A stretch of 64,000 bases of DNA from Sphaerisporangium krabiense (GTDB taxonomy: Bacteria > Actinomycetota > Actinomycetes > Streptosporangiales > Streptosporangiaceae), in NCBI RefSeq assembly GCF_014200435.1, contig NZ_JACHBR010000001.1, forward strand, positions 3,317,501 to 3,381,500, in the 5' to 3' direction. This document shows positions 1-64,000 of the stretch, one piece after another. Under the pieces are notes generated by a model that was given only the letters and a program-made list of their open reading frames with translations, was not told where the DNA came from and searched no databases. Each line of letters begins with the position of its first letter. Position 1 is the first letter of the stretch. The translations under genes were made by a program, and so were the position numbers.

Positions 1-207
1 GCGGGGTACGGTGACGACGTGCGGCGGCGGCTGGTCGTCCGGCCGGGCATGACCGGCCTGTGGCAGGTGAACGGCCGATCCGATCTGTCATGGGAGGAAT
101 CGGTACGGTTGGACCTGCGTTATGTCGAGAACTGGTCTCTGACGCTGGATCTCCAGATCCTGTGGAAGACGTGGTCCGCCGTGGCGCGCGGCTCGGGTGC
201 GTACTAG
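1..207 (+). CDS. Undecaprenyl-phosphate sugar-1-phosphate transferase, C-terminal fragment
   Basis: The frame is open from the first base, so the 5' part lies outside the window. The 68 visible residues are the conserved end of the bacterial sugar transferase family (WbaP/WcaJ-like): RPGMTGLWQVNGRSDLSWEE, followed by the conserved Arg-Leu-Asp and Tyr-Val-Glu-Asn-Trp-Ser pattern and the usual Asp-Leu-x-Ile-Leu-x-Lys-Thr end. Family members transfer a sugar-1-phosphate from a nucleotide sugar to undecaprenyl phosphate at the inner face of the membrane, the first step of exopolysaccharide or O-antigen repeat-unit assembly. It sits directly upstream of the sulfate activation genes, which suggests the same pathway as the glycan genes at 16-33 kb. 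The sugar is unknown. Confidence 0.93.
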   Translation, partial: AGYGDDVRRRLVVRPGMTGLWQVNGRSDLSWEESVRLDLRYVENWSLTLDLQILWKTWSAVARGSGAY

Positions 208-296
208 CCCGAGGCCAGGCAGACGGCCCGGGGGCACACCCGCCCTCCGGCCTGGAACTCGGGGCGAGAGCATCTAGAAGGGCCAGGAACGGCATC

Positions 297-1082
297 GTGA
301 CGATACGCGACGACCACGCGCTCGCCGGCGATCTCGCCGCCGAGGCCGGCGAGAGGCTTCTGGCGCTGCGCGCCGACCAGGGCTTCGGTGACCCCACGGC
401 GCTGCGTCAGGCGGGCGACCGCCAGTCCCACCTCCACCTCACCGAGTCCCTGGCACGGCTGCGGCCGACCGACTACGTCCTGTCGGAGGAGGGCACCCGC
501 GAGGAGCGCCTGCATCCGCGCCGCCGCGTCGCGGACCGCGTGTGGATCATCGACCCGCTCGACGGCACCCGCGAGTTCGGCGAGGAGGGCCGCGCCGACT
601 GGGCCGTGCACGTCGCCCTGTGGCGGCGCGGCGACGCCACGGGCGGCGAGCTCGCGGCCGGGGCGATCGCGCTGCCCGCCCAGGGAGTGACGTTCACCAC
701 CGCCGCGCCGCCCGCGCTGCCCGCCCCGCGTCAGGGCAGGGTCCGCATCGCGGTCAGCCGCACCCGGCCGCCGGAGTTCGTCAAGAAGCTGGCCTACCTC
801 GTCGGCGCCGACATGGTGCCCATGGGCTCGGCCGGGGCCAAGATCGCCGCCGTGCTCACCGGCGAGGTGGACGCCTACGTCCACTCGGGGGGCCAGTACG
901 AGTGGGACTCCGCCGCTCCCGTGGCGGTCGCCCTGGCGGCCGGGGCCCATGCCAGCCGTATCGACGGATCTCCCCTGGTCTACAACCAAGAGAACCCCTC
1001 ACTCCCGGATATTCTGGTTTCCCTACCGGATCTGGCGCCGACCTTGCTCGCCGGGATCCGGGACGCGCACCGTCAGGGCTAG
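297..1082 (+). CDS. cysQ: 3'(2'),5'-bisphosphate nucleotidase, CysQ-like (inositol monophosphatase fold)
   Basis: 261 residues from a GTG start; an upstream in-frame extension to about 60 only reads through the previous gene in another frame. Motifs of the metal-dependent inositol monophosphatase superfamily are present: SEEG near residues 63-66, IDPLDGT at 85-91 and the late YEWDSAAP near 201-208, which supply the metal ligands. CysQ proteins hydrolyse PAP (3'-phosphoadenosine 5'-phosphate), the by-product of sulfotransferases, to AMP. It lies 18 bp before cysD, so it is very likely co-transcribed with the ATP sulfurylase genes. This supports a role in PAPS/PAP balance rather than inositol phosphate metabolism. 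Confidence 0.9.
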   Translation: MTIRDDHALAGDLAAEAGERLLALRADQGFGDPTALRQAGDRQSHLHLTESLARLRPTDYVLSEEGTREERLHPRRRVADRVWIIDPLDGTREFGEEGRADWAVHVALWRRGDATGGELAAGAIALPAQGVTFTTAAPPALPAPRQGRVRIAVSRTRPPEFVKKLAYLVGADMVPMGSAGAKIAAVLTGEVDAYVHSGGQYEWDSAAPVAVALAAGAHASRIDGSPLVYNQENPSLPDILVSLPDLAPTLLAGIRDAHRQG

Positions 1083-1100
1083 CTCCTCGGAGGAGAGCAG

Positions 1101-2015
1101 ATGCTTGCAAGCGACTACACGACGTCGCAGCTCGACGTCCTCGAGGCCGAGGCGATCCACATCATGCGTGAGGTCGCGGCCGAGTTCGAGCGTCCGGGTC
1201 TCCTCTTCTCCGGCGGGAAGGACTCGATCGTCATGGTCCGGATCGCCGAGAAGGCGTTCTGGCCCGCGCCGATCCCGTTCCCGCTCATGCACGTCGACAC
1301 CGGGCACAACTTCCCCGAGGTGATCGACTTCCGGGACCGGCGGGTCGCCGAGCTGGGCGCCCGGCTGGTCGTCGCGTCCGTCCAGGACTCCATCGACGCG
1401 GGGCGCGTCGTGGAGGAGACCGGCCGCCGCGCCAGCCGTAACCGCCTGCAGACCACCACCCTGCTCGACGCGATCGAGGAGAACGAGTTCGACGCCGTGT
1501 TCGGCGGGGCACGCCGCGACGAGGAGAAGGCCCGCGCCAAGGAGCGGGTCTTCTCGTTCCGCGACGACTTCGGGCAGTGGGACCCGAAGAACCAGCGGCC
1601 CGAGCTGTGGAACCTCTACAACGCGCGCATCCGCAAGGGCGAGCACATCCGGGTGTTCCCGCTGTCCAACTGGACAGAGCTTGACATCTGGGACTACATC
1701 CGGCGCGAGGAGATCGAGATCCCGTCGATCTACTACGCCCACACGCGCACGGTCTTCGAGCGCGACGGCATGCTGCTCGCCGACTCCGAGGTGGTCAGCC
1801 GGGGCGAGGACGAGCCGACCTTCGAGACGGTCGTCCGCTACCGCACGGTCGGCGACATGACCTGCACCGGCGCCGTCCAGTCCAACGCCACGACCGTCGA
1901 GCAGATCATCGCCGAGATCGCGGCCACCCGCATCACCGAGCGCGGCGCCACCCGCGCCGACGACCGCGCCTCCGAGGCCGCCATGGAAGACCGTAAGAAG
2001 GAGGGCTACTTCTGA
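1101..2015 (+). CDS. cysD: Sulfate adenylyltransferase subunit 2 (ATP sulfurylase small subunit)
   Basis: 304 residues, normal for CysD, with a GGAGGA ribosome site just before the ATG. The PP-loop SGGKDS at residues 37-42 binds ATP, and FGGARRDEEKARAKER is the conserved PAPS reductase/CysD-type motif. It forms a heterodimer with CysN and makes adenosine 5'-phosphosulfate (APS) from ATP and sulfate. It sits between cysQ and cysN on the same strand. Because glycan genes and three sulfotransferases are nearby, the product may serve sulfation as well as cysteine synthesis. The family assignment is secure; the destination of the sulfate is inferred. Confidence 0.96.
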   Translation: MLASDYTTSQLDVLEAEAIHIMREVAAEFERPGLLFSGGKDSIVMVRIAEKAFWPAPIPFPLMHVDTGHNFPEVIDFRDRRVAELGARLVVASVQDSIDAGRVVEETGRRASRNRLQTTTLLDAIEENEFDAVFGGARRDEEKARAKERVFSFRDDFGQWDPKNQRPELWNLYNARIRKGEHIRVFPLSNWTELDIWDYIRREEIEIPSIYYAHTRTVFERDGMLLADSEVVSRGEDEPTFETVVRYRTVGDMTCTGAVQSNATTVEQIIAEIAATRITERGATRADDRASEAAMEDRKKEGYF

Positions 2016-2106
2016 TGCCCCCCGCTCCCATGGCGCGCCCCGCGTGCCCTCGTCGCGCGTTGCGCGCCCTCGCCAGCCCCGCCGCTACCCCTGGAGACCG
2101 GCTCTG

Positions 2107-3369
2107 ATGGACATCTTGCGTTTCGCCACGGCGGGCTCCGTCGACGACGGCAAGTCCACGCTGATCGGGCGCCTGCTCTTCGACTCCAAGGCCATCTTCG
2201 AGGACCAGCTGGAGGCCGTCGAGCGCACCAGCCGCGACCGGGGCACCGAGTACACCGACCTGTCCCTGCTCACCGACGGCCTGCGCGCCGAGCGCGAGCA
2301 GGGCATCACCATCGACGTGGCCTACCGCTACTTCGCCACGCCGAAGCGGAAGTTCATCATCGCCGACACCCCCGGGCACATCCAGTACACCCGCAACATG
2401 GTGACCGGCGCCTCCACGGCCGACCTCGCGATCGTGCTCATCGACGCGCGCAAGGGCGTCGTCGAGCAGTCCCGGCGGCACGCCTTCCTCACCACGCTGC
2501 TGCGCGTGCCGCACCTGGTGCTCGCCGTCAACAAGATGGACCTCGTCGACTACTCGCAGGAGCGGTTCGAGGAGATCCGCGAGGAGTTCACCTCGTTCGC
2601 GGCCAAGCTCAACGTCGCCGACCTCACCTTCATCCCGATCTCGGCGCTGCACGGCGACAACGTGGTCTCCCGGTCGGAGAACATGCCCTGGTACCAGGGC
2701 ACCTCCCTGCTCCACCACCTGGAGAACCTGCACATCGCCTCCGACCGCAACCTGGTCGACGTGCGCTTCCCGGTGCAGTACGTCATCCGCCCCCAGCGGG
2801 CCACCGACCCCGCCTTCCACGACTACCGCGGCTACGCCGGGCAGGTCGCGGGCGGCGTGCTCAAGCCCGGCGACGAGGTCATGCACCTGCCGTCCGGCCT
2901 CGCCACGCGCGTGGCCGCGATCGACACCTTCGACGGGCCCGTGGACGAGGCGTTCCCGCCCATGTCGGTCACCCTCCGCCTGGAGGACGACATCGACATC
3001 TCACGCGGCGACATGATCTGCCGTCCCAACAACAAGCCGCAGGTCGCCCAGGACATCCAGGCCATGGTCTGCTGGATGACCGACGCGGTGAAGCTCGCGC
3101 CGCGCTCCAAGCTGGTCATCAAGCACACCACCCGCACGGCCCGCGCGATGGTGCGCGACCTGCACTACCGCCTGGACGTCAACACGCTGCACCGTGACGA
3201 GGCGGCGGCGTCCCTCGGCCTCAACGAGATCGGCCGCGTCTCGCTGCGCGTCACGCAGCCGCTCTTCGTCGACGACTACGCCAGGAACCGCCTCACCGGC
3301 GGTTTCATCCTGATCGACGAATCGACCAACGGCACCGTGGGCGCCGGCATGATCGTCGACGCCAGGTAG
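2107..3369 (+). CDS. cysN: Sulfate adenylyltransferase subunit 1 (GTPase subunit)
   Basis: 420 residues. ATG 2107 is chosen because MDILRFATAGSVDDGKST is the canonical CysN start; the open frame upstream to 2044 is a Pro/Arg-rich leader. GTPase motifs are complete: P-loop GSVDDGKST (10-18), DTPGH near 88 and NKMD near 142, followed by EF-Tu-like beta-barrel domains. GTP hydrolysis by CysN drives APS formation by CysD. There is no C-terminal APS kinase domain, unlike CysNC fusions, so a separate kinase is needed. A candidate is encoded at 33779-35032. About 90 bp separate it from cysD. Confidence 0.96.
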   Translation: MDILRFATAGSVDDGKSTLIGRLLFDSKAIFEDQLEAVERTSRDRGTEYTDLSLLTDGLRAEREQGITIDVAYRYFATPKRKFIIADTPGHIQYTRNMVTGASTADLAIVLIDARKGVVEQSRRHAFLTTLLRVPHLVLAVNKMDLVDYSQERFEEIREEFTSFAAKLNVADLTFIPISALHGDNVVSRSENMPWYQGTSLLHHLENLHIASDRNLVDVRFPVQYVIRPQRATDPAFHDYRGYAGQVAGGVLKPGDEVMHLPSGLATRVAAIDTFDGPVDEAFPPMSVTLRLEDDIDISRGDMICRPNNKPQVAQDIQAMVCWMTDAVKLAPRSKLVIKHTTRTARAMVRDLHYRLDVNTLHRDEAAASLGLNEIGRVSLRVTQPLFVDDYARNRLTGGFILIDESTNGTVGAGMIVDAR

Positions 3370-3656
3370 GCGCACCCCGGCCGTGAGCAGGAGGCGGCAC
3401 GCGTCGTTGATCAGCGGCGACGCGACCGCCTCCTCACTCCAGGCCCACGGCAACATGCTCCACATGCCGGCGTCGTGCCCGGCGCGCACCTCAAGATCGT
3501 TCATTTACGGTCGACCACTTTCCGCGTCCACGACAGTCCGCTGCTCATCGGCACTCCCGGTCGCACGCTCGAAGATTCAAACTGGAGTTCGACCGTAGCG
3601 AGACCCACCGACATTTCCGCCGCCCGCGTCCCCAGGCCGTGTGGTAGGGAACGGGC

Positions 3657-4328
3657 ATGAACGCGAATCATGGATCCGGGCCCGGCGAGATCACGCCGGA
3701 CGGCTGCTCCGTCGAGTTCTACGACCTCCTCCCGGTGATGGGCGAGCCGTCCATCGTGCACGCCGCCGTTCCCGAGGGCGCGTCGATCCTGGAACTCGGG
3801 TGCGGCGCCGGCCGTATCCTGCGAGGCCTCGCCGAACTGGGACATCCCGTCGTGGGCGTCGACGAGTCGCCCGGGATGCTCGCGCGCGTCCCGGACCTGC
3901 CGACCGTACGCGGGCGGATGGAAACGCTGGAGCTGGGCCGCGTCTTCGACGCCGTCCTGCTCGCCAGCACCATGATCAATACGGACGCGGAGCAGCGACG
4001 CGCGTTCCTTGAGACCTGCCGGCGGCACGTCGCCCCCGGCGGCGTCGTCATCGTCCAGCAGACCCCGCCGAGCTGGTTCGAGACCGTGGAGCCGTCCGAG
4101 CACACCCACGACGGCATCCGGCGCGTGGTCAGAGAGGTCGACCGGGACGGGCGGCTGGTCACCGTCGTCGTCGACTACCACGTCGGCGACCGCAGCTGGA
4201 CGCACACCTTCACCCGCCACCCCATCGCCGAGGACGAACTCGCCGCGGACCTGGCCTTCGCGAAGCTGCGCTTCGACCGATGGCTCACCCCCGAAGACCG
4301 CGCGTGGTTCACCGCGCGCCCCGTGTGA
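3657..4328 (+). CDS. Class I SAM-dependent methyltransferase
   Basis: 223 residues. Motif I ELGCGAGR (46-53) and the acidic GVDES motif after the second strand form the SAM pocket; the rest matches the Methyltransf_25/11-type fold. The substrate cannot be read from the sequence. The gene stands alone, preceded by about 290 bp with no convincing gene and followed by an ECF sigma factor 140 bp away, so the context gives no pathway. ATG 3657 is the first start that keeps the whole fold; an overlapping frame beginning at 3641 is a shadow. Confidence 0.85.
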   Translation: MNANHGSGPGEITPDGCSVEFYDLLPVMGEPSIVHAAVPEGASILELGCGAGRILRGLAELGHPVVGVDESPGMLARVPDLPTVRGRMETLELGRVFDAVLLASTMINTDAEQRRAFLETCRRHVAPGGVVIVQQTPPSWFETVEPSEHTHDGIRRVVREVDRDGRLVTVVVDYHVGDRSWTHTFTRHPIAEDELAADLAFAKLRFDRWLTPEDRAWFTARPV

Positions 4329-4471
4329 CGACCCGGGACACCGGCGCGGCCCGCGGCCATCGCGGGCGCTAGCGTCCTTCGCCCGAGCGTGAACTCGATC
4401 CGGCCCTCACGGAGAGACATGACCGACATGTCGTCTACGGGAGGGCCGGCCTTCATGCCATGGTGCTCACG

Positions 4472-5053
4472 ATGACCGCACCACCCGCCACCGCGGCCGC
4501 CGACTCGGACCTGATCGCCGAGTCGCGGACCACCCCGGAGGCGTTCGCCGCGCTGTTCGACCGCTACGCGCCGATGCTCTACCGGTACGTGTCCCGCCGC
4601 CTCGGCCCCGAGGTCGCCGAGGACCTGGTCGGCGAGACCTTCCTGGCCGCCTTCCGGCGCCGCGACCGGTACGACCTCAGCCGTCCCGACGCCCGTCCCT
4701 GGCTGTTCGGGATCGTCAGCAAGCTGATCTCCCGCCACCACAGGAGCGAGGCCGCCCGCTACCGGGCGCTGACCCGCGCGCCGATCGACGACGTCACCGA
4801 CGGCCCCGCCGATCGCGTGGCCGAAGGAGTGACCGCCACGGCGTCCCGCCCCCTGCTCGCCGCCGCGCTGGCGAGGCTCTCCCAGGGAGACCGCGACGTC
4901 CTGCTGCTGATCGCCTGGGGCGACCTCAGCTACGACGAGGTGTCGCAGGCCCTCGGCATACCGGTCGGGACCGTGCGTTCCCGCCTGAACCGGGCGCGGC
5001 GCAAGGTGCGCGAGGCGCTCGGCCACACCAACCCGATGCGGGACGAGGAGTAG
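4472..5053 (+). CDS. ECF-type RNA polymerase sigma factor
   Basis: 193 residues from ATG 4472 (ATG 4460 is also possible). Region 2 appears as FAALFDRYAPMLYRYVSRRL, followed by AEDLVGETFLAAFRR and RPWLFGI. Region 4 has the helix-turn-helix YDEVSQALGIPVGTVRSRLN near the C terminus. The product directs RNA polymerase to a small regulon. The next gene starts 2 bp after its stop and encodes a membrane protein with an anti-sigma-like N-terminus, so the pair probably acts as sigma/anti-sigma. I saw no clear autoregulated ECF promoter in the 140 bp upstream. Confidence 0.92.
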   Translation: MTAPPATAAADSDLIAESRTTPEAFAALFDRYAPMLYRYVSRRLGPEVAEDLVGETFLAAFRRRDRYDLSRPDARPWLFGIVSKLISRHHRSEAARYRALTRAPIDDVTDGPADRVAEGVTATASRPLLAAALARLSQGDRDVLLLIAWGDLSYDEVSQALGIPVGTVRSRLNRARRKVREALGHTNPMRDEE

Positions 5054-5055
5054 CG

Positions 5056-6078
5056 ATGGACGATCTGACGACGCTTCGCGACCTCGGCCGCGACCTGGAG
5101 CACGAGCCGCCCGCGACGCTGGCGCGGCAGCGCAACCGCCTGCTGGACGCCGCCGCGGGGGTTCGCGGGCGCCGCCGCGTGCCGGGCTGGACGGTGCTCG
5201 GCCTGGCCGCGGTGCTGACCGCGGTCGTCCTGGCCGTCCCCAGCCTGCTCCTGCGCGCGGGCGCGCCGATCAACAGGCTCGACACGTACGAGGGCCTGGC
5301 CTCGAATCCGGCCGTGCGGGAGGCGATCACCGTGCTGCTGGTGGGCACCGACGGCGGGAAGGGCGCGGACGGCGCGTCGGCCGTGTCCCTCACCCTCGCG
5401 CGGGTGACCGCCGACCGCAAGGACGTGACGGTCGCCGACCTGCCGGCGGACCTGGTCGTGGGGATCCCCCGATGCCGGACCTCCACGGGCGAGACCGCCG
5501 CGCGCACCGGCGTGATCGGCGGCGCCTTCGCGACGGCGGGGATGCCGTGCCTGTGGAAGACGGTGGAGACGATCACCCGCGTCCGCGTCGACCACACCGT
5601 GGAGGTCTCCTCGGCCGCGTTCACGAAGCTGGTGGACGAGCTGGGAGGCGTCGAGCTGACCCTGCCCCGCGCCGTCCACGACCCGAAGTCCGGCCTGCGG
5701 CTGCCCGCCGGACGCTCGCTCCTCGACGGTGAGCGGGCGCTGGCGTACATCCGAAGCGGGTCCGCGCCCGGCGGCGACTCGGCCCGGGCACGCGCGCAGC
5801 GCCGTCAGCAGGTCATCGGGGCCTCGCTGAAGAAGGCGGCCGACCGCCTCACCGAGCCGGCCCGCCTGCTGTCCTTCCTGCGGAAGGCGAGCGGCCTGGT
5901 CACGACCGACGCCGGCCTCACCCCGCGGATGATGTCCGACATCGCCCTCGAGACCCTCCAGGCACAGCCCCCCGCCGTCCACTCCCTCACCATCCCCGTC
6001 CGCTCCGGCCCCACCGGCCGTCTAGAACTCAGCCGCCCCGCCGCCGACCGCGTCTTCCGCAGGTTCGCGGACCACTAG
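5056..6078 (+). CDS. Membrane protein with degenerate LytR-CpsA-Psr domain; putative anti-sigma partner
   Basis: 340 residues. Residues 1-40 resemble the cytoplasmic tail of proteins encoded after actinobacterial ECF sigma factors. One membrane segment lies at about 44-66. From about 92 an extracellular LCP fold follows (VLLVGTDGGKG, VELTLPRAVHDPKSGL, LDGERALAYIRSG, RRQQV). LCP enzymes ligate phospho-glycopolymers to peptidoglycan. Here the family's SDTM-type Asp is replaced (ASAVSL), the Arg of the IPRDL-type motif is Ala (DLPADL), and YVRSR is YIRSG. Catalysis is therefore doubtful and a sensory or anti-sigma role is likely. It starts 2 bp after the sigma gene, so they are translationally coupled. 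Confidence 0.75.
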   Translation: MDDLTTLRDLGRDLEHEPPATLARQRNRLLDAAAGVRGRRRVPGWTVLGLAAVLTAVVLAVPSLLLRAGAPINRLDTYEGLASNPAVREAITVLLVGTDGGKGADGASAVSLTLARVTADRKDVTVADLPADLVVGIPRCRTSTGETAARTGVIGGAFATAGMPCLWKTVETITRVRVDHTVEVSSAAFTKLVDELGGVELTLPRAVHDPKSGLRLPAGRSLLDGERALAYIRSGSAPGGDSARARAQRRQQVIGASLKKAADRLTEPARLLSFLRKASGLVTTDAGLTPRMMSDIALETLQAQPPAVHSLTIPVRSGPTGRLELSRPAADRVFRRFADH

Positions 6079-6110
6079 CGCCCTCGGGAATGCGGGAGGA
6101 AAACCCGATC

Positions 6111-6620
6111 ATGAGGCTCGAACGGTTTCCGGCCGCTGACGCCAGCTGGCTCCTGGGGGTGGGGCTCGGCCTGCTCTTCGCCGCGGTTCTCACGGGGTGC
6201 GAGGCGATCGCGCCGACGCTCACCGGCCGCTTCTCCGAGCAGCTCTGCCTCGACCGGGCCGCCGAAGAGAACGCCTTGTACCGGTCCGCGATAGAAGAGG
6301 CGCTCCCTGCCAGGCGGCGGGTCAAGGTCACCGAGTGGAACGGCTGCGACTCCTCGGACAACGGCGCCGAACTCCACGTCCGCCCCGACCCGGCGCTCGA
6401 CCACGAGGCGCTCACGACGAGGTTCGAGAAGGCCGGCTGGTCCCGGGCTCTCGCGGCCGAGGTGACCGAGACGTGCGAGTTGTGCCCGAGGGCGGACCTC
6501 GTGAAGGACATCGGGCTGCGCACCGTCGGAGTGCGGCTCGGCTTCGGGGCCTCGGCGACGGTCACGGTCTTCGCGGCCGACGGTTGCTGGGACGACGAGG
6601 GCTACGAGTGCCCGGCTTGA
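6111..6620 (+). CDS. Small membrane-anchored or lipoprotein of unknown function
   Basis: 169 residues from ATG 6111, chosen because GGGAGGA lies 10 bases upstream; ATG 6090 would overlap that site. An N-terminal hydrophobic helix (WLLGVGLGLLFAAVLTGC) ends in a Cys resembling a lipobox, so the mature protein would be tethered outside the membrane. The remaining domain has Cys pairs (CDSS, CELCP, CWDDEGYEC) that could form disulfides. I recognise no family. It follows the LCP-like gene by about 30 bp on the same strand and may belong to the same transcript. Confidence 0.7.
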   Translation: MRLERFPAADASWLLGVGLGLLFAAVLTGCEAIAPTLTGRFSEQLCLDRAAEENALYRSAIEEALPARRRVKVTEWNGCDSSDNGAELHVRPDPALDHEALTTRFEKAGWSRALAAEVTETCELCPRADLVKDIGLRTVGVRLGFGASATVTVFAADGCWDDEGYECPA

Positions 6621-7231
6621 AGCGTGGTCAAGTGGGCCTTCAGTACGGCGAGCATGGTGGCGGGGTCCAGCCGGCCGGGATGGAAGACGGCCTCCAGGGA
6701 GAGGCCGTCGATCAGGGCGCAGAGGCGGCGGGCTTCCAGGGGGATGTCGGCGTTCGGGTGGAGGCGGCCGGCGCGGTGGGCGCCTTCCAGGACTCGGGTG
6801 GTGAGCGAGACCAGGCCGTCGTACAGCTCGTCGGCGTGCGGGCGTAGCTCGGGGCGGGTGCGGGCGGCGGCGGCGAAGGACAGCCAGACGACGACCTCGG
6901 CGTGGCGCTCGTCGTCCAGCGGCAGCAGCTCGGCGAGCATGCGGACGACGGTCTCGCGACGTTCGTCGGGGGAGAGCGGCGCGGACGGGTCCAGCAGGCG
7001 GTCCGCGTGGACGGTCAGCCGGGCGATGATCCGCGCGGACATCTCGCGCATCGCGAACAGCATCAGCTCGGTGTGCCCGGCGAAGTAGTGCCGCACCGAG
7101 CCGATGGCCAGCCCGGCCTCGGCGGCGACGTTGCGCAGCGAGGTCTGCTCCAGGCCCTCCCGGCGGACCACCCGGAACACGGCCTCGGCGACCACCCGCC
7201 GCCGCTCCTCCGGATCCACGATTTTCGGCAC
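6602..7231 (-). CDS. TetR family transcriptional regulator
   Basis: 209 residues. The N-terminal helix-turn-helix spans about residues 29-50 (TSLRNVAAEAGLAIGSVRHY), followed by a TetR_C-type ligand-binding domain. The GTG start at 7231 lies 6 bases after a TATAAA -10 element on the same strand (7243 to 7238), so the transcript is probably leaderless. It diverges from a small membrane protein gene, and two matching inverted repeats lie between them. It most likely represses itself and that neighbour. Its 3' end overlaps the preceding plus-strand gene by 19 bp. The ligand is unknown. Confidence 0.92.
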   Translation of the reverse strand: MPKIVDPEERRRVVAEAVFRVVRREGLEQTSLRNVAAEAGLAIGSVRHYFAGHTELMLFAMREMSARIIARLTVHADRLLDPSAPLSPDERRETVVRMLAELLPLDDERHAEVVVWLSFAAAARTRPELRPHADELYDGLVSLTTRVLEGAHRAGRLHPNADIPLEARRLCALIDGLSLEAVFHPGRLDPATMLAVLKAHLTTLQAGHS

Positions 7232-7241
7232 CTCCCCTTTA

Positions 7242-7257
7242 TAGCACGGCCGTGCTA
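7242..7257. promoter_or_regulatory. Putative TetR operator 1 (perfect palindrome)
   Basis: TAGCACGGCCGTGCTA is a perfect 16-bp palindrome (18 bp with the flanking A and T). It overlaps the -10 region of the TetR gene and lies in the divergent promoter region, as expected for an autorepressor site. Confidence 0.75.
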
Positions 7258-7266
7258 TCTTCTATT

Positions 7267-7282
7267 TGGCACGAGCGTGCTA
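7267..7282. promoter_or_regulatory. Putative TetR operator 2
   Basis: TGGCACGAGCGTGCTA shares the half-site CGTGCTA and most of the left arm with operator 1, with centres 25 bp apart. It lies just upstream of the ribosome site of the divergent membrane protein gene and would block its transcription. Confidence 0.6.
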
Positions 7283-7297
7283 CAAACGGGAGGTGTC

Positions 7298-7822
7298 ATG
7301 AGCGGGATCCTGCTCACTCTGGTGGTGGCCGGGCTGATCGTCGCCGTGGTGGTCCGCCGGTTCCTGGGGGAGCCGCTGAACGCGCGCAACCTGTTCGTCC
7401 CCCCGGCCGTGCTCGCCGGCATCGGCGTACACGGCCTGGTCAACGACGTACGCCCCAGCGGCGTCCACCTCGTCTGGGTGGTGTCCATCACCGTCGTGGG
7501 CCTGCTGCTGGGCGCGTTACGCGGCGCGACGCCCCGCCTGTTCGTCCGCGACGGCCACCTCTGGCAGCGCTACACGCCCTGGACCGTGCTCGTGTGGGTC
7601 CTCTCGGCCGGGACGAACTTCGGCCTCGGCGCCCTGGCCACGCTCGCGGGCGTCCCGGAGCAGGTCCGCCCGATGACCCTGTCCATCGGCGTCAGCCTCC
7701 TGGGCGAGGCCATCGCCCTCGGCCTGCGCGCCCGCGCCATCGGAGCCCCCTACGCCCCAGAGGCCGACGACTCACTCCTCCACCACCTCACCCGCCGCGC
7801 CCCGGCGGACCGCGACAGGTGA
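7298..7822 (+). CDS. Small multi-spanning membrane protein (CcdC/DUF1453-like), TetR-controlled
   Basis: 174 residues from ATG 7298 with a strong GGGAGGTG ribosome site. It has about four or five hydrophobic helices (SGILLTLVVAGLIVAVVV, LVWVVSITVVGLLLGAL, WTVLVWVLSAGTNFGLGAL and a following helix), each followed by basic loops. The pattern resembles CcdC/DUF1453-type proteins, but I do not name a function. Two TetR operators in its promoter region indicate derepression by a ligand, as for stress or export functions. The gene contains an in-frame TTA leucine codon at 7517-7519, rare in such high-GC DNA. Confidence 0.78.
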   Translation: MSGILLTLVVAGLIVAVVVRRFLGEPLNARNLFVPPAVLAGIGVHGLVNDVRPSGVHLVWVVSITVVGLLLGALRGATPRLFVRDGHLWQRYTPWTVLVWVLSAGTNFGLGALATLAGVPEQVRPMTLSIGVSLLGEAIALGLRARAIGAPYAPEADDSLLHHLTRRAPADRDR

Positions 7823-7887
7823 GCGGACCCGGCGCTCCAGGTGGCGGCCGTCCCCGGTCAGGTGAGGTTCAGTCCCGGTGCGGACGT

Positions 7888-8583
7888 TCAGCACCACCAG
7901 CGCTTGCTGCAGAACCTGCTCTCGCCCTTGTTGCGATCGACATCGACGTCAAGGTCCACACCTCCGTCTCCGCCTCCCGAGGTGGTGGAGCCGTAGTTGT
8001 ACCCGATGACCAGCTTGATCTTCTGCCCGATCCGTAGCCGCGTCCCAGGCTTCGGCGCCTGCGCGATCACCCGGTTCTGTCCCACCGGCACCTTGGCCGA
8101 CTCCCGGTTCGACGATACGACGGTCGCGTCGATCGGTTCGAAGAGGTCGTCCGCCCGATCCTCCGACCAGCCGACCACGTTCGGCATGGTCCGGTGTCTC
8201 TTGTAGAACGTCCATTCCTCAACGGTCACGAACCGGACCGCGACCTCGCCGCCGGGCTGGACGACCGTGCCGGCCTTCGGCGCCATTCGGTACACGAAGC
8301 AGTCGGACCGGTCGGTGCAGTAGCTGTAATCGGCGATGCCGTTCGTCGACAACCTCAACCCACGCGCCTCGACCTCGTTCTGCGCGTCAACGAGGGTCTT
8401 CTTCAGCAGGTCGGGTAACGGCATCGGACTGGGTGCCGGGGTGACCAACACCTCGGCGGCCTTCACGGTCTTGTCGTCCCCATCGCCGAAGACCGAACTG
8501 ACTAGATTCATGCAGCCGCCGACCATGATGAAGACGCCGACGATCGGCCAGAACAAGTTGATGGATTTCCTGCGCGCCATCAC
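7888..8583 (-). CDS. Membrane-anchored PASTA-domain protein
   Basis: 231 residues. A short basic tail is followed by a membrane segment (about 10-32: LFWPIVGVFIMVGGCMNLV). Two PASTA-like modules follow: one from LPDLLKKTLVDAQNEVEARG, the second from MPNVVGWSEDRADDLF to the APKPGTRLRIGQKIKLVIG end typical of PASTA. The acidic/Gly-rich tail ends in Cys-rich KRWWC. PASTA modules bind peptidoglycan fragments or beta-lactams, usually on Ser/Thr kinases or penicillin-binding proteins; here no kinase domain is attached. The protein probably sits outside the membrane near the wall. Its neighbours give no pathway. Confidence 0.8.
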   Translation of the reverse strand: MMARRKSINLFWPIVGVFIMVGGCMNLVSSVFGDGDDKTVKAAEVLVTPAPSPMPLPDLLKKTLVDAQNEVEARGLRLSTNGIADYSYCTDRSDCFVYRMAPKAGTVVQPGGEVAVRFVTVEEWTFYKRHRTMPNVVGWSEDRADDLFEPIDATVVSSNRESAKVPVGQNRVIAQAPKPGTRLRIGQKIKLVIGYNYGSTTSGGGDGGVDLDVDVDRNKGESRFCSKRWWC

Positions 8584-8673
8584 GAATCCCCTGAGGCTTC
8601 TCGGCTAACGATTGAGCCCCCGAGTACCTCTGGGACGCACGAGGCGGACGGCAGGTTCACCGACCGGTTCCGC

Positions 8674-9495
8674 CTACATCGAGGTCGGTTCCGCGTTGGT
8701 GACACGCGTGTGAAAGCCCTCGGCGGTCGGTACGACCATGGGGGTGCCGGTTACCGGGTCGGGGACGACGATGCTCGGCAGGTCGAAGACCTGTTGTACG
8801 AGCGTCGCGTCGACGATGTCGGCGGGGGCGCCTTCCGCGATGACGGCGCCGTCCTTCATCGCCACGAGGTGGTCGGCGAAGCGGCATGCCTGGTTGATGT
8901 CGTGAAGGACGGCGATCACGGTGCGGCCCTCGTCGCGCAGACGGGAGAACAGGGCGAGCAACTGGTACTGGTGGGTGATGTCGAGGAACGTCGTGGGCTC
9001 GTCGAGGAGCAGGTACGGCGTCTCCTGGGCCAGCACCATCGCGACCCACACCCGTTGGCGCTGGCCGCCGGACAGTTCGGCGACCGGCCGGTCGGCGAGG
9101 TCCACGACGCCGGCCGCCGCCATGGCCTCGGCCACGGCGCGTTCGTCCTCCTGCGACCAGGTGGACAGCAACGTCTGGTGCGGGTAACGGCCGCGGGCGA
9201 CCAGCCGCTTCACCACGACGTTCTCCGGAGTGACGAGCCCCTGGGGCAGGAAGCCGATCTCCCGGGCGATCGCCTTCGGCCGGAAGCCGGTCACATCCCG
9301 GCCGTCGAAGGACACCGCCCCGGCCGAGGGTTTGAGCAGCCGGACGAACGCCCGCAGCAGCGTCGACTTCCCGCACCCGTTGGCGCCGACGATGGCGGTG
9401 AACGCGCCGTCCGGGACGTCGAGGTTCACGCGCGTCGCCACCACCCGGTCGCCGTAGGCGAGGGTGATGTCCCTGGCGGTCAGGCGCGCTGTCAC
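8674..9495 (-). CDS. Iron-siderophore ABC transporter, ATP-binding protein (FecE/FepC-like)
   Basis: 273 residues from a GTG that overlaps the stop of the upstream permease gene (GTGA, 9492-9495). Walker A GANGCGKST (37-45), signature LSGGQRQ (141-147) and Walker B LLLDEPT (162-168) are intact, with the D-loop and switch His (LHDINQACRFADH) after them. It powers ferric-siderophore import through the two permeases encoded just upstream. It is the last gene of a five-gene operon transcribed from about 13.4 kb. The stop is followed by about 90 bp without an obvious terminator before the next gene on the same strand begins at 8583. Confidence 0.95.
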   Translation of the reverse strand: MTARLTARDITLAYGDRVVATRVNLDVPDGAFTAIVGANGCGKSTLLRAFVRLLKPSAGAVSFDGRDVTGFRPKAIAREIGFLPQGLVTPENVVVKRLVARGRYPHQTLLSTWSQEDERAVAEAMAAAGVVDLADRPVAELSGGQRQRVWVAMVLAQETPYLLLDEPTTFLDITHQYQLLALFSRLRDEGRTVIAVLHDINQACRFADHLVAMKDGAVIAEGAPADIVDATLVQQVFDLPSIVVPDPVTGTPMVVPTAEGFHTRVTNAEPTSM

Positions 9496-10511
9496 GGTCG
9501 CCTCACTTCCTTGACGAGCAGCCAGATGAGATAGCAGCCGCCGATCGCGGTCGTCACCACACCGACCGGCAACGCGACCGGGGCCAGCAGGAGTTGCGCG
9601 ATGAGGTCGGCGGCCAGCAGCAGCACCGCGCCGGTCAGCGCGGCGGACGCCGGCGGCACACCGCCCGCGCGGGCCAGCCTGCGTCCGATCTGGGGCGCGG
9701 CGAGCGCGATGAAGACGATCGGCCCCGCGACCGCCGTCACGGTGGCGGTGCAGCCGACGCCGGCCAGCACGAGCAGCAGCCGGAGGCGGTCCAGGGCGAC
9801 GCCGGAGGTGACGGCGAGTTCGTCGCCGAGGGCCGACTGGTGCATCGCATGCGACAGCGTGACCAGCAGGAGCGTGAGCACGCCGATGACGAGGAACGGC
9901 AGGCGTACGCCGGCCCACTCGACGCCGTTCAGCGATCCCGAGCTCCACCCGGTCGCCGCCATGGCGATCTCCAGCTCGGCGCGCAGCACGATCCATGAGT
10001 TGACCGCGGTGAGGATGGCGTTCATGGCGATCCCGATGACGATCAGCCGCAGGCCGCTGAGCCCGGAGCCGAGCGACAGGAAGTAGACGGCGGCCGCGGT
10101 CAGCAGTCCGCCCAGGATCGAGCCCACCGCGAGCTGCACCGCCGTACCGCCGAGCACGGTGATCGAGATCAGCGCGCCGGTGTACGCGCCCGCGTCGAGC
10201 CCGATGACGTCGGGGCTGCCGAGCGGGTTGCGGGTGATGTTCTGGAAGATCGCCCCTGCCAGGCCGAGCGAGGCGCCGAAGACCAGCGCGGCGGCGACCC
10301 GGGGCGCCCGCCATTCCCGGACCACGAACGCCGAGTCGCCGTGCCCGGCGAGCGCGGACAACGCGTCCGACGGCGTGGTCCAGGAGGCGCCGTAGCAGAG
10401 GCCGAACACCGCGAGGAGCAGCGCGACGGCGACCAGTACCAGCGACACCACGGTCGTGCGCCGTTCGATCCTGACCGAGAACCGCCCGGCCCGCAGCACC
10501 AGGTCGTTCAC
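9492..10511 (-). CDS. Iron-siderophore ABC transporter permease (FecCD family)
   Basis: 339 residues, GTG start coupled by a 4-bp overlap to the previous permease gene. The FecCD signature is clear: VREWRAPRVAAALVFGASLG, then GAIFQNITRNPLGSPDVIGL, and the later cytoplasmic coupling loop SALGDELAVTSGVALDRLRL. About nine or ten membrane helices are visible. It forms one half of the inner-membrane channel for ferric siderophores, with the other half encoded by the adjacent gene at 10508-11497. Confidence 0.95.
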   Translation of the reverse strand: MNDLVLRAGRFSVRIERRTTVVSLVLVAVALLLAVFGLCYGASWTTPSDALSALAGHGDSAFVVREWRAPRVAAALVFGASLGLAGAIFQNITRNPLGSPDVIGLDAGAYTGALISITVLGGTAVQLAVGSILGGLLTAAAVYFLSLGSGLSGLRLIVIGIAMNAILTAVNSWIVLRAELEIAMAATGWSSGSLNGVEWAGVRLPFLVIGVLTLLLVTLSHAMHQSALGDELAVTSGVALDRLRLLLVLAGVGCTATVTAVAGPIVFIALAAPQIGRRLARAGGVPPASAALTGAVLLLAADLIAQLLLAPVALPVGVVTTAIGGCYLIWLLVKEVRRP

Positions 10512-11497
10512 AGGGCCGCCGCCCCGTGACGCCGTACCGCCCAGATGAGCACCGGGCCGCCGAGGAACGCGGTGACGACGGCCACCGGCACCTCGCCGGT
10601 CGTCAGCAGCACGCGCGCCCCGATGTCGGAGACCAGCAGCAGGATGGGCCCCAGCAGCATCGTGTACGCCATCAGCCACGGAACCGATCCGCCGGCCGGC
10701 CTGCGGGCCAGATGCGGGACCATGAGCCCGACGAAGGCGATCGGCCCGGCCACGGCGGTGGCGACCGCGGCGAGCAGGGTGACGAGTACCAGCACGGCGG
10801 CCCTGGTCCGCGCCACGCGGCCACCGAGCACGTGAGCGACCTGCTCGCCCAGGACCAGGGCGTTCAACGGCCGGGTCACGGCCATGGCGCCGATCAGCGC
10901 GAGCACGATCAGCGACAGGGGGACGGCGAGGGACGTCTGCTCGCGCCCGGCCAGCGACCCGATGGACCAGAACCGGAACCCGTCGAAGACGTCGGGGAGC
11001 ATCAGGCGTATGCCGAGCGAGACGCCCGCCAGCACCGAGCTGAGCGCGACGCCGGCGAGGACCAGCCGCAGCGGAGAGGTCCGGCCGACGGAGTACACCA
11101 GGAGGGCGGCGAGCACGGCGCCGGCGAACGCGAGCGCGAGCTGCGCGGACTGCGCGTCCGCGAGGTGCAGCGCGCCGCCCACGGTGATGGCGAAACCGGC
11201 TCCGGCGGTCACCCCGAGGATGCCGGGTTCGGCCAGCGGATTGCGGGTCAGCGTCTGGATCAGCGTGCCGGAGGCGCCGAGTGCGGCGCCCACGCAGATG
11301 CCGAGGACCGTACGCGGGACACGGATGTCCCGGATGATCACGTGATCGTCGGCGCCGGTGTGGTCGGCGAAGGCACGCCAGATCTCGGCCGGTGCGATGG
11401 TGTGCGCCCCGACGCTCACGCTGGCGCCCGCGGCGACCACGAGCAGCGCGACGCACACCAGCAGGTACGCGGCCTTCCTGGGCAGATCAGTCCTCAA
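10508..11497 (-). CDS. Iron-siderophore ABC transporter permease (FecCD family)
   Basis: 329 residues. Conserved FecCD stretches include IRDIRVPRTVLGICVGAALG and GASGTLIQTLTRNPLAEPGI, plus the coupling loop LVLGEQVAHVLGGRVARTR. It pairs with the product of the next gene to form the channel. Its start overlaps the end of the siderophore-interacting protein gene by 11 bp, so the operon is tightly packed. Confidence 0.95.
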   Translation of the reverse strand: MRTDLPRKAAYLLVCVALLVVAAGASVSVGAHTIAPAEIWRAFADHTGADDHVIIRDIRVPRTVLGICVGAALGASGTLIQTLTRNPLAEPGILGVTAGAGFAITVGGALHLADAQSAQLALAFAGAVLAALLVYSVGRTSPLRLVLAGVALSSVLAGVSLGIRLMLPDVFDGFRFWSIGSLAGREQTSLAVPLSLIVLALIGAMAVTRPLNALVLGEQVAHVLGGRVARTRAAVLVLVTLLAAVATAVAGPIAFVGLMVPHLARRPAGGSVPWLMAYTMLLGPILLLVSDIGARVLLTTGEVPVAVVTAFLGGPVLIWAVRRHGAAAL

Positions 11498-12302
11498 GCC
11501 CGGCGACTCCGCGCTTCCAGTACCCGGTGATCAGCGAGTCGAGCCGTCCCGCGCTCCACCGGCGCAGCGGCTTGATGTCCTCCGCCTCGCCGGCCGCGAA
11601 CAGGAAGGTCCCCTCATCCGGCAGAGGCAGCGACCGTACCGTCTCCGCGAGGCGGGATCCGGTGTCGTCGCGGACGAGCCGGATCGCCTCCACCCCGTCA
11701 CGTGCCGCGAGCGGGTAGGCGTGTTCGGAGACGTCATCTGTCTCGATCACGACATGGGCGGACACATCGGCCGGAGACTCCGCCAGCCAGCGTTCCACCG
11801 CCGGCAGGCCGGTGGAGTCGACCGCGAACACGTAATGCCGGTAGTTGTGGGGGAACGCCTTGGCCCCGGGCGGACCGGCGATCGCGACCCGCTCGCCCAC
11901 CGCGGCGGTGGTGGCCCAGCTCGAGGCGACCCCGCCGTCGTGCAGGAAGAAGTCCAGGTCCAGCTCGCCGGCGTCGGCGTCGAACCGTCGCACGGTGTAC
12001 TTCCGGCCCGTGGGCGGCGGCTTGGGCCAGTCGAGCGTCAGTTCCTCGTTGGCGACCGGGATGCGACGGGTTCCGTCGGGATCGGGAAAGACGATCATGA
12101 CGTGGTCGTCGGCCTGGTAGGTGTGGAACCCCTCCAGCTCCGGGCCGCCGAGGGTGAGCCGCAGCATCCGCGGCGTCACGTGCTCACGCGCGAGCACCGA
12201 GACGGTGCGGATCCCGATCGGATAACCGATGCGGGTCATGCCACTGCCGGTGCTGTGATGCCGGGCGACGCGCTCCCGTGGATTCCGCCGGTCCATGCTC
12301 AT
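11487..12302 (-). CDS. Siderophore-interacting protein (NAD(P)H-dependent ferric-siderophore reductase)
   Basis: 271 residues. ATG 12302 is chosen because it overlaps the stop of the binding-protein gene (ATGA); the later ATG at MTRIGYPIG is an alternative. Features of the ViuB/SIP family are RMLRLTLGGPELEGF near the N terminus, the FAD-binding RKYTVRRFD, the VAIAGPPGAKAF loop, and the C-terminal FLFAAGEAEDIKPLRRW. Such enzymes reduce Fe(III) in an imported siderophore and so release iron in the cytoplasm. Its place inside the uptake operon agrees. Confidence 0.94.
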   Translation of the reverse strand: MSMDRRNPRERVARHHSTGSGMTRIGYPIGIRTVSVLAREHVTPRMLRLTLGGPELEGFHTYQADDHVMIVFPDPDGTRRIPVANEELTLDWPKPPPTGRKYTVRRFDADAGELDLDFFLHDGGVASSWATTAAVGERVAIAGPPGAKAFPHNYRHYVFAVDSTGLPAVERWLAESPADVSAHVVIETDDVSEHAYPLAARDGVEAIRLVRDDTGSRLAETVRSLPLPDEGTFLFAAGEAEDIKPLRRWSAGRLDSLITGYWKRGVAGLED

Positions 12303-13324
12303 CGGTCCAGCAGCGGCGCGAGCGCCTGGTCGATCGCGTCCAGCGTCGTGAGCGCCGAGCCGTACGTCGCCGCTTCGGTGTAACGCAGCGGGAAGACCTT
12401 GCCGGCCTTGACCGCGGGCAGGTTCTTCCACAGCTTGGAGTCCAGCACGTACCGCACGGCCTCGCTCACCGAGCCGTCGGCGTCCAGCGTGTACGTGATG
12501 GCATCGGCCTCGCCGAGGCTTTCCGGCAGCTCCTCGATCGAGGGGTACTCGGTGACGTCGCCCGCGCCGCCCTCCTTCTTCTTCACCTCGCCGTAGTAGT
12601 TCACGCCGACGTCCTGGGCGATGTTGGTGCCCCAGGAACCGGCGAACTCGCGGTGGAACGTTCCCTCGGCGACATCGCCGTAGGCGCCCACGTGGCCGAA
12701 CTTCACGCCGTCCAGTGCGGACTCGTACGTGCCGGCGAGCTCCGCCGCCTTCTTCTCGTAGGCCGACTTGGCGGCCTCGAAGTGGTCGAGGCGGCCCGCG
12801 GCGTCGGCCTGGAGCCGGGACCGCTCGCGCCACGCGGCGGGCAGGGTCGGGCCGATCGCGACGACGGGGGCGATGGACTTCAGCCGGTCCATGTTGATGT
12901 CGGCGATCACCGGCTTCGGCACGCCGATGATGATCAGATCCGGCTTGGCGGCGGCGATGGCCTCGTAGTTGGTCTCGGCCGCCGTCTCTCCCGCGATCTT
13001 GGTGAGGCCGTCGTAGGTGGCGCGTTGCTGGGCGGTCATCAGCGGCAGGCCGCGTTGCCAGGTGGAGATGCCGGCCAAGGGAGCGCCGGCCTCGATGAGC
13101 ACGGGCACCGCGTAGCCGGTCGCGACGACCCGCTTGGGGGCGGCCGGGATCGTGACATCGCCGTTGTCGGCGCTGAACACCCGGGTCCGCGCCGCGCCGG
13201 ACTCCGCGCCACCGGAACCGCTGGAGCCGCCGGAGCCCGTGGAGCCGGCGGAACCGCAGCCCGCCACCAAGGTGAGCGAGAGAGCAAGAGCGCCAGCCAG
13301 GCGCCAGGGCCGTCGAGAAGACAT
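12299..13324 (-). CDS. Iron-siderophore ABC transporter substrate-binding lipoprotein
   Basis: 341 residues. A lipoprotein signal peptide ends in LVAGC (Cys 23), followed by a Gly/Ser-rich linker and a FepB/FecB-type binding fold (RVVATGYAVPVLIEAGA, PDLIIIGVPKPVIADI, YPSIEELPESLGEADAITYT). It captures ferric siderophore at the outer face of the membrane and delivers it to the permeases. It is the first gene of the operon; an IdeR-like box lies 72 bp upstream of its start. Confidence 0.95.
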   Translation of the reverse strand: MSSRRPWRLAGALALSLTLVAGCGSAGSTGSGGSSGSGGAESGAARTRVFSADNGDVTIPAAPKRVVATGYAVPVLIEAGAPLAGISTWQRGLPLMTAQQRATYDGLTKIAGETAAETNYEAIAAAKPDLIIIGVPKPVIADINMDRLKSIAPVVAIGPTLPAAWRERSRLQADAAGRLDHFEAAKSAYEKKAAELAGTYESALDGVKFGHVGAYGDVAEGTFHREFAGSWGTNIAQDVGVNYYGEVKKKEGGAGDVTEYPSIEELPESLGEADAITYTLDADGSVSEAVRYVLDSKLWKNLPAVKAGKVFPLRYTEAATYGSALTTLDAIDQALAPLLDR

Positions 13325-13395
13325 GAACGTGGTCCTTCAATGACATGCATGGACAAATGAGACAGGAGGGTCCTAACCCATACAGCAATGGTTAG

Positions 13396-13414
13396 TTAGG
13401 ATAGCCTTGCCAAA
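13396..13414. promoter_or_regulatory. IdeR/DmdR1-type iron box
   Basis: TTAGGATAGCCTTGCCAAA agrees by my count at 15 of 19 positions with the actinobacterial IdeR/DtxR consensus TTAGGTTAGSCTAACCTAA. It lies between the divergent siderophore uptake operon and the AraC regulator, where an iron-loaded repressor would shut off both when iron is plentiful. Confidence 0.75.
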
Positions 13415-13445
13415 CATGGTTCCAGTGTCGACGAGAGGTCAGTCG

Positions 13446-15904
<2,459 letters not shown>

Positions 15905-15943
15905 TTCTCCGCCTCAGCGGTGTCGGGGACGAACGGGAAGCCC

Positions 15944-16058
15944 GCGGGCGGTGAGCACTTCATCGGGTGTCCGCCGAGGAGGTGAGCCGGTTCCTATGTA
16001 GATCCTTTACCATTTCGACAGCAAGCGATTACTCTCCGCGCTAGCGTCGGCACGTTCC
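15944..16058 (+). pseudogene. Possible TetR regulator relic
   Basis: Between rox and the sulfotransferase, one frame reads GGEPVPM, a TAG stop (15999-16001), then ILYHFDSKRLLSALASA. This looks like the recognition-helix end of a TetR DNA-binding domain (compare the common pattern PxxYYHFxSKxxLLxAL). No start, no ligand domain and no ribosome site are visible. It is probably a decayed fragment, or it may be chance similarity. Confidence 0.35.
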
Positions 16059-16088
16059 GTGTTGGGCGTTTCTCGGGGGTCCGGGCCG

Positions 16089-17063
16089 GTGGGTGTTCGA
16101 GTGATCTTCATAGGCGGGCTGGGGCGTAGCGGTACGACGCTGCTCGAGCGGTTGCTGGGCGAGGTCCCTGGCGTCGCGCCGCTCGGTGAGGTGATCCATC
16201 TATGGGAACGCGGGATCATCGCCAGGGAGCCGTGCGGGTGCGGGGAGCCGTTCGGGGCGTGTGAGTTCTGGCGGCGGGTCGGCATCCGCGCGTTCGGCGG
16301 GTGGTCGTCCGGCCTGGCCGACCGCGTCCTGACGTTGCGACGCCGGGTCGACCGCACCCGGCGCATCCCCGCGCTGGCCTCCCAGCGCCTCCAGGTGGGC
16401 CTCAGCGGGTACACCCGGGCGTACTCCCGGGTGTACGAGGCGGCGGCCAAGATCTCCGGCCGCCCGGTCGTGGTCGACTCCAGCAAGCACGCCTCCCTCG
16501 CCTTCTGCCTGCGCACCTCGCCCGTGATCGACCTCAGCGTCGTCCACGTCGTCCGCGATCCGCGCGCGGTCGCCTACTCGTGGCACAGACAGGTCACCAG
16601 GCCCGAGAACGGCGGCGCCATGACCCGCTGGCCCCCCGTGCGGACGGCCGTCCACTGGCTCGTGCAGAACCTCGCCTACGAGCTGCTCGCCCGGCGCCGC
16701 GGCACCGTCATCCGCGTCCGGTACGAAGACCTGCTCGCCGACCCCCCGGCCGTCCTCGCGGCGCTGCTCGGCCGCCTCGGGCTCGGCGGGGTCGCCCTCG
16801 GCTTCCTGCGGCCGGGGATGGCCGAGCTGTCCGCCGCCCACACCTGCGCGGGCAACCCCATGCGCTTCACGGTCGGCGCCCTCGAACTCACCAGGGACGA
16901 CACCTGGCGCGAACGCCAGCCGCGCCTGCACCGCTGGCTGGTCACCGCGCTGACCTGGCCGCTCATGCTCCAGTACGGCTACCGCCCACGCCGCCGCCCC
17001 GCCCGGGAAGAGACCCGCGTCCCCCGCATCCCCGCCGGAGTCGCCGCCCAGGAGTGCCGATGA
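16089..17063 (+). CDS. Sulfotransferase family protein
   Basis: 324 residues from GTG 16089, with GGGGG 9 bases upstream; GTG 16101 is nearly as good, and the frame is open back to 16002. The N-terminal 5'-phosphosulfate-binding loop reads IFIGGLGRSGTTLLERLLGE, and VVHVVRDPRAVAYSWHRQV carries the Arg and Ser of the 3'-phosphate-binding motif. Such enzymes move sulfate from PAPS to a hydroxyl or amine. The stop overlaps the next start (ATGA), so it is coupled to a GT2 gene. The acceptor is probably a glycan or glycolipid, inferred from neighbours. Confidence 0.9.
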   Translation: MGVRVIFIGGLGRSGTTLLERLLGEVPGVAPLGEVIHLWERGIIAREPCGCGEPFGACEFWRRVGIRAFGGWSSGLADRVLTLRRRVDRTRRIPALASQRLQVGLSGYTRAYSRVYEAAAKISGRPVVVDSSKHASLAFCLRTSPVIDLSVVHVVRDPRAVAYSWHRQVTRPENGGAMTRWPPVRTAVHWLVQNLAYELLARRRGTVIRVRYEDLLADPPAVLAALLGRLGLGGVALGFLRPGMAELSAAHTCAGNPMRFTVGALELTRDDTWRERQPRLHRWLVTALTWPLMLQYGYRPRRRPAREETRVPRIPAGVAAQECR

Positions 17064-18040
17064 AGCCGATCGAACCCATGGAGCCGATGGCGCAGGGGAA
17101 GCCGATGGATCGCGAGAAGTCCCCGGAGCCGGCGGGTTCCGTGGGCGTCGTGATCCCCACGCGCGGCGACCGCCCGCACCACCTGTGCGCCGCCCTCGCG
17201 GCGGTCCTGGCCCAGGAGGCGCCCGGCGGGGTGGACGTCGTCGTGGTCGTGGACCGCGGGGACGTGACCGCCGTGACCCGCCAGGTGGACGCCGTCTCCG
17301 CGCGATGGCCCGGCCGGGTGCGGGTGATGGCGAACCACCTCACCCCCGGCCTGCCCGGGGCGCGGAACACCGGCATCGCCGCGCTCGGCACCCCGCTGGT
17401 GGCGTTCTGCGACGACGACGACCTGTGGTTGCCCGGCAAGCTGCGCGCGCAGCTCGCAGCGCTCGACGCCGACCCCGCGGCCGAGTTCGCCGGGTGCGCC
17501 GTCGAGGTCGAGTACGGCACCCACCGCGTCACCCGCCTCGCCGGCACCGACCGCGTCACCACCCGCCACCTCACGCGCTCGCGCATGATGATGGTCCACT
17601 CCTCGACGTTCCTGTTCCGCCGCGGCGCCGTCTGGCCCGACGAGAGCGCGCCCGGCGGGCACAACGAAGACTGGGATCTCGCGCTGCGCGCCGCCGGGCG
17701 GCATCCGATCGTCTACGTCGACCGCCCCCTGGTCCGCGTCCGCTGGGGCGGCTCGGCGTACGTCACCCGCTGGGCCGACCGCATCGCGGGCCTGGAATGG
17801 ATGCTCGCCCGCCATCCCGGCCTCGCCGCCGACCGGCGCGGCGCCGCCCGCGTCTACGGCCAGCTCGCCTTCCACAACGCCGCGCTCGGACGCCGCCGCG
17901 CGGCCGGGCGCTGGGCGTTACGCGCGTTCGCCGCCCGATGGGGCGAGCCGCGGGCGCCCATCGCGCTGGCGGTCGCGCTCGGCCTGGTCTCCGCCCGCTC
18001 GGTGCTGAGCGTGCTGCACACCCGCGGGCACGGCATCTGA
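17060..18040 (+). CDS. Family 2 glycosyltransferase
   Basis: 326 residues. After a Met/Pro/Lys-rich N-terminal tail the GT-A fold starts with GVVIPTRGDRPHHLCAALAA. The nucleotide-sugar/metal motif is VAFCDDDDLWLPGKLRAQLA, and GHNEDWDLALRAAGR is the usual acceptor-side motif with the catalytic Asp. It would add one sugar to a lipid-linked glycan at the cytoplasmic face. It overlaps the sulfotransferase upstream (ATGA) and the WecG/TagA gene downstream (TGATG). An in-frame TTA codon at 17918-17920 (residue 287) makes it a candidate for control by the rare tRNA-Leu(UAA). Confidence 0.92.
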   Translation: MKPIEPMEPMAQGKPMDREKSPEPAGSVGVVIPTRGDRPHHLCAALAAVLAQEAPGGVDVVVVVDRGDVTAVTRQVDAVSARWPGRVRVMANHLTPGLPGARNTGIAALGTPLVAFCDDDDLWLPGKLRAQLAALDADPAAEFAGCAVEVEYGTHRVTRLAGTDRVTTRHLTRSRMMMVHSSTFLFRRGAVWPDESAPGGHNEDWDLALRAAGRHPIVYVDRPLVRVRWGGSAYVTRWADRIAGLEWMLARHPGLAADRRGAARVYGQLAFHNAALGRRRAAGRWALRAFAARWGEPRAPIALAVALGLVSARSVLSVLHTRGHGI

Positions 18041-18837
18041 TGGCGCCGCGCACGACGACCGGCGCCCCGCGGCTGACGATCGGCGGCCTTCCGGTGGACG
18101 CCCTCACCGAGGAGGAGGTGGTCGGCCACGTCGTCGCCGCCCTCCGGCGGGGGGAGGGCGGCCACGTGGTCACCCCGAACGTGGACATCTGCCGTGCCTG
18201 CGCCCGTGACCCCGAGGTGCGGGCCATCATCGCGGGCGCCGACCTCTTCGTCCCCGACGGCATGCCGCTGGTGTGGGCGTCCCGGCTGCTCGGCACGCCT
18301 GTGCCCGCCCGCGTCACCGGCGCCGACCTGATCTGGTCGCTGTCGGAGGCGGCGGCGGCCGGCGGCCGGTCGATCTACCTGCTCGGCGGGCCGCCGGGGG
18401 TGCCCTGTAAGGCGGCGCAGGTGCTACGGGCGCGCTTCCCCGGCCTGCGGGTGGCCGGGGGGTCCGCGCCGCCGTACGGGTTCGAGAAGACGGCCGAGGG
18501 GTTCGCGGCCGTGCGCGAGTCCCTGGTGGCGGCCGATCCCGACATCGTCTTCGTCGGGCTGGGGTTCCCCAAGCAGGATCGGCTGATCAGCATGGTCCGC
18601 CGGGATCTGCCGGGCGCCTGGTTCGTCGGCTGCGGGTCCGCCATCTCCTTCGCCGCGGGGACGGCGCGCAGGGCGCCCGAATGGATGCAGCGGTCCGGCC
18701 TGGAATGGCTGTTCCGCCTGGCCTCCGAGCCGGGCCGCCTCGCCCGCCGCTACCTGGTCGACGATCTGCCGTTCGCGCTCCGCCTGCTCGTGGTGTGCCT
18801 GGTCAAACGGCTCCTTCGCGGGCGCGGCCCGTCGTGA
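18040..18837 (+). CDS. WecG/TagA/CpsF family glycosyltransferase
   Basis: 265 residues. GT26 hallmarks are the near-N-terminal GHVVTPNVDICRACARDPEV, ADLFVPDGMPLVWASRLLG, RVTGADLIWSLSEAA, YLLGGPPG and VGLGFPKQDRLIS. In relatives it transfers ManNAc-type or other sugars to lipid-linked GlcNAc. Together with the two coupled upstream genes it forms a three-gene unit building and sulfating a surface glycan. The C-terminal basic helix (LLVVCLVKRLLRGRG) may hold it to the membrane. Confidence 0.93.
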   Translation: MAPRTTTGAPRLTIGGLPVDALTEEEVVGHVVAALRRGEGGHVVTPNVDICRACARDPEVRAIIAGADLFVPDGMPLVWASRLLGTPVPARVTGADLIWSLSEAAAAGGRSIYLLGGPPGVPCKAAQVLRARFPGLRVAGGSAPPYGFEKTAEGFAAVRESLVAADPDIVFVGLGFPKQDRLISMVRRDLPGAWFVGCGSAISFAAGTARRAPEWMQRSGLEWLFRLASEPGRLARRYLVDDLPFALRLLVVCLVKRLLRGRGPS

Positions 18838-18997
18838 GCGTAGGCGGCATGTGATCGGAGGTCCTTGCCGCGTCGCAGGGGCGGGACGGTGAGGGTGTTC
18901 GCCGGCCGAAAGTACGCCTGGTTCATGGGCTATCGGCTGATTCAGGTCTGACCGTTCCATCGATGAAGCGCGGACGCCTCGCCGTCACGATCGAAGC

Positions 18998-19981
18998 ATG
19001 ACGAACGAGAGCACCGGGGTCACCACCACGGCAGGGCAGGAGACCTCACGCGGCACGGGAATCAGAGCGCGAAACTCCGGCATGCGCCGCAGCGCTGGGA
19101 CGAGCGCCTCCTCGTCCCAGAAGGCGGGAGAGGGTAAGCCGGCGGCGCGGGAGACAGGAGAGGACTGGCCGGCGGGCGGGGGCGACGCGACGCGGGCGGG
19201 CGCGTTGCCATTGGCGGACGGGGGCGAGGCGGCGCGGACGGGTGCGTTGCCGTCGGCGGGTGGGGGTAACGCGGGGCGGACGGGTGCGTCGCCGTCGGCG
19301 GGTGGGGGGAACGGAGCGCGGGCGGGGGCGGCGCGGGAGCGTGGGCAGTGGCGGGTGCCTGCGGGGCTGATCCTGCTGTCCGCCGTTCCCGTCATCATGG
19401 GTGCGGTGCGGCTCGACGGGCTGATGGGCGGCGCGGCGGTGACGCCGGAGAACGCCCGGTTCTTCGCGGTGCCCCTGCCCGTGGTGTTGCACATCGTCGG
19501 CGCCACGCTCTACAGCGTTCTCGGCGCCTTCCAGTTCGCCCGCGGGTTCCGCCGCCGCAGGCCGGCCTGGCACCGTGCGGCCGGTCGGCTCCTGGTCCCG
19601 TGCGGGCTCGTCGCGGCGATCACGGGGCTGTGGATGACCCTGTTCTACCCGTGGCCCCCTGGCGACGGCGAACTCCTCGCCGGTTTCCGGCTCGTGTTCG
19701 GCTCGGCCATGGTCGTGTCCATCCTGCTAGGCGTCGCCGCGATCCTGCGGCGGGACATCGCCGGGCACCGTGCCTGGATGACCCGCGCCTACGCGATCGG
19801 GCTGGCCGCGGGCACACAGGTCCTGACGCACCTCCCCTGGTTCATCCTCTTCGGCACACCCGGCGAGCTGCCGAGAGCCCTGCTCGTGGCCGCGGGATGG
19901 GTGATCAACCTGGTGGTGGCCGAGTGGTTCCTCCGCCGGGACCGCCGTCCGGCTCAGCTCCGCACGCGGTCGGTCTCGTAG
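18998..19981 (+). CDS. DUF2306-type membrane protein with repetitive N-terminal extension
   Basis: 327 residues. Residues 1-115 are low complexity and contain four 14-residue tandem repeats (59-114). From about 120 a four- to six-helix membrane domain follows (VPAGLILLSAVPVIMGAV, VLHIVGATLYSVLGAFQFA, HRAAGRLLVPCGLVAAITGL, then HRAWMTRAYAIGLAAGTQ), typical of DUF2306/YoaI-like proteins of unknown function. The conserved His residues of that family are visible (LHIVG, WHRAAGR, HRAWM). A GTG near 19350 could be the true start of the membrane domain, leaving the repeats outside the gene. The 3' end overlaps the convergent response regulator by 28 bp. Confidence 0.75.
   Translation: MTNESTGVTTTAGQETSRGTGIRARNSGMRRSAGTSASSSQKAGEGKPAARETGEDWPAGGGDATRAGALPLADGGEAARTGALPSAGGGNAGRTGASPSAGGGNGARAGAARERGQWRVPAGLILLSAVPVIMGAVRLDGLMGGAAVTPENARFFAVPLPVVLHIVGATLYSVLGAFQFARGFRRRRPAWHRAAGRLLVPCGLVAAITGLWMTLFYPWPPGDGELLAGFRLVFGSAMVVSILLGVAAILRRDIAGHRAWMTRAYAIGLAAGTQVLTHLPWFILFGTPGELPRALLVAAGWVINLVVAEWFLRRDRRPAQLRTRSVS
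19172..19339 (+). repeat. Four tandem 42-bp imperfect repeats
   Basis: Each unit encodes 14 residues of the form A-G/D-GG-x-x-x-R-x-GA-x-P-x. Units: AGGGDATRAGALPL, ADGGEAARTGALPS, AGGGNAGRTGASPS, AGGGNGARAGAARE. They lie in the N-terminal extension of the DUF2306 protein and look like a small minisatellite that could vary in copy number. Confidence 0.8.
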
Positions 19982-20610
19982 GCCCATATGGCGATCTCGA
20001 CGCGGTTGCGGGCGCCCAGCTTGGCCATCAGGCTCGCGATGTGCGACTTCACCGTGCTGAGAGAGATGTGCAGCTCGTGGGCGATCTCGCTGTTGGTACG
20101 GCCCCGTGCCACGGCGGCGAGGATCTGCTCCTCCCGGATCGTGAGCGCCTCGATGGGCTGCACGGGCGGCGAGGCGGGTCCCGTCCGGGCGAAGGCGCCG
20201 AGCAGCCGGGCCGTGATGCTCGGCGCGATGAGCGCGTCGCCGTCGGCGGCGGCGTGCACGGCCTGGGAGAGCAGGGCGGCGCCCGCGTTCTTGAGCAGGA
20301 AGCCCCGGGCGCCGGCCCGCAGGGCGGCGTAGACGTACTCGTCGAGGTCGAAGGTCGTGATGACGACGACGGCGAGGGGGTCCTCGACGCCGGGGCCCGC
20401 GAGGGCGCGCGTGGCCGCGATGCCGTCCAGGATGGGCATGCGGATGTCGAACAGGCACACGTCGGGGCGCAGGCGCCGGGCCAGCTCGACCGCGCGCCGT
20501 CCGTCCTCGGCCTGGCCCACGACCTCGATGTCCGGCTGGGCGTCCAGGATCATCGCGAGCCCGGTGCGGACGATCTCCTGGTCGTCCGCGACGACCACCC
20601 GGACCGTCAT
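19954..20610 (-). CDS. NarL/FixJ-type response regulator
   Basis: 218 residues. The receiver domain has the acidic pocket VVADDQE near residue 8, the phosphorylation Asp in DVCLFDIRMPILDG near residue 54, and the conserved Lys in GFLLKNAGA. A LuxR helix-turn-helix follows (LTIREEQILAAVARGRTNSEIAHELHIS, split here by its family pattern, then TVKSHIASLMAKLGARNR). It starts inside the stop of the histidine kinase gene (ATGA), so the two are coupled. Its targets are unknown; the signal is sensed by the kinase. Confidence 0.95.
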   Translation of the reverse strand: MTVRVVVADDQEIVRTGLAMILDAQPDIEVVGQAEDGRRAVELARRLRPDVCLFDIRMPILDGIAATRALAGPGVEDPLAVVVITTFDLDEYVYAALRAGARGFLLKNAGAALLSQAVHAAADGDALIAPSITARLLGAFARTGPASPPVQPIEALTIREEQILAAVARGRTNSEIAHELHISLSTVKSHIASLMAKLGARNRVEIAIWAYETDRVRS

Positions 20611-21782
20611 GAGGCCACCCCGGAGCGGGGCAGGACGGCGGTCACGGTCCACCCCTGGGCGTTGCCGGGCGAGGCGACGCAGGTGCCGCCGAGCAGCCGA
20701 GCGCGTTCCGTCATCCCGATGAGGCCGTACCCCGGCGACGCGGACGGGCGTACGTGGCCGGAGTCGCCGTCGTCGCTCACCCGCAGGCGCACCGAGGTGT
20801 CGTCGGCGGCGACGTGGACCTCGATGCGGGTGGCCCGCCGGGCATGCCGTCGGGCGTTCGTGACCGACTCCTGGGCGATGCGGTAGATCGCGGCCCCGAC
20901 CGCCGGGGAGACGCCGTCGACCTCGCCGGAGATCTCCACCTCGACGGACGGGCCGACACGGGGGCGGTCGGCCAGCTCTTTCACGTCGGCGATGCGCCGG
21001 CCGGGGGTCAGCTCCGCCGGGTGGGTCCGGCGGAGCACGCGGACCATGGCGTTCATCTCCGACAGGGCGCGCGCCGCCTCGGATTCGATCAGCTGGAGCG
21101 CCTCGGTCGCGGCGTCGGGGCGGGACGCCGACGCCGCCAGGCCCGCCTGGGCGCGGATCGCCATCGCCGAGATGTGGTGCGCCACCGTGTCGTGCAGGTC
21201 GCGCGCCAGTTGTTCGCGTTCGAGCAGCTTGACCTGGTCCAGCTCGCGCATCCTGGCCCGGGCCCGGTAGCGGAACGTCCCGCCGAGTGCCATGGCCGAG
21301 ATGACGACGGCGAGCCCGCCGAACGCGTCGGAGAGGACGAGGCGACCGGTGAGGACCGCGGCGGCCAGCGCGGCCGTCATCAGCGCGAACCCGAGCACGG
21401 CCTCGCGCCCGGAACCCCAGCGGAACAACGCGTACATCACGATCACCAGGAAGGCCATGGTGTTCGTCTCCGCCGACTCGCCGCCCGTGAGCAGCGAGGC
21501 CAGGGTGGTGCCGGCGAAGATGATCGTGACCATCAGCAGGGGCCTGGTCCGGCGCCACAACAACGTGGGCACCAGCCCGATGGTGAGGATCACCGAGAGG
21601 GCCGGCCGCGGGAGATCCGTGCGTACCACGCCTTCGATCACCGCGACCGGCACGAGCACGGCCACGAGAACCCAGTCACGCCATACGCGGGAGGGAGGAT
21701 TCGGGGAACGGGGCTCGTGCCAGACAGACCTGAAGAAACCCCTCACGCCACCATGGTACGAGTCACGCCGCCGCCGGACCAT
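20607..21782 (-). CDS. Two-component sensor histidine kinase (NarL/DesK-like)
   Basis: 391 residues from ATG 21782; GTG 21746 is an alternative start. Four or five membrane helices occupy residues 25-165. The HisKA_3 dimerisation box REQLARDLHDTVAHHISAMA carries the phospho-accepting His, and the ATPase domain has QESVTNARRHA (N box) and GYGLIGMTERARLLGG (G box). There is no large extracellular sensor domain, so it likely senses a signal within or at the membrane. It is co-transcribed with the response regulator that overlaps its end. Confidence 0.94.
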   Translation of the reverse strand: MVRRRRDSYHGGVRGFFRSVWHEPRSPNPPSRVWRDWVLVAVLVPVAVIEGVVRTDLPRPALSVILTIGLVPTLLWRRTRPLLMVTIIFAGTTLASLLTGGESAETNTMAFLVIVMYALFRWGSGREAVLGFALMTAALAAAVLTGRLVLSDAFGGLAVVISAMALGGTFRYRARARMRELDQVKLLEREQLARDLHDTVAHHISAMAIRAQAGLAASASRPDAATEALQLIESEAARALSEMNAMVRVLRRTHPAELTPGRRIADVKELADRPRVGPSVEVEISGEVDGVSPAVGAAIYRIAQESVTNARRHARRATRIEVHVAADDTSVRLRVSDDGDSGHVRPSASPGYGLIGMTERARLLGGTCVASPGNAQGWTVTAVLPRSGVAS

Positions 21783-21888
21783 GAGAAGTGATCGCCGTCC
21801 TGTGCCGCGGGGCTGGGGAGGGTGTTCCGTTCCGCCGGCGCGGACGGCCGTGGTCGAGTTCGGCGCGCGGGGGCGGACGCGGTCGCGT

Positions 21889-22767
21889 TCAGCGGGTCAT
21901 GAGGGCGCGGAGCTTCGCCGTGACCACCTCGGGGGCCTCTTCGGCCATGAAGTGGCCGCAGGTCACGGTCGCGTGGGCCAGGTCGGGGGCCCAGGCGCGC
22001 CAGAGGGCTTCCGCGTCGTAGCCCAGGGCGGCGCCCCAGTCCTGTTGCAGGACGGCCACCGGCATGCGCAACCGGGTGCCCGCCGCCCGGTCGGCGCGGT
22101 CGTGCTCGACGTCGACGGTCGCCGAGGCGCGGTAGTCCGCCACGATCGACGGCACCGCGTCGCGGCAGGCGTCCAGGTACGCGGCCCGGATCTCGGCGGG
22201 AACGGCCTCGGGGTCCTGCGCCCAGATGTCGAGGAAGTGGGCGAAGAAGACGTCCGGGGCGGCGGCGATCATCCGTTCCGGCAGGTCCGGCGGCTGGGCC
22301 ATGAGGTAGAGGTGGAAACCCACGGCGGCGGTCGTGCCCTGCATCACGTCCCACATGTCCAGGGTCGGCAGCACGTCCAGGCAGGCCAGATGGGTGACGG
22401 CGTGCGGGTGGTCCAGCCCGGCGCGGAAGGCGACCAGCGCGCCCCGGTCGTGCCCGGCCAGCGCGAACCGCTCGTGCCCGAGCGCGCGGGCCAGCGCCAC
22501 GACGTCGGCCGCCATGGCGCGCTTGCCGTACGTTCCGCCGCCGTCGTCCACGGGCTTGTCGCTGGCGCCGTAGCCGCGCAGGTCGGGGCAGATCACCGTG
22601 TGATCGGTGGCGAGGTCCGCGGCGACGTGCCGCCACATGAGGTGCGTCTGCGGGAAGCCGTGCAGCAGCACGATCGCCGGGCCTGAGCCGCCGACGGCGA
22701 CGCTGAGCGCCACGTCGTCGGCGACCTGAACGCGCCGGTAGTCGAAGCCGGGAATGGTCGGTGCCAT
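21889..22767 (-). CDS. Alpha/beta hydrolase, haloacetate dehalogenase-like
   Basis: 292 residues from ATG 22767 (MAPTIPGFDYRRVQV); the open frame upstream is not family-like. The oxyanion region is VLLHGFPQTHLMWRHVA, the cap-preceding motif is DLRGYGASDKP, and the nucleophile elbow is GHDRGA with Asp, not Ser. The catalytic His lies in CGHFMAEEAPEVV. An Asp nucleophile in GHDRG and the RGYGxSxKP motif are typical of haloalkane/haloacetate dehalogenases and epoxide hydrolases. The first is favoured, but the substrate is unproven. The gene diverges from a SARP regulator with 11-bp repeats between them. Confidence 0.85.
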   Translation of the reverse strand: MAPTIPGFDYRRVQVADDVALSVAVGGSGPAIVLLHGFPQTHLMWRHVAADLATDHTVICPDLRGYGASDKPVDDGGGTYGKRAMAADVVALARALGHERFALAGHDRGALVAFRAGLDHPHAVTHLACLDVLPTLDMWDVMQGTTAAVGFHLYLMAQPPDLPERMIAAAPDVFFAHFLDIWAQDPEAVPAEIRAAYLDACRDAVPSIVADYRASATVDVEHDRADRAAGTRLRMPVAVLQQDWGAALGYDAEALWRAWAPDLAHATVTCGHFMAEEAPEVVTAKLRALMTR

Positions 22768-22840
22768 GGTGAACCGCTTTCGTTCGCTCGCGGAGGAGAC
22801 CGCCACCTCAGGCGGCCACCCCCACCCTGACCCCCGCCAA

Positions 22841-22873
22841 TCAGCATCCACTCAGCATCCACTCAGCACATAC
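22841..22873. promoter_or_regulatory. Triple 11-bp direct repeat, candidate SARP operator
   Basis: TCAGCATCCAC occurs twice in tandem (22841-22851, 22852-22862), followed by TCAGCACATAC (22863-22873). The heptamer TCAGCAT/C is thus repeated three times on one face of the helix. SARP regulators bind heptameric direct repeats spaced 11 bp apart, and a SARP gene begins 125 bp downstream. Confidence 0.6.
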
Positions 22874-22998
22874 CGTGGTGACCGGGGGAGGGGAAGCGCC
22901 TGCGTTCGGCGCGCCGGTGCCGGTGGTGTCCAGAGGCGCGGGGGAGACGGCGGTCGTGTTCTGCGTGCTGGGGGCGGGGGCCGAGGGGTGGGGGTGTG

Positions 22999-25143
22999 AT
23001 GGAGAAGGTGACGTTCGGGGTGCTCGGGCCGGTGGTGGCCGAGCGGGGTGGCGGGGTGCTCGGTCTGAAGGGGCCGCGGCATCGGGCGGTGCTGGCGCGG
23101 CTGATCGTGGCCCGCCGTCGCGTGGTCCCGGTGTCCCGCCTGGTGGACGACCTGTGGGACGAGCCGAGGCCGGGGGCCGTCGGCGCCGTGCAGACCTTCG
23201 TGGGCGCGTTGCGCCGCGTCCTGGAACCCGGCCGCCCGCCCCGGACCCCCGCCCGGCTGCTGGTCACGGACGGACCCGGGTACGCGCTGCGGGCCGCGCC
23301 GGACGACGTGGACGCCTGGCGCTTCGAGACCGGTGTCGACGCCGCCGCCACCCTGCCGCCCGCGCGGGCGCTCGAACGGCTGGAACAGGCCCTGGACCTG
23401 TGGCGTGGCCCGGCGTACGCCGAGTTCGCCGACGAGGAGTGGACGCTGGCCGAACGCTCCCGCCTCGGCGAGCTGCGCCTCCAGGCGGTGGAACGGCTCG
23501 CGGAGGCGCGGCTGGCCGTCGGGCTCGCCGCCGAGGCCGTACGCGACCTGGAGGCGCACCTGGCCGGGCACCCCTTGCGGGAGAACGCCTGGCGCCTGCT
23601 CGCCCTGGCCCTGTACCGCACGGGCCGCCAGGGCGACGCGCTCGCCGTGCTGCGCCGGGCCCGGACGGCGCTGGCCGACGAGCTGGGCGTGGACCTCGGT
23701 CCGGAGCTGCGCCGGTTGCAGGCCGGCATCCTCGCCCACGATCCCCGCCTGGAGCAGCCGTCCAGCGCGGTCACCGGGGCACGGCTGTGGGCCCAGACGG
23801 CCGAGGCGTACGACCGTGCGGTGGGCGCCGGCGCCCGTGCCCGGCTGGAGTCGACCGTGAGCCTGCTGCGCAACCTCGCGGTGACCGGAGGCAGCGGCCT
23901 GCAGGCGGCCCAGGAGCACCGGCCGGCGACCATCGGCGCGGCCGAGGAGTTCGGCGACCCGGAGCTGACCGCCCGCGTCATCGGCGCCTACGACGTCCCC
24001 ACCATCTGGACCCGCAGCGACGACCCCGAACAGTCCCGCCGGATAGCCGCCACCGCCGAACACGTCCTGGCCGTCCTCCCGGACGGTGCCATCGACGAGG
24101 AGGCGACGGTGCCGGGCGGCGACACGCGCTTCCCCGGCGATGACGTGCGGCCACGCGGTGGTGACGGCGAGGGGGTGGCGGCCTACGCAGGGGTGCGGGC
24201 GCGGCTGCTGGTGACGATCGCGGTGGAGACGCGCGGGGTGCGGTCGCCGCGTGGCCCGGAGGCGGCGCGGGAGGGGGTGGAGATCGCCCGCCGGTTGGGG
24301 GATCCCGCGCTGCTGGCGTTCGCGTTGAACGGGGCGTACGTGCAGTCGTGCACGCGGGCCGGGCTCGCGGCGCGGCGGGACGCGATCGGCGCGGAGTTGG
24401 TCGCGTTGGCGGCCCGGCACGGCCTGGCGACCTACCGGATCCTCGGCCACCTGGTCCGCGTGCAGGCCCGCGCCGCCCTGGGCGACCTGCCCGGCGCCGA
24501 CGAGCACGCCGCCGCCGTCGACCTGCTGGCCGAGCGTCACGAACGTCCGCTGGCGACCGTCTTCACGCAGTGGTACCGCGCGCTGCGGCTCGCCGCCCAG
24601 GGGCGGATCGCCGAGGCCGAGCCCGCCTACCGTGCCGCCGCCGCCCGGCTCGACGGCGCCGGCATGCCCGGCGTGGAGGGCGGACTGTCGGCGCTCACCC
24701 ACCTCAGCCTGCTCCTGGCGAACGGTACGACGCCCGCCACGGAGGCCGCAGGGTCCACCGGAGAGGATGTGCCGTTCGCCAGGGACGCCGTGCCGTCCGC
24801 TACGGAGGTCGCCGGACGTCTTGACCCCGACGCGGACTGGGGGCCCTATCGTCCCTGGGCCGAGCCGTTCCTCTTGCTCGGTGAAGGACGGCACGCCGAG
24901 GCGCGGACGGTGTTGCGCGCGATGCCGGAGCCGCCTCCGGACCTGCTCTATGAAGCCCTGTGCTGTCTGGAGGCCGCGGTCGCGCTGGAGTTGGGGGACC
25001 GGCCCGTGCTGGAACGGGTCCACGCCCGGCTGCTCCCGGCCGCGGGTGAACTCGCGGGCGCGGGCAGCGGCCTCATCACCCTCGGGCCCGTGGACCGCTG
25101 GCTCGCCCGCATCGCCACCGCTCTCACCCGTCTCCCGTCGTGA
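22999..25143 (+). CDS. SARP/AfsR-type regulator with BTAD domain and long helical C-terminus
   Basis: 714 residues from ATG 22999. Residues 1-95 form an OmpR-type winged helix (FGVLGPVVAERGGGVLGLKG, AVLARLIVARRRVVPVSRLV, YALRAAPDDVDAWRFE). Residues 100-250 form the bacterial transcriptional activator domain (ALDLWRGPAYAEFADEEWTL, HPLRENAWRLLALALYRTGR). The last 450 residues are helical, TPR-like, with no visible NB-ARC P-loop, so it is not a full AfsR. SARPs activate secondary-metabolism or accessory genes. No biosynthetic cluster is adjacent, so its target may be itself or the divergent hydrolase. Confidence 0.9.
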   Translation: MEKVTFGVLGPVVAERGGGVLGLKGPRHRAVLARLIVARRRVVPVSRLVDDLWDEPRPGAVGAVQTFVGALRRVLEPGRPPRTPARLLVTDGPGYALRAAPDDVDAWRFETGVDAAATLPPARALERLEQALDLWRGPAYAEFADEEWTLAERSRLGELRLQAVERLAEARLAVGLAAEAVRDLEAHLAGHPLRENAWRLLALALYRTGRQGDALAVLRRARTALADELGVDLGPELRRLQAGILAHDPRLEQPSSAVTGARLWAQTAEAYDRAVGAGARARLESTVSLLRNLAVTGGSGLQAAQEHRPATIGAAEEFGDPELTARVIGAYDVPTIWTRSDDPEQSRRIAATAEHVLAVLPDGAIDEEATVPGGDTRFPGDDVRPRGGDGEGVAAYAGVRARLLVTIAVETRGVRSPRGPEAAREGVEIARRLGDPALLAFALNGAYVQSCTRAGLAARRDAIGAELVALAARHGLATYRILGHLVRVQARAALGDLPGADEHAAAVDLLAERHERPLATVFTQWYRALRLAAQGRIAEAEPAYRAAAARLDGAGMPGVEGGLSALTHLSLLLANGTTPATEAAGSTGEDVPFARDAVPSATEVAGRLDPDADWGPYRPWAEPFLLLGEGRHAEARTVLRAMPEPPPDLLYEALCCLEAAVALELGDRPVLERVHARLLPAAGELAGAGSGLITLGPVDRWLARIATALTRLPS

Positions 25144-25166
25144 CCGACCCCGGCGACGCGTCGTGG

Positions 25167-26114
25167 TCACGGGCGGGTCAGGGCGAGGATGCGGGCGATC
25201 TCGTCGGTGGTGAGCTGGTCGCGGTGGCCGGCGAGGGCCCGCTGGGGGTCCATGGGGCGGTAGGCGGTGCGTGACAGGCCGTGCCACCGGAAAGCCCCGG
25301 CGGTGGCGCGCGCGCGTGACGATCGCGGTTCTCGTGCCTGCCGGGAGGCCCGGGTGATCGTTCGCTCGGCTGTGGGGGACCAGGTGAGGCCGCACCAGGC
25401 GTACAGGTCGCGGTAGCCGTTGAGGGGATCGGTGACCAGATCCTCGTAGCGGACGACGCGGATGCCGGGGTGCCGTGCGGACAGCGTCTCGGCGACCGTT
25501 CTGGCGGCGCGCCACAGCGCGGCGGTCGTCGTCAGGCCGTCCCCCGAACCGGCCAGAGCGGACAGGTCGCGCACACACGGGTGATCGCGGACCAGCAGGG
25601 GCTGCCGGAGCAGTTCGCGGACGTCCACCGTCCAGCCGAGCCGCCGCCAGCTCGCCACGAGGGACACCGGGTCGCGCACCAGCAGGACCACCCGGCAGTC
25701 GAGCCGCTCGGCGAACCATCCCGCCGAGAACAGCGCGAACGGGTCGTCCAGCAGCGCACGGCGTCCGAGCAGCCTGCCGGCCGTGAACGAGGACGCGTTC
25801 CTGACCAGCCGGGCGAGGTCGCCGGGGCGGCGGTTGCGGCGCAGCTCGGCCGCGTACCCGTAGCGGAGGGCCACGGTTCCGGAGAAGGCGCGCAGCCACG
25901 GCTCCTCGCCGTCGGGGCAGATGTACTGGAACCGGTGGCGCACGGTGGCGTCGAGCACGCCGGGGGAGCGGCCGGGCGGGCGGCCCGGGTTGAGCGGCTC
26001 GTTCACGTACACCGCCTCGCCGCTCGCCGCGAGCATCTTCCCCGCCCAGCTCGTCCCGCTCCGGGGCAGCCCGGTCACCAGGATGGGCGGGCCGCCCGCA
26101 CGCCGGCCGATCAC
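25167..26114 (-). CDS. Sulfotransferase family protein
   Basis: 315 residues. The PAPS-binding loop ILVTGLPRSGTSWAGKMLAA lies at 11-30, and VVLLVRDPVSLVASWRRLGW carries the 3'-phosphate-binding Arg and Ser. The remainder is compatible with Sulfotransfer_1/3 folds. Its ATG overlaps the stop of the flippase gene (ATGA), so it is the last gene of the minus-strand polysaccharide operon that begins near 32.4 kb. A carbohydrate acceptor is inferred from that position. A convergent SARP gene ends 23 bp away. Confidence 0.9.
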   Translation of the reverse strand: MIGRRAGGPPILVTGLPRSGTSWAGKMLAASGEAVYVNEPLNPGRPPGRSPGVLDATVRHRFQYICPDGEEPWLRAFSGTVALRYGYAAELRRNRRPGDLARLVRNASSFTAGRLLGRRALLDDPFALFSAGWFAERLDCRVVLLVRDPVSLVASWRRLGWTVDVRELLRQPLLVRDHPCVRDLSALAGSGDGLTTTAALWRAARTVAETLSARHPGIRVVRYEDLVTDPLNGYRDLYAWCGLTWSPTAERTITRASRQAREPRSSRARATAGAFRWHGLSRTAYRPMDPQRALAGHRDQLTTDEIARILALTRP

Positions 26115-27583
26115 GGCGTCACGCGTCCGGCGCTCGGGCCGCCCATGGGCGCGGGCTCTTCCTGCCGGTCACGGGTTCGTGGCCGGAGGGAGGGGAGGCT
26201 GTGGCGGCCGAAGGGGCGCAGGCCGTAGCGGCGGGAGACGCGCACCAGGGGGAGTGCGTTCTTGACGAGGACGCCGGCCGACCAGCCGAGGGCGGCGCCG
26301 AGCGTTCCGTGCGCGGGGACCAGGGCCACGTCCAGGGCGACGGTCACCACGATCGCGCCGAGCATGTTGAGCGTGCTGGACACGGTGTGCCCGGCGGCGA
26401 TCAGCACCACGTCCACCATGCCGCAGGCCGTCGCGGCCATCATCGTGACCGCCAGCACCGCGGCGACCGCGGCCCCGCCCTCGTACCCCTCGCCGAACAC
26501 CCGCAGCAGCCACGGCGCGAGCAGCGCGTACCCCAGCCAGATCGGCCAGGTGAGGACGACCAGCCACATCGTGGTCGCCTGGTAGAGCACGCGGGCCAAG
26601 GGCAGGTCGCCGTCCGCCAGCGCGCGGACGAGGCGGGGCTGCACCGCCTGGGTGAGGCCCTGGTTCGCGAGCTGGCCGACCACCTTGAAACGGGTGGCGG
26701 CGGTGTAGACGGCGGCCTCGGCGGGCCCGGCGAGCGCGGCCACGATGACGACGTCCAGCCGCTGGAACACGGCCTGCGTCGCGGCCCCGAAGGCACGCGG
26801 CGCCGTGTGCCGCCAGAAGCGCGGTGTCACGTCCGGCGTCCCGCCGCGCGCGGGGACGCGGCGGCGTAACCAGAGGGCGGCGAGGAGGACGACGGGGAGG
26901 TACGGGGCCGCCCAGGCGGCGGGGATCGCCCACGCCGGGCCCGTCCCGGCCGCCAGCAGGGCGCCGACGAGGACGAGCTGTCCGCCGGGCTGGAGCACGC
27001 CGCCGAGCAGGATCGTCGGGCGCATCGCGCCGAAGCCGCGCGTCGCCGCGAGCAGGATGTCGGCACAGACGACGAAGGGGAGGGCCAGGGCCAGCACGCG
27101 CACCACCGTCGCCGTCGCGTCGGCCGTCACCAGCGAGGCCGCGACGGCGACCGTCCCTCCTGTGGGGGAGGATGCGCTCGTTGGAGGAGACCCGCTCCCG
27201 GATGCGTCGTTCAGGGCCCCGATGGTGTCCGCGCCGAGGTACGCGAGGGCCGCCGCGGCGATGGAGAGGATGAGGACGGGGAGCAGCGCCGATCGGACGA
27301 GTCTGGAAATATCGGGATGTGCCCCGTCGCGGTGGCGGGCGATGAAATAGATCAGCCCATTACCGGTGTCCAGGCGGAGGATGCCCGCGGCCATCAGGCA
27401 CAGCGACGTGGCGGTGAGCACCGTCCCCGCCGAGGCCGCGTCCAGCCCGCGGGTCAGCGCGACCACGATCAGCACCTGTGCCCCGGCGCCGGCCACCGCT
27501 CCGGCCAGCCCCGCGGCGCCGCCTCGGACCAGGGAGGCCACCGCGCGTCCATCGGAGGACGGCATGACCGTGAGGTGAGTCAA
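26111..27583 (-). CDS. Polysaccharide flippase, Wzx-like (MOP/MATE superfamily)
   Basis: 490 residues with about 12-14 membrane helices. The start region SLVRGGAAGLAGAVAGAGAQ, then LTATSLCLMAAGILRLDTGN, and the mid-protein VYTAATRFKVVGQLANQGLT follow the Wzx/RfbX pattern. It would flip undecaprenyl-linked repeat units to the outer face for polymerisation or ligation. ATG 27565 (MPSSDG) is an alternative start. An in-frame TTA codon (plus-strand 26867-26869, residue 239) is unusual for this DNA. It lies between two sulfotransferase genes, so the flipped glycan could be sulfated before or after export. Confidence 0.9.
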   Translation of the reverse strand: MTHLTVMPSSDGRAVASLVRGGAAGLAGAVAGAGAQVLIVVALTRGLDAASAGTVLTATSLCLMAAGILRLDTGNGLIYFIARHRDGAHPDISRLVRSALLPVLILSIAAAALAYLGADTIGALNDASGSGSPPTSASSPTGGTVAVAASLVTADATATVVRVLALALPFVVCADILLAATRGFGAMRPTILLGGVLQPGGQLVLVGALLAAGTGPAWAIPAAWAAPYLPVVLLAALWLRRRVPARGGTPDVTPRFWRHTAPRAFGAATQAVFQRLDVVIVAALAGPAEAAVYTAATRFKVVGQLANQGLTQAVQPRLVRALADGDLPLARVLYQATTMWLVVLTWPIWLGYALLAPWLLRVFGEGYEGGAAVAAVLAVTMMAATACGMVDVVLIAAGHTVSSTLNMLGAIVVTVALDVALVPAHGTLGAALGWSAGVLVKNALPLVRVSRRYGLRPFGRHSLPSLRPRTRDRQEEPAPMGGPSAGRVTP

Positions 27584-27601
27584 GGACGGAGGGCCGGGAG
27601 G

Positions 27602-28459
27602 TCAGCGGCGCCAGGAGGGGACATCGCCGAGCCAGTCGCACAGCTTGAGGTCCCAGGGGACGAAGTGCTCGGAGAGCTCCTCGCGCAGCGACCGCGGCAT
27701 CTCGGCCGGGCGGGGACGGGCGTTGTGCCGCTCGAACACCGGGTCGCCGAGGCGCGGCAGGCCGAGGAACTCCAGCACCTGGTCGTACACGGGCTCGGGG
27801 GTCGCGAAGAACCGCCCGCTGTCGATCACGAGGATGCGGCGGCGCGCGACCACGGACTCCAGGCGCGCGAGCTGCTCGGCGTACTGCCCGCGGGCGACGT
27901 AGGCGTGGTGCCGGTGCGCGTGGCTGTGGCCGTACGGCTCCTCGCACAGCCGCTCGATCTCTCCGGCCAGCCGCGAGGGCTCCAGCTCGACGGCGCGGGC
28001 GAACGACCGCTCGGTCTCGAACCCGCGCGCGACCTCGTGGGCATGGGCGGAGTACGCCCGCTCGACCGGGTCGCGCACCAGCACGATCATCTTGGCGCCG
28101 GGCAGGTCACGGGCCAGGCGGTACGGCGACAACGGGTGGAACATGTAGTAGGGCGAGGACTCGAAGGCCAGCGGGCGCGTGCCGTACCGGCGGTGCAGGC
28201 GGGCCGCCCTGGCCCGCAGCGGGAAGTGGGCGCGGTACCACGACAGCCCCTTGTCGTAGGCCGTGTCGAAGTAGTGGACGCCCTTGCGCAGGACGGGCTT
28301 GAGCACGAGAGGGTGCTGGGCCAGGGCGCGGTACAACGAGGTCGTGCCGCAGCGTTGCGCGCCGACGATCAGGAAGGACGGCAGCAGGCGCCCGCCGACG
28401 GTGAGCCGCCCCGCCGTGTGCGACACGGCGTGGGCGGATCGTTTGACGGTGGGGTTCAC
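27602..28459 (-). CDS. Sulfotransferase family protein
   Basis: 285 residues from GTG 28459, coupled by GTGA to the kinase-like gene upstream. The PAPS loop SFLIVGAQRCGTTSLYRALA is close to heparan- or Nod-type sulfotransferases, and MIVLVRDPVERAYSAHAHEV is the 3'-phosphate motif. The segment FESSPYYMFHP and C-terminal YDQVLEFLGLP agree with Sulfotransfer_1/NDST-like enzymes, which sulfate sugars. This is the best candidate for carbohydrate sulfation in the locus. Confidence 0.93.
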   Translation of the reverse strand: MNPTVKRSAHAVSHTAGRLTVGGRLLPSFLIVGAQRCGTTSLYRALAQHPLVLKPVLRKGVHYFDTAYDKGLSWYRAHFPLRARAARLHRRYGTRPLAFESSPYYMFHPLSPYRLARDLPGAKMIVLVRDPVERAYSAHAHEVARGFETERSFARAVELEPSRLAGEIERLCEEPYGHSHAHRHHAYVARGQYAEQLARLESVVARRRILVIDSGRFFATPEPVYDQVLEFLGLPRLGDPVFERHNARPRPAEMPRSLREELSEHFVPWDLKLCDWLGDVPSWRR

Positions 28460-29589
28460 GTGATGACCTCCTGATGGTCGACGAGGGGCGCGAGCCACCG
28501 CTCGGGCGGGCCGAGCGGCTGGAGGCCGTCCCGCTCGTGACGGTCGGCCAGGGCGATCAGGTACCGGACGGCGGTCTGGCGGGCCTGCCCCGCCGACAGG
28601 CCGAAGGGGGCGAGCGTGGGCAGCGCCTGGGCCAGGCAGGCGGCGGCGGCCACCTCGGGGGACATGCGCTTCAGCGCGCGCTGGAAGAAGTGGTGAAGCG
28701 CGTCGAACCCCAGGGGGACACCGGTCTCGAACCGCTCCCAGTCCCACACCAGCAGCCGCCCGCCGGGCCCGGGCGCCACGTTCCACGGCGCGAAGTCCCC
28801 GTGCCAGGCGTGCCCGCCGGCGAGATCGATCCAGGGCCCGTGCCCGGCGGCCCGGGGTTCGTGGTGTGCCGGCGTTCCGTGGTGCCGCGGAGCGGGGTGC
28901 GGGAGAGAGGAGCCCAGGGTGGCGATCTCGGCGATGGCGCGTTCGAGGAGAGAGGCGGGGACGCGGCGGCGGCTGGTGGGGAGCGGGGAGAGCGCGAGGA
29001 CCTCCAGGCCGTTCCAGGTGCCGTGGTGGAGGACGGTGGGCGCGACCACCGTGCTCAGCGGGGCCGCGGCCAGCATGCGGAGGGTGGCGCTCTCGTGCCG
29101 GACCAGCGCGCGCGAGCGGTCGGTGTCGCCGACCTTGACGAACGCCAGCGGCTCGCCCGAGGGCGTGCGGACCTCCAGGATGGGCTTGCGGTTGGCGCGC
29201 CGGGCCGGGCGGACGTGCAGCAGGACGGTGACCGGGCGGCCGAGGACGTCGGCGAGGTGGCCCTCGATCGTGCCGGGGCCGCTCGGCAGCCGGCGGCGTC
29301 CCGGCAGCCACAGCGACCGCGGCACGAGCCGCCGCGGCAGGAACCGGCTCGGCACGAGCGCGTAGGGGGTGTCCCGGCGAACCGGGCCCCGCCCGGCCGC
29401 CGGCTCGGCCGCGGCATGACCGTTCACGGGTTCGGTGATGGGGCGGGCCGGTCTATCGGGGGTGCGAAGGGTGGGGCGGGGCCTGGTGCGGGTGTCCGGG
29501 CGGGTGTCTTCGCGGGTGAGGTCTTCGGGCGGGTAGAGCAAGAGGATCACCTCGTCGAGATAGCGCAGCCGCGCGCGAAAGTCCCTCAT
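28456..29589 (-). CDS. Aminoglycoside phosphotransferase-like kinase in glycan cluster
   Basis: 377 residues. The catalytic loop GHAWHGDFAPWNVAP and the metal motif LLVWDWERFETG are intact, so it looks like an active kinase of the APH/choline-kinase fold. The N-terminal lobe is unusual: about 90 residues of Pro/Arg-rich sequence precede a degenerate nucleotide-binding lobe (LEVRTPSGEPLAFVKVGDTD). It overlaps the O-antigen ligase gene (ATGA) and the next sulfotransferase (GTGA). The substrate could be a sugar or lipid of the glycan pathway; antibiotic resistance is unlikely here. Confidence 0.8.
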   Translation of the reverse strand: MRDFRARLRYLDEVILLLYPPEDLTREDTRPDTRTRPRPTLRTPDRPARPITEPVNGHAAAEPAAGRGPVRRDTPYALVPSRFLPRRLVPRSLWLPGRRRLPSGPGTIEGHLADVLGRPVTVLLHVRPARRANRKPILEVRTPSGEPLAFVKVGDTDRSRALVRHESATLRMLAAAPLSTVVAPTVLHHGTWNGLEVLALSPLPTSRRRVPASLLERAIAEIATLGSSLPHPAPRHHGTPAHHEPRAAGHGPWIDLAGGHAWHGDFAPWNVAPGPGGRLLVWDWERFETGVPLGFDALHHFFQRALKRMSPEVAAAACLAQALPTLAPFGLSAGQARQTAVRYLIALADRHERDGLQPLGPPERWLAPLVDHQEVIT

Positions 29590-31034
29590 GAAGGGCGCTC
29601 CACGTCTGTCATGGGGCCTGTCATGGGGGTCGTCACGGGAGCGGACATCGGAGCCGTCGGCCGGGTGCTGTCCCCGTTCGACTGCCCCGCGAAGCGGGGG
29701 TGAATCGGGGAGGTAGGGAGAAGACCGTCGGCGCCGTTCCTCCACAGCAGGGCGAACGAGATCATGTACAGGGTGAGCGCGGTGATCAGCCCGTCGTAGA
29801 CGAACATGTAGAGCAGCGCGAGGATCATGACCAGCGTGCCCGCCCGGCCGACGGGGGTGCGGTCGCGCCAGTGACGGCGGACGGCCCCGGCGAAGAACGC
29901 GACGTACAGCGCGGCCCCGGTGAAGCCCTGAGTGATGAGCAGGAGCCAGAGCTGCCCGTCGCTGCCGAGCGGCGGATGCCCGCACTCGGCGCACCAGTCC
30001 GTCTTGCCGGTGGTGATCGTCTGGTAGTTGCCGTAGGCGTTGCGGGTGTTGCCGTACCCGATGATCGGGGAGTGGGCGGCGGCCTCCAGGGTGGCGGCGA
30101 CGGTGAAGGCCCGGATGCGGTTGCTGTGCGGGCTGTCCAGACGCTGGGCCACGATGCCGGCGAGCGGCCCGGCGGCGAGCAGGAGCCCCGCGACGGCGAC
30201 GGCGGCGCCGATCACCAGCCCGGTGCGGGGCCGCGCGCGGGCCAGCGTGTACGCCAGCGAGACGGCGAGGCCGATCCACAGGCCGCGGTTGAGCGAGTAG
30301 ACGATGGGGATCGCCGCCACGGCGACCGCCGCCGCGCACAGCGCCCGCCGCACCGGCCCGCCGTACACCCACCAGCCGACGACGAACCAGACCAGCAGCA
30401 CCGACAGGTTGCCGCCCCAGGCGTTGGCCCACTCGAAGGGCGCCTCGGGACGCGGCGAGGCGTGCCCGAGGACGTGCTGGATCTGCGCCGCCGTGGGGTG
30501 GATCAGGTTGCGGACGTAGGAGTTCCCGCTGACCCAGGACGGCAGGAGCGTCTCGACCGGCGAGGTGAACGTGAACCGCGGCGCGACGACGCCGAGCAGC
30601 CCCCCGGCCACGGTGGTGAGGAACAGCGCGCCGAGCATGCCCACGAGCGCGCGCCGCGGCAGCTCGCGCTCGGTGAGGTTGACCAGGTAGAGCACCATGA
30701 CGACCAGCGCCACGTACAGCGTGAGACGCATGGCGTACCCGAGGACGCGGCCGGTGCCGAGCTCGCCGTACGTGCCGGGGGGCGACTCGCCGAGCATGAC
30801 CGCGCTGACGAGGTACCCGGCGACGAGCAGGGCCCACAGGCCCATGCCCTTCGGCACGCGGACGGGCCTGCGCCGCCACAGCACGACCGCCATGGGGACG
30901 GCGGCCACGATGATCGAGAGGCCGCCGAAGCCGAGCGCCCACCAGACCGGGTAGCCGACGAGGTAGCCGGCGATCGGCCAGGCCGCGGGCGCGGGCAGGC
31001 GCACGCGGGACGGCCAGGGGGGAGGGAGGCTCAT
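29586..31034 (-). CDS. O-antigen ligase/polymerase family membrane protein (Wzy_C-like)
   Basis: 482 residues, with ten or more membrane helices. The large periplasmic loop between late helices contains SPIIGYGNTRNAYGNYQT, corresponding to the Wzy_C/WaaL motif (hPxxGxGxG). In relatives it polymerises repeat units or transfers the glycan to its carrier at the outer face. It is followed by the coupled kinase-like gene. The start at 31034 lies 7 bp after the stop of the chain-length protein gene. Confidence 0.9.
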   Translation of the reverse strand: MSLPPPWPSRVRLPAPAAWPIAGYLVGYPVWWALGFGGLSIIVAAVPMAVVLWRRRPVRVPKGMGLWALLVAGYLVSAVMLGESPPGTYGELGTGRVLGYAMRLTLYVALVVMVLYLVNLTERELPRRALVGMLGALFLTTVAGGLLGVVAPRFTFTSPVETLLPSWVSGNSYVRNLIHPTAAQIQHVLGHASPRPEAPFEWANAWGGNLSVLLVWFVVGWWVYGGPVRRALCAAAVAVAAIPIVYSLNRGLWIGLAVSLAYTLARARPRTGLVIGAAVAVAGLLLAAGPLAGIVAQRLDSPHSNRIRAFTVAATLEAAAHSPIIGYGNTRNAYGNYQTITTGKTDWCAECGHPPLGSDGQLWLLLITQGFTGAALYVAFFAGAVRRHWRDRTPVGRAGTLVMILALLYMFVYDGLITALTLYMISFALLWRNGADGLLPTSPIHPRFAGQSNGDSTRPTAPMSAPVTTPMTGPMTDVERPS

Positions 31035-31041
31035 GGCGGGC

Positions 31042-32361
31042 TCACGAGGCCCGGGCGCCGGGGTCGGCGGGTGGGCGGCCGATCGCGGGGCGGCGGCCGG
31101 CCGCGGCCGAGGACGTCAGCAGGATCACGCCGAGCGGCGAGATCTCGGTGCGCCGGAGCTGGCGTACGGCCTGGGCGAGCTGCTTGGACCTGGCCACGCG
31201 GCTCTCGACGACGAGCAGGGCGGCGTCGGCGCGGGCCTCATGGTCGGTGCGGACCCAGATGGGGGCGAGGCCGGTGAGGGCGAGGCGGAGATCGTCGGCG
31301 ATGGGCTCGGGGTCGACGCCGGGGGTGACGCCGCGCACGAGCAGTTCGCCGCCGTCGCGCAGGTGGCGGGCCACGGCCATGGCGAGCTCGCGCAGCTCGC
31401 GGGCGTTGCCGCCCTTGCACAGGACGGGCAGGCCGGTGAGGCGCTCGATGTCGGCGGCGGTCCTGAGCCGGGTGTCGAGGCGGTCGCGCAGCATGGCGGC
31501 GCCGGTGCCGGCGAGCAGGCCGAGGAACAGCCCGCTGCCCAGGTACAGCGGCGGTCGCGGCCGGGTGGGGGAGTCGGGCGGCCGGGCGTCGCTGATCACG
31601 CTGCCGGGGGTGACCGCGACGGTCTTGAGCGCGTCGTGCTTGAGGGTGAGCGCGTAGACCTGCCGGGTGAGGACGTTCTGCCGCTGGACGGCGATGGTGC
31701 GGGCGGCCGAGCCTCGCGGGGCGCGGGGAAGGGCGGCGACGACGGCGGCGAGGGCGGAGTCGACCTGGCGCAGCTTGCCGGACAGGGCCTTGAGCTGGGC
31801 GTCGATGGCGTGCCGCGCCGCCGACTCGCGCTGGGCGAGGTAGCCCTTGGCGAACGCCTGCGCCCCGGCGGCGGCGCCCGCGGGGTCGTCGGCGGCGTAG
31901 GACACGGCCAGGACGGCGGAGTTGGGCGGCACGTTGACGGTGACGCGCTCGCGCAGCGCCTCGGGATCCTGGACCTTGAGGATGCGGGCCGCGCGGGCGG
32001 CGACGACGGCGGAGTGGGCGATCTGGGCCTCGGTGTCGAGGTTGAGCGGCTCACGCTGGCGCTGGGTGGTCTGGTTGGTCTGGTCCTGGACGCCGGTCGG
32101 CGCGACGAGGACCTCGGCCGTGGCGGTGTAGGAGGCCGGGGACAGGCCGAGCGCGAGGCCCCCGAGCGCGAGGCCCCCGAGCAGGAACCAGGTGAGCGTG
32201 ACGCGCCGCCGCAGCAGCATCGCGCCGAACCTGGCGAACTCCGCGGGCTCCGCGGGCTCCGCGGGCTCGCGCCGGGCGACCAGGCCGCGCGGGCCGTAGC
32301 CGTTGTCCGGGCCGCCGGGGCCGCCGGGGCCGCCGGGGAGTGAGGACGCCGGGTGGCTCAT
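31042..32361 (-). CDS. Wzz/BY-kinase-like chain-length determinant with degenerate kinase end
   Basis: 439 residues from ATG 32361, where GAGAGG lies 13 bases upstream; ATG 32397 is an alternative. A Pro/Gly-rich tail is followed by a first helix (VTLTWFLLGGLALGGLALGL), a Wzz extracellular domain, and a second helix (LYLGSGLFLGLLAGTGAAML) then DRLDTRLRTAADIERLTGLP, as in tyrosine autokinases. The kinase-like end lacks Walker A: where GxGKST is expected it reads VRGVTPGVDPEPIADD. It probably sets glycan length or forms the export complex without kinase activity. First gene of the minus-strand operon. Confidence 0.88.
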   Translation of the reverse strand: MSHPASSLPGGPGGPGGPDNGYGPRGLVARREPAEPAEPAEFARFGAMLLRRRVTLTWFLLGGLALGGLALGLSPASYTATAEVLVAPTGVQDQTNQTTQRQREPLNLDTEAQIAHSAVVAARAARILKVQDPEALRERVTVNVPPNSAVLAVSYAADDPAGAAAGAQAFAKGYLAQRESAARHAIDAQLKALSGKLRQVDSALAAVVAALPRAPRGSAARTIAVQRQNVLTRQVYALTLKHDALKTVAVTPGSVISDARPPDSPTRPRPPLYLGSGLFLGLLAGTGAAMLRDRLDTRLRTAADIERLTGLPVLCKGGNARELRELAMAVARHLRDGGELLVRGVTPGVDPEPIADDLRLALTGLAPIWVRTDHEARADAALLVVESRVARSKQLAQAVRQLRRTEISPLGVILLTSSAAAGRRPAIGRPPADPGARAS

Positions 32362-32680
32362 GGCAGCGGCAGGCCTCTCGGTGCGGGGGTCGTCCATCGG
32401 GGTTCGGTGCTGATCGGCGCCGTTCGAGCGGGACGCGAAAAGGGCGGGCCGCCGGGAACGGGTCCTGAGAACTATAGGCACAACCCAAGATTTCTCGATC
32501 GCATACGAGCGTTTTCGTGGACGGCGAACGGCCCGGCTGGACCGGGATATCGGGATATTTCATTCTCCATGACATCGCAGCTCAGCGCGGAGGGGCGAGT
32601 TTCCGGCCGTTCGGTGCGCTTTAGTGGGAAGGTGAATACCGGCCTTCTGAGGGAAACGACTAAAGGGAGGTTTGGTCGCC
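32362..32680. promoter_or_regulatory. Divergent promoter region between Wzz-like and GH26-like genes
   Basis: This 319-bp region has lower GC than the flanking genes and holds no supported gene. On the minus strand TATAGT (plus 32471-32476) is a candidate -10 for the Wzz-like operon. An 8-bp tandem repeat CGGGATAT (32543-32558) lies near the middle. AAAGGGAGG (32662-32670) is the ribosome site of the GH26-like gene. Confidence 0.5.
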
Positions 32681-33757
32681 TTGCGTAGAGTGGCGGGAAT
32701 ATGGTTTTTCGGCATCGGGCTCGCCGCCGGATGCGGGCTGATCGTCTACGCCGTCGCGTCGGTGAAACCGCCGGAGCGCGCCGTCGCCACCGACCGCTCG
32801 CCGGGCGCCGACCTGCCCGTCCCGAGCGGGGCGCCCGGCTGCGTGGCCACGGCCAAGCTGATCCCGAGCTGCGGCGCCTGGTGGGGCATGGCCCCGGACG
32901 TCTTCGGCGGCAGGCCGCCGTCCCGGGCCATCGCCTTCGCCGAGCAGCGCATGGGCCGCAGGGCCGACATCGTCCACGTGTACCACCGCGGCTGGGAGCC
33001 GTTCCCCACGCCCGAGGAGCTCCACCTCGCCAAGAAGCGGCTGCTGCTGATCAACTGGAAGCCCTCGATCCGCCGCACCTGGGCCGATATCGCCGCCGGG
33101 GCCCTCGACGACCGCATCGACCGCGTCGCCGCGACGATCCGGCACCGGCTCCCGCGCCGCTTCTTCCTCACCATCCACCACGAGCCGGAGAACGACGTGC
33201 GCGAGAAGCCCGGCTCGGGCATGACCGCCGAGGACTACGCCGCGATGTACCGGCACGTCGTGCTGCGCCTGCGCGACCAGGGGGTGCGCAACGCCGTCAC
33301 GGTCATGACGTACATGGGCGCGCCGAACTGGGCGGCGAAGCCGTGGTTCGAGCGGCTCTACCCCGGCGACGACGTGGTGGACTGGATCGGCCTGGACCCC
33401 TACGCCGACCACCGGGTGAACGACTTCGCCGGCCTGGTCGACAAGCGGCGCGCCGACCAGGGCGACTGGCCCGGCTTCTACCGCTGGACCCAGCAGCGCT
33501 TCCCCGGCAAGCCGATCATGATCGCCGAGTGGGGGGCGTTCGAGCGGCACGACGACCCCGCGTTCAAGGTGTCGTTCTTCAACTCGGTCCGCCGGCAGAT
33601 CCGGGGCTACCCGCAGATCAAGGCGCTGGTCTACTTCGACTCGCCCATCGCGCCCCGCGGCGACACCCGCTTCGACTCCAGCGTCCCCGCCGGGCGCGCG
33701 TTCGCCGAGCTGGCCCGCGCGCCCTACTTCAGCTCCACGCCCGTCCCCGACCACTGA
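32681..33757 (+). CDS. Secreted or membrane-anchored GH26-like glycoside hydrolase
   Basis: 358 residues from TTG 32681, ten bases after GGGAGG; TTG 32672 is too close and GTG 32690 rather far. An N-terminal hydrophobic segment (VAGIWFFGIGLAAGCGLIVY) exports or anchors it. The (beta/alpha)8 domain has FFLTIHHEPEND with the acid/base Glu and IMIAEWGAFE with the nucleophile Glu, matching GH26 (beta-mannanase-like) topology. It is divergent from the glycan export operon and may trim or degrade the exported polysaccharide. The linkage is unknown; other clan GH-A families are possible. Confidence 0.83.
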   Translation: MRRVAGIWFFGIGLAAGCGLIVYAVASVKPPERAVATDRSPGADLPVPSGAPGCVATAKLIPSCGAWWGMAPDVFGGRPPSRAIAFAEQRMGRRADIVHVYHRGWEPFPTPEELHLAKKRLLLINWKPSIRRTWADIAAGALDDRIDRVAATIRHRLPRRFFLTIHHEPENDVREKPGSGMTAEDYAAMYRHVVLRLRDQGVRNAVTVMTYMGAPNWAAKPWFERLYPGDDVVDWIGLDPYADHRVNDFAGLVDKRRADQGDWPGFYRWTQQRFPGKPIMIAEWGAFERHDDPAFKVSFFNSVRRQIRGYPQIKALVYFDSPIAPRGDTRFDSSVPAGRAFAELARAPYFSSTPVPDH

Positions 33758-33778
33758 CAGGGCCGGGGACGCGGGGCC

Positions 33779-35032
33779 TCAGCGCACCCAGCCGCCCGAG
33801 GTGAGCAGGCCCAGCACCGTGCCGACGGCCCGGTCCACCGGCATGCCGGTGGTGTCCAGCGTCAGGTCGGCGTCCTCCGGCTCCTCGTAGGGGTCGGAGA
33901 TGCCGGTGAACGCCGGGATCACGCCCGCGCGGGCCTTGGCGTACAGGCCCTTGCGGTCGCGCCGCTCGCACTCGGCGAGCGGAGTGGCGACGTGGACGAG
34001 CAGGAAGTCGGCGCCGACGGCCTCCACCATGTGCCGCACCTCCTCGCGGGTCGCCGCGTACGGGGCGATCGGCGCGCAGATCGCGAGCCCGCCGTGCCGG
34101 GCGACCTCGGCGGCGACGAAGCCGATCCTGCGGATGTTGAGGTCGCGGTCCTGCTTGGAGAAGGTGAGGCCCGCCGACAGCAGCCGCCGCACCACGTCGC
34201 CGTCCAGGAACGTCACCGTGCGGCCGCCGCGTTCGAGCAGGGCGTCGTGCAGGCCGCGGGCGATCGTGGACTTGCCGGAGCCCGACAGGCCCGTGAAGAA
34301 CACCACCAGGCCGCGCCGGTGCGGCGGGCCGGGCAGCGTGACCGGCTCGGGCGCGGCGAGATGCTCCTCGGCGCCGAACGCGGACGCGATGTGCTCGCGC
34401 AGCTCGAGGTCGATCTCGGGCTCGCGCGGCGCCAGCGGCACCACGGCCACCTCCGTGCCCTTGGGCAGGGCGTCGCGGGCCTTGAGCGCGGCGCGCACCA
34501 CGGCGGGGCCGCCCTCCCCGTAGGCCAGCGGGAGCAGCAGGACCGCCGCGTCCAGTTCGCGGGCGGTGGCGGTGACCTCGTCCAGCGAGTCCAGCGGGCC
34601 GCGCATGGTGACGGCCAGCACCGGACGGTCGCCCATGGCGGCGCGGACCTCGGCGGGAGGACGGCGCAGCCGCGCGAAGGGGCCGTGCTCGGGCTCGCCC
34701 AGCGAGGTCACCGGGCCCGCGACCAGCCCGTCGGCCGTTCGCTCCGTCACCTTCATCACGGCCACGGCCGCGCCCTCGGGGTCGCGCAGCGTCAGTTCCT
34801 GCCCGGCGGACACCGGATGGTCGTGCGGTACGGTCAGCGTCACCGGGTCGGGCCAGGGGGTGCCGTCGGCGAGCCGGCCGCTCTCGACCACCGAGGCCAG
34901 GTCGGCCGAGCCGAGGAACCCGGTCAGCGGGGCGAAGGCCCCGGACAGCAGCAATTCGAGGTCGGCGAGCTCGTGGGCGCGGGGCACCCAGTCGAGGACG
35001 GGGCCGGCGGCGGTCTCCTCTGCGTTTCCCAC
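33779..35032 (-). CDS. cysC: Adenylylsulfate (APS) kinase with PUA-like N-terminal domain
   Basis: 417 residues from GTG 35032. ATG 35107 would add 25 residues rich in codons rare here (CTA, CTT, CAA, TAT), and a TATCCT box ends 6 bases before the GTG, so a leaderless start is preferred. Residues to about 100 resemble the ATP sulfurylase PUA-like domain (AFAPLTGFLGSADLASVV); the following region lacks the QxRNPxHxxH motif, so no sulfurylase activity is expected. The kinase domain is complete: VFFTGLSGSGKSTIARGLHD, TFLDGDVVRRLLS and AGVIPAFTGISDPYEEPE. It converts APS to PAPS, the donor for the nearby sulfotransferases. Confidence 0.92.
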   Translation of the reverse strand: MGNAEETAAGPVLDWVPRAHELADLELLLSGAFAPLTGFLGSADLASVVESGRLADGTPWPDPVTLTVPHDHPVSAGQELTLRDPEGAAVAVMKVTERTADGLVAGPVTSLGEPEHGPFARLRRPPAEVRAAMGDRPVLAVTMRGPLDSLDEVTATARELDAAVLLLPLAYGEGGPAVVRAALKARDALPKGTEVAVVPLAPREPEIDLELREHIASAFGAEEHLAAPEPVTLPGPPHRRGLVVFFTGLSGSGKSTIARGLHDALLERGGRTVTFLDGDVVRRLLSAGLTFSKQDRDLNIRRIGFVAAEVARHGGLAICAPIAPYAATREEVRHMVEAVGADFLLVHVATPLAECERRDRKGLYAKARAGVIPAFTGISDPYEEPEDADLTLDTTGMPVDRAVGTVLGLLTSGGWVR

Positions 35033-35136
35033 CGGCCCAGGATATTGGCGCGCCGCCCCCGCCACGGCCAGGGGAAGGCATAGCGGGAGGTCGTCCGCCG
35101 CGTCCATGGGCTGACATTCGACCCCCGGAGGTGATC

Positions 35137-35676
35137 GTGGACGTTGCCGAGGAGCGACGGTTCCGCGAGTTCGTGTCCGCGCGCTCGCCCGCGCTGATTC
35201 GGTTCGGGTTCCTCCTGACCGGCGGCGACCAGCACGCCGCGGAGGACCTGCTGCAGACGGTGCTGGTCAAGACGGCGGCCAGGTGGAGCCGCGTCGACGA
35301 CCCCGAGCCGTACGTGCGGCGCGCGATGTACCGGCAGCAGGTGAGCTGGTGGCGTCTGGCCTCGCACCGGCGCGAGACCACCGTCGCCGACGCCCCCGAG
35401 GCGCCCGGCCCGTCGGCGCGCGACCACGCGGACGCGGCCGAGGTGAAGCTCGTGCTGCGCCACGCGCTGGCCCGGCTGACCCCGCGCCAGCGCGCCGCCC
35501 TGGTGCTGCGGTACTTCGAGGACCTGCCCGAGGCCCAGGTGGCCCAGATCATGGGCTGCTCGGTCGGCACCGTGCGCAGCACCGTCCACCGCTCCCTCGC
35601 CCGCCTGCGCGTCGCCGCGCCCGAACTCGCCGACCTGCGCGCCCCGCGCGACTCCTTCGAGGAGGTTCCCCGATGA
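35137..35676 (+). CDS. SigE-family ECF RNA polymerase sigma factor
   Basis: 179 residues from GTG 35137, five bases after GGAGG; GTG 35131 overlaps that site. Region 2 is FVSARSPALIRFGFLLTGGD then AEDLLQTVLVKTAARW, and region 4 is LPEAQVAQIMGCSVGTVRST. It is a typical SigE-type (SACE-like) small sigma factor of actinomycetes. Its stop overlaps the start of a membrane protein gene (ATGA), probably its regulator. Confidence 0.93.
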   Translation: MDVAEERRFREFVSARSPALIRFGFLLTGGDQHAAEDLLQTVLVKTAARWSRVDDPEPYVRRAMYRQQVSWWRLASHRRETTVADAPEAPGPSARDHADAAEVKLVLRHALARLTPRQRAALVLRYFEDLPEAQVAQIMGCSVGTVRSTVHRSLARLRVAAPELADLRAPRDSFEEVPR

Positions 35677-37052
35677 CTCCCGAATCGCTGCTTCCCGACA
35701 CGCTCCGCGAGTGGGCCGGGGAGGCCCAAGTGCCCCACGACCTGGCCGACCGCGTCCTGCGGCGGCGCGGGCGGCGGCGTCTCACCACGGTCGTGCTGGC
35801 CACGGGGGCCACGGCCGCGGTGGTCGCCGCGGGAGTGCTGGCGCCGGTGATCGTGCGCGGCGCGGGCGGGCGTGAGGACAGGACCGCGACGGCGGTCACG
35901 CCCACCGCGTCGGCGTCCGTCTCGCCCACCGCGGTCTCGCTCGCCACGCCGCCGCCCGACCCGCTGCCCGAGGGGCCGCCGCCCCGGCCGTCCCCCGTGG
36001 AGGCCGGCGCGCTGCCCGCCTCCCTGGACGTGCGCGCGGACCCGGGGCAGGCGCCGCCGCGTGGCCTGATCGCCGCGGGCCGGATGGCCGTCTCTTCGTA
36101 CTTCGTGTCGGGGTACGAGAAGACGGGCGCGCGGTCCGACCGCCGTCACGACACCTGGTACCTGTACGACCCCCGGACGGACGGGTACGAGCGGACGGAC
36201 TGGTCGACGGTGGACGTGGCCCCCGGCATGCGGCTCGCCGCCGTGCTGGAACGGGACCTGCCCGCCTCCAGGGTCGGCATCCTCGACATGGCCACGCGCC
36301 AGGTGAGGTGGGTCCCGCTGGACCACCCGGTGGCGCGGGTCGCCTGGTCGCCCGACGGCACGAAGGTGCTGGCCACCGCGTACGAGAAGAACCCCGACGT
36401 CCGCGAGAAGGTGTCGGCGGACGGGACGAGCTGGGAGGAGTCCGACCCGGTCCGCACCGGGTTCCACATCGTGGAGGCGTCGTCGGGCACGGCCGCGTTC
36501 CACGCCGTGGACAAGCCGTCCGAGGCACTTCCCGGGCCGCCGGACGCCGCCTTCCAGTGGTCCTCCGACGGCACGCTGATCTCGGAGCCCAACGACCGGA
36601 GGTTCCGCGAGGAGGATCCCCAGCGGCTGTACTACGGCCTCGACGGACGCCGGGCCGGGACGCCCGCGACCGAGGAGCTCGACATCGAGCAGGCGGGGAC
36701 GTCGCCGGACGGCAGGCTTTACGCCGGTCGCCGCGTCTACCCGCGCGGACCGAAGACGATGACGCCGGAGAAGGCCGAGGAATTCGTGGCCCAGCGGGTC
36801 GATGGGCCCGAGACCGTCGTGCGGGACACCGCCACCGGGAAGATCGTCGGACGGCAGTGGATGCTCCAGCTCCTGGCATGGGCGGACAACGATCATCTGA
36901 TCGCGCTGCAGTGCCTCGGCGGGTGCGAGAACGAGTTCGACTCCTACCTGGCGCTGGTCACCGTGGACGGACGGCAGAGCGTCCGGCTCTCCGGCGACAT
37001 GAAGGACAGTCAGCGGCCGGGAAGCTGGCACCCCGTGCTGACCTCGCGCTGA
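35673..37052 (+). CDS. Single-pass membrane protein with WD40-like extracellular domain, sigma-linked
   Basis: 459 residues. A 35-residue cytoplasmic tail (LREWAGEAQVPHDLADRVLR) resembles the tails of proteins paired with SigE-type factors. One membrane helix follows (TTVVLATGATAAVVAAGVLA), then a Thr/Pro-rich linker and a long extracellular beta-rich domain. Repeats such as VARVAWSPDGTKVLATAYE and FQWSSDGTLISE suggest a beta-propeller. Translational coupling to the sigma gene supports an anti-sigma or signal-sensing role. No enzyme motif is visible. Confidence 0.75.
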   Translation: MTPESLLPDTLREWAGEAQVPHDLADRVLRRRGRRRLTTVVLATGATAAVVAAGVLAPVIVRGAGGREDRTATAVTPTASASVSPTAVSLATPPPDPLPEGPPPRPSPVEAGALPASLDVRADPGQAPPRGLIAAGRMAVSSYFVSGYEKTGARSDRRHDTWYLYDPRTDGYERTDWSTVDVAPGMRLAAVLERDLPASRVGILDMATRQVRWVPLDHPVARVAWSPDGTKVLATAYEKNPDVREKVSADGTSWEESDPVRTGFHIVEASSGTAAFHAVDKPSEALPGPPDAAFQWSSDGTLISEPNDRRFREEDPQRLYYGLDGRRAGTPATEELDIEQAGTSPDGRLYAGRRVYPRGPKTMTPEKAEEFVAQRVDGPETVVRDTATGKIVGRQWMLQLLAWADNDHLIALQCLGGCENEFDSYLALVTVDGRQSVRLSGDMKDSQRPGSWHPVLTSR

Positions 37053-37098
37053 CCGTGCCGGCCTCGCGACGGCCTCGCGCCGGCGCCCGCGGCCGGGG

Positions 37099-37848
37099 TC
37101 AGATCAGCCGGGCGAAATGGTTCTGGGGCTTGCGGATCACCAGCGTGATCTCGTCCCGCGTGGCGGGCAGGCGGTCGCCGGACAGGCGCGCCACCACCTT
37201 GCACGCCACGCGGACGAGCCGCGCGTGCGGCCCGCGCAGCGCGGGGCCCGACGTGCCCGAGTAGTCCTCGGCGATCATGAGCCCGCGCATGAGGCAGTAG
37301 GAATGGATGCCCTCGCGGGAGGCGACCTGCTCGTAGATCGCCGGCAGCGGGCCGACCGCGCCCGCGGGGGCGAACCGCGGCCACAGCAGCGCGCGGCACC
37401 AGCCGGGCAGGAGACGGTCGCAGAAGCCGTACGCCGAGGCGCGGTCGCGCATGCGGATCAGCAGGAGCCCGCCGGGACGCAGGGCGTTGACCATGCGGTC
37501 CAGCACGAGCTCGGTGTGGCGCAGGCGCTCGAGCAGGAACGCCGCGTGCACGACGTCGAACGTGCGCGGCAGCAGCGGCGCGTCGCGCAGGTCGCCGAGG
37601 AAGCGGGCGTCCAGGTCGGCGCGGTGCTCCAGCGCGGCGCGCAGCACGGGGAGGTCCTCGTCGATGCCGGTGATCCGGGTCTCGACGCGCTCCAGATCGA
37701 TGCCTCCGCCGCGGCCGCATCCGGCGATCAGGATGTCGAGCCTGCGGCCGAGCTGCTCGGTTCTCAGCTCGCGGATCCGGAGGCTGAACACGTCGCCTTG
37801 GGTGGCGGGCCACCATCGAACCTCTGACATGTCACTCAGGGTAGTCAT
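37099..37848 (-). CDS. SAM-dependent methyltransferase
   Basis: 249 residues from ATG 37848, preceded by GGGGG at suitable distance. Motif I is degenerate but recognisable: ILIAGCGRGGGIDLERVE, followed by TGIDEDLPVLRAA and FDVVHAAFLLERL. Motif with NALRPGGLLLIRMRD is typical of type 11 methyltransferases. The C-terminal half is longer than the minimal fold. The substrate is unknown. It diverges from mfd and faces the sigma-linked membrane protein, so neighbours give no function. Confidence 0.83.
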   Translation of the reverse strand: MTTLSDMSEVRWWPATQGDVFSLRIRELRTEQLGRRLDILIAGCGRGGGIDLERVETRITGIDEDLPVLRAALEHRADLDARFLGDLRDAPLLPRTFDVVHAAFLLERLRHTELVLDRMVNALRPGGLLLIRMRDRASAYGFCDRLLPGWCRALLWPRFAPAGAVGPLPAIYEQVASREGIHSYCLMRGLMIAEDYSGTSGPALRGPHARLVRVACKVVARLSGDRLPATRDEITLVIRKPQNHFARLI

Positions 37849-38060
37849 TGAACCCCCTTCTGTAGTGGATTTACTTTGCGAAAGGACGCTCCGGGGAACC
37901 GGGCCGCCGCCACAGGGGGGCGGCCGGCGCCCGGAAGGGACATTCACCGCGAGATCCGCCGTAGCGGGCGGACGGGTGGTTCCCGGCATGCCGGCCCCGC
38001 GAGGGAAGTAGCCTTGAGGGTGACCCCGGACGCGACGAACCGGGGTCGCGCGCGTCGTCG

Positions 38061-38101
38061 TATAGTGCGCAAGGCACCCGCGAGGGTCGTCTCCGGGTGC
38101 C
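38061..38101 (+). promoter_or_regulatory. mfd promoter -10 and leader hairpin
   Basis: TATAGT (38061-38066) is a good -10 about 140 bp before mfd. Just downstream, GGCACCCG (38073-38080) pairs perfectly with CGGGTGCC (38094-38101) around a 13-base loop and would sit at the very 5' end of the transcript. No clear -35 is seen. The rest of the 360-bp gap (37849-38208) shows no gene. Confidence 0.5.
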
Positions 38102-38208
38102 GCCTGTACCGGTGCGGTGCGCGAGGTGGGTCGCCGCGTGGGGTGTTCGAACGAGCAGGGCCCCGAGGCGAACGAGAAGCCGGACCTGACCACGTGGGGG
38201 CATTTCTG

Positions 38209-41781
<3,573 letters not shown>

Positions 41782-42039
41782 GGCGGCGGTCTTCGTCGTC
41801 GTCCGGGTTCGTTCCTCACCCTCCCTCCTCCTCAGACCACCGCCGCGCCCCTGCCCATGGCCTCGCTCCGCTCGGCGGCGAGGGGCGCTCTTGAGGCGGC
41901 GGTCTTCGTCGTCGTCCGGGTTCGTTCCTCACCCTCCCTCCTCCTCAGACCACCGCCGCGCCCCTCGCGCGCAGAGTCCGTGACGAGGCGGCCGCCAGGT
42001 TTGAGTAGAGTAGGCCCGCCTCTGTTGAAGGGACCGCTT

Positions 42040-42732
42040 GTGAAGTCGATACGTGTGCGCGCGCCGCAGGCCGTCGCGGCCGCCGTGCTGGCGTGCCTCG
42101 CCATGACCGCCTGTTCCTCGCCCGTCCGGGTCGGCGAGGCCGCCACCGTCGGGAACGAGCGCATCAGCACCGGCGAGCTGAACGACAAGATCGCCGAGTT
42201 CCAGGCGGCGCTGAAGAAGTCGAACATCAACGAGTCGCAGCTCCAGATCCCGTCGATCCCGCGCGCGATCCTGCTCCAGCTCATCGCGATCCGCCAGTTC
42301 GACGGGTTCGCCCAGCGCAACGGCATCGCCGTCACCGACGGCGACGTCGACAAGCTGATCTCCGAGCAGGGCGGCTCCCAGCAGCTCGGCATGGCCGCGC
42401 TCGGCAAGGGCGTCGCCCCGTCGATGGCCCGCTCGTGGGTCCGCGGCGGCGTCATCTACCAGAAGGCGCTGGAGCGCTTCGGCGCCAACCTGACCGACCA
42501 GGCGTCGGTGCAGGCCGCCCAGATCAAGCTCGTCCAGCAGCTCGAGGCCGTCCCGGTCAAGATCTCGCCGCGCTACGGCGCCTGGGACAACCAGCAGGGC
42601 GGCATGGTCGACGAGGCCCGGTTCGGCAAGCCCGCCCCGAGCCCGAGCGCTCAGACCCAGCAGGACCCCTCCCAGGGAGGCGAGCTCCAGCAGGACCCGT
42701 CCCAGCAGCAGGATCCCACCGCCGGCCAGTGA
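42040..42732 (+). CDS. SurA N-terminal-like lipoprotein (putative extracytoplasmic chaperone)
   Basis: 230 residues from GTG 42040, eight bases after GAAGGGA. The signal peptide AVAAAVLACLAMTAC ends in a lipobox-like Cys near residue 25. The mature part VGEAATVGNERISTGELNDK followed by a helical region matches the N-terminal domain of SurA/PrsA-type foldases; no parvulin domain is present. The Gln/Asp/Pro-rich tail (QDPSQ repeats) is low complexity. It is conserved next to mfd and mazG in actinobacteria. Its stop overlaps the mazG start region, so they are probably co-transcribed. Confidence 0.85.
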   Translation: MKSIRVRAPQAVAAAVLACLAMTACSSPVRVGEAATVGNERISTGELNDKIAEFQAALKKSNINESQLQIPSIPRAILLQLIAIRQFDGFAQRNGIAVTDGDVDKLISEQGGSQQLGMAALGKGVAPSMARSWVRGGVIYQKALERFGANLTDQASVQAAQIKLVQQLEAVPVKISPRYGAWDNQQGGMVDEARFGKPAPSPSAQTQQDPSQGGELQQDPSQQQDPTAGQ

Positions 42733-42733
42733 G

Positions 42734-43705
42734 ATGACCCTCGTCGTCGTCACGACCTCGCCCCGGGTGGCGCCGGGGCTGCTGAGCGGGCGGGCGTGGG
42801 CGGCCCTCGGCTCAGGCCGGGTGCTCACCGGCTCCGCCGGTCACCCGCTGCTGCCCTACCTCGCGGAAGAGGACATCCCCGTCGAGGTCGTGACGCCCGA
42901 CCCGGTGGCGCTCGCCCGCGACGCCGTCGCCGAGACCATCGTGTGGGTCGCCGCCCAGGACGGCGACGAGCCCTTCATGCGGGCCGTCGGCCGCGCCGCG
43001 CTCGACCTGCCGGAGCCGCCCGTCATCGAGCTGGTCCCCGGCTCCTACGACCTGCCGGGCGCCCGCTTCCTCGACCTGGTCACCGTAATGGACCGGCTGC
43101 GGCGCACCTGCCCGTGGGACGCCGAGCAGACCCACGAGTCCCTGGTGCCGTACCTGCTGGAGGAGTCCTACGAGGTCCTGGAGACGATCGAGGAGGGCGA
43201 CCACGCCTCCCTGCGCGAGGAGCTCGGCGACCTGATCTTCCAGGTCGTCTTCCACTCCCGCGTCGCCCAGGAGCGCGAGGAGGCCGACGGCGGCTTCGAC
43301 GTGGACGACGTCGTGCAGGGCATCGTCGACAAGCTGGTCCGCCGCCACCCGCACGTGTTCGCGGGCGTCGAGGTGAGCGGCGCCGACGAGGTCAACGCCA
43401 ACTGGGACGTGATCAAGGCGGCCGAGCGCGCCGCGAAGGGCCGCGTCTCGCTGCTGGACGGCGTCCCGATGGGCCAGCCGGCGCTGTCGCTCGCGCACGG
43501 CCTGCAGAGCCGCGCCGAGCGCGCCGGCGTCCCCGAGAGTTTGTCCCGCGCCGTCGGCCAGGGCGTCGGCCGCGAGCTGTTCGACCTGGTGCGCCGGGCC
43601 CGCGCGGCGGGCCTGGACCCGGAGGCCGAGCTGCGCGCCGCCGCCCGCGACTACCGCGACCGGGTGCGGGCCTGGGAGCGTTCGCGCGAGGCCCCCGAGA
43701 GCTGA
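42734..43705 (+). CDS. mazG: Nucleoside triphosphate pyrophosphohydrolase
   Basis: 323 residues. The first 110 residues form the N-terminal extension common in actinobacterial MazG. The MazG core then reads TVMDRLRRTCPWDAEQTHES and the metal-binding EESYEVLETIEEGDHASLRE then ELGDLIFQVVFHSRV, with conserved Glu/Asp residues. It hydrolyses (d)NTPs to monophosphates and clears damaged nucleotides. It begins 2 bp after the previous gene. Confidence 0.95.
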   Translation: MTLVVVTTSPRVAPGLLSGRAWAALGSGRVLTGSAGHPLLPYLAEEDIPVEVVTPDPVALARDAVAETIVWVAAQDGDEPFMRAVGRAALDLPEPPVIELVPGSYDLPGARFLDLVTVMDRLRRTCPWDAEQTHESLVPYLLEESYEVLETIEEGDHASLREELGDLIFQVVFHSRVAQEREEADGGFDVDDVVQGIVDKLVRRHPHVFAGVEVSGADEVNANWDVIKAAERAAKGRVSLLDGVPMGQPALSLAHGLQSRAERAGVPESLSRAVGQGVGRELFDLVRRARAAGLDPEAELRAAARDYRDRVRAWERSREAPES

Positions 43706-43842
43706 GCCGTAGGGCGGGAGGGCGCGGCGTGCCGGGGGGCGGGGTCCCGATAGGCTCGGGAGGCAAACCGTCCGCAAGCCGCGCCGCGCACGACGCCGCG
43801 GTGATGGGTTCCGGGGGGCCCACCCCGGGCTGACAAACCTAG

Positions 43843-45129
<1,287 letters not shown>

Positions 45130-45135
45130 GTTTTT

Positions 45136-45173
45136 CCGTATGGCTTGCCCGTATTCGCGGGCAAGCCATACGG
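45136..45173 (+). terminator. Hairpin between eno and the FtsB-like gene
   Basis: CCGTATGGCTTGCCCG pairs perfectly with CGGGCAAGCCATACGG around the loop TATTCG. Five T precede rather than follow the stem on the plus strand. U-tail-less hairpins are common terminators in actinobacteria; the stem ends 13 bases before the next start codon, so it could also reduce expression of that gene. Confidence 0.75.
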
Positions 45174-45186
45174 ACCTGGGAGAAGC

Positions 45187-45603
45187 ATGAACAAGAGACC
45201 GCAGCTCACGGGGAGGGCGGCGATCCTCGCGGTCGTGGTGTGCGCGATCGCGATGAGCCTCGCCTATCCTGTGCGGGAGTTCGTCGCGCAGCGGCGCCAG
45301 ATCGCCCAGCTCGAACACCAGCAGGCCCAGGCGCTGAAAGACCTTCAGGAGCTCGGCGAGCGCGGCAGGCTGCTCTCCGACCCCGAGTACCTCGCGCGGC
45401 TGGCCAAGAGCAGGCTGCACTTCTGCGAGGCCGGCGAGAAGTGCATCGTCGTGCGGGACACCTCCAAGAAGGCGTCGAGCCCCAAGCCCGGCGCGACCCC
45501 GTCGCCGAGCCCTCCCTGGTACCAGACGCTGTGGGAGTCCGTCGAGGCCGCCGACCGGGGCACCGGCCGCCGCGCCGAGCCGACCCGCACCCCGGCGCCG
45601 TGA
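45187..45603 (+). CDS. Septum formation initiator family protein (FtsB/DivIC-like)
   Basis: 138 residues. A short cytoplasmic tail is followed by one membrane helix (AILAVVVCAIAMSLAYPV) and a coiled coil (REFVAQRRQIAQLEHQQAQ, continuing to LKDLQELGERGRLLSDPEYL). The YLARLAKSRLHFCEAGEKC segment is the conserved C-terminal FtsB/DivIC region. The Pro/Ser-rich tail is dispensable in relatives. It would bridge FtsQ and FtsL in the divisome. The gene order with eno and DUF501 is conserved in actinobacteria. Confidence 0.93.
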   Translation: MNKRPQLTGRAAILAVVVCAIAMSLAYPVREFVAQRRQIAQLEHQQAQALKDLQELGERGRLLSDPEYLARLAKSRLHFCEAGEKCIVVRDTSKKASSPKPGATPSPSPPWYQTLWESVEAADRGTGRRAEPTRTPAP

Positions 45604-45653
45604 CGGCGGGTACAGGCCGCACGGGCGTCGGCGCGACAGTCAGGGAGATGACG

Positions 45654-46190
45654 ATGGTGGATCCGGCCGACCTGGCCGTGGTGGAACAGCAGCTCGGCAG
45701 GCCGCCGAGGGGGGTCCGCGCCGTGGCGCACCGCTGCCCGTGCGGGCTGCCGGACGTCGTGGAGACCACGCCCCGGCTGGCCGACGGCTCGCCGTTCCCC
45801 ACGCTCTTCTACCTCACCTGCCCGAAGGCGGCCTCGGCGATCGGCACGCTGGAGTCGTCCGGGCTGATGAAGCGCATGCAGGCCCGCCTCGCGGACGATC
45901 CCGCCCTGGCCGCCGCCTACGCCCGGGCCCACGAGGGCTACGTCGAGGCGCGCGACAAGGCGGCCACCGAGGACGGCGTCGAGCCGCTGCCGCGCGGCAT
46001 GCAGAGCGCGGGCGGCATGCCGGACCGGGTCAAGTGCCTGCACGCGCTCGTCGGCCACGAGCTGGCCGTGCCCGGCGCCAACCCCTTCGGCCGCGAGGCG
46101 CTCGACGCGCTGCCCGCGTGGTGGTGTGACGGCCCCTGCGTGGCCGGACCGGAAGAGGCCCACCCCGAACCCCCTCAGGAGGACGAATGA
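45654..46190 (+). CDS. DUF501 domain-containing protein
   Basis: 178 residues from ATG 45654; ATG 45648 is too close to AGGGAG. DUF501 signatures are GRPPRGVRAVAHRCPCGLPD, FPTLFYLTCPKAASAIGTLE, MPDRVKCLHALVGHELAVPG and PFGREALDALPAWW. The Cys and His residues suggest metal binding, but the function is unknown. It is nearly always between the FtsB-like gene and ppx in actinobacteria; its stop overlaps the ppx start (ATGA). Confidence 0.95.
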   Translation: MVDPADLAVVEQQLGRPPRGVRAVAHRCPCGLPDVVETTPRLADGSPFPTLFYLTCPKAASAIGTLESSGLMKRMQARLADDPALAAAYARAHEGYVEARDKAATEDGVEPLPRGMQSAGGMPDRVKCLHALVGHELAVPGANPFGREALDALPAWWCDGPCVAGPEEAHPEPPQEDE

Positions 46191-47110
46191 CGCGGGTCGC
46201 CGCCATCGACTGCGGGACGAACTCGGTCCGCCTCCTCATCGCCGACGTCGCCGACGGCGGGCTCACCGACGTCGAACGCCGCCTGGAGATCGTCCGGCTC
46301 GGCCAGGGCGTCGACAGGACCGGCAGGCTCGCCCCCGAGGCCCTGGAGCGCACCTTCGGCGCCATGCGCGGCTACGCCAAGCTGATCAAGGAGCACGGCG
46401 CCTCGCCGGTGCGGGTGGTCGCCACGAGCGCCACCCGGGACGCCGCCAACCGCGCCGACTTCGTCACGGGCGTCCGCGAGATCTTCGGCGTCGAGCCGGA
46501 GGTCGTCACCGGCGCCGAGGAGGCCCGCCTGTCCTTCGTCGGCGCGACCACCGGGCTGACCGGCGTCGAGCCGCCCGTGCTGGTCTTCGACATCGGCGGC
46601 GGCTCCACCGAGTTCGTCCTCGGCGCCGAGACCGTCGAGAACGTGCTGTCGGTGGACATCGGCTGCGTGCGCCTCACCGAGCGCCACCTGGCCTCCGGCG
46701 TCACCCCGCGGGCGGTCGCGGCGGCGAGCGCCGACATCGACGCCGCGCTCGACCGGGTCGCGGCCGAGGTGCCGGTGGAGCGGGCGCGCACCGTCATCGG
46801 CCTGGCCGGTACGGTCACCACCATCGCCGGCATCGCCCTGGACGCCCCCGCCTACGACCCCGAGCGCAACCACGGCGCCCGTATCGAGGCCGCGCGCGTC
46901 CACGAGATCTCCCGGCGGCTGCTCGCCATGAGCCACGACGAGCGCGCCGCGATCCCGGTCATGCACCCCGGCCGCGTCGACGTGATCGGCGCAGGCGGCC
47001 TGATCCTCGACCACATCCTCGCCCGCTTCGGCTTCTCCGAGCTCCTCGTCAGCGAGCACGACATCCTCGACGGCCTGGCCTACTCCCTGTACGAGTCGTC
47101 GTCGCGCTGA
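46187..47110 (+). CDS. ppx: Exopolyphosphatase (Ppx/GppA family)
   Basis: 307 residues, the short actinobacterial type without the HD extension. The ASKHA phosphate loops are AAIDCGTNSVRLLIADVADG and VLVFDIGGGSTEFVLGAETV; the adenosine-type motif region reads VIGLAGTVTTIAGIALD. It degrades polyphosphate or pppGpp. It is the last gene of the conserved core block. A TetR gene converges on it 13 bp away. Confidence 0.95.
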   Translation: MTRVAAIDCGTNSVRLLIADVADGGLTDVERRLEIVRLGQGVDRTGRLAPEALERTFGAMRGYAKLIKEHGASPVRVVATSATRDAANRADFVTGVREIFGVEPEVVTGAEEARLSFVGATTGLTGVEPPVLVFDIGGGSTEFVLGAETVENVLSVDIGCVRLTERHLASGVTPRAVAAASADIDAALDRVAAEVPVERARTVIGLAGTVTTIAGIALDAPAYDPERNHGARIEAARVHEISRRLLAMSHDERAAIPVMHPGRVDVIGAGGLILDHILARFGFSELLVSEHDILDGLAYSLYESSSR

Positions 47111-47122
47111 CCGCGCCGGGTC

Positions 47123-47689
47123 TCACGCCTCCCGCGCGCCGGCGTCGACGAGCGCCTCGAAGACCGGGCGCATGAGCCGCAGGACCTGGTCGGGTGACGC
47201 GTCGGACAGGTGGGCGAGCCCGAGGAGATCGCGGCCGATCCGCACGCCGAGCATGAGGGAGGCGGCCAGGTCGCCTCTCAGCCCCGCGTCGCCTCCCGGG
47301 AGCGCCGCCGCGATCCGCTCGGACTGGTGATCGAGGCCGACGCGGACCCGTTCGGTCGCCTCGGGGTGGGTCAGCATCGAGCGGAGCATCGCCATCCGCT
47401 CCCGGCCCTGGTCGTGCAGCTTGAACTCCAGGGTGTTCAGGAGCGATTCCAGGAGCGTGTCCGCTTCGGGCGTCGGCTCGGACTCGGCGGCCGTCGCGGC
47501 GTCGAACAGCCGTTGCTTGGAGCCGAAATGCTGCATGACCAAGGCGGGGTCCACGCCCGCCTGCGCGGCCACGGCTCTGATCGTGGTGCGTTCGAACCCC
47601 TTGGTCGCGAAGAGGGCGCGAGCGTGGGCCAGGATCCGCTCGTGGGTGTGGCGTCGTTGGTCCCGTCGCGGCGGGTGAGGCTCGGACAT
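47123..47689 (-). CDS. TetR family transcriptional regulator
   Basis: 188 residues. The helix-turn-helix FERTTIRAVAAQAGVDPALV and the following MQHFGSKQRLFDAATAAE are typical, followed by a TetR_C_7-like ligand domain. It diverges from a SnoaL-like gene, and two near-identical sites lie in the 85 bp between the starts. It probably represses both. Confidence 0.92.
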   Translation of the reverse strand: MSEPHPPRRDQRRHTHERILAHARALFATKGFERTTIRAVAAQAGVDPALVMQHFGSKQRLFDAATAAESEPTPEADTLLESLLNTLEFKLHDQGRERMAMLRSMLTHPEATERVRVGLDHQSERIAAALPGGDAGLRGDLAASLMLGVRIGRDLLGLAHLSDASPDQVLRLMRPVFEALVDAGAREA

Positions 47690-47696
47690 GTGGTCA

Positions 47697-47715
47697 CTCT
47701 ACGCTTGTTGAGCGG
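47697..47715. promoter_or_regulatory. Putative TetR operator A
   Basis: CTCTACGCTTGTTGAGCGG contains the imperfect palindrome CTCnACnnnnGTnGAG and recurs 32 bp downstream. Confidence 0.6.
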
Positions 47716-47728
47716 ATGCCCGCTTCTG

Positions 47729-47747
47729 CTCTACGTTTGTTGAGCCG
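47729..47747. promoter_or_regulatory. Putative TetR operator B
   Basis: CTCTACGTTTGTTGAGCCG is nearly the same as operator A, three helical turns away, and lies 28 bp before the SnoaL-like start. Confidence 0.6.
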
Positions 47748-47774
47748 CCAGTCCGCGTCGAAGAAGGAGAAGGC

Positions 47775-48233
47775 ATGCCCGAGACTCCGCGCCACCTGCT
47801 CGACCGCTTCCACCAGGCGATGCTGGACTTCTCGCCCGACTCGCTCGCCGATCTGTTCGCCGGCGAGGCGGTCTACGAGTTCGTCTTCTGGACGCCGCAC
47901 CGGGGTCCGTCGCAGCGGTACGACGGACGCGAGGAGATCCGCGCCGGCTTCCGGGCGGCCTGGGCGTCGGTCTCCAGGCCGCCGCTGACCGGACTGCGCG
48001 AGGTGCGCGTGCACGAGACGGCCGACGCCGAAGTGATCATCTGCGAGGGCGAGATGGACGTCGTGAACCACGAGACCGGGCGGCCGTTCACCTCCCGCTA
48101 CCTCCTGGTCCTGCGCGCCCGCGACGGCCGCATCGTCCACCTGCGGGACTATTCCGACGTGCTGCGGACCGCGGCGGGGCTCGGACGCCTGACCCGGCTC
48201 TTCGACCAGGCGCACGCCGCGTCCGCGCCGTGA
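47775..48233 (+). CDS. SnoaL-like/NTF2-fold protein
   Basis: 152 residues. The SnoaL_2 pattern is HLLDRFHQAMLDFSPDSLAD, FAGEAVYEFVFWTPHRGPSQ, YDGREEIRAGFRAAWASV, then a C-terminal beta sheet ending HLRDYSDVLRTAAGLGRL. Such folds include polyketide cyclases and isomerases, but the active residues needed for a call are not clear. The TetR operators upstream suggest ligand-induced expression. Confidence 0.88.
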   Translation: MPETPRHLLDRFHQAMLDFSPDSLADLFAGEAVYEFVFWTPHRGPSQRYDGREEIRAGFRAAWASVSRPPLTGLREVRVHETADAEVIICEGEMDVVNHETGRPFTSRYLLVLRARDGRIVHLRDYSDVLRTAAGLGRLTRLFDQAHAASAP

Positions 48234-48247
48234 ACCCGGGCGCGGCC

Positions 48248-49504
48248 TCAGGAGCCCTCCGCCTCCCGCAGGCGGCGGCGCAGGTGGGCGCGGTCCGGCT
48301 CGGTGCCGGCCAGCCTCAGGGCCTCCCGGTAGGCCGCCGCCGCCTCGGCGAACCGGCCGAGCCGGCACAGCAGGTCCGCCCGCGCGGCCTGGTAGGGGTG
48401 GTGGCCGCGCAGCCGCGGGTCGCCCGCCAGCCCGTCGAGCAGGGCCAGCCCCGCCTCCAGGCCGTCGCGCATCGCCACCGCCACCGCGCGGTTCATCGCG
48501 ACGACCGGCGACGGCGCGATGGCGAGCAGCACGTCGTAGAGCGCCACGACCTGCGGCCAGTCGGTGCCCGCGACGCCGGGAGCCTCGTCGTGCAGGGCGG
48601 CGATCGCGGCCTGGACCCCGTACAGGCCGGGCGGTCCGCCCGTCAGCGCGACGACCGCCAGCTCACGCCCCTCCTCGATCATCGGACGGTCCCACCGGCG
48701 GCGGTCCTGGTCGTCGAGCAGCACGACCTCGCCGTCCGGGCCGGTCCTGGCCGCGCGGCGCGCGTAGGTCAGCAGCATCAGCGCGAGCAGGCCCGCCACC
48801 TCCCGCTCGGCGGGCAGCAGGCGGCGCAGGATCCGTACCAGCCGGATGGCCTCCTCGGCGAGGTCCGGACGTTGCAGGTCGGGGCCCGCGCTGGCCGCGT
48901 ACCCCTCGGTGAAGATCGAGTAGAGCACCTGGAGCACGCCCGGCAGCCGCCCGGGCAGCTCGTCCGCGCCCGGCACCCGGAACGGGATGCGCGCCTCGCG
49001 GATCTTGTTCTTCGCCCGCACGATCCGCTTGGCCATCGTCGCCGGAGGGACCAGGAACGCCCGCGCCACCTCCGGCGTCGCCAGCCCGGCCAGGCAGCGC
49101 AGGGTCAGTGCCGCGCGGTCCTCGTCGGGCAGCGCCGGGTGGGCGCAGGTGAAGAACAGTTGCAGCCGCTCGTCCGGCAGGTCCCCGTCGGCGTCGGCGG
49201 GCGCCGCCGGGCCCGCCCGGTCGGCCTCCACCTGCAGGACGGCGAGCCGCGCCGCGTAGACCCGGTCGCGCCGCAGCCGGTCCACGGCGCGGCGCCGCGC
49301 CGTGGTCATCAGCCACGCCCCCGGCTTGGGCGGGACGCCGTCGACGGGCCAGCGCACCAGGGCCGCCTCCATCGCCTCGGAGGCGACCTCCTCGGCCAGG
49401 TCCAGGTCGCCGAAGCGGCGGACGAGCGCCGCCAGCAGCCGCCCGCGCTCCTCGCGGAACATCGCCTCCACCGAGGCCGCGGCGCCGGCGGCCCGCTCGT
49501 CCAT
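48248..49504 (-). CDS. ECF42-type RNA polymerase sigma factor with C-terminal extension
   Basis: 418 residues. The sigma regions are MFREERGRLLAALVRRFGDL, AEEVASEAMEAALVRWP and TPEVARAFLVPPATMAKRIV. The long C-terminal part (from about 190: VLQVLYSIFTEGYAASAGPD and LPAEREVAGLLALMLLTYAR) is the DUF6596/TPR-like extension of the ECF42 group, which can replace an anti-sigma factor. It lies 5 bp after a DGPF-domain gene, the typical partner of ECF42. Confidence 0.93.
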   Translation of the reverse strand: MDERAAGAAASVEAMFREERGRLLAALVRRFGDLDLAEEVASEAMEAALVRWPVDGVPPKPGAWLMTTARRRAVDRLRRDRVYAARLAVLQVEADRAGPAAPADADGDLPDERLQLFFTCAHPALPDEDRAALTLRCLAGLATPEVARAFLVPPATMAKRIVRAKNKIREARIPFRVPGADELPGRLPGVLQVLYSIFTEGYAASAGPDLQRPDLAEEAIRLVRILRRLLPAEREVAGLLALMLLTYARRAARTGPDGEVVLLDDQDRRRWDRPMIEEGRELAVVALTGGPPGLYGVQAAIAALHDEAPGVAGTDWPQVVALYDVLLAIAPSPVVAMNRAVAVAMRDGLEAGLALLDGLAGDPRLRGHHPYQAARADLLCRLGRFAEAAAAYREALRLAGTEPDRAHLRRRLREAEGS

Positions 49505-49509
49505 CGGGG

Positions 49510-49854
49510 TCAGCCCTCGAACTCGGCGACCGGGCGCACCACGACCGACCCGCCGTCCCGCGAGCCCGGGCAGCGCGCGGCCCATTCGAGCGCGGCGTCC
49601 AGGTCCGGCACGTCGATCACGTCGTAGCCGCCGAGGACCTCGCGGGTCTCGGCGAACGGCCCGTCGGTGGTGACCGTCCGCTCGCCGCCGGGGCCCACCC
49701 GCACCGTCGTGGCGGTGATCAGGTCCTTCAGCGCGTACCCGGACACCAGGACCCCCGCGTCCCGCAGCGCCTTGTCGTAGGCCACCCACTCCTCGTAGTC
49801 GCACCGGTCCGCCGCGTCGGCCGCGCCTGCGTAGATCAGCAGCATGTACTTCAT
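49510..49854 (-). CDS. YCII-related DGPF-domain protein
   Basis: 114 residues. [11 protein letters not shown] opens the ferredoxin-like fold and [20 protein letters not shown] contains the DGPF signature; [14 protein letters not shown] follows. Proteins of this type are encoded next to ECF42 sigma factors and are usually members of their regulon; the biochemical role is not known. It precedes the sigma gene in one transcript. Confidence 0.93.
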
Positions 49855-50018
49855 GTCGGGCTCCTTGTCCTGTTCTCACGGCAGGGTCGCCGTACGGAAC
49901 TACTACGAACGGGACACGGGCCTATGGACACGGCCCCGGAGACGTCTTCCAAACTACGGTGCCCGGCGGAGCCGCGATAACGTCACGGGCATCGCCGCGG
50001 AGCTGGCACGATCGAGGT

Positions 50019-50813
50019 ATGAGTCACGTTCCCCCTGGTAGTGGATGGCCGGAGGACCCCGCGGAGCCGGGCACGCCGGTGGCGTCGAGCCCGGAGGAGG
50101 TGCGGGCGCTCGCGCGGGGGAGCCGCGACCTCGGGGAGCTGACCGCCCGCGAGTCCGTGTGCCGCGCCTGCCCGAGGCTCGTGGAGTGGCGCGAGGAGGT
50201 CGCGCGGGTCAAGCGGCGCGCGTTCATGGACGAGACGTACTGGGGCCGGCCGATCGCGGGCTGGGGCGAGGAGAAGCCCCGCGTCCTCATCGTCGGGCTG
50301 GCCCCGGCCGCGCACGGCGGCAACCGCACCGGACGGATCTTCACCGGGGACCGCAGCGGCGACTGGCTGTTCGCCTCGCTGCACCGCACCGGGCTCGCCG
50401 CGCGGCCGACCAGCACGCACGCGGGGGACGGGCAGCGGTTGATCGGCGCCCGCATGGTCGCCGCGGTCCGCTGCGCCCCGCCCGCCAACAAGCCGGCCGT
50501 CGAGGAGCGCGCCGCCTGCTTCCCCTGGCTGGCCCGCGAGCTGGAACTGGTCGCCGAGCCGCTGCGCGTGATCGTCGCGCTCGGCGGGTACGCCTGGCAG
50601 GCCGTCTGGCCCGCCCTGAAGGAGGCCGGCTACACGCTGCCGCGCGCCAGGCCGCCGTTCGGGCACGGCCGCGAGGCGGAGATCGCCTACGCGGGGGCCC
50701 CGATCCACCTGCTGGGCTGCTACCACCCGAGCCAGCAGAACACCTTCACCGGCCGTGTCACCGAACAGATGCTGGACGACGTCTTCACCCGCGCCGTCGA
50801 GCTGAGCGGCTGA
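50019..50813 (+). CDS. Family 5 uracil-DNA glycosylase (UdgB-like, 4Fe-4S)
   Basis: 264 residues. Iron-sulfur ligands are CRAC near residue 50 and C-x14-C ([16 protein letters not shown]). Motif 1 is [20 protein letters not shown], and motif 2 is [12 protein letters not shown] near the end. The Gly-x-Ala-Pro-Ala-x-His-Gly-Gly-Asn-Arg-Thr-Gly pattern is typical of family 5 (UDGb), active on uracil and other deaminated bases in GC-rich thermophilic or actinobacterial genomes. The UdgX-type His loop is absent. It stands alone between the ECF42 pair and the NACHT gene. Confidence 0.93.
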
Positions 50814-50869
50814 CCCGCCGCCGGAACCCACCTGCGCGCGGCCCGGGGCCGTCTCCGCAGAACGGGAGC

Positions 50870-53800
50870 TCAGGTGCGGACGAGCACGATCGCCTCGTTC
50901 ACCGGAGGCTCCCCCTCCGCCCGCCGCTGCATCGCCGTCACCGCGGACGCGATCTCGCGGTACCTCTTGGCGACGTCCCCGCCGCCGGGCAGCCGGTCGA
51001 GCCTGCTCGCGAGCGCCAGCGCTCCGAGGCGCACGCAGGCGGCGAAGTCCGCGCCGAACGGCTCGCGCCCGTCGAGGACGGATTCTCCGATGGCCATGAG
51101 GCCCGTGGCCAGCTCCTGGACGTGACGCAGCCTTCGGTCCTCCTGGTTCGAGGCGCAGATCGACCGCACGGCCTCGGAGGTCTCGCCGAGCACCGCGACG
51201 AGGGCGGCGAACGTGGCGGGGCCGGGTGAGGAGGGCATGCGCGCGAAACAGGGGCCCATGAGCCATTCGAGCAGGACGGCCAGGGACGTATCGCGGGCGC
51301 GCCGTCCGGGCCATGGGGCGGTGGGCTGCAGCCCCAGCAGGATCGCCATGCTCCGCAGCAGGCAGTGCTTGCGCACGCGGCTGACGGCGCGGTCGATAGG
51401 GTGCCGGTGGCGGACGAACGGCGTGGGCTTCTGTCCTTCCTGGAGAGCCCGGGACAGGGCGTGGTCGAGCGTGAGGTTCAGCTTCCTGGTGGAGCTGAGC
51501 GGACGGTCCAGGGTGAGGGCGAGCGCGGTGTCCATGTCCAGATGGAACGACTCGTGGACCAGGTGCAGGTACTCCCTCAGAACGCTCTCGGCACGGTCGG
51601 CGACAGGCGTTCCCTGCTCGGCGGACTTGTTCCGCCCGGGCCGGCGGCCGGGGCCGGCGTGGTCGAGGGCCAGGTGGATCACCACGAACGCCGCGCTCGC
51701 GACCGTCAGGTCGCGCCAGTCCGCGACCACCTGGTCAAGGATCACGTCGCGGGTCGCACGGAACGGATCCGGCGCTCCGGGGGGCACCCGGGGCGCGGGA
51801 AGGCGTTCATGCGCGCTCTCCGCGCCCTTCTCGGCGTACCAGACGCCGCGCGTGCCGGTGTCGAGGACCAGGCGGAAGGCAGGATCCTCGACCTCGTCCC
51901 TGGTCGGCAGCCGGTACACCCGGTCGTCGCTGACGACGTCGTTCACCCATGCCACGAAACCGGCCACGTCGTCCGGCCACAGAGCGGCGGTGACGTCGCC
52001 GGGGTGGCGGCTTGTCCACGGCCGCACCCGTGAGGCGGGGGAGGCCAGGAACAGGCGGTAGATCGACGGGGTGATCGGCCGCGTGCAGACCCAGGTGTAA
52101 TCGCCGAGACGTACCGCGTCGCGCAGGTGCCGCGTCACGGCGATCGCGTTGAACAGGCGAGTCCGCAGGCTGTGCGGGGAGTCGGCGTCCAGCGAGCTCA
52201 GGAGCAGCTTGTCGAGCTCCTGGCGAGTGGCGGGGGAGATCGACCGGCCCTCCTCCGCGCAGTCGAAGGCGAGGGCGAGCGCGGGCACGTTCCCGAGGGC
52301 CAGGCAGGCGTCCACGATGGCCGTGCAGTCGGCGCGCGCGGCGTACAGCAGGGTCGTCTCCCGCCACCAGGGGTCGTCCACCGCGGCGATGAGGATCTGC
52401 TGGATGCGGGGATGGTCGTGGATGTACGCCGCGGCGAGGTATTCCTGGAAGGTCTGGTGGGAGAAGGCGTAGAGCCCGGCCTCGTGCTCGTGCAGCAGGC
52501 CGCCGTTGCGCACGTCGGCCAGGAAGTCCTGCGGCTGGACGGCGTCGCCGGCGACCCGGCGCAGGGCCGGCCCCACCACCGCCGCCGCCTCGGCCTCCGG
52601 CAGGTCCCTGACGTTGCGCTCCATCATCGTGAAGGCCAGCTCGCGCAGCACCTGCTCCTTGCGGTCCCCGCGCAGCGTCTCCTGCTGCGCGGCCCGGCCC
52701 TTGGCCTCGGCGCGGCGCCAGAGCAGCACCTGGCAGATCTCGGCGTAGAGCTCGGCCCGCGAGCCGGGCAGCGCGCCCCGGTGCCGGTGCACGTTGGCGA
52801 TCATCGTCAGCAGCAGCGGGTTGGCGGCGAGGTCGTAGAGCTGCGGGCTCTCCCTGAGCTTCTCCAGCAGGGCGCCGGCCTGGCGGGCGGCCAGGAGTTC
52901 GACGTCGGCGTCGGGCTCCCCGCCGGTGGCGAGGCGTTCCTCGGCCAGGTACCAGCCGCGGACGAACTCGGCGATCTGCTCGCCGGTGAAGCGGCGCACC
53001 TGGAGCGTGGTCGCGCTGTTCAGGGGATAGGCGTGGTAGCCGTGCGGGCGCGAGGTGATGATGAAGTCGTTGGCCGGGTACTGGGCGATCTGCCGCTCCA
53101 CCCAGTCGACGACGTTCTCGCGGTCCTGCTCGCGGGCGACCTCGTCCAGGCCGTCCAGCATCACCGTGCAGCGCCCGGCGGCGAGCTGCCGGTCGAACCA
53201 CCCGGAGGGTTCCTGCCCCCGTAATCGGTCCAGCCGGGAGGCGATCAGGGCGGGCAGGCCGATCGCCGGGTCCGCGTCGATCGCGGCGGCGTGGTCGCGC
53301 AGGTAGAGCAGGACGGGCAGGTCGCGGCGCCGGGCGCGCTCCCGGCCCAGGCTGAGCGCGACGTGCCGGAGCAGGGTGGTCTTGCCCGTGCCCGGCGGCC
53401 CGATGACGGCGAGGACGACGGGGGCCTCGCCGCCGAGGAAGCTCCACAGCGAGCGGCGCTCGACGTACATCTCGGCGCGGCCGGCCAGCGGCGCGCGGGC
53501 GGTTTCGTGCGGGACCCGGGGCTCCAGGCTCACGTCGACGTAGATCTTCGCCAGCTCCGGCGTGCGGTCGCTGCGGGTCGCCAGCCCTTTCTGGTCGACG
53601 AAACGGACGGCTCCCCGCACCTGGTCGCGGTAGGCGCGCTCGAAGCGGGCGGAGGTGCGGCGCAGGACGGCGTCCACGCCGTCGGCGGCGGCCTTCGCCC
53701 AGCGGTCCTGCAGGTCGCCGAAGACCTTGCCGGCGAACCCGACCGCCGCGAGCAGCAGCTCGTACCCGAGGAAGGCGGCGAGGGCGAGCCAGGGCCGCCG

Positions 53801-53911
53801 TTGCACGTCGGGCCAGAGTTTCGCCGCCATGAGAGGGGGTGGGACGGCCGCGAGGGTCAGCAGCGCGACGCGTCCGACGAGGGAGGCGGAACTCGAACCA
53901 GGGGGAGTCAC
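50870..53911 (-). CDS. NACHT-domain STAND NTPase with FGE-like region
   Basis: 1013 residues from GTG 53911, with GAGAGG five bases upstream. Two N-terminal membrane helices (about 12-32 and 41-61) precede a linker and the NACHT domain: Walker A VIGPPGTGKTTLLRHVALSL at 169-188 and Walker B CTVMLDGLDEVAREQDRENV at 248-267. A region near 600-700 (RPITPSIYRLFLASPASRVR, then DDVAGFVAWVN and YRLPTRDEVEDPAF) resembles the sulfatase-modifying FGE/SUMF1 fold. The helical C-terminus has no clear LRR or WD repeats. NACHT proteins of this kind can be antiphage or apoptosis-like sensors. An in-frame TTA codon lies at residue 230 (plus 53222-53224). Confidence 0.88.
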   Translation of the reverse strand: MTPPGSSSASLVGRVALLTLAAVPPPLMAAKLWPDVQRRPWLALAAFLGYELLLAAVGFAGKVFGDLQDRWAKAAADGVDAVLRRTSARFERAYRDQVRGAVRFVDQKGLATRSDRTPELAKIYVDVSLEPRVPHETARAPLAGRAEMYVERRSLWSFLGGEAPVVLAVIGPPGTGKTTLLRHVALSLGRERARRRDLPVLLYLRDHAAAIDADPAIGLPALIASRLDRLRGQEPSGWFDRQLAAGRCTVMLDGLDEVAREQDRENVVDWVERQIAQYPANDFIITSRPHGYHAYPLNSATTLQVRRFTGEQIAEFVRGWYLAEERLATGGEPDADVELLAARQAGALLEKLRESPQLYDLAANPLLLTMIANVHRHRGALPGSRAELYAEICQVLLWRRAEAKGRAAQQETLRGDRKEQVLRELAFTMMERNVRDLPEAEAAAVVGPALRRVAGDAVQPQDFLADVRNGGLLHEHEAGLYAFSHQTFQEYLAAAYIHDHPRIQQILIAAVDDPWWRETTLLYAARADCTAIVDACLALGNVPALALAFDCAEEGRSISPATRQELDKLLLSSLDADSPHSLRTRLFNAIAVTRHLRDAVRLGDYTWVCTRPITPSIYRLFLASPASRVRPWTSRHPGDVTAALWPDDVAGFVAWVNDVVSDDRVYRLPTRDEVEDPAFRLVLDTGTRGVWYAEKGAESAHERLPAPRVPPGAPDPFRATRDVILDQVVADWRDLTVASAAFVVIHLALDHAGPGRRPGRNKSAEQGTPVADRAESVLREYLHLVHESFHLDMDTALALTLDRPLSSTRKLNLTLDHALSRALQEGQKPTPFVRHRHPIDRAVSRVRKHCLLRSMAILLGLQPTAPWPGRRARDTSLAVLLEWLMGPCFARMPSSPGPATFAALVAVLGETSEAVRSICASNQEDRRLRHVQELATGLMAIGESVLDGREPFGADFAACVRLGALALASRLDRLPGGGDVAKRYREIASAVTAMQRRAEGEPPVNEAIVLVRT

Positions 53912-54177
53912 ACGAGCCTCTCAGTGGCGACATGTATTCAGATGGTTACTTCCGTATTATCCAGAGCCGCCGCGCGCGGGGCCGGGGTTCCGCACGGTTC
54001 GGTCCGGCCGGCACGGGTGCCGCGGGGGAGGGGCGGCCGGTCCGCAGAGGAGTGAAGTCGGTCACGTAGGAGAAGAAACGCGGATCTTCCCCGTGAAGGA
54101 CGGCTTGGCTTGCACGTAGTAAGAAAAATCTTGATGCTGCGCACATATCCGGTTGGCGCTGAGACCCCGTCGTGACG

Positions 54178-54183
54178 TAAGAT
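54178..54183 (+). promoter_or_regulatory. Candidate -10 element of ndh
   Basis: TAAGAT abuts the Rex operator. TTGGCG at 54153-54158 could serve as -35 with a slightly long 19-bp spacer. Overlap of the operator with the start-site region fits repression. Confidence 0.5.
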
Positions 54184-54200
54184 TGTGAATGGTTTCACAA
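54183..54200. promoter_or_regulatory. Rex operator (ROP)
   Basis: TTGTGAATGGTTTCACAA is an exact match to TTGTGAANNNNTTCACAA, the binding site of the NADH-sensing repressor Rex. It lies 28 bp before the ndh start. An ATG inside it (54189) is therefore unlikely to be the start codon. Confidence 0.92.
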
Positions 54201-54227
54201 GCGACCATGCCACGAAGGGGCACTGAC

Positions 54228-55547
54228 GTGAACCACAAGGCCAAGCACATCCTCATCGTCGGCGGAGGGTACGTCGGCCTGTACACGGGCCTGCGGCTCC
54301 AGCGCGCCCTGCGCAGGGAGCTCGCGTCCGGCAAGGTGCGGATCACCATCGTCGACCCGCAGTCCTACATGACCTACCAGCCCTTCCTGCCCGAGGCCGC
54401 CGCGGGGAACCTGTCCCCGCGCCACGTCGTCACGCCGCTTCGCCGCGTGCTGCCGAAGGTGCGCATCCTCAACGGCAAGGTCACCAAGGTGCACCACGAC
54501 TCCAAGACCGTCACCTTCGTGCCGAACGCCGGCCCCAGCGAGGAGCTCGGCTACGACGTCATCGTCATGGCCGCGGGCTCGATCTCCCGCACGCTGCCCA
54601 TCCCGGGCCTGGCCGACGCCGCGATCGGGTTCAAGACGGTCGGTGAGGCCATCGCGCTGCGCAACCGCGTGCTCGCCCTGTTCGACCGCGCGGACTCCAC
54701 CGAGGACGAGCAGGTCCGCCGCAGGGCGCTGACGTTCGTCGTGGTCGGCGCCGGCTTCGCGGGCGTGGAGGCCCTGGCCGAGCTGGAGGACATGGGCAGG
54801 GACGCGGTGAAGTACTACGACTCCCTGCGCGAGGAGGACCTGCGCTGGGTCCTGGTCGAGGCGAGCGACCGCATCCTGCCCGAGGTCGGCCCCGAGATGG
54901 GCCGCTGGACGCTGGAGGAGCTGCGCGAGCGCGGCATCGAGGTCAAGATGAAGACCTTGCTGAAGTCGTGCGAGGGCGGCCACGTCGTGCTGTCCGACGG
55001 CGAGGCCTTCGAGTCGGCCACGATCGTCTGGACGGCCGGAGTGAAGGCGAGCCCGGTCGTGAACTCCGGCGACCTGCCGCTGGACGAGCGCGGGCGGGTC
55101 AAGACCACGACCCGGCTGACGGTCGCGGGGGTCAAGGACGCCTTCGCCGCCGGTGACGTCGCGGGCGTCCCGGACGTGACCAATCCCGGACAGTACTGCG
55201 CGCCGAACGCCCAGCACGCCGTGCGCCAGGCCAGGGTGCTCGCCGACAACATCGTGCGCCACCTGCGGGGTCTCCCGCTGAAGGAGTACCGGCACAAGTA
55301 CGCGGGGTCGGTCGCCGGCCTCGGCCTGCACAAGGGCGTGGCCAACGTGTACGGGGTGAAGCTTCACGGATTGCCTGCGTGGTTCATGCACCGGACCTAC
55401 CATCTGTCCCGGGTGCCTACGTTGAACCGCAAGGTCCGCGTGGTCGCCGACTGGACGCTGGCTCTCTTCTTCAAGCGGGAGACGGTCTCGCTGGGCGAGA
55501 TCGAGTCGCCCCGTGACCAGTTCAGGGCGGCCGCCGCCACAGGCTGA
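54228..55547 (+). CDS. ndh: Type II NADH dehydrogenase (NDH-2)
   Basis: 439 residues from GTG 54228, seven bases after GAAGGGG; ATG 54189 and 54207 lie in or next to the Rex site. FAD motif HILIVGGGYVGLYTGLRLQR, the Gly-rich second motif TFVVVGAGFAGVEALAELED for NADH, and FAAGDVAGVPDVTNPGQYCA are intact. The C-terminal amphipathic region (VADWTLALFFKRETVSLGEI) would attach it to the membrane. It passes electrons from NADH to menaquinone without proton pumping. Rex control means it is induced when NADH is high. A strong terminator follows. Confidence 0.95.
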   Translation: MNHKAKHILIVGGGYVGLYTGLRLQRALRRELASGKVRITIVDPQSYMTYQPFLPEAAAGNLSPRHVVTPLRRVLPKVRILNGKVTKVHHDSKTVTFVPNAGPSEELGYDVIVMAAGSISRTLPIPGLADAAIGFKTVGEAIALRNRVLALFDRADSTEDEQVRRRALTFVVVGAGFAGVEALAELEDMGRDAVKYYDSLREEDLRWVLVEASDRILPEVGPEMGRWTLEELRERGIEVKMKTLLKSCEGGHVVLSDGEAFESATIVWTAGVKASPVVNSGDLPLDERGRVKTTTRLTVAGVKDAFAAGDVAGVPDVTNPGQYCAPNAQHAVRQARVLADNIVRHLRGLPLKEYRHKYAGSVAGLGLHKGVANVYGVKLHGLPAWFMHRTYHLSRVPTLNRKVRVVADWTLALFFKRETVSLGEIESPRDQFRAAAATG

Positions 55548-55557
55548 CGGCTTGTCA

Positions 55558-55599
55558 CCGGCGCCGTCCGGACGCGTCATGGCGTCCGGACGGCGCCGG
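55558..55599 (+). terminator. Intrinsic terminator of ndh
   Basis: An 18-bp perfect stem (CCGGCGCCGTCCGGACGC with its complement at 55582-55599) encloses the loop GTCATG, eleven bases after the stop. No T tract follows. Confidence 0.85.
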
Positions 55600-55819
55600 G
55601 CGGCGTTCCGGTACGGCTCGCGCTCGACGTCTCGGGCGCGGGCCGTACTGTTCTGTGGAGGGATAACAAGGGTGACGAGGTGAATTCTGCTGAGTTGAGC
55701 GGTCTGTTGTTCATTGCCCGAGTCACGGGGGCGCGGGGCGTATACCGTTATCTTGCGCACTACGGAAGGAAGAGCAGAGACGTGGGCTCTGACCCGTTAC
55801 GCAAGTGTGGTCCGTTACG

Positions 55820-55825
55820 TATGAT
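55820..55825 (+). promoter_or_regulatory. tRNA promoter -10
   Basis: TATGAT lies 7 bp before the mature tRNA 5' end; TTACGC at 55797-55802 gives a 17-bp spacer. The leader would be almost zero, as is common for actinobacterial tRNAs. Confidence 0.6.
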
Positions 55826-55832
55826 TTACGGC

Positions 55833-55905
55833 GCCCCCGTAGCCCAATGGCAGAGGCAAACCCCTTAAAAGGGTTCCAGTGTGGGTTCGAGTCCCACCGG
55901 GGGCA
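55833..55905 (+). tRNA. tRNA with anticodon UAA (Leu by codon), class I shape
   Basis: 73 bases. The acceptor stem GCCCCCG/CGGGGGC has 7 perfect pairs, the T stem GTGGG/CCCAC carries loop TTCGAGT, and the anticodon stem AACCC/GGGTT carries loop CTTAAAA, giving anticodon UAA (reads UUA). The D arm has a 3-bp stem GCC/GGC with a long loop containing GG. The variable region is only five bases (CCAGT), while bacterial tRNA-Leu normally has a long variable arm. Discriminator base is A, as LeuRS needs. CCA is not encoded. The gene could be an unusual UUA decoder or a decayed or repurposed tRNA. Confidence 0.8.
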
Positions 55906-55906
55906 C

Positions 55907-57028
55907 CCCTGCCGACTATATGAAACGACCCGATGGCAGTAACGCTCCCGAAGAGCTATATCATTGACGGTTTGGCGCTCCTCGCCGGACATTCTCGGTA
56001 AGCCCAGAAACCCACCAAGGGGCGGACCGCTTCCCCCTCCCGAGCAATCGTTACCATCCTGTGCCATATGGCGCTCGGCCTCCTGGTGGAGGCGCTCCCG
56101 GGCGTGCGTGGCCCACCCTCCGAAGTCCACGACGCGCGGCGTGACACCGCGCGGGTGGGGCGCCGGATCGGAGACGTTCGCGGGCGGCGCGAGGAGCCGG
56201 GCGGGCGCCCGGTCAGGACGCGGTCCGGCGCGGTGCGATCGGCGCCGGCGCGGGTGTTTCAGGTCGCTCCGCGGGCGGCCCGGGGCGGAGCCCGTTCGCC
56301 GCCGCGTCGTCCCCGCCCGGCCCGCCACGTCGAGCCGCCGAGGCGGGCCGATCTCGCGCGCGCAAGGGTCTGGGCGAACCCCACGCTTCGGATGTTAATG
56401 AAAGGCGTGGAGGATCGTGTCAATCGCCCCGCGCGCCCGCAAAGCCCATCACATGCGCGCGACTCCGGCTGTCAGCGTCGGGCAACCCGCCGCGAAAGGA
56501 CGCCGTGGAGCGGCAAAGCGCCGTGCGTGGAGGGCCGTCATCCGATTGGGACCCCGGGTGGACGGGGCGGGGTCTGTTTTTCGCCGGACCCGGACGTCGT
56601 GGGAGCGTGACCACGAGGCCCGAAATTTCTGGTGCGGAAAGACCGTAAAGTTCGTTTACTTCGCAGCATTACGCGAAAAGACCTTCTCTTGACCCCGAAT
56701 TCCTCCGGACATAACACGCGGGGCCGCAGGCCGGGAGGAGGACGCCTCCGGTCGGAGTCCAGGTCAGACGTCCCGAGCGCCCCGCCGCCGCCCGTCGTCC
56801 CTGGTCAGTGATCGAACCGCAATGTTGGCGGCGGAACTCGGGTGCGGGGCCGGTCGTTGTACCCGTTGCCGCTGGGGGTCGGTCTTCCGTGCTCCGGCGG
56901 CGTATTACGGGCAGGCCCCGCCCGCCCGCCATGACAGATGTGAAGCCACGTGAAGCTATGCGGTACAGGCGGCACTCCCTGTGAGGCTCGACCGAACAGG
57001 CTGATCGCAGGTCGCAGTGGAGGCAGTG
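55907..57028. other. Gene-poor 1.1-kb region downstream of the tRNA
   Basis: No recognisable gene is present. Small frames exist: MAVTLPKSYIIDGLALLAGH plus two residues (ATG near 55933, ribosome site not seen) and the frame at 56417-56692. Base composition is lower in GC near 55910-56050 and 56620-56700. The antisense frame crossing the tRNA that reads like WDSNPHWNPFKGFASAIGLR is the well-known spurious product of tRNA antisense strands. The right end should hold the promoter of the BAX-inhibitor-like gene, but I see no clear hexamers. Confidence 0.5.
56417..56692 (+). CDS. Possible small basic hypothetical protein
   Basis: 91 residues from GTG 56417, three bases after GGAGG, an uncomfortably close site. 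The sequence is rich in Arg/Lys/Ala (SIAPRARKAHHMRATPAVSV) with an odd Phe/Tyr-rich end (WCGKTVKFVYFAALREKTFS) in AT-richer DNA. No family is recognised. A 6-bp stem (CCACGC / GCGTGG) could occlude the ribosome site. It may equally be a chance frame. Confidence 0.22.
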   Translation: MSIAPRARKAHHMRATPAVSVGQPAAKGRRGAAKRRAWRAVIRLGPRVDGAGSVFRRTRTSWERDHEARNFWCGKTVKFVYFAALREKTFS

Positions 57029-57832
57029 ATGGAGAGCAGGAACCCGATCCTGAGCAGATTGGGACGGCAGAACAACCGCCAGTCCTGGGGCGCGGGCCCC
57101 AACGTGAGCCCGCAGTACCTCCAGGACATGTACAACGCCCCTTCGTACGCCCCGCCCGCTCCGCCGGCCGCGGCGCGGCCGATGACGATCGACGATGTCG
57201 TCGTCCGTGGATTCATCACCCTCGGCACCCTCGTGGTGTCCGCCGCGGTCGCCTGGTACTTCAACTTCGGCTGGGGCATCGCCGCGCCCGCGGTCCTCGT
57301 GGGGTTCGTCCTCGGCCTGATCGTCTCGTTCCGCCAGAGCACCAACCCGGCGCTGATCCTCGGCTACTCCATCGCCTACGGCATCGGCATCGGCGTGATC
57401 AGCAAGATGTACAACGAGGCGTCCGAGGGCATCGTCTTCCAGGCGGTGCTCGGCACGATGGTGGCCTTCGCGGGCGTGCTGGCGGTCTACGCGCTCAAGG
57501 TCTTCCGGCCCACTCCGAAGTTCACCAAGTTCGTGGTCGCGGCCGGCTTCGCCGCCGTCGGCCTCATGTTGCTCAACTGGATCGTCAGCATCTTCACCGA
57601 CGGCGGTCTCGGCCTGCGCGGTGACAGCCCCATCGGCTGGGTCTTCAGCGTCGCGATGATCCTCCTCGGCTGCTTCTTCCTGCTGCTCGACTTCGACGCG
57701 ATCGATCAGGGGGTGCGCGCCGGGGTCCCCGAGAAGTACTCGTGGCTGATGGCCTTCAGCCTCACGCTGAGCCTGGTCTGGCTCTACCTGGAGATCCTGC
57801 GCTTCATCAGCTATTTCTTCAACAACGATTAG
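57029..57832 (+). CDS. Bax inhibitor-1/YccA-like membrane protein
   Basis: 267 residues from ATG 57029, six bases after GTGGAGG. A 60-residue soluble N-terminus with Pro/Ala (YAPPAPPAAARPMTIDDVVV) precedes seven membrane helices (FITLGTLVVSAAVAWYFNFG, AAPAVLVGFVLGLIVSF, GYSIAYGIGIGVISKMYNEA and later ones). The pair of acidic residues in LLLDFDAIDQGVRAGVPEKY matches the di-aspartyl pH sensor of YetJ/BI-1 proteins. Relatives act as calcium leak channels. It is the only gene for over 1 kb upstream and is followed by a terminator. Confidence 0.93.
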   Translation: MESRNPILSRLGRQNNRQSWGAGPNVSPQYLQDMYNAPSYAPPAPPAAARPMTIDDVVVRGFITLGTLVVSAAVAWYFNFGWGIAAPAVLVGFVLGLIVSFRQSTNPALILGYSIAYGIGIGVISKMYNEASEGIVFQAVLGTMVAFAGVLAVYALKVFRPTPKFTKFVVAAGFAAVGLMLLNWIVSIFTDGGLGLRGDSPIGWVFSVAMILLGCFFLLLDFDAIDQGVRAGVPEKYSWLMAFSLTLSLVWLYLEILRFISYFFNND

Positions 57833-57847
57833 GTCCTTCGTCCGGAA

Positions 57848-57874
57848 ACGCCCCGCCGGGGCCCGGTGGGGCGT
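57848..57874 (+). terminator. Hairpin terminator after the BI-1-like gene
   Basis: ACGCCCCGCCGG pairs with CCGGTGGGGCGT (one G-T) around the loop GGC, 15 bases after the stop codon. Confidence 0.75.
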
Positions 57875-58030
57875 CATCCGGATGGCATGGTCGCCCGAGC
57901 TTTGGGTAAGCCGCACGCACTGCTACTAACGATCTACCTCGTGTAAGCGAAGCCTGGCCATTAGGGTCTTGCCATCACGGGGCGGGTGATGCAGTGTCTA
58001 GCAAAAGAGGCTTCACTCATGGAGGTGCCC

Positions 58031-58264
58031 ATGTCGTTGAACCACTCACCGGAGATGCAGAACAAGCTGATAGCCAGGGTTCCGGACATCACCGGACGCG
58101 CACTCCCCGAGTGGTTCCAAGCCATCGACAACGGCCCGTCGTTCCTCCGATGTGACGAGCGGGCCAACTGGCTCGCCGACGAGCACGGGCTGACTCATGG
58201 CTACGCGGCCGCCATCGTCATCGAGCACGAGCGGCAGCGCCGTTCCCGTATGGGCTTCATGTAG
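58031..58264 (+). CDS. DUF4287-type small protein
   Basis: 77 residues from ATG 58031 with GGAGGTG three bases upstream of it. NHSPEMQNKLIARVPDITGR, ALPEWFQAIDNGPSFLRCDE and WLADEHGLTHGYAAAIVIEH follow the DUF4287 pattern of a helical DNA- or protein-binding module of unknown role. It stands before a PPOX gene with an 81-bp gap. Confidence 0.8.
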   Translation: MSLNHSPEMQNKLIARVPDITGRALPEWFQAIDNGPSFLRCDERANWLADEHGLTHGYAAAIVIEHERQRRSRMGFM

Positions 58265-58345
58265 GCCCCTACGCCCACCCCAGTGCGCCCACGCCATCGC
58301 TTGGCGTGGGCGCATCTGTCGCGAGGGCTGGGTCATCATGAAGGC

Positions 58346-58756
58346 ATGGATCTCGACAAAGCCCGTGATTTCATCCGAAAGAACCACCGCGCGGTGATTC
58401 AAACCTGGCGCGCCGACGGCCACCCGCAGATGTCGCCGGTCCTCGTGGGCATCGACTCCGAGGGGCGCGCCCTGGTCAGCACCCGCGAGGCCGCCGCCAA
58501 GACGCGCCAGCTCCGCAACAACTCCGACGTCTCGCTGTGCGTCATGATCGACGACTACCTCGGCGAGTGGATCCAGATCGAGGGGACCGCCGAGGTCGTG
58601 GCCGGCTCCGACGCGCTGGAGCCCCTGGTCGAGTACTACCGCAGCGTCTCCGGCGAGCACCCCGACTGGGACGAGTACCGCTCGGCCATGCGGGAGCAGA
58701 AGAACGTCCTCGTCCGCATCGACCTCAAGCGCGCCGGCCCCGACTACATGGGCTGA
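58346..58756 (+). CDS. PPOX-class F420-dependent or flavin oxidoreductase
   Basis: 136 residues from ATG 58346. The split-barrel PNPOx fold is visible: RAVIQTWRADGHPQMSPVLV, GRALVSTREAAAKTRQLRNN, VSLCVMIDDYLGEWIQIEGT and the C-terminal helix. Rv1155-like actinobacterial members use F420 or FMN. The substrate is unknown. A bidirectional hairpin separates it from the convergent thiolase. Confidence 0.9.
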   Translation: MDLDKARDFIRKNHRAVIQTWRADGHPQMSPVLVGIDSEGRALVSTREAAAKTRQLRNNSDVSLCVMIDDYLGEWIQIEGTAEVVAGSDALEPLVEYYRSVSGEHPDWDEYRSAMREQKNVLVRIDLKRAGPDYMG

Positions 58757-58769
58757 CGCCTTCCGGCCG

Positions 58770-58791
58770 CGCCCGCCGCGCGGGGCGGGCG
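58770..58791. terminator. Bidirectional hairpin between convergent genes
   Basis: CGCCCGCC pairs with GGCGGGCG around GCGCGG, between the ends of the PPOX gene and the thiolase gene. Confidence 0.65.
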
Positions 58792-58848
58792 AGATCGGCC
58801 GGATGCACGCCGCCGCGACCGGCGGCGATTCACGACTCCTTCGGCGCG

Positions 58849-60069
58849 TCAGCTGAGCCGTTCCAGGATCATGGCCATGCCCTGGCCGCCGCCCACGCAC
58901 ATCGTCTCCAGGCCGATCGCCTTGTCGTGGAAGCGCAGGCTGTTGATCAGCGTCGAGGTGATGCGCGCGCCCGTCATGCCGAACGGGTGCCCCACGGCGA
59001 TCGCGCCCCCGTTGACGTTGAGCCGGTCGAGGTCGATCCCGAGCTCCTGGTACGACGGGATGACCTGCGCGGCGAACGCCTCGTTGATCTCGACGAGATC
59101 GACGTCCCCGATCGCCATGCCGGCCCGGGCCAGTGCCTGCCGGGACGCCTCGACGGGACCGAGGCCCATGATCTCCGGTGAGAGCCCGCTCACGCCGGTC
59201 GAGACGATGCGCGCCAGCGGCGTGACGCCCAGCTCCGCCGCCTTAACGTCGCTCATCACGACCACCGCGGCCGCGCCGTCGTTCAGCGGGCAGCAGTTGC
59301 CCGCCGTTACCGTGCCATCGGGACGGAACACCGGCTTGAGCTGCGCGACCGCCTCGTAGGTGGTGCCGGGCCGCGGGCCGTCGTCCCTGCTCACCACCGA
59401 GCCGTCCGGCAGCGTCACCGGAGTGACGTCCAGCTCCCAGAACCCGTCGGCGAGGGCCTTCTCGGCCAGGTTCTGCGACCGGACGCCGAACTCGTCCTGC
59501 TCCCTGCGGCTGACGCCCTTCAGCTCGGCGACGTTCTCGGCGGTCTGCCCCATCGCGATGTACACGTCGGGCAGCCGCCCCGTCTGGCGGGGGTCCTGCC
59601 ATTCCGGGGCGCCGCTCTCGGCGCGGCGGGCGGTGCGCTCCTTGGCGTCGAGGAACAGGGGGTTGGCGGTGTCCGGCAGGGAGTCGGAGCTGCCCTTGGC
59701 GAAGCGGGAGACGCACTCGACGCCCGCCGAGACGAAGACGTCGCCCTCGCCGGCCTTGATGGCGTGGAAGGCCATGCGCGTCGTCTGGAGCGAGGAGGAG
59801 CAGTAGCGGGTGACGGTCGTGCCGGGGACGCCGTCCAGGCCGAGCAGCACCGCGACCACCCGGGCCATGTTGAACCCCTGCTCGCCGCCCGGCAGGCCGC
59901 AGCCGAGCATCAGGTCGTCGATGTCGTTCGGGTCGAGCTGGGGCACCTTGTCGAGCGCGGCCCTGACCATCTGGACGGTCAGATCGTCGGGGCGGATGTC
60001 CTTGAGCGACCCCTTGAAGGCACGGCCGATGGGCGAGCGCGCGGTCGCGACGATGACTGCCTCGGGCAT
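58849..60069 (-). CDS. Acetyl-CoA acyltransferase (thiolase), FadA-like
   Basis: 406 residues. The catalytic Cys is in VTRYCSSSLQTTRMAFHAIK, the acid-base His in GGAIAVGHPFGMTGARI and the second Cys in LETMCVGGGQGMAMILERLS. The length and the NEAF motif (EINEAFAAQVIPSYQELGID) identify a biosynthetic/degradative thiolase I/II. It cleaves 3-ketoacyl-CoA in beta-oxidation or condenses acetyl-CoA. No other fatty acid genes are adjacent. Confidence 0.95.
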   Translation of the reverse strand: MPEAVIVATARSPIGRAFKGSLKDIRPDDLTVQMVRAALDKVPQLDPNDIDDLMLGCGLPGGEQGFNMARVVAVLLGLDGVPGTTVTRYCSSSLQTTRMAFHAIKAGEGDVFVSAGVECVSRFAKGSSDSLPDTANPLFLDAKERTARRAESGAPEWQDPRQTGRLPDVYIAMGQTAENVAELKGVSRREQDEFGVRSQNLAEKALADGFWELDVTPVTLPDGSVVSRDDGPRPGTTYEAVAQLKPVFRPDGTVTAGNCCPLNDGAAAVVVMSDVKAAELGVTPLARIVSTGVSGLSPEIMGLGPVEASRQALARAGMAIGDVDLVEINEAFAAQVIPSYQELGIDLDRLNVNGGAIAVGHPFGMTGARITSTLINSLRFHDKAIGLETMCVGGGQGMAMILERLS

Positions 60070-60189
60070 GTGGCTCTCCTGGTTCGTGGCAGGCGGGGCT
60101 GGTCCCTCTGCGGAGGTTACCGCGCGGTAGGCCGATTGCCACGTGGTGGAGGCCAAGGAACGGCAGCGGCCGGCGCCGTGCACGGCAAA

Positions 60190-60216
60190 GGCCCCGCGGC
60201 CGGAGGGCCGCGGGCC
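60190..60216 (-). terminator. Terminator of the PQQ-like lipoprotein gene
   Basis: An 11-bp stem with one bulged C (left 60190-60201, right 60206-60216) around loop GGAG, three bases beyond the stop of the minus-strand gene. Confidence 0.75.
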
Positions 60217-60218
60217 GG

Positions 60219-61580
60219 TCAGCCGTACATGCCGGGCGCGCTGCCCGTGGCGTCCTGGACGGCGTTCACCGCGCCGTTCTCGTCCCGCCAGAGACGCCAG
60301 CCGTCCTGGCTGCCGGTGAACCAGGCGGGCGGGGGGCCGGCGGCGGGCGCCCGCCTGCCCGTGGCCAGGTCGAACTCGCACAGCGAGGCCACCGAGTAGA
60401 AGCCGCGGGCGCCTCCGGCCAGGGGCAGGGGCTTGGGGTCGGTGACGCAGAAGGACCAGCCGCGCCGGCCCTGGACCGGCGCCGCGCGGCCCGAGGGCAG
60501 CTCGAAGGCGGCGCCGGCCCCGCCGGGCTTGAGGAAGTCGAGCCGCGCCATGTCGCCGGGGAAGGCCAGCCACCACCCGGCGCCGGGGACCTGGCCGGCG
60601 GTGATCTGGCCGACCACCCGTCCGGAGCCGGGGTCGAGCCGGGCGAAACCGCCGTACTGCCCGTGCTCGTCCACCGGGCGCACCACCGGCGCGTAGCCGG
60701 GGCTGCCGCTGGGGTAGACGCGGACGACGGACGGGCGCAGCCAGTTGACCGTGCCGTCGGCGAGCTTGACCGAGAACAGGCCGAAGGAGGAGGTCTTGTG
60801 CTGCTTGGGGTTGGTGTACGGGGCGACGTACCCGACGAGATCGCCGCCGGATGCGCCGAACGCCCAGCCGCCCGACAGGTCGACGCCCGGGGCGAGCGCC
60901 CGCTCGACGGGAAGCCGCCAGACCGGTCTGCCCGTGGCGAGGTCGTGGGCGGCGAGCACCGGATGCCCGGCGAGGTGCAGCATGACGACCCGGGCGGCGT
61001 CGGACCACTCGACCTCGGCGATGCCCGGCTCCTTCCACCGCACCGCGCCGGTCAGCGGGTCGAGCACGACCAGCCGCGCCGAGGACAGCGCGGTGTTCTC
61101 CGACAGGCACAGCAGGCGGCCGCACCGCTGCGGCCCGAACGTCGAGTGGACGGGACGGCTCCACAGCGGCCGTCCGGTACGGGCGTCGTGGGCGACCAGG
61201 GCCGCGTTCCCCGCGCCGTGCCCGCCGGGCTTCGGGGCGACGGCGGCCACGATCGCGTGGCCGGGGGAGGTCTCGACGGCGGCGGGGGCCTGCACGCCCA
61301 TGCCGGGCAGCCGCCCGGCGATGGCCGCCGGATGGGCCCAGAGCCTCTTCCCGCCGGCCAGGTCGAGGGCGGCGGTCTCCAGGGAGCCGTCGGGCCTCAG
61401 GGAGGTCACGGCGGCCACCCCCGCGGCCACGACGGCCTTGCTGACGGCGTTCACCTCGGCGTTGCGCCAGGTGGCGTGGTGCGCCTGCTCGGTGGCCGCC
61501 CTGCTGGTGGAGCACGCCGCCAGGGCGAGCACCCCGGCGAGCGCCAAGGCCGGTTTCGTGAGGGGCCGGAACACGGGCAT
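60219..61580 (-). CDS. PQQ-binding-like beta-propeller lipoprotein
   Basis: 453 residues from ATG 61580. The lipoprotein signal ALALAGVLALAAC has a lipobox Cys at 23. Repeated blades carry the PQQ-like pattern: ALVAHDARTGRPLWSRPV, LVVLDPLTGAVRWKEPG, LAAHDLATGRPVWRLPV, and further ones. The quinone-coordinating residues of true dehydrogenases are not evident, so it is likely a structural or binding protein on the outer membrane face. Neighbours do not suggest a partner. Confidence 0.85.
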   Translation of the reverse strand: MPVFRPLTKPALALAGVLALAACSTSRAATEQAHHATWRNAEVNAVSKAVVAAGVAAVTSLRPDGSLETAALDLAGGKRLWAHPAAIAGRLPGMGVQAPAAVETSPGHAIVAAVAPKPGGHGAGNAALVAHDARTGRPLWSRPVHSTFGPQRCGRLLCLSENTALSSARLVVLDPLTGAVRWKEPGIAEVEWSDAARVVMLHLAGHPVLAAHDLATGRPVWRLPVERALAPGVDLSGGWAFGASGGDLVGYVAPYTNPKQHKTSSFGLFSVKLADGTVNWLRPSVVRVYPSGSPGYAPVVRPVDEHGQYGGFARLDPGSGRVVGQITAGQVPGAGWWLAFPGDMARLDFLKPGGAGAAFELPSGRAAPVQGRRGWSFCVTDPKPLPLAGGARGFYSVASLCEFDLATGRRAPAAGPPPAWFTGSQDGWRLWRDENGAVNAVQDATGSAPGMYG

Positions 61581-61638
61581 TGCACTCCAATGTGGGCAGA
61601 GTGACGACTCTGCCGCGGAGGGTGACCGTGGCCGGCCG

Positions 61639-62631
61639 CTACGAGGCGACGGCCCCCGGCCGGCGGCGAAGGATCGCGGCCCATCGTCCGGGCAGGCCGG
61701 TCGCGCGGCCGGCGACGCGGGTCGCGGTGACCTCGGTGCCGGGCTCCTCCGCGGCGATGGCCGCCGCGAGGTAGATCGATTGCGATGCCTCGCCACGCTC
61801 GGATTCGGGCTCGGGCCACAATCCCAACGCAGCACATACAGACGGTAGCACTACGTTAGCGGCCTGTTGGTAGCCTCGGGCAGATGGGTGGTATCGGTCG
61901 GGTCCGAACATCTCGCCCGGATATGTCGCGAATTCCGGGCCGAGGACGTCGGCGAACGCCACCGTCCTGCCGCCCTCGGCCACCACGCCGACCGTCTGCG
62001 CGGCGGCGAGCTGGCGGCTCCAGCGCCGCGTCATCCAGCGCAGCGGCTGCCCGATCGGCCGGACCGTCCCCAGGTCGGGACAGGTGCCCACCACGACCTC
62101 CGCGCCGGCCTCCCGCAGCCGCCGCACCGCGTCCCGCAGGTCCGCCACGGCGTCGGCGGGCTTGGTCTGGGTCGTGACGTCGTTGGCGCCGACGAAGATC
62201 ACCGCGAGGTCGGGGCGGGCCCGCAGCGCGCGGTCCGCCTGGAAGGGCAGGTCCGCCGAGACCGCCCCGGAGCGCCCGAAGACCTGCAGGCGCACCGGCC
62301 GCTCGGCCACGGCCGCGAGGCCGGTCGCCAGCATCACGGCGGGCGTCGCCGCCGGGTCGGTCATGCCGAGGCCCACCGACGTGGAGTCCCCCAGCATGGC
62401 CATCGTGATCGGCTCGGCGTCCCCCTCGCCCGCCCAGGCCCCGTAGACGCCGTCGGACGACGGTCCCTCCATGCCGTGCGGCCGGCCGACCGCCTTGCGC
62501 GCCAGCGTGGCCTCGGTCAGGAGCAGGCCGTACAAGGCGGCCCCCAGCGCCGTGGCGCCTCCGCCCCCGAGAGCCGCCGCGGTGGCGATGCGGCGGGCCG
62601 CCCTCGCGGTCCCCGGCGTCCAGATCACCAT
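61639..62631 (-). CDS. SGNH/GDSL-type hydrolase with membrane anchor
   Basis: 330 residues. An N-terminal hydrophobic segment (ALGGGGATALGAALYGLLLT) anchors or exports it. The catalytic blocks are MAMLGDSTSVGLGM (Ser), the oxyanion Gly in FGRSGAV, IFVGANDVTTQT (Asn) and GPDRYHPSARGYQQAA (Asp and His). It belongs to actinobacterial SGNH lipases/esterases. It diverges from the cystathionine beta-synthase gene with a 212-bp gap. A role in lipid or glycan ester cleavage is possible. Confidence 0.9.
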   Translation of the reverse strand: MVIWTPGTARAARRIATAAALGGGGATALGAALYGLLLTEATLARKAVGRPHGMEGPSSDGVYGAWAGEGDAEPITMAMLGDSTSVGLGMTDPAATPAVMLATGLAAVAERPVRLQVFGRSGAVSADLPFQADRALRARPDLAVIFVGANDVTTQTKPADAVADLRDAVRRLREAGAEVVVGTCPDLGTVRPIGQPLRWMTRRWSRQLAAAQTVGVVAEGGRTVAFADVLGPEFATYPGEMFGPDRYHPSARGYQQAANVVLPSVCAALGLWPEPESERGEASQSIYLAAAIAAEEPGTEVTATRVAGRATGLPGRWAAILRRRPGAVAS

Positions 62632-62843
62632 CCCCGTGCATCCCCTTCTCTGCAGTTGTCCTTCGTCCCAGCCCTCTGTTCTGGTTTCAGTGGCGCGACT
62701 CGCGGGCGGCTGTCCGTGTCATCAGCATGTCGTCGTCATCGTGACGGTACGGTGAGAAAGGACCGCTGGACGACCACGGGATCTCCTCGGAACTCCGGCA
62801 CTGGTAAGGGTGACAAGGCACGGCAGATGAGGTGTTATTCCCG

Positions 62844-64000
62844 GTGCGCGTACATGACTCTCTGATCGAGCTCATGGGCAACACCCCGCTCGTCCGGCTC
62901 CGCAAGGTCACGGCGGGCGTGCAGGCCCAGGTGCTCGCCAAGGTGGAATATTTCAACCCCGGCGGCTCGGTGAAGGACCGCATCGCGCTGCGCATGGTGG
63001 AGGCCGCGGAGCGGTCGGGGGCGTTGCGTCCCGGCGGGGTGATCGTCGAGCCCACCTCGGGCAACACCGGCGTGGGGCTCGCCATCGTGGCCCAGGACAG
63101 GGGCTACCGCTGCCTGTTCGTCGTGCCCGACAAGGTGGCGCAGGACAAGATCGCGGTGCTGCGGGCGTACGGCGCCGAGGTCGTCGTCTGCCCGACCGCG
63201 GTCTCGCCCGACCACCCCAATTCCTACTACTCGGTCTCCGACCGCCTGGCGCGCGAGATCCCGAACGCCTGGAAGCCCGACCAGTACTCCAACCCCGAGA
63301 ACCCGGCCAGCCACTACCACTCGACGGGGCCGGAGATCTGGGAGCAGACCGAGGGACGGGTCACCCACTTCGTGGCGGGCGTCGGCACGGGCGGCACGAT
63401 CAGCGGCACCGGCCGTTACCTGAAGGAGGTCTCCGGCGGGCGGGTGCGGGTCATCGGCGCCGACCCGGAGGGCTCGGTGTACTCCGGCGGCTCGGGACGG
63501 CCGTACCTGGTGGAGGGCGTGGGCGAGGACATCTGGCCCGCCACCTACGACACCACGGTCGCCGACCGCGTGATCGCCGTCTCCGACAAGGACTCCTTCG
63601 GCATGACCCGCCGCCTGGCCCGCGAGGAGGCCCTGCTCGTCGGCGGCTCGTGCGGCATGGCGGTCGTGGCGGCGCTCAAGGTCGCCGCCGAGGCCGGTCC
63701 CGACGACGTGATCGTCGTCCTGCTGCCGGACGGCGGGCGCGGCTACCTGTCGAAGATCTTCAACGACGACTGGATGGCGGACTACGGCTTCCTGACCACC
63801 TCGACTGAAGAGAACCTGGTCCGCGACGTGCTCGGCCGTAAGACGCCCGGCATGCCGGAGTTCGTCCACACCCACCCGCACGAGTCGGTGAACACGGCGA
63901 TCTCGATCATGCGCGAGTACGGCGTCTCGCAGCTCCCCGTGATGAAGGAGGAGCCCCCGGTCATGGCGGCCGAGGTGGTCGGCTCGATCGTCGAGCGCGA
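62844..64000 (+). CDS. cbs: Cystathionine beta-synthase, 3'-truncated by the window end
   Basis: Starts at GTG 62844, with GAGG about 11 bases before it, and reads to the last base (385 full codons). The PLP Lys lies in YFNPGGSVKDRIALRMVEAA, the phosphate loop is VGTGGTISGTGRYLKE, and SGNTGVGLAIVAQDRG binds the substrate. After the catalytic core a CBS domain begins (MPEFVHTHPHESVNTAISIM) and the frame stops at the edge, so the regulatory CBS pair is incomplete. It condenses homocysteine with serine, or acts as a cysteine synthase-like enzyme. With cysD/N/C on the window it shows active sulfur metabolism. Confidence 0.93.
   Translation, partial: MRVHDSLIELMGNTPLVRLRKVTAGVQAQVLAKVEYFNPGGSVKDRIALRMVEAAERSGALRPGGVIVEPTSGNTGVGLAIVAQDRGYRCLFVVPDKVAQDKIAVLRAYGAEVVVCPTAVSPDHPNSYYSVSDRLAREIPNAWKPDQYSNPENPASHYHSTGPEIWEQTEGRVTHFVAGVGTGGTISGTGRYLKEVSGGRVRVIGADPEGSVYSGGSGRPYLVEGVGEDIWPATYDTTVADRVIAVSDKDSFGMTRRLAREEALLVGGSCGMAVVAALKVAAEAGPDDVIVVLLPDGGRGYLSKIFNDDWMADYGFLTTSTEENLVRDVLGRKTPGMPEFVHTHPHESVNTAISIMREYGVSQLPVMKEEPPVMAAEVVGSIVER

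What the first reader, a model, noticed from the sequence alone, without database searches (positions are those of the whole stretch)
1..35032. Putative sulfated surface glycan locus with its own PAPS supply
The window carries a complete sulfate activation set (cysQ, cysD, cysN at 297-3369; APS kinase at 33779-35032), three sulfotransferases (16089, 25167, 27602) and a glycan assembly set: a sugar transferase, GT2, WecG/TagA-type GT, Wzx-like flippase, ligase, Wzz-like protein and GH26-like hydrolase. Sulfotransferase genes are translationally coupled to glycan genes (ATGA or GTGA overlaps). CysQ would remove the PAP by-product. A sulfated capsule or exopolysaccharide is rarely described in actinomycetes. 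What is inferred is the common product.
Basis: partly seen in the sequence, partly recalled or inferred. Interest (0 to 1): 0.8.

Follow-up and report, generated by a model that had tools for sequence, protein, structure and literature searches.

The report
Sulfated-polysaccharide gene locus of actinomycetes
A soil bacterium carries, close together, genes that build and export a surface polysaccharide and genes that make the activated sulfate needed to decorate it, an arrangement kept across related bacteria, which suggests that they coat themselves with a sulfated sugar polymer that has not yet been isolated.

Summary
The finding is real and its main reading is well supported, with two corrections. 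The window lies in a Sphaerisporangium genome (Streptosporangiaceae). It holds cysQ-cysD-cysN, three PAPS-type sulfotransferases, GT2, WecG, Wzx, Wzy, Wzz, GH26, an APH-fold kinase and an APS kinase; no 'sugar transferase' was found. The parts form one old locus: in sister genera cysQDN abuts the sulfotransferase-glycan genes. Ten genes correspond to the wps-1 cluster (plus AMIS_7390) of Actinoplanes missouriensis (Tezuka & Ohnishi 2026), whose knockouts spoil sporangia and for which a sulfated polysaccharide was proposed, not shown. Added here: the APS kinase carries a decayed ATP-sulfurylase half, so it should need CysDN; it is the only clear APS kinase in both genomes, and both CysH carry the 4Fe-4S APS-reductase signature, so PAPS should serve sulfation rather than cysteine, which would explain the 'unexpected' sporangium defect of the AMIS_7390 mutant; the Streptosporangiaceae form adds a third sulfotransferase and linked cysQDN. 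CysDN is the only ATP sulfurylase found, hence shared with cysteine supply. Against: some relatives keep the APS kinase without the glycan genes, and outside the family cys genes are mostly not nearby. No sulfated product has been isolated.

The parts
297..1082 (+). cysQ-like PAP phosphatase (removes the by-product PAP)
   Evidence: PF00459; 5djf E 5e-72; below NCBIfam CysQ cut-off
1101..2015 (+). cysD, ATP sulfurylase small subunit
   Evidence: only CysD found in the genome
2107..3369 (+). cysN, ATP sulfurylase GTPase subunit
16089..17063 (+). sulfotransferase ST1 (WpsB counterpart; start may be 16101)
   Evidence: PF13469; 54% to the A. missouriensis gene
17060..18040 (+). GT2 glycosyltransferase (WpsA counterpart)
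   Evidence: 57%
18040..18837 (+). WecG/TagA/CpsF glycosyltransferase, GT26 (WpsC counterpart)
   Evidence: PF03808 E 6e-56; 52%
25167..26114 (-). sulfotransferase ST3; no counterpart seen in the 38 kb read around wps-1
   Evidence: PF13469
26111..27541 (-). Wzx-type flippase (WpsG counterpart)
   Evidence: PF01943; 42%
27602..28459 (-). sulfotransferase ST2 (WpsH counterpart), heparan-sulfate-sulfotransferase-like
   Evidence: 59%
28456..29589 (-). APH-fold kinase (WpsI counterpart)
   Evidence: invariant HGD....N and WDWER in 20 sequences; fold match; 36%
29586..31004 (-). Wzy-type polymerase / O-antigen-ligase-like protein (WpsJ counterpart)
   Evidence: PF04932 just below cut-off; 42%
31042..32361 (-). 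Wzz-type chain-length protein (WpsK counterpart)
   Evidence: GNVR/Wzz below cut-off; profile match E 3e-91 in A. missouriensis
32690..33757 (+). GH26 hydrolase (A. missouriensis has two copies: WpsE 28%, and one beyond the APS kinase 43%)
   Evidence: PF02156; C. thermocellum-type endoglucanase H 2bv9 E 3e-9 (organism recalled)
33779..35032 (-). two-domain APS kinase: decayed ATP-sulfurylase remnant (residues 19-97 recognisable) plus intact APS kinase (240-393); AMIS_7390 counterpart
   Evidence: activity not assayed
37099..37791 (-). SAM methyltransferase, linked member of the locus in relatives; orthology to WpsF not shown
   Evidence: in 62 of 65 full-length relatives

Best explanation
The locus makes a sulfated polysaccharide by the Wzx/Wzy route. 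CysDN makes APS; the two-domain APS kinase (33779-35032) turns it into PAPS; WecG and GT2 build an oligosaccharide on the lipid carrier, begun by an enzyme outside the window; ST1, ST2 and ST3 add sulfate in the cytoplasm and the APH-fold kinase probably adds phosphate; Wzx flips the unit, Wzy polymerises it under Wzz control, the GH26 enzyme trims the polymer outside, and CysQ removes PAP. The product is most likely a matrix of sporangia, spores or hyphae. Shown: gene content, conserved order, correspondence to wps-1, loss of sulfurylase motifs, one clear APS kinase per genome. Inferred: substrates, place of sulfation, identity of the product.
For: Synteny: cysN next to ST1 (25-376 bases between match ends) in 11 of 35 relative loci; of 65 full-length named loci ST2, Wzy, Wzz, GH26 and kinase are in 65, Wzx and ST3 in 64, APS kinase in 63. 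ST2 and APS kinase 5.4-14.4 kb apart in 23 of 23 genomes with both on one contig; 8 of 31 have them on different contigs. Ten genes correspond to wps-1 plus AMIS_7390, where deletions disturb sporangia (PMC13390465). Sulfurylase motifs gone; one clear APS kinase; no PF01747; 4Fe-4S-type CysH. dN/dS 0.13-0.48 for 12 genes.
Against: No chemistry anywhere. The APS kinase is kept in 37 of 37 family genomes though 11 lack an ST2 match better than E 1e-75; G026 and G028 have cysQDN and APS kinase with no glycan gene in the 20 kb read; G020 and G189 keep only kinase and ST2 there. Outside the family 11 of 13 loci read have no cys or APS-kinase gene within 20 kb. wpsB (ST1) loss in A. missouriensis leaves sporangia normal by SEM. 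AMIS_7390 was not co-activated with wps-1. Wzy and Wzz scores are below Pfam cut-offs.
Confidence: 0.72

Rival explanations
1. The sulfotransferases act on a glycolipid, lipid-linked oligosaccharide or small molecule and not on a polymer; the polysaccharide genes are neighbours with a related but separate product.
For: G020 and G189 keep the kinase and ST2 beside cysDN with no Wzx or Wzy in the 20 kb read. Mycobacterial and rhizobial sulfotransferases act on lipids and oligosaccharides (passage in PMC8205485). The family Sulfotransfer_3 also holds other enzymes.
Against: Overlapping genes with Wzx and kinase, constant order, and the same squashed sporangia for wpsH, wpsG, wpsJ and wpsK mutants.
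Confidence: 0.15
2. The cys genes serve cysteine supply and general sulfation; their place beside the glycan genes is inherited accident, glycan genes having been inserted into or deleted from an old mfd-APS kinase-cysQDN neighbourhood.
For: G026 and G028 have cysQDN, APS kinase and mfd together without glycan genes; CysDN is the only ATP sulfurylase found; the APS kinase is in 37 of 37 family genomes, all with at least two sulfotransferase match stretches.
Against: In A. missouriensis the APS kinase lies beside the glycan genes with no cys or mfd match in 38 kb, and the PF01507 genes are over 1.4 Mb away. CysH is of APS-reductase type. Deletion of AMIS_7390 hits sporangia while growth looked normal.
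Confidence: 0.1

Closest known systems
wps-1 cluster plus AMIS_7390 of Actinoplanes missouriensis (PMC13390465)
   Same: GT2, ST1, WecG, GH26, Wzx, ST2, kinase, Wzy, Wzz and APS kinase all have counterparts; the stretch Wzx-ST2-kinase-Wzy-Wzz is collinear
   Different: Here a third sulfotransferase and linked cysQDN; there a DUF4262 gene (WpsD), a second GH26, and cysD and cysH far away
xss cluster for synechan, Synechocystis (PMC8205485, passages)
   Same: Wzx/Wzy-type cluster with two sulfotransferases; product shown to carry sulfate
   Different: Eight glycosyltransferases, cyanobacterial, 'PAPS' and 'APS kinase' do not occur in the text; sequence relation not tested
Two-domain APS kinase of Thiobacillus denitrificans (3cr8) and the Entamoeba enzyme (PMC13213808, passages)
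   Same: Sulfurylase-like N-terminal half in front of an APS kinase; 3cr8 is the best solved match (E 7e-92)
   Different: Here the sulfurylase half is shorter (kinase begins near residue 240, against 363 in 3cr8); no activity data
Heparan sulfate 3-O- and N-sulfotransferases
   Same: ST2 profile matches 3bd9, 1t8t, 1nst (E 1e-21 to 1e-23)
   Different: A glycine stands beside the conserved His where the animal enzymes have Glu (alignment; catalytic role of that Glu recalled); acceptor unknown

Membership tests
wps-1-type locus | GT2, GT26, two sulfotransferases, GH26, kinase, Wzx, Wzy, Wzz together | tested here: met
wps-1-type locus | APS-kinase gene beside the cluster | tested here: met
   linked in 63 of 65 full-length relatives
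wps-1-type locus | needed for normal sporangia | not testable with these tools
   shown only in A. missouriensis
Wzx/Wzy-dependent polysaccharide locus | flippase, polymerase, chain-length protein | tested here: met
   Wzy and Wzz just below Pfam cut-offs, supported by order and by counterparts
Wzx/Wzy-dependent polysaccharide locus | initiating sugar-phosphate transferase | tested here: not met
   none among the 40 gene calls of the window; rest of genome not searched for it, and wps-1 as described has none either
PAPS-dependent sulfotransferase | 5'- and 3'-phosphate-binding motifs | tested here: met
   all three genes (motif roles recalled)
Bifunctional PAPS synthetase (Sat-CysC) | sulfurylase active-site motifs QxRN, HxxH, GRxHxG | tested here: not met
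   so not filed here as bifunctional
Two-domain APS kinase with inactive sulfurylase half | remnant sulfurylase half plus intact kinase P-loop | tested here: met
Two-domain APS kinase with inactive sulfurylase half | kinase activity without sulfurylase activity | not testable with these tools
   needs an enzyme assay
Sulfated exopolysaccharide system (synechan kind) | ester sulfate in the polymer | not testable with these tools
   no product known

The most novel reading that the evidence does not exclude
Streptosporangiaceae and Micromonosporaceae share an ancient pathway for a sulfated, glycosaminoglycan-like structural polymer, made by heparan-sulfotransferase-like enzymes with a PAPS module beside them, and used as a general spore or hyphal matrix, not only in sporangia; the kinase and methyltransferase may cap the chains, as WbdD does for an O antigen (a weak fold match; WbdD's role recalled). 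It would be the first sulfated polysaccharide shown in Gram-positive bacteria.
Probability: 0.4. Interest if true: 0.85.

Novelty: new variant of a known kind. Interest (0 to 1): 0.62.

Why it matters
The two papers read on the point say that bacterial sulfated polysaccharides are reported only from cyanobacteria (PMC13390465, PMC8205485; passages). A conserved locus with its sulfate-activation module makes the actinomycete case directly testable and offers a reason for the sporangium defect of the AMIS_7390 mutant that its authors call unexpected: loss of PAPS, not of cysteine. The locus also occurs in genera not known for sporangia (Nonomuraea, Microbispora; morphology recalled), so a role beyond sporangia should be sought.

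Tried and rejected
Rejected: the APS kinase as a working bifunctional PAPS synthetase (motifs gone). Rejected: cysDN as a supply dedicated to the locus (only ATP sulfurylase found). Rejected: chance neighbourhood. Searches for prior reports of sulfated polysaccharide in these bacteria; among the listings only PMC13390465 was on the point, and subscription journals are mostly not in that library.

Limits and rows dropped: A1 and the 80 named loci were chosen by ST2, so they over-represent carriers; 80 of 565 relatives were kept by the tool, and 15 of these 80 are shorter than 20 kb and were left out of the counts. The 8 genomes with ST2 and APS kinase on different contigs were left out of the distance range. 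The Fisher test ignores relatedness, includes incomplete genomes and counts the weak APS-kinase match of G042 as none. In one search the frame of another gene can hide a gene in the same stretch. The motif test counts 141 reading frames, with loci of one genome repeated and some frames truncated or kinase-only.
Full report
What is there. The three sulfotransferases have both PAPS-binding motifs, and the overlaps with glycan genes are ATGA, GTGA or TGATG. CysQ is closest among solved structures to the PAP phosphatase of M. tuberculosis (5djf, E 5e-72), though it stays below the NCBIfam CysQ cut-offs. Wzy and Wzz score just under their Pfam cut-offs. The gene at 28456-29589 has no Pfam match but is a kinase: HGD....N and WDWER are invariant in 20 relatives, and an AlphaFold model (pLDDT 76.5, pTM 0.74) matches aminoglycoside phosphotransferases and a fructosamine kinase (E 2e-5 to 3e-5, TM-scores only 0.35-0.50).

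Where it lies. The closest named relatives are Sphaerisporangium species; genome G006 of the same genus has a 479,021-base contig, the length of the named S. album record. The window's genome is 8.53 Mb in four contigs.

One locus. In 11 of 35 relative loci cysN lies 25-376 bases (between match ends) from ST1: L054, L056-L061, L063, L065, L067, L070. In Sphaerisporangium the gap is wider: 12.7 kb in the window and 5.8-18.8 kb in six more genomes (G002, G003, G004, G006, G008, G009); in G001 and G010 no cysN lay in the 20 kb fetched, G005 ends after 6.6 kb and G007 was not fetched there. Of 80 named loci 65 are longer than 20 kb; in these GH26, kinase, Wzz, ST2 and Wzy occur in 65, Wzx and ST3 in 64, APS kinase in 63, methyltransferase in 62, mfd in 60, ST1, GT2 and WecG in 56, cysN in 48, cysD in 45 and cysQ in 42. 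They were picked by ST2 and reach 10 kb each way, so the outer counts are lower bounds. Their titles name 14 genera besides a record bearing the old name Actinomadura, Nonomuraea and Microbispora among them. ST2 and the APS kinase lie 5.4-14.4 kb apart in 23 of 23 genomes that have both on one contig; in 8 of the 31 genomes examined they are on different contigs. dN/dS against three relatives is 0.13-0.48 for 12 genes; cysQ could not be aligned to them.

Published counterpart. Tezuka and Ohnishi (PMC13390465; abstract, sections 6 and 16, part 1 of 2 of section 17, and passages read) describe wps-1 of A. missouriensis. Genome G572 has one contig of 8,773,466 bases, the length I recall for strain 431; its ST2 lies at 785 kb, and a neighbouring protein has DUF4262 at residues 27-152, exactly as the paper prints for WpsD. 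Its genes match the window: GT2 57%, ST1 54%, WecG 52%, Wzx 42%, ST2 59%, kinase 36%, Wzy 42%, Wzz by profile (E 3e-91), GH26 28% and 43% in two copies, APS kinase 66% in the kinase half and 46% in the other. In the paper wpsA, C, G, H, I, J and K mutants make squashed sporangia; the wpsB (ST1) mutant looks normal but releases fewer spores; AMIS_7390, the APS-kinase gene, gives a severe defect that the authors call unexpected and discuss in terms of sulfur amino acids, while no macroscopic difference in growth was seen. AMIS_7390 was not co-activated with the cluster. 'PAPS' does not occur in the text.

PAPS supply. The window protein has a sulfurylase remnant (PF14306, residues 19-97) and an intact APS kinase (240-393). 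The sulfurylase active-site motifs (recalled) are missing here and in the A. missouriensis protein; of 141 reading frames with the kinase only L086 has them. The best solved match is 3cr8 of T. denitrificans; a paper titled on its structural basis for absent sulfurylase activity is cited in a reference list that I saw, not read. The Entamoeba enzyme has a sulfurylase-like domain that modulates its kinase (PMC13213808, passages). Each genome has one clear APS kinase; in the window's genome a second match just over the cut-off (21.7 against 21.1 bits, E 9e-4) is taken as noise. No PF01747 sulfurylase was found in the window's genome, and PF01507 gives only CysD and CysH in each. Both CysH carry CC..RK, GCxxC and ECGxH, the 4Fe-4S signature of APS reductases as I recall it; some such enzymes also accept PAPS (recalled). 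So PAPS is probably not needed for cysteine, as in M. tuberculosis, where the abstract of PMC4373884 has APS enter the cysteine branch and PAPS serve sulfolipids. CysDN must feed both branches.

Evidence against. The APS kinase is in 37 of 37 family genomes sampled, of which 11 have no ST2 match better than E 1e-75 (two of these, G012 and G024, have one near E 1e-55 and 1e-50). G026 and G028 have cysQDN, APS kinase and mfd without a glycan gene in the 20 kb read; G020 and G189 keep only kinase and ST2 there; G004 has no match for Wzy, ST2, Wzx, ST3, WecG and GT2 at the locus. All 37 have at least two match stretches for the sulfotransferase family, so the kinase may serve other sulfotransferases. 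Over 60 genomes the two co-occur (both 51, sulfotransferase only 1, kinase only 3, neither 5; Fisher p 6e-5), uncorrected for relatedness.

Spread. The ST2 profile (E at most 1e-40) matches 70 of 394 genomes of the class and 278 of 300 genomes of a second family, Micromonosporaceae by the identity of its ST2 with that of Micromonospora sp. WMMA2032. These are counts of ST2-type genes, not of whole loci. Of 20 further loci read, 15 show ST2, Wzx and Wzy together; of the 13 outside the window's family 11 do, but 11 of these 13 have no cys or APS-kinase gene within the 20 kb. So the glycan core is wider than the sulfate-activation linkage, which is a trait of Streptosporangiaceae and, for the APS kinase, also of A. 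missouriensis.

Mechanism. PAPS is cytoplasmic (recalled), so the sulfotransferases most likely act on the lipid-linked repeat before flipping. ST2 resembles heparan sulfate sulfotransferases but lacks the glutamate that stands beside the conserved histidine there (role recalled), so it may use another base. The kinase may phosphorylate the same unit, or with the methyltransferase cap the chain; this is a guess from a weak fold match to WbdD (rank 22, E 3e-4).

Verdict. A real, conserved locus, most likely for a sulfated Wzx/Wzy polysaccharide: a variant of a kind first described in 2026, with a third sulfotransferase and linked sulfate activation. The product remains to be seen.

Noticed in passing
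window 8674-14273: Siderophore-type uptake genes (ABC ATPase, two FecCD permeases, siderophore-interacting protein, binding protein) and an AraC regulator sit between cysN and ST1; of the nine Sphaerisporangium stretches read only that of G008 has the uptake genes, so this is a recent insertion into the locus.
   Followed up: partly
window 50870-53830: NACHT-domain STAND NTPase of 986 aa (PF05729), a type of protein also known from anti-phage defence (recalled).
   Followed up: no
window 22999-25143: BTAD-type transcriptional regulator directly beside ST3; possible regulator of the locus, but no match was seen at the locus in most relatives.
   Followed up: no
window 55547-57029: A gap of about 1.5 kb in the gene calls that holds a tRNA-Leu(taa) at 55833-55907.
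   Followed up: no
L086 (G046): A distant actinomycete keeps all three sulfurylase motifs in front of the APS kinase, a possible ancestral state of the decayed form.
   Followed up: partly
L069 and L075 (G021): Three tandem ST2-type genes on each of two contigs of one relative, a local expansion of the sulfotransferase.
   Followed up: no
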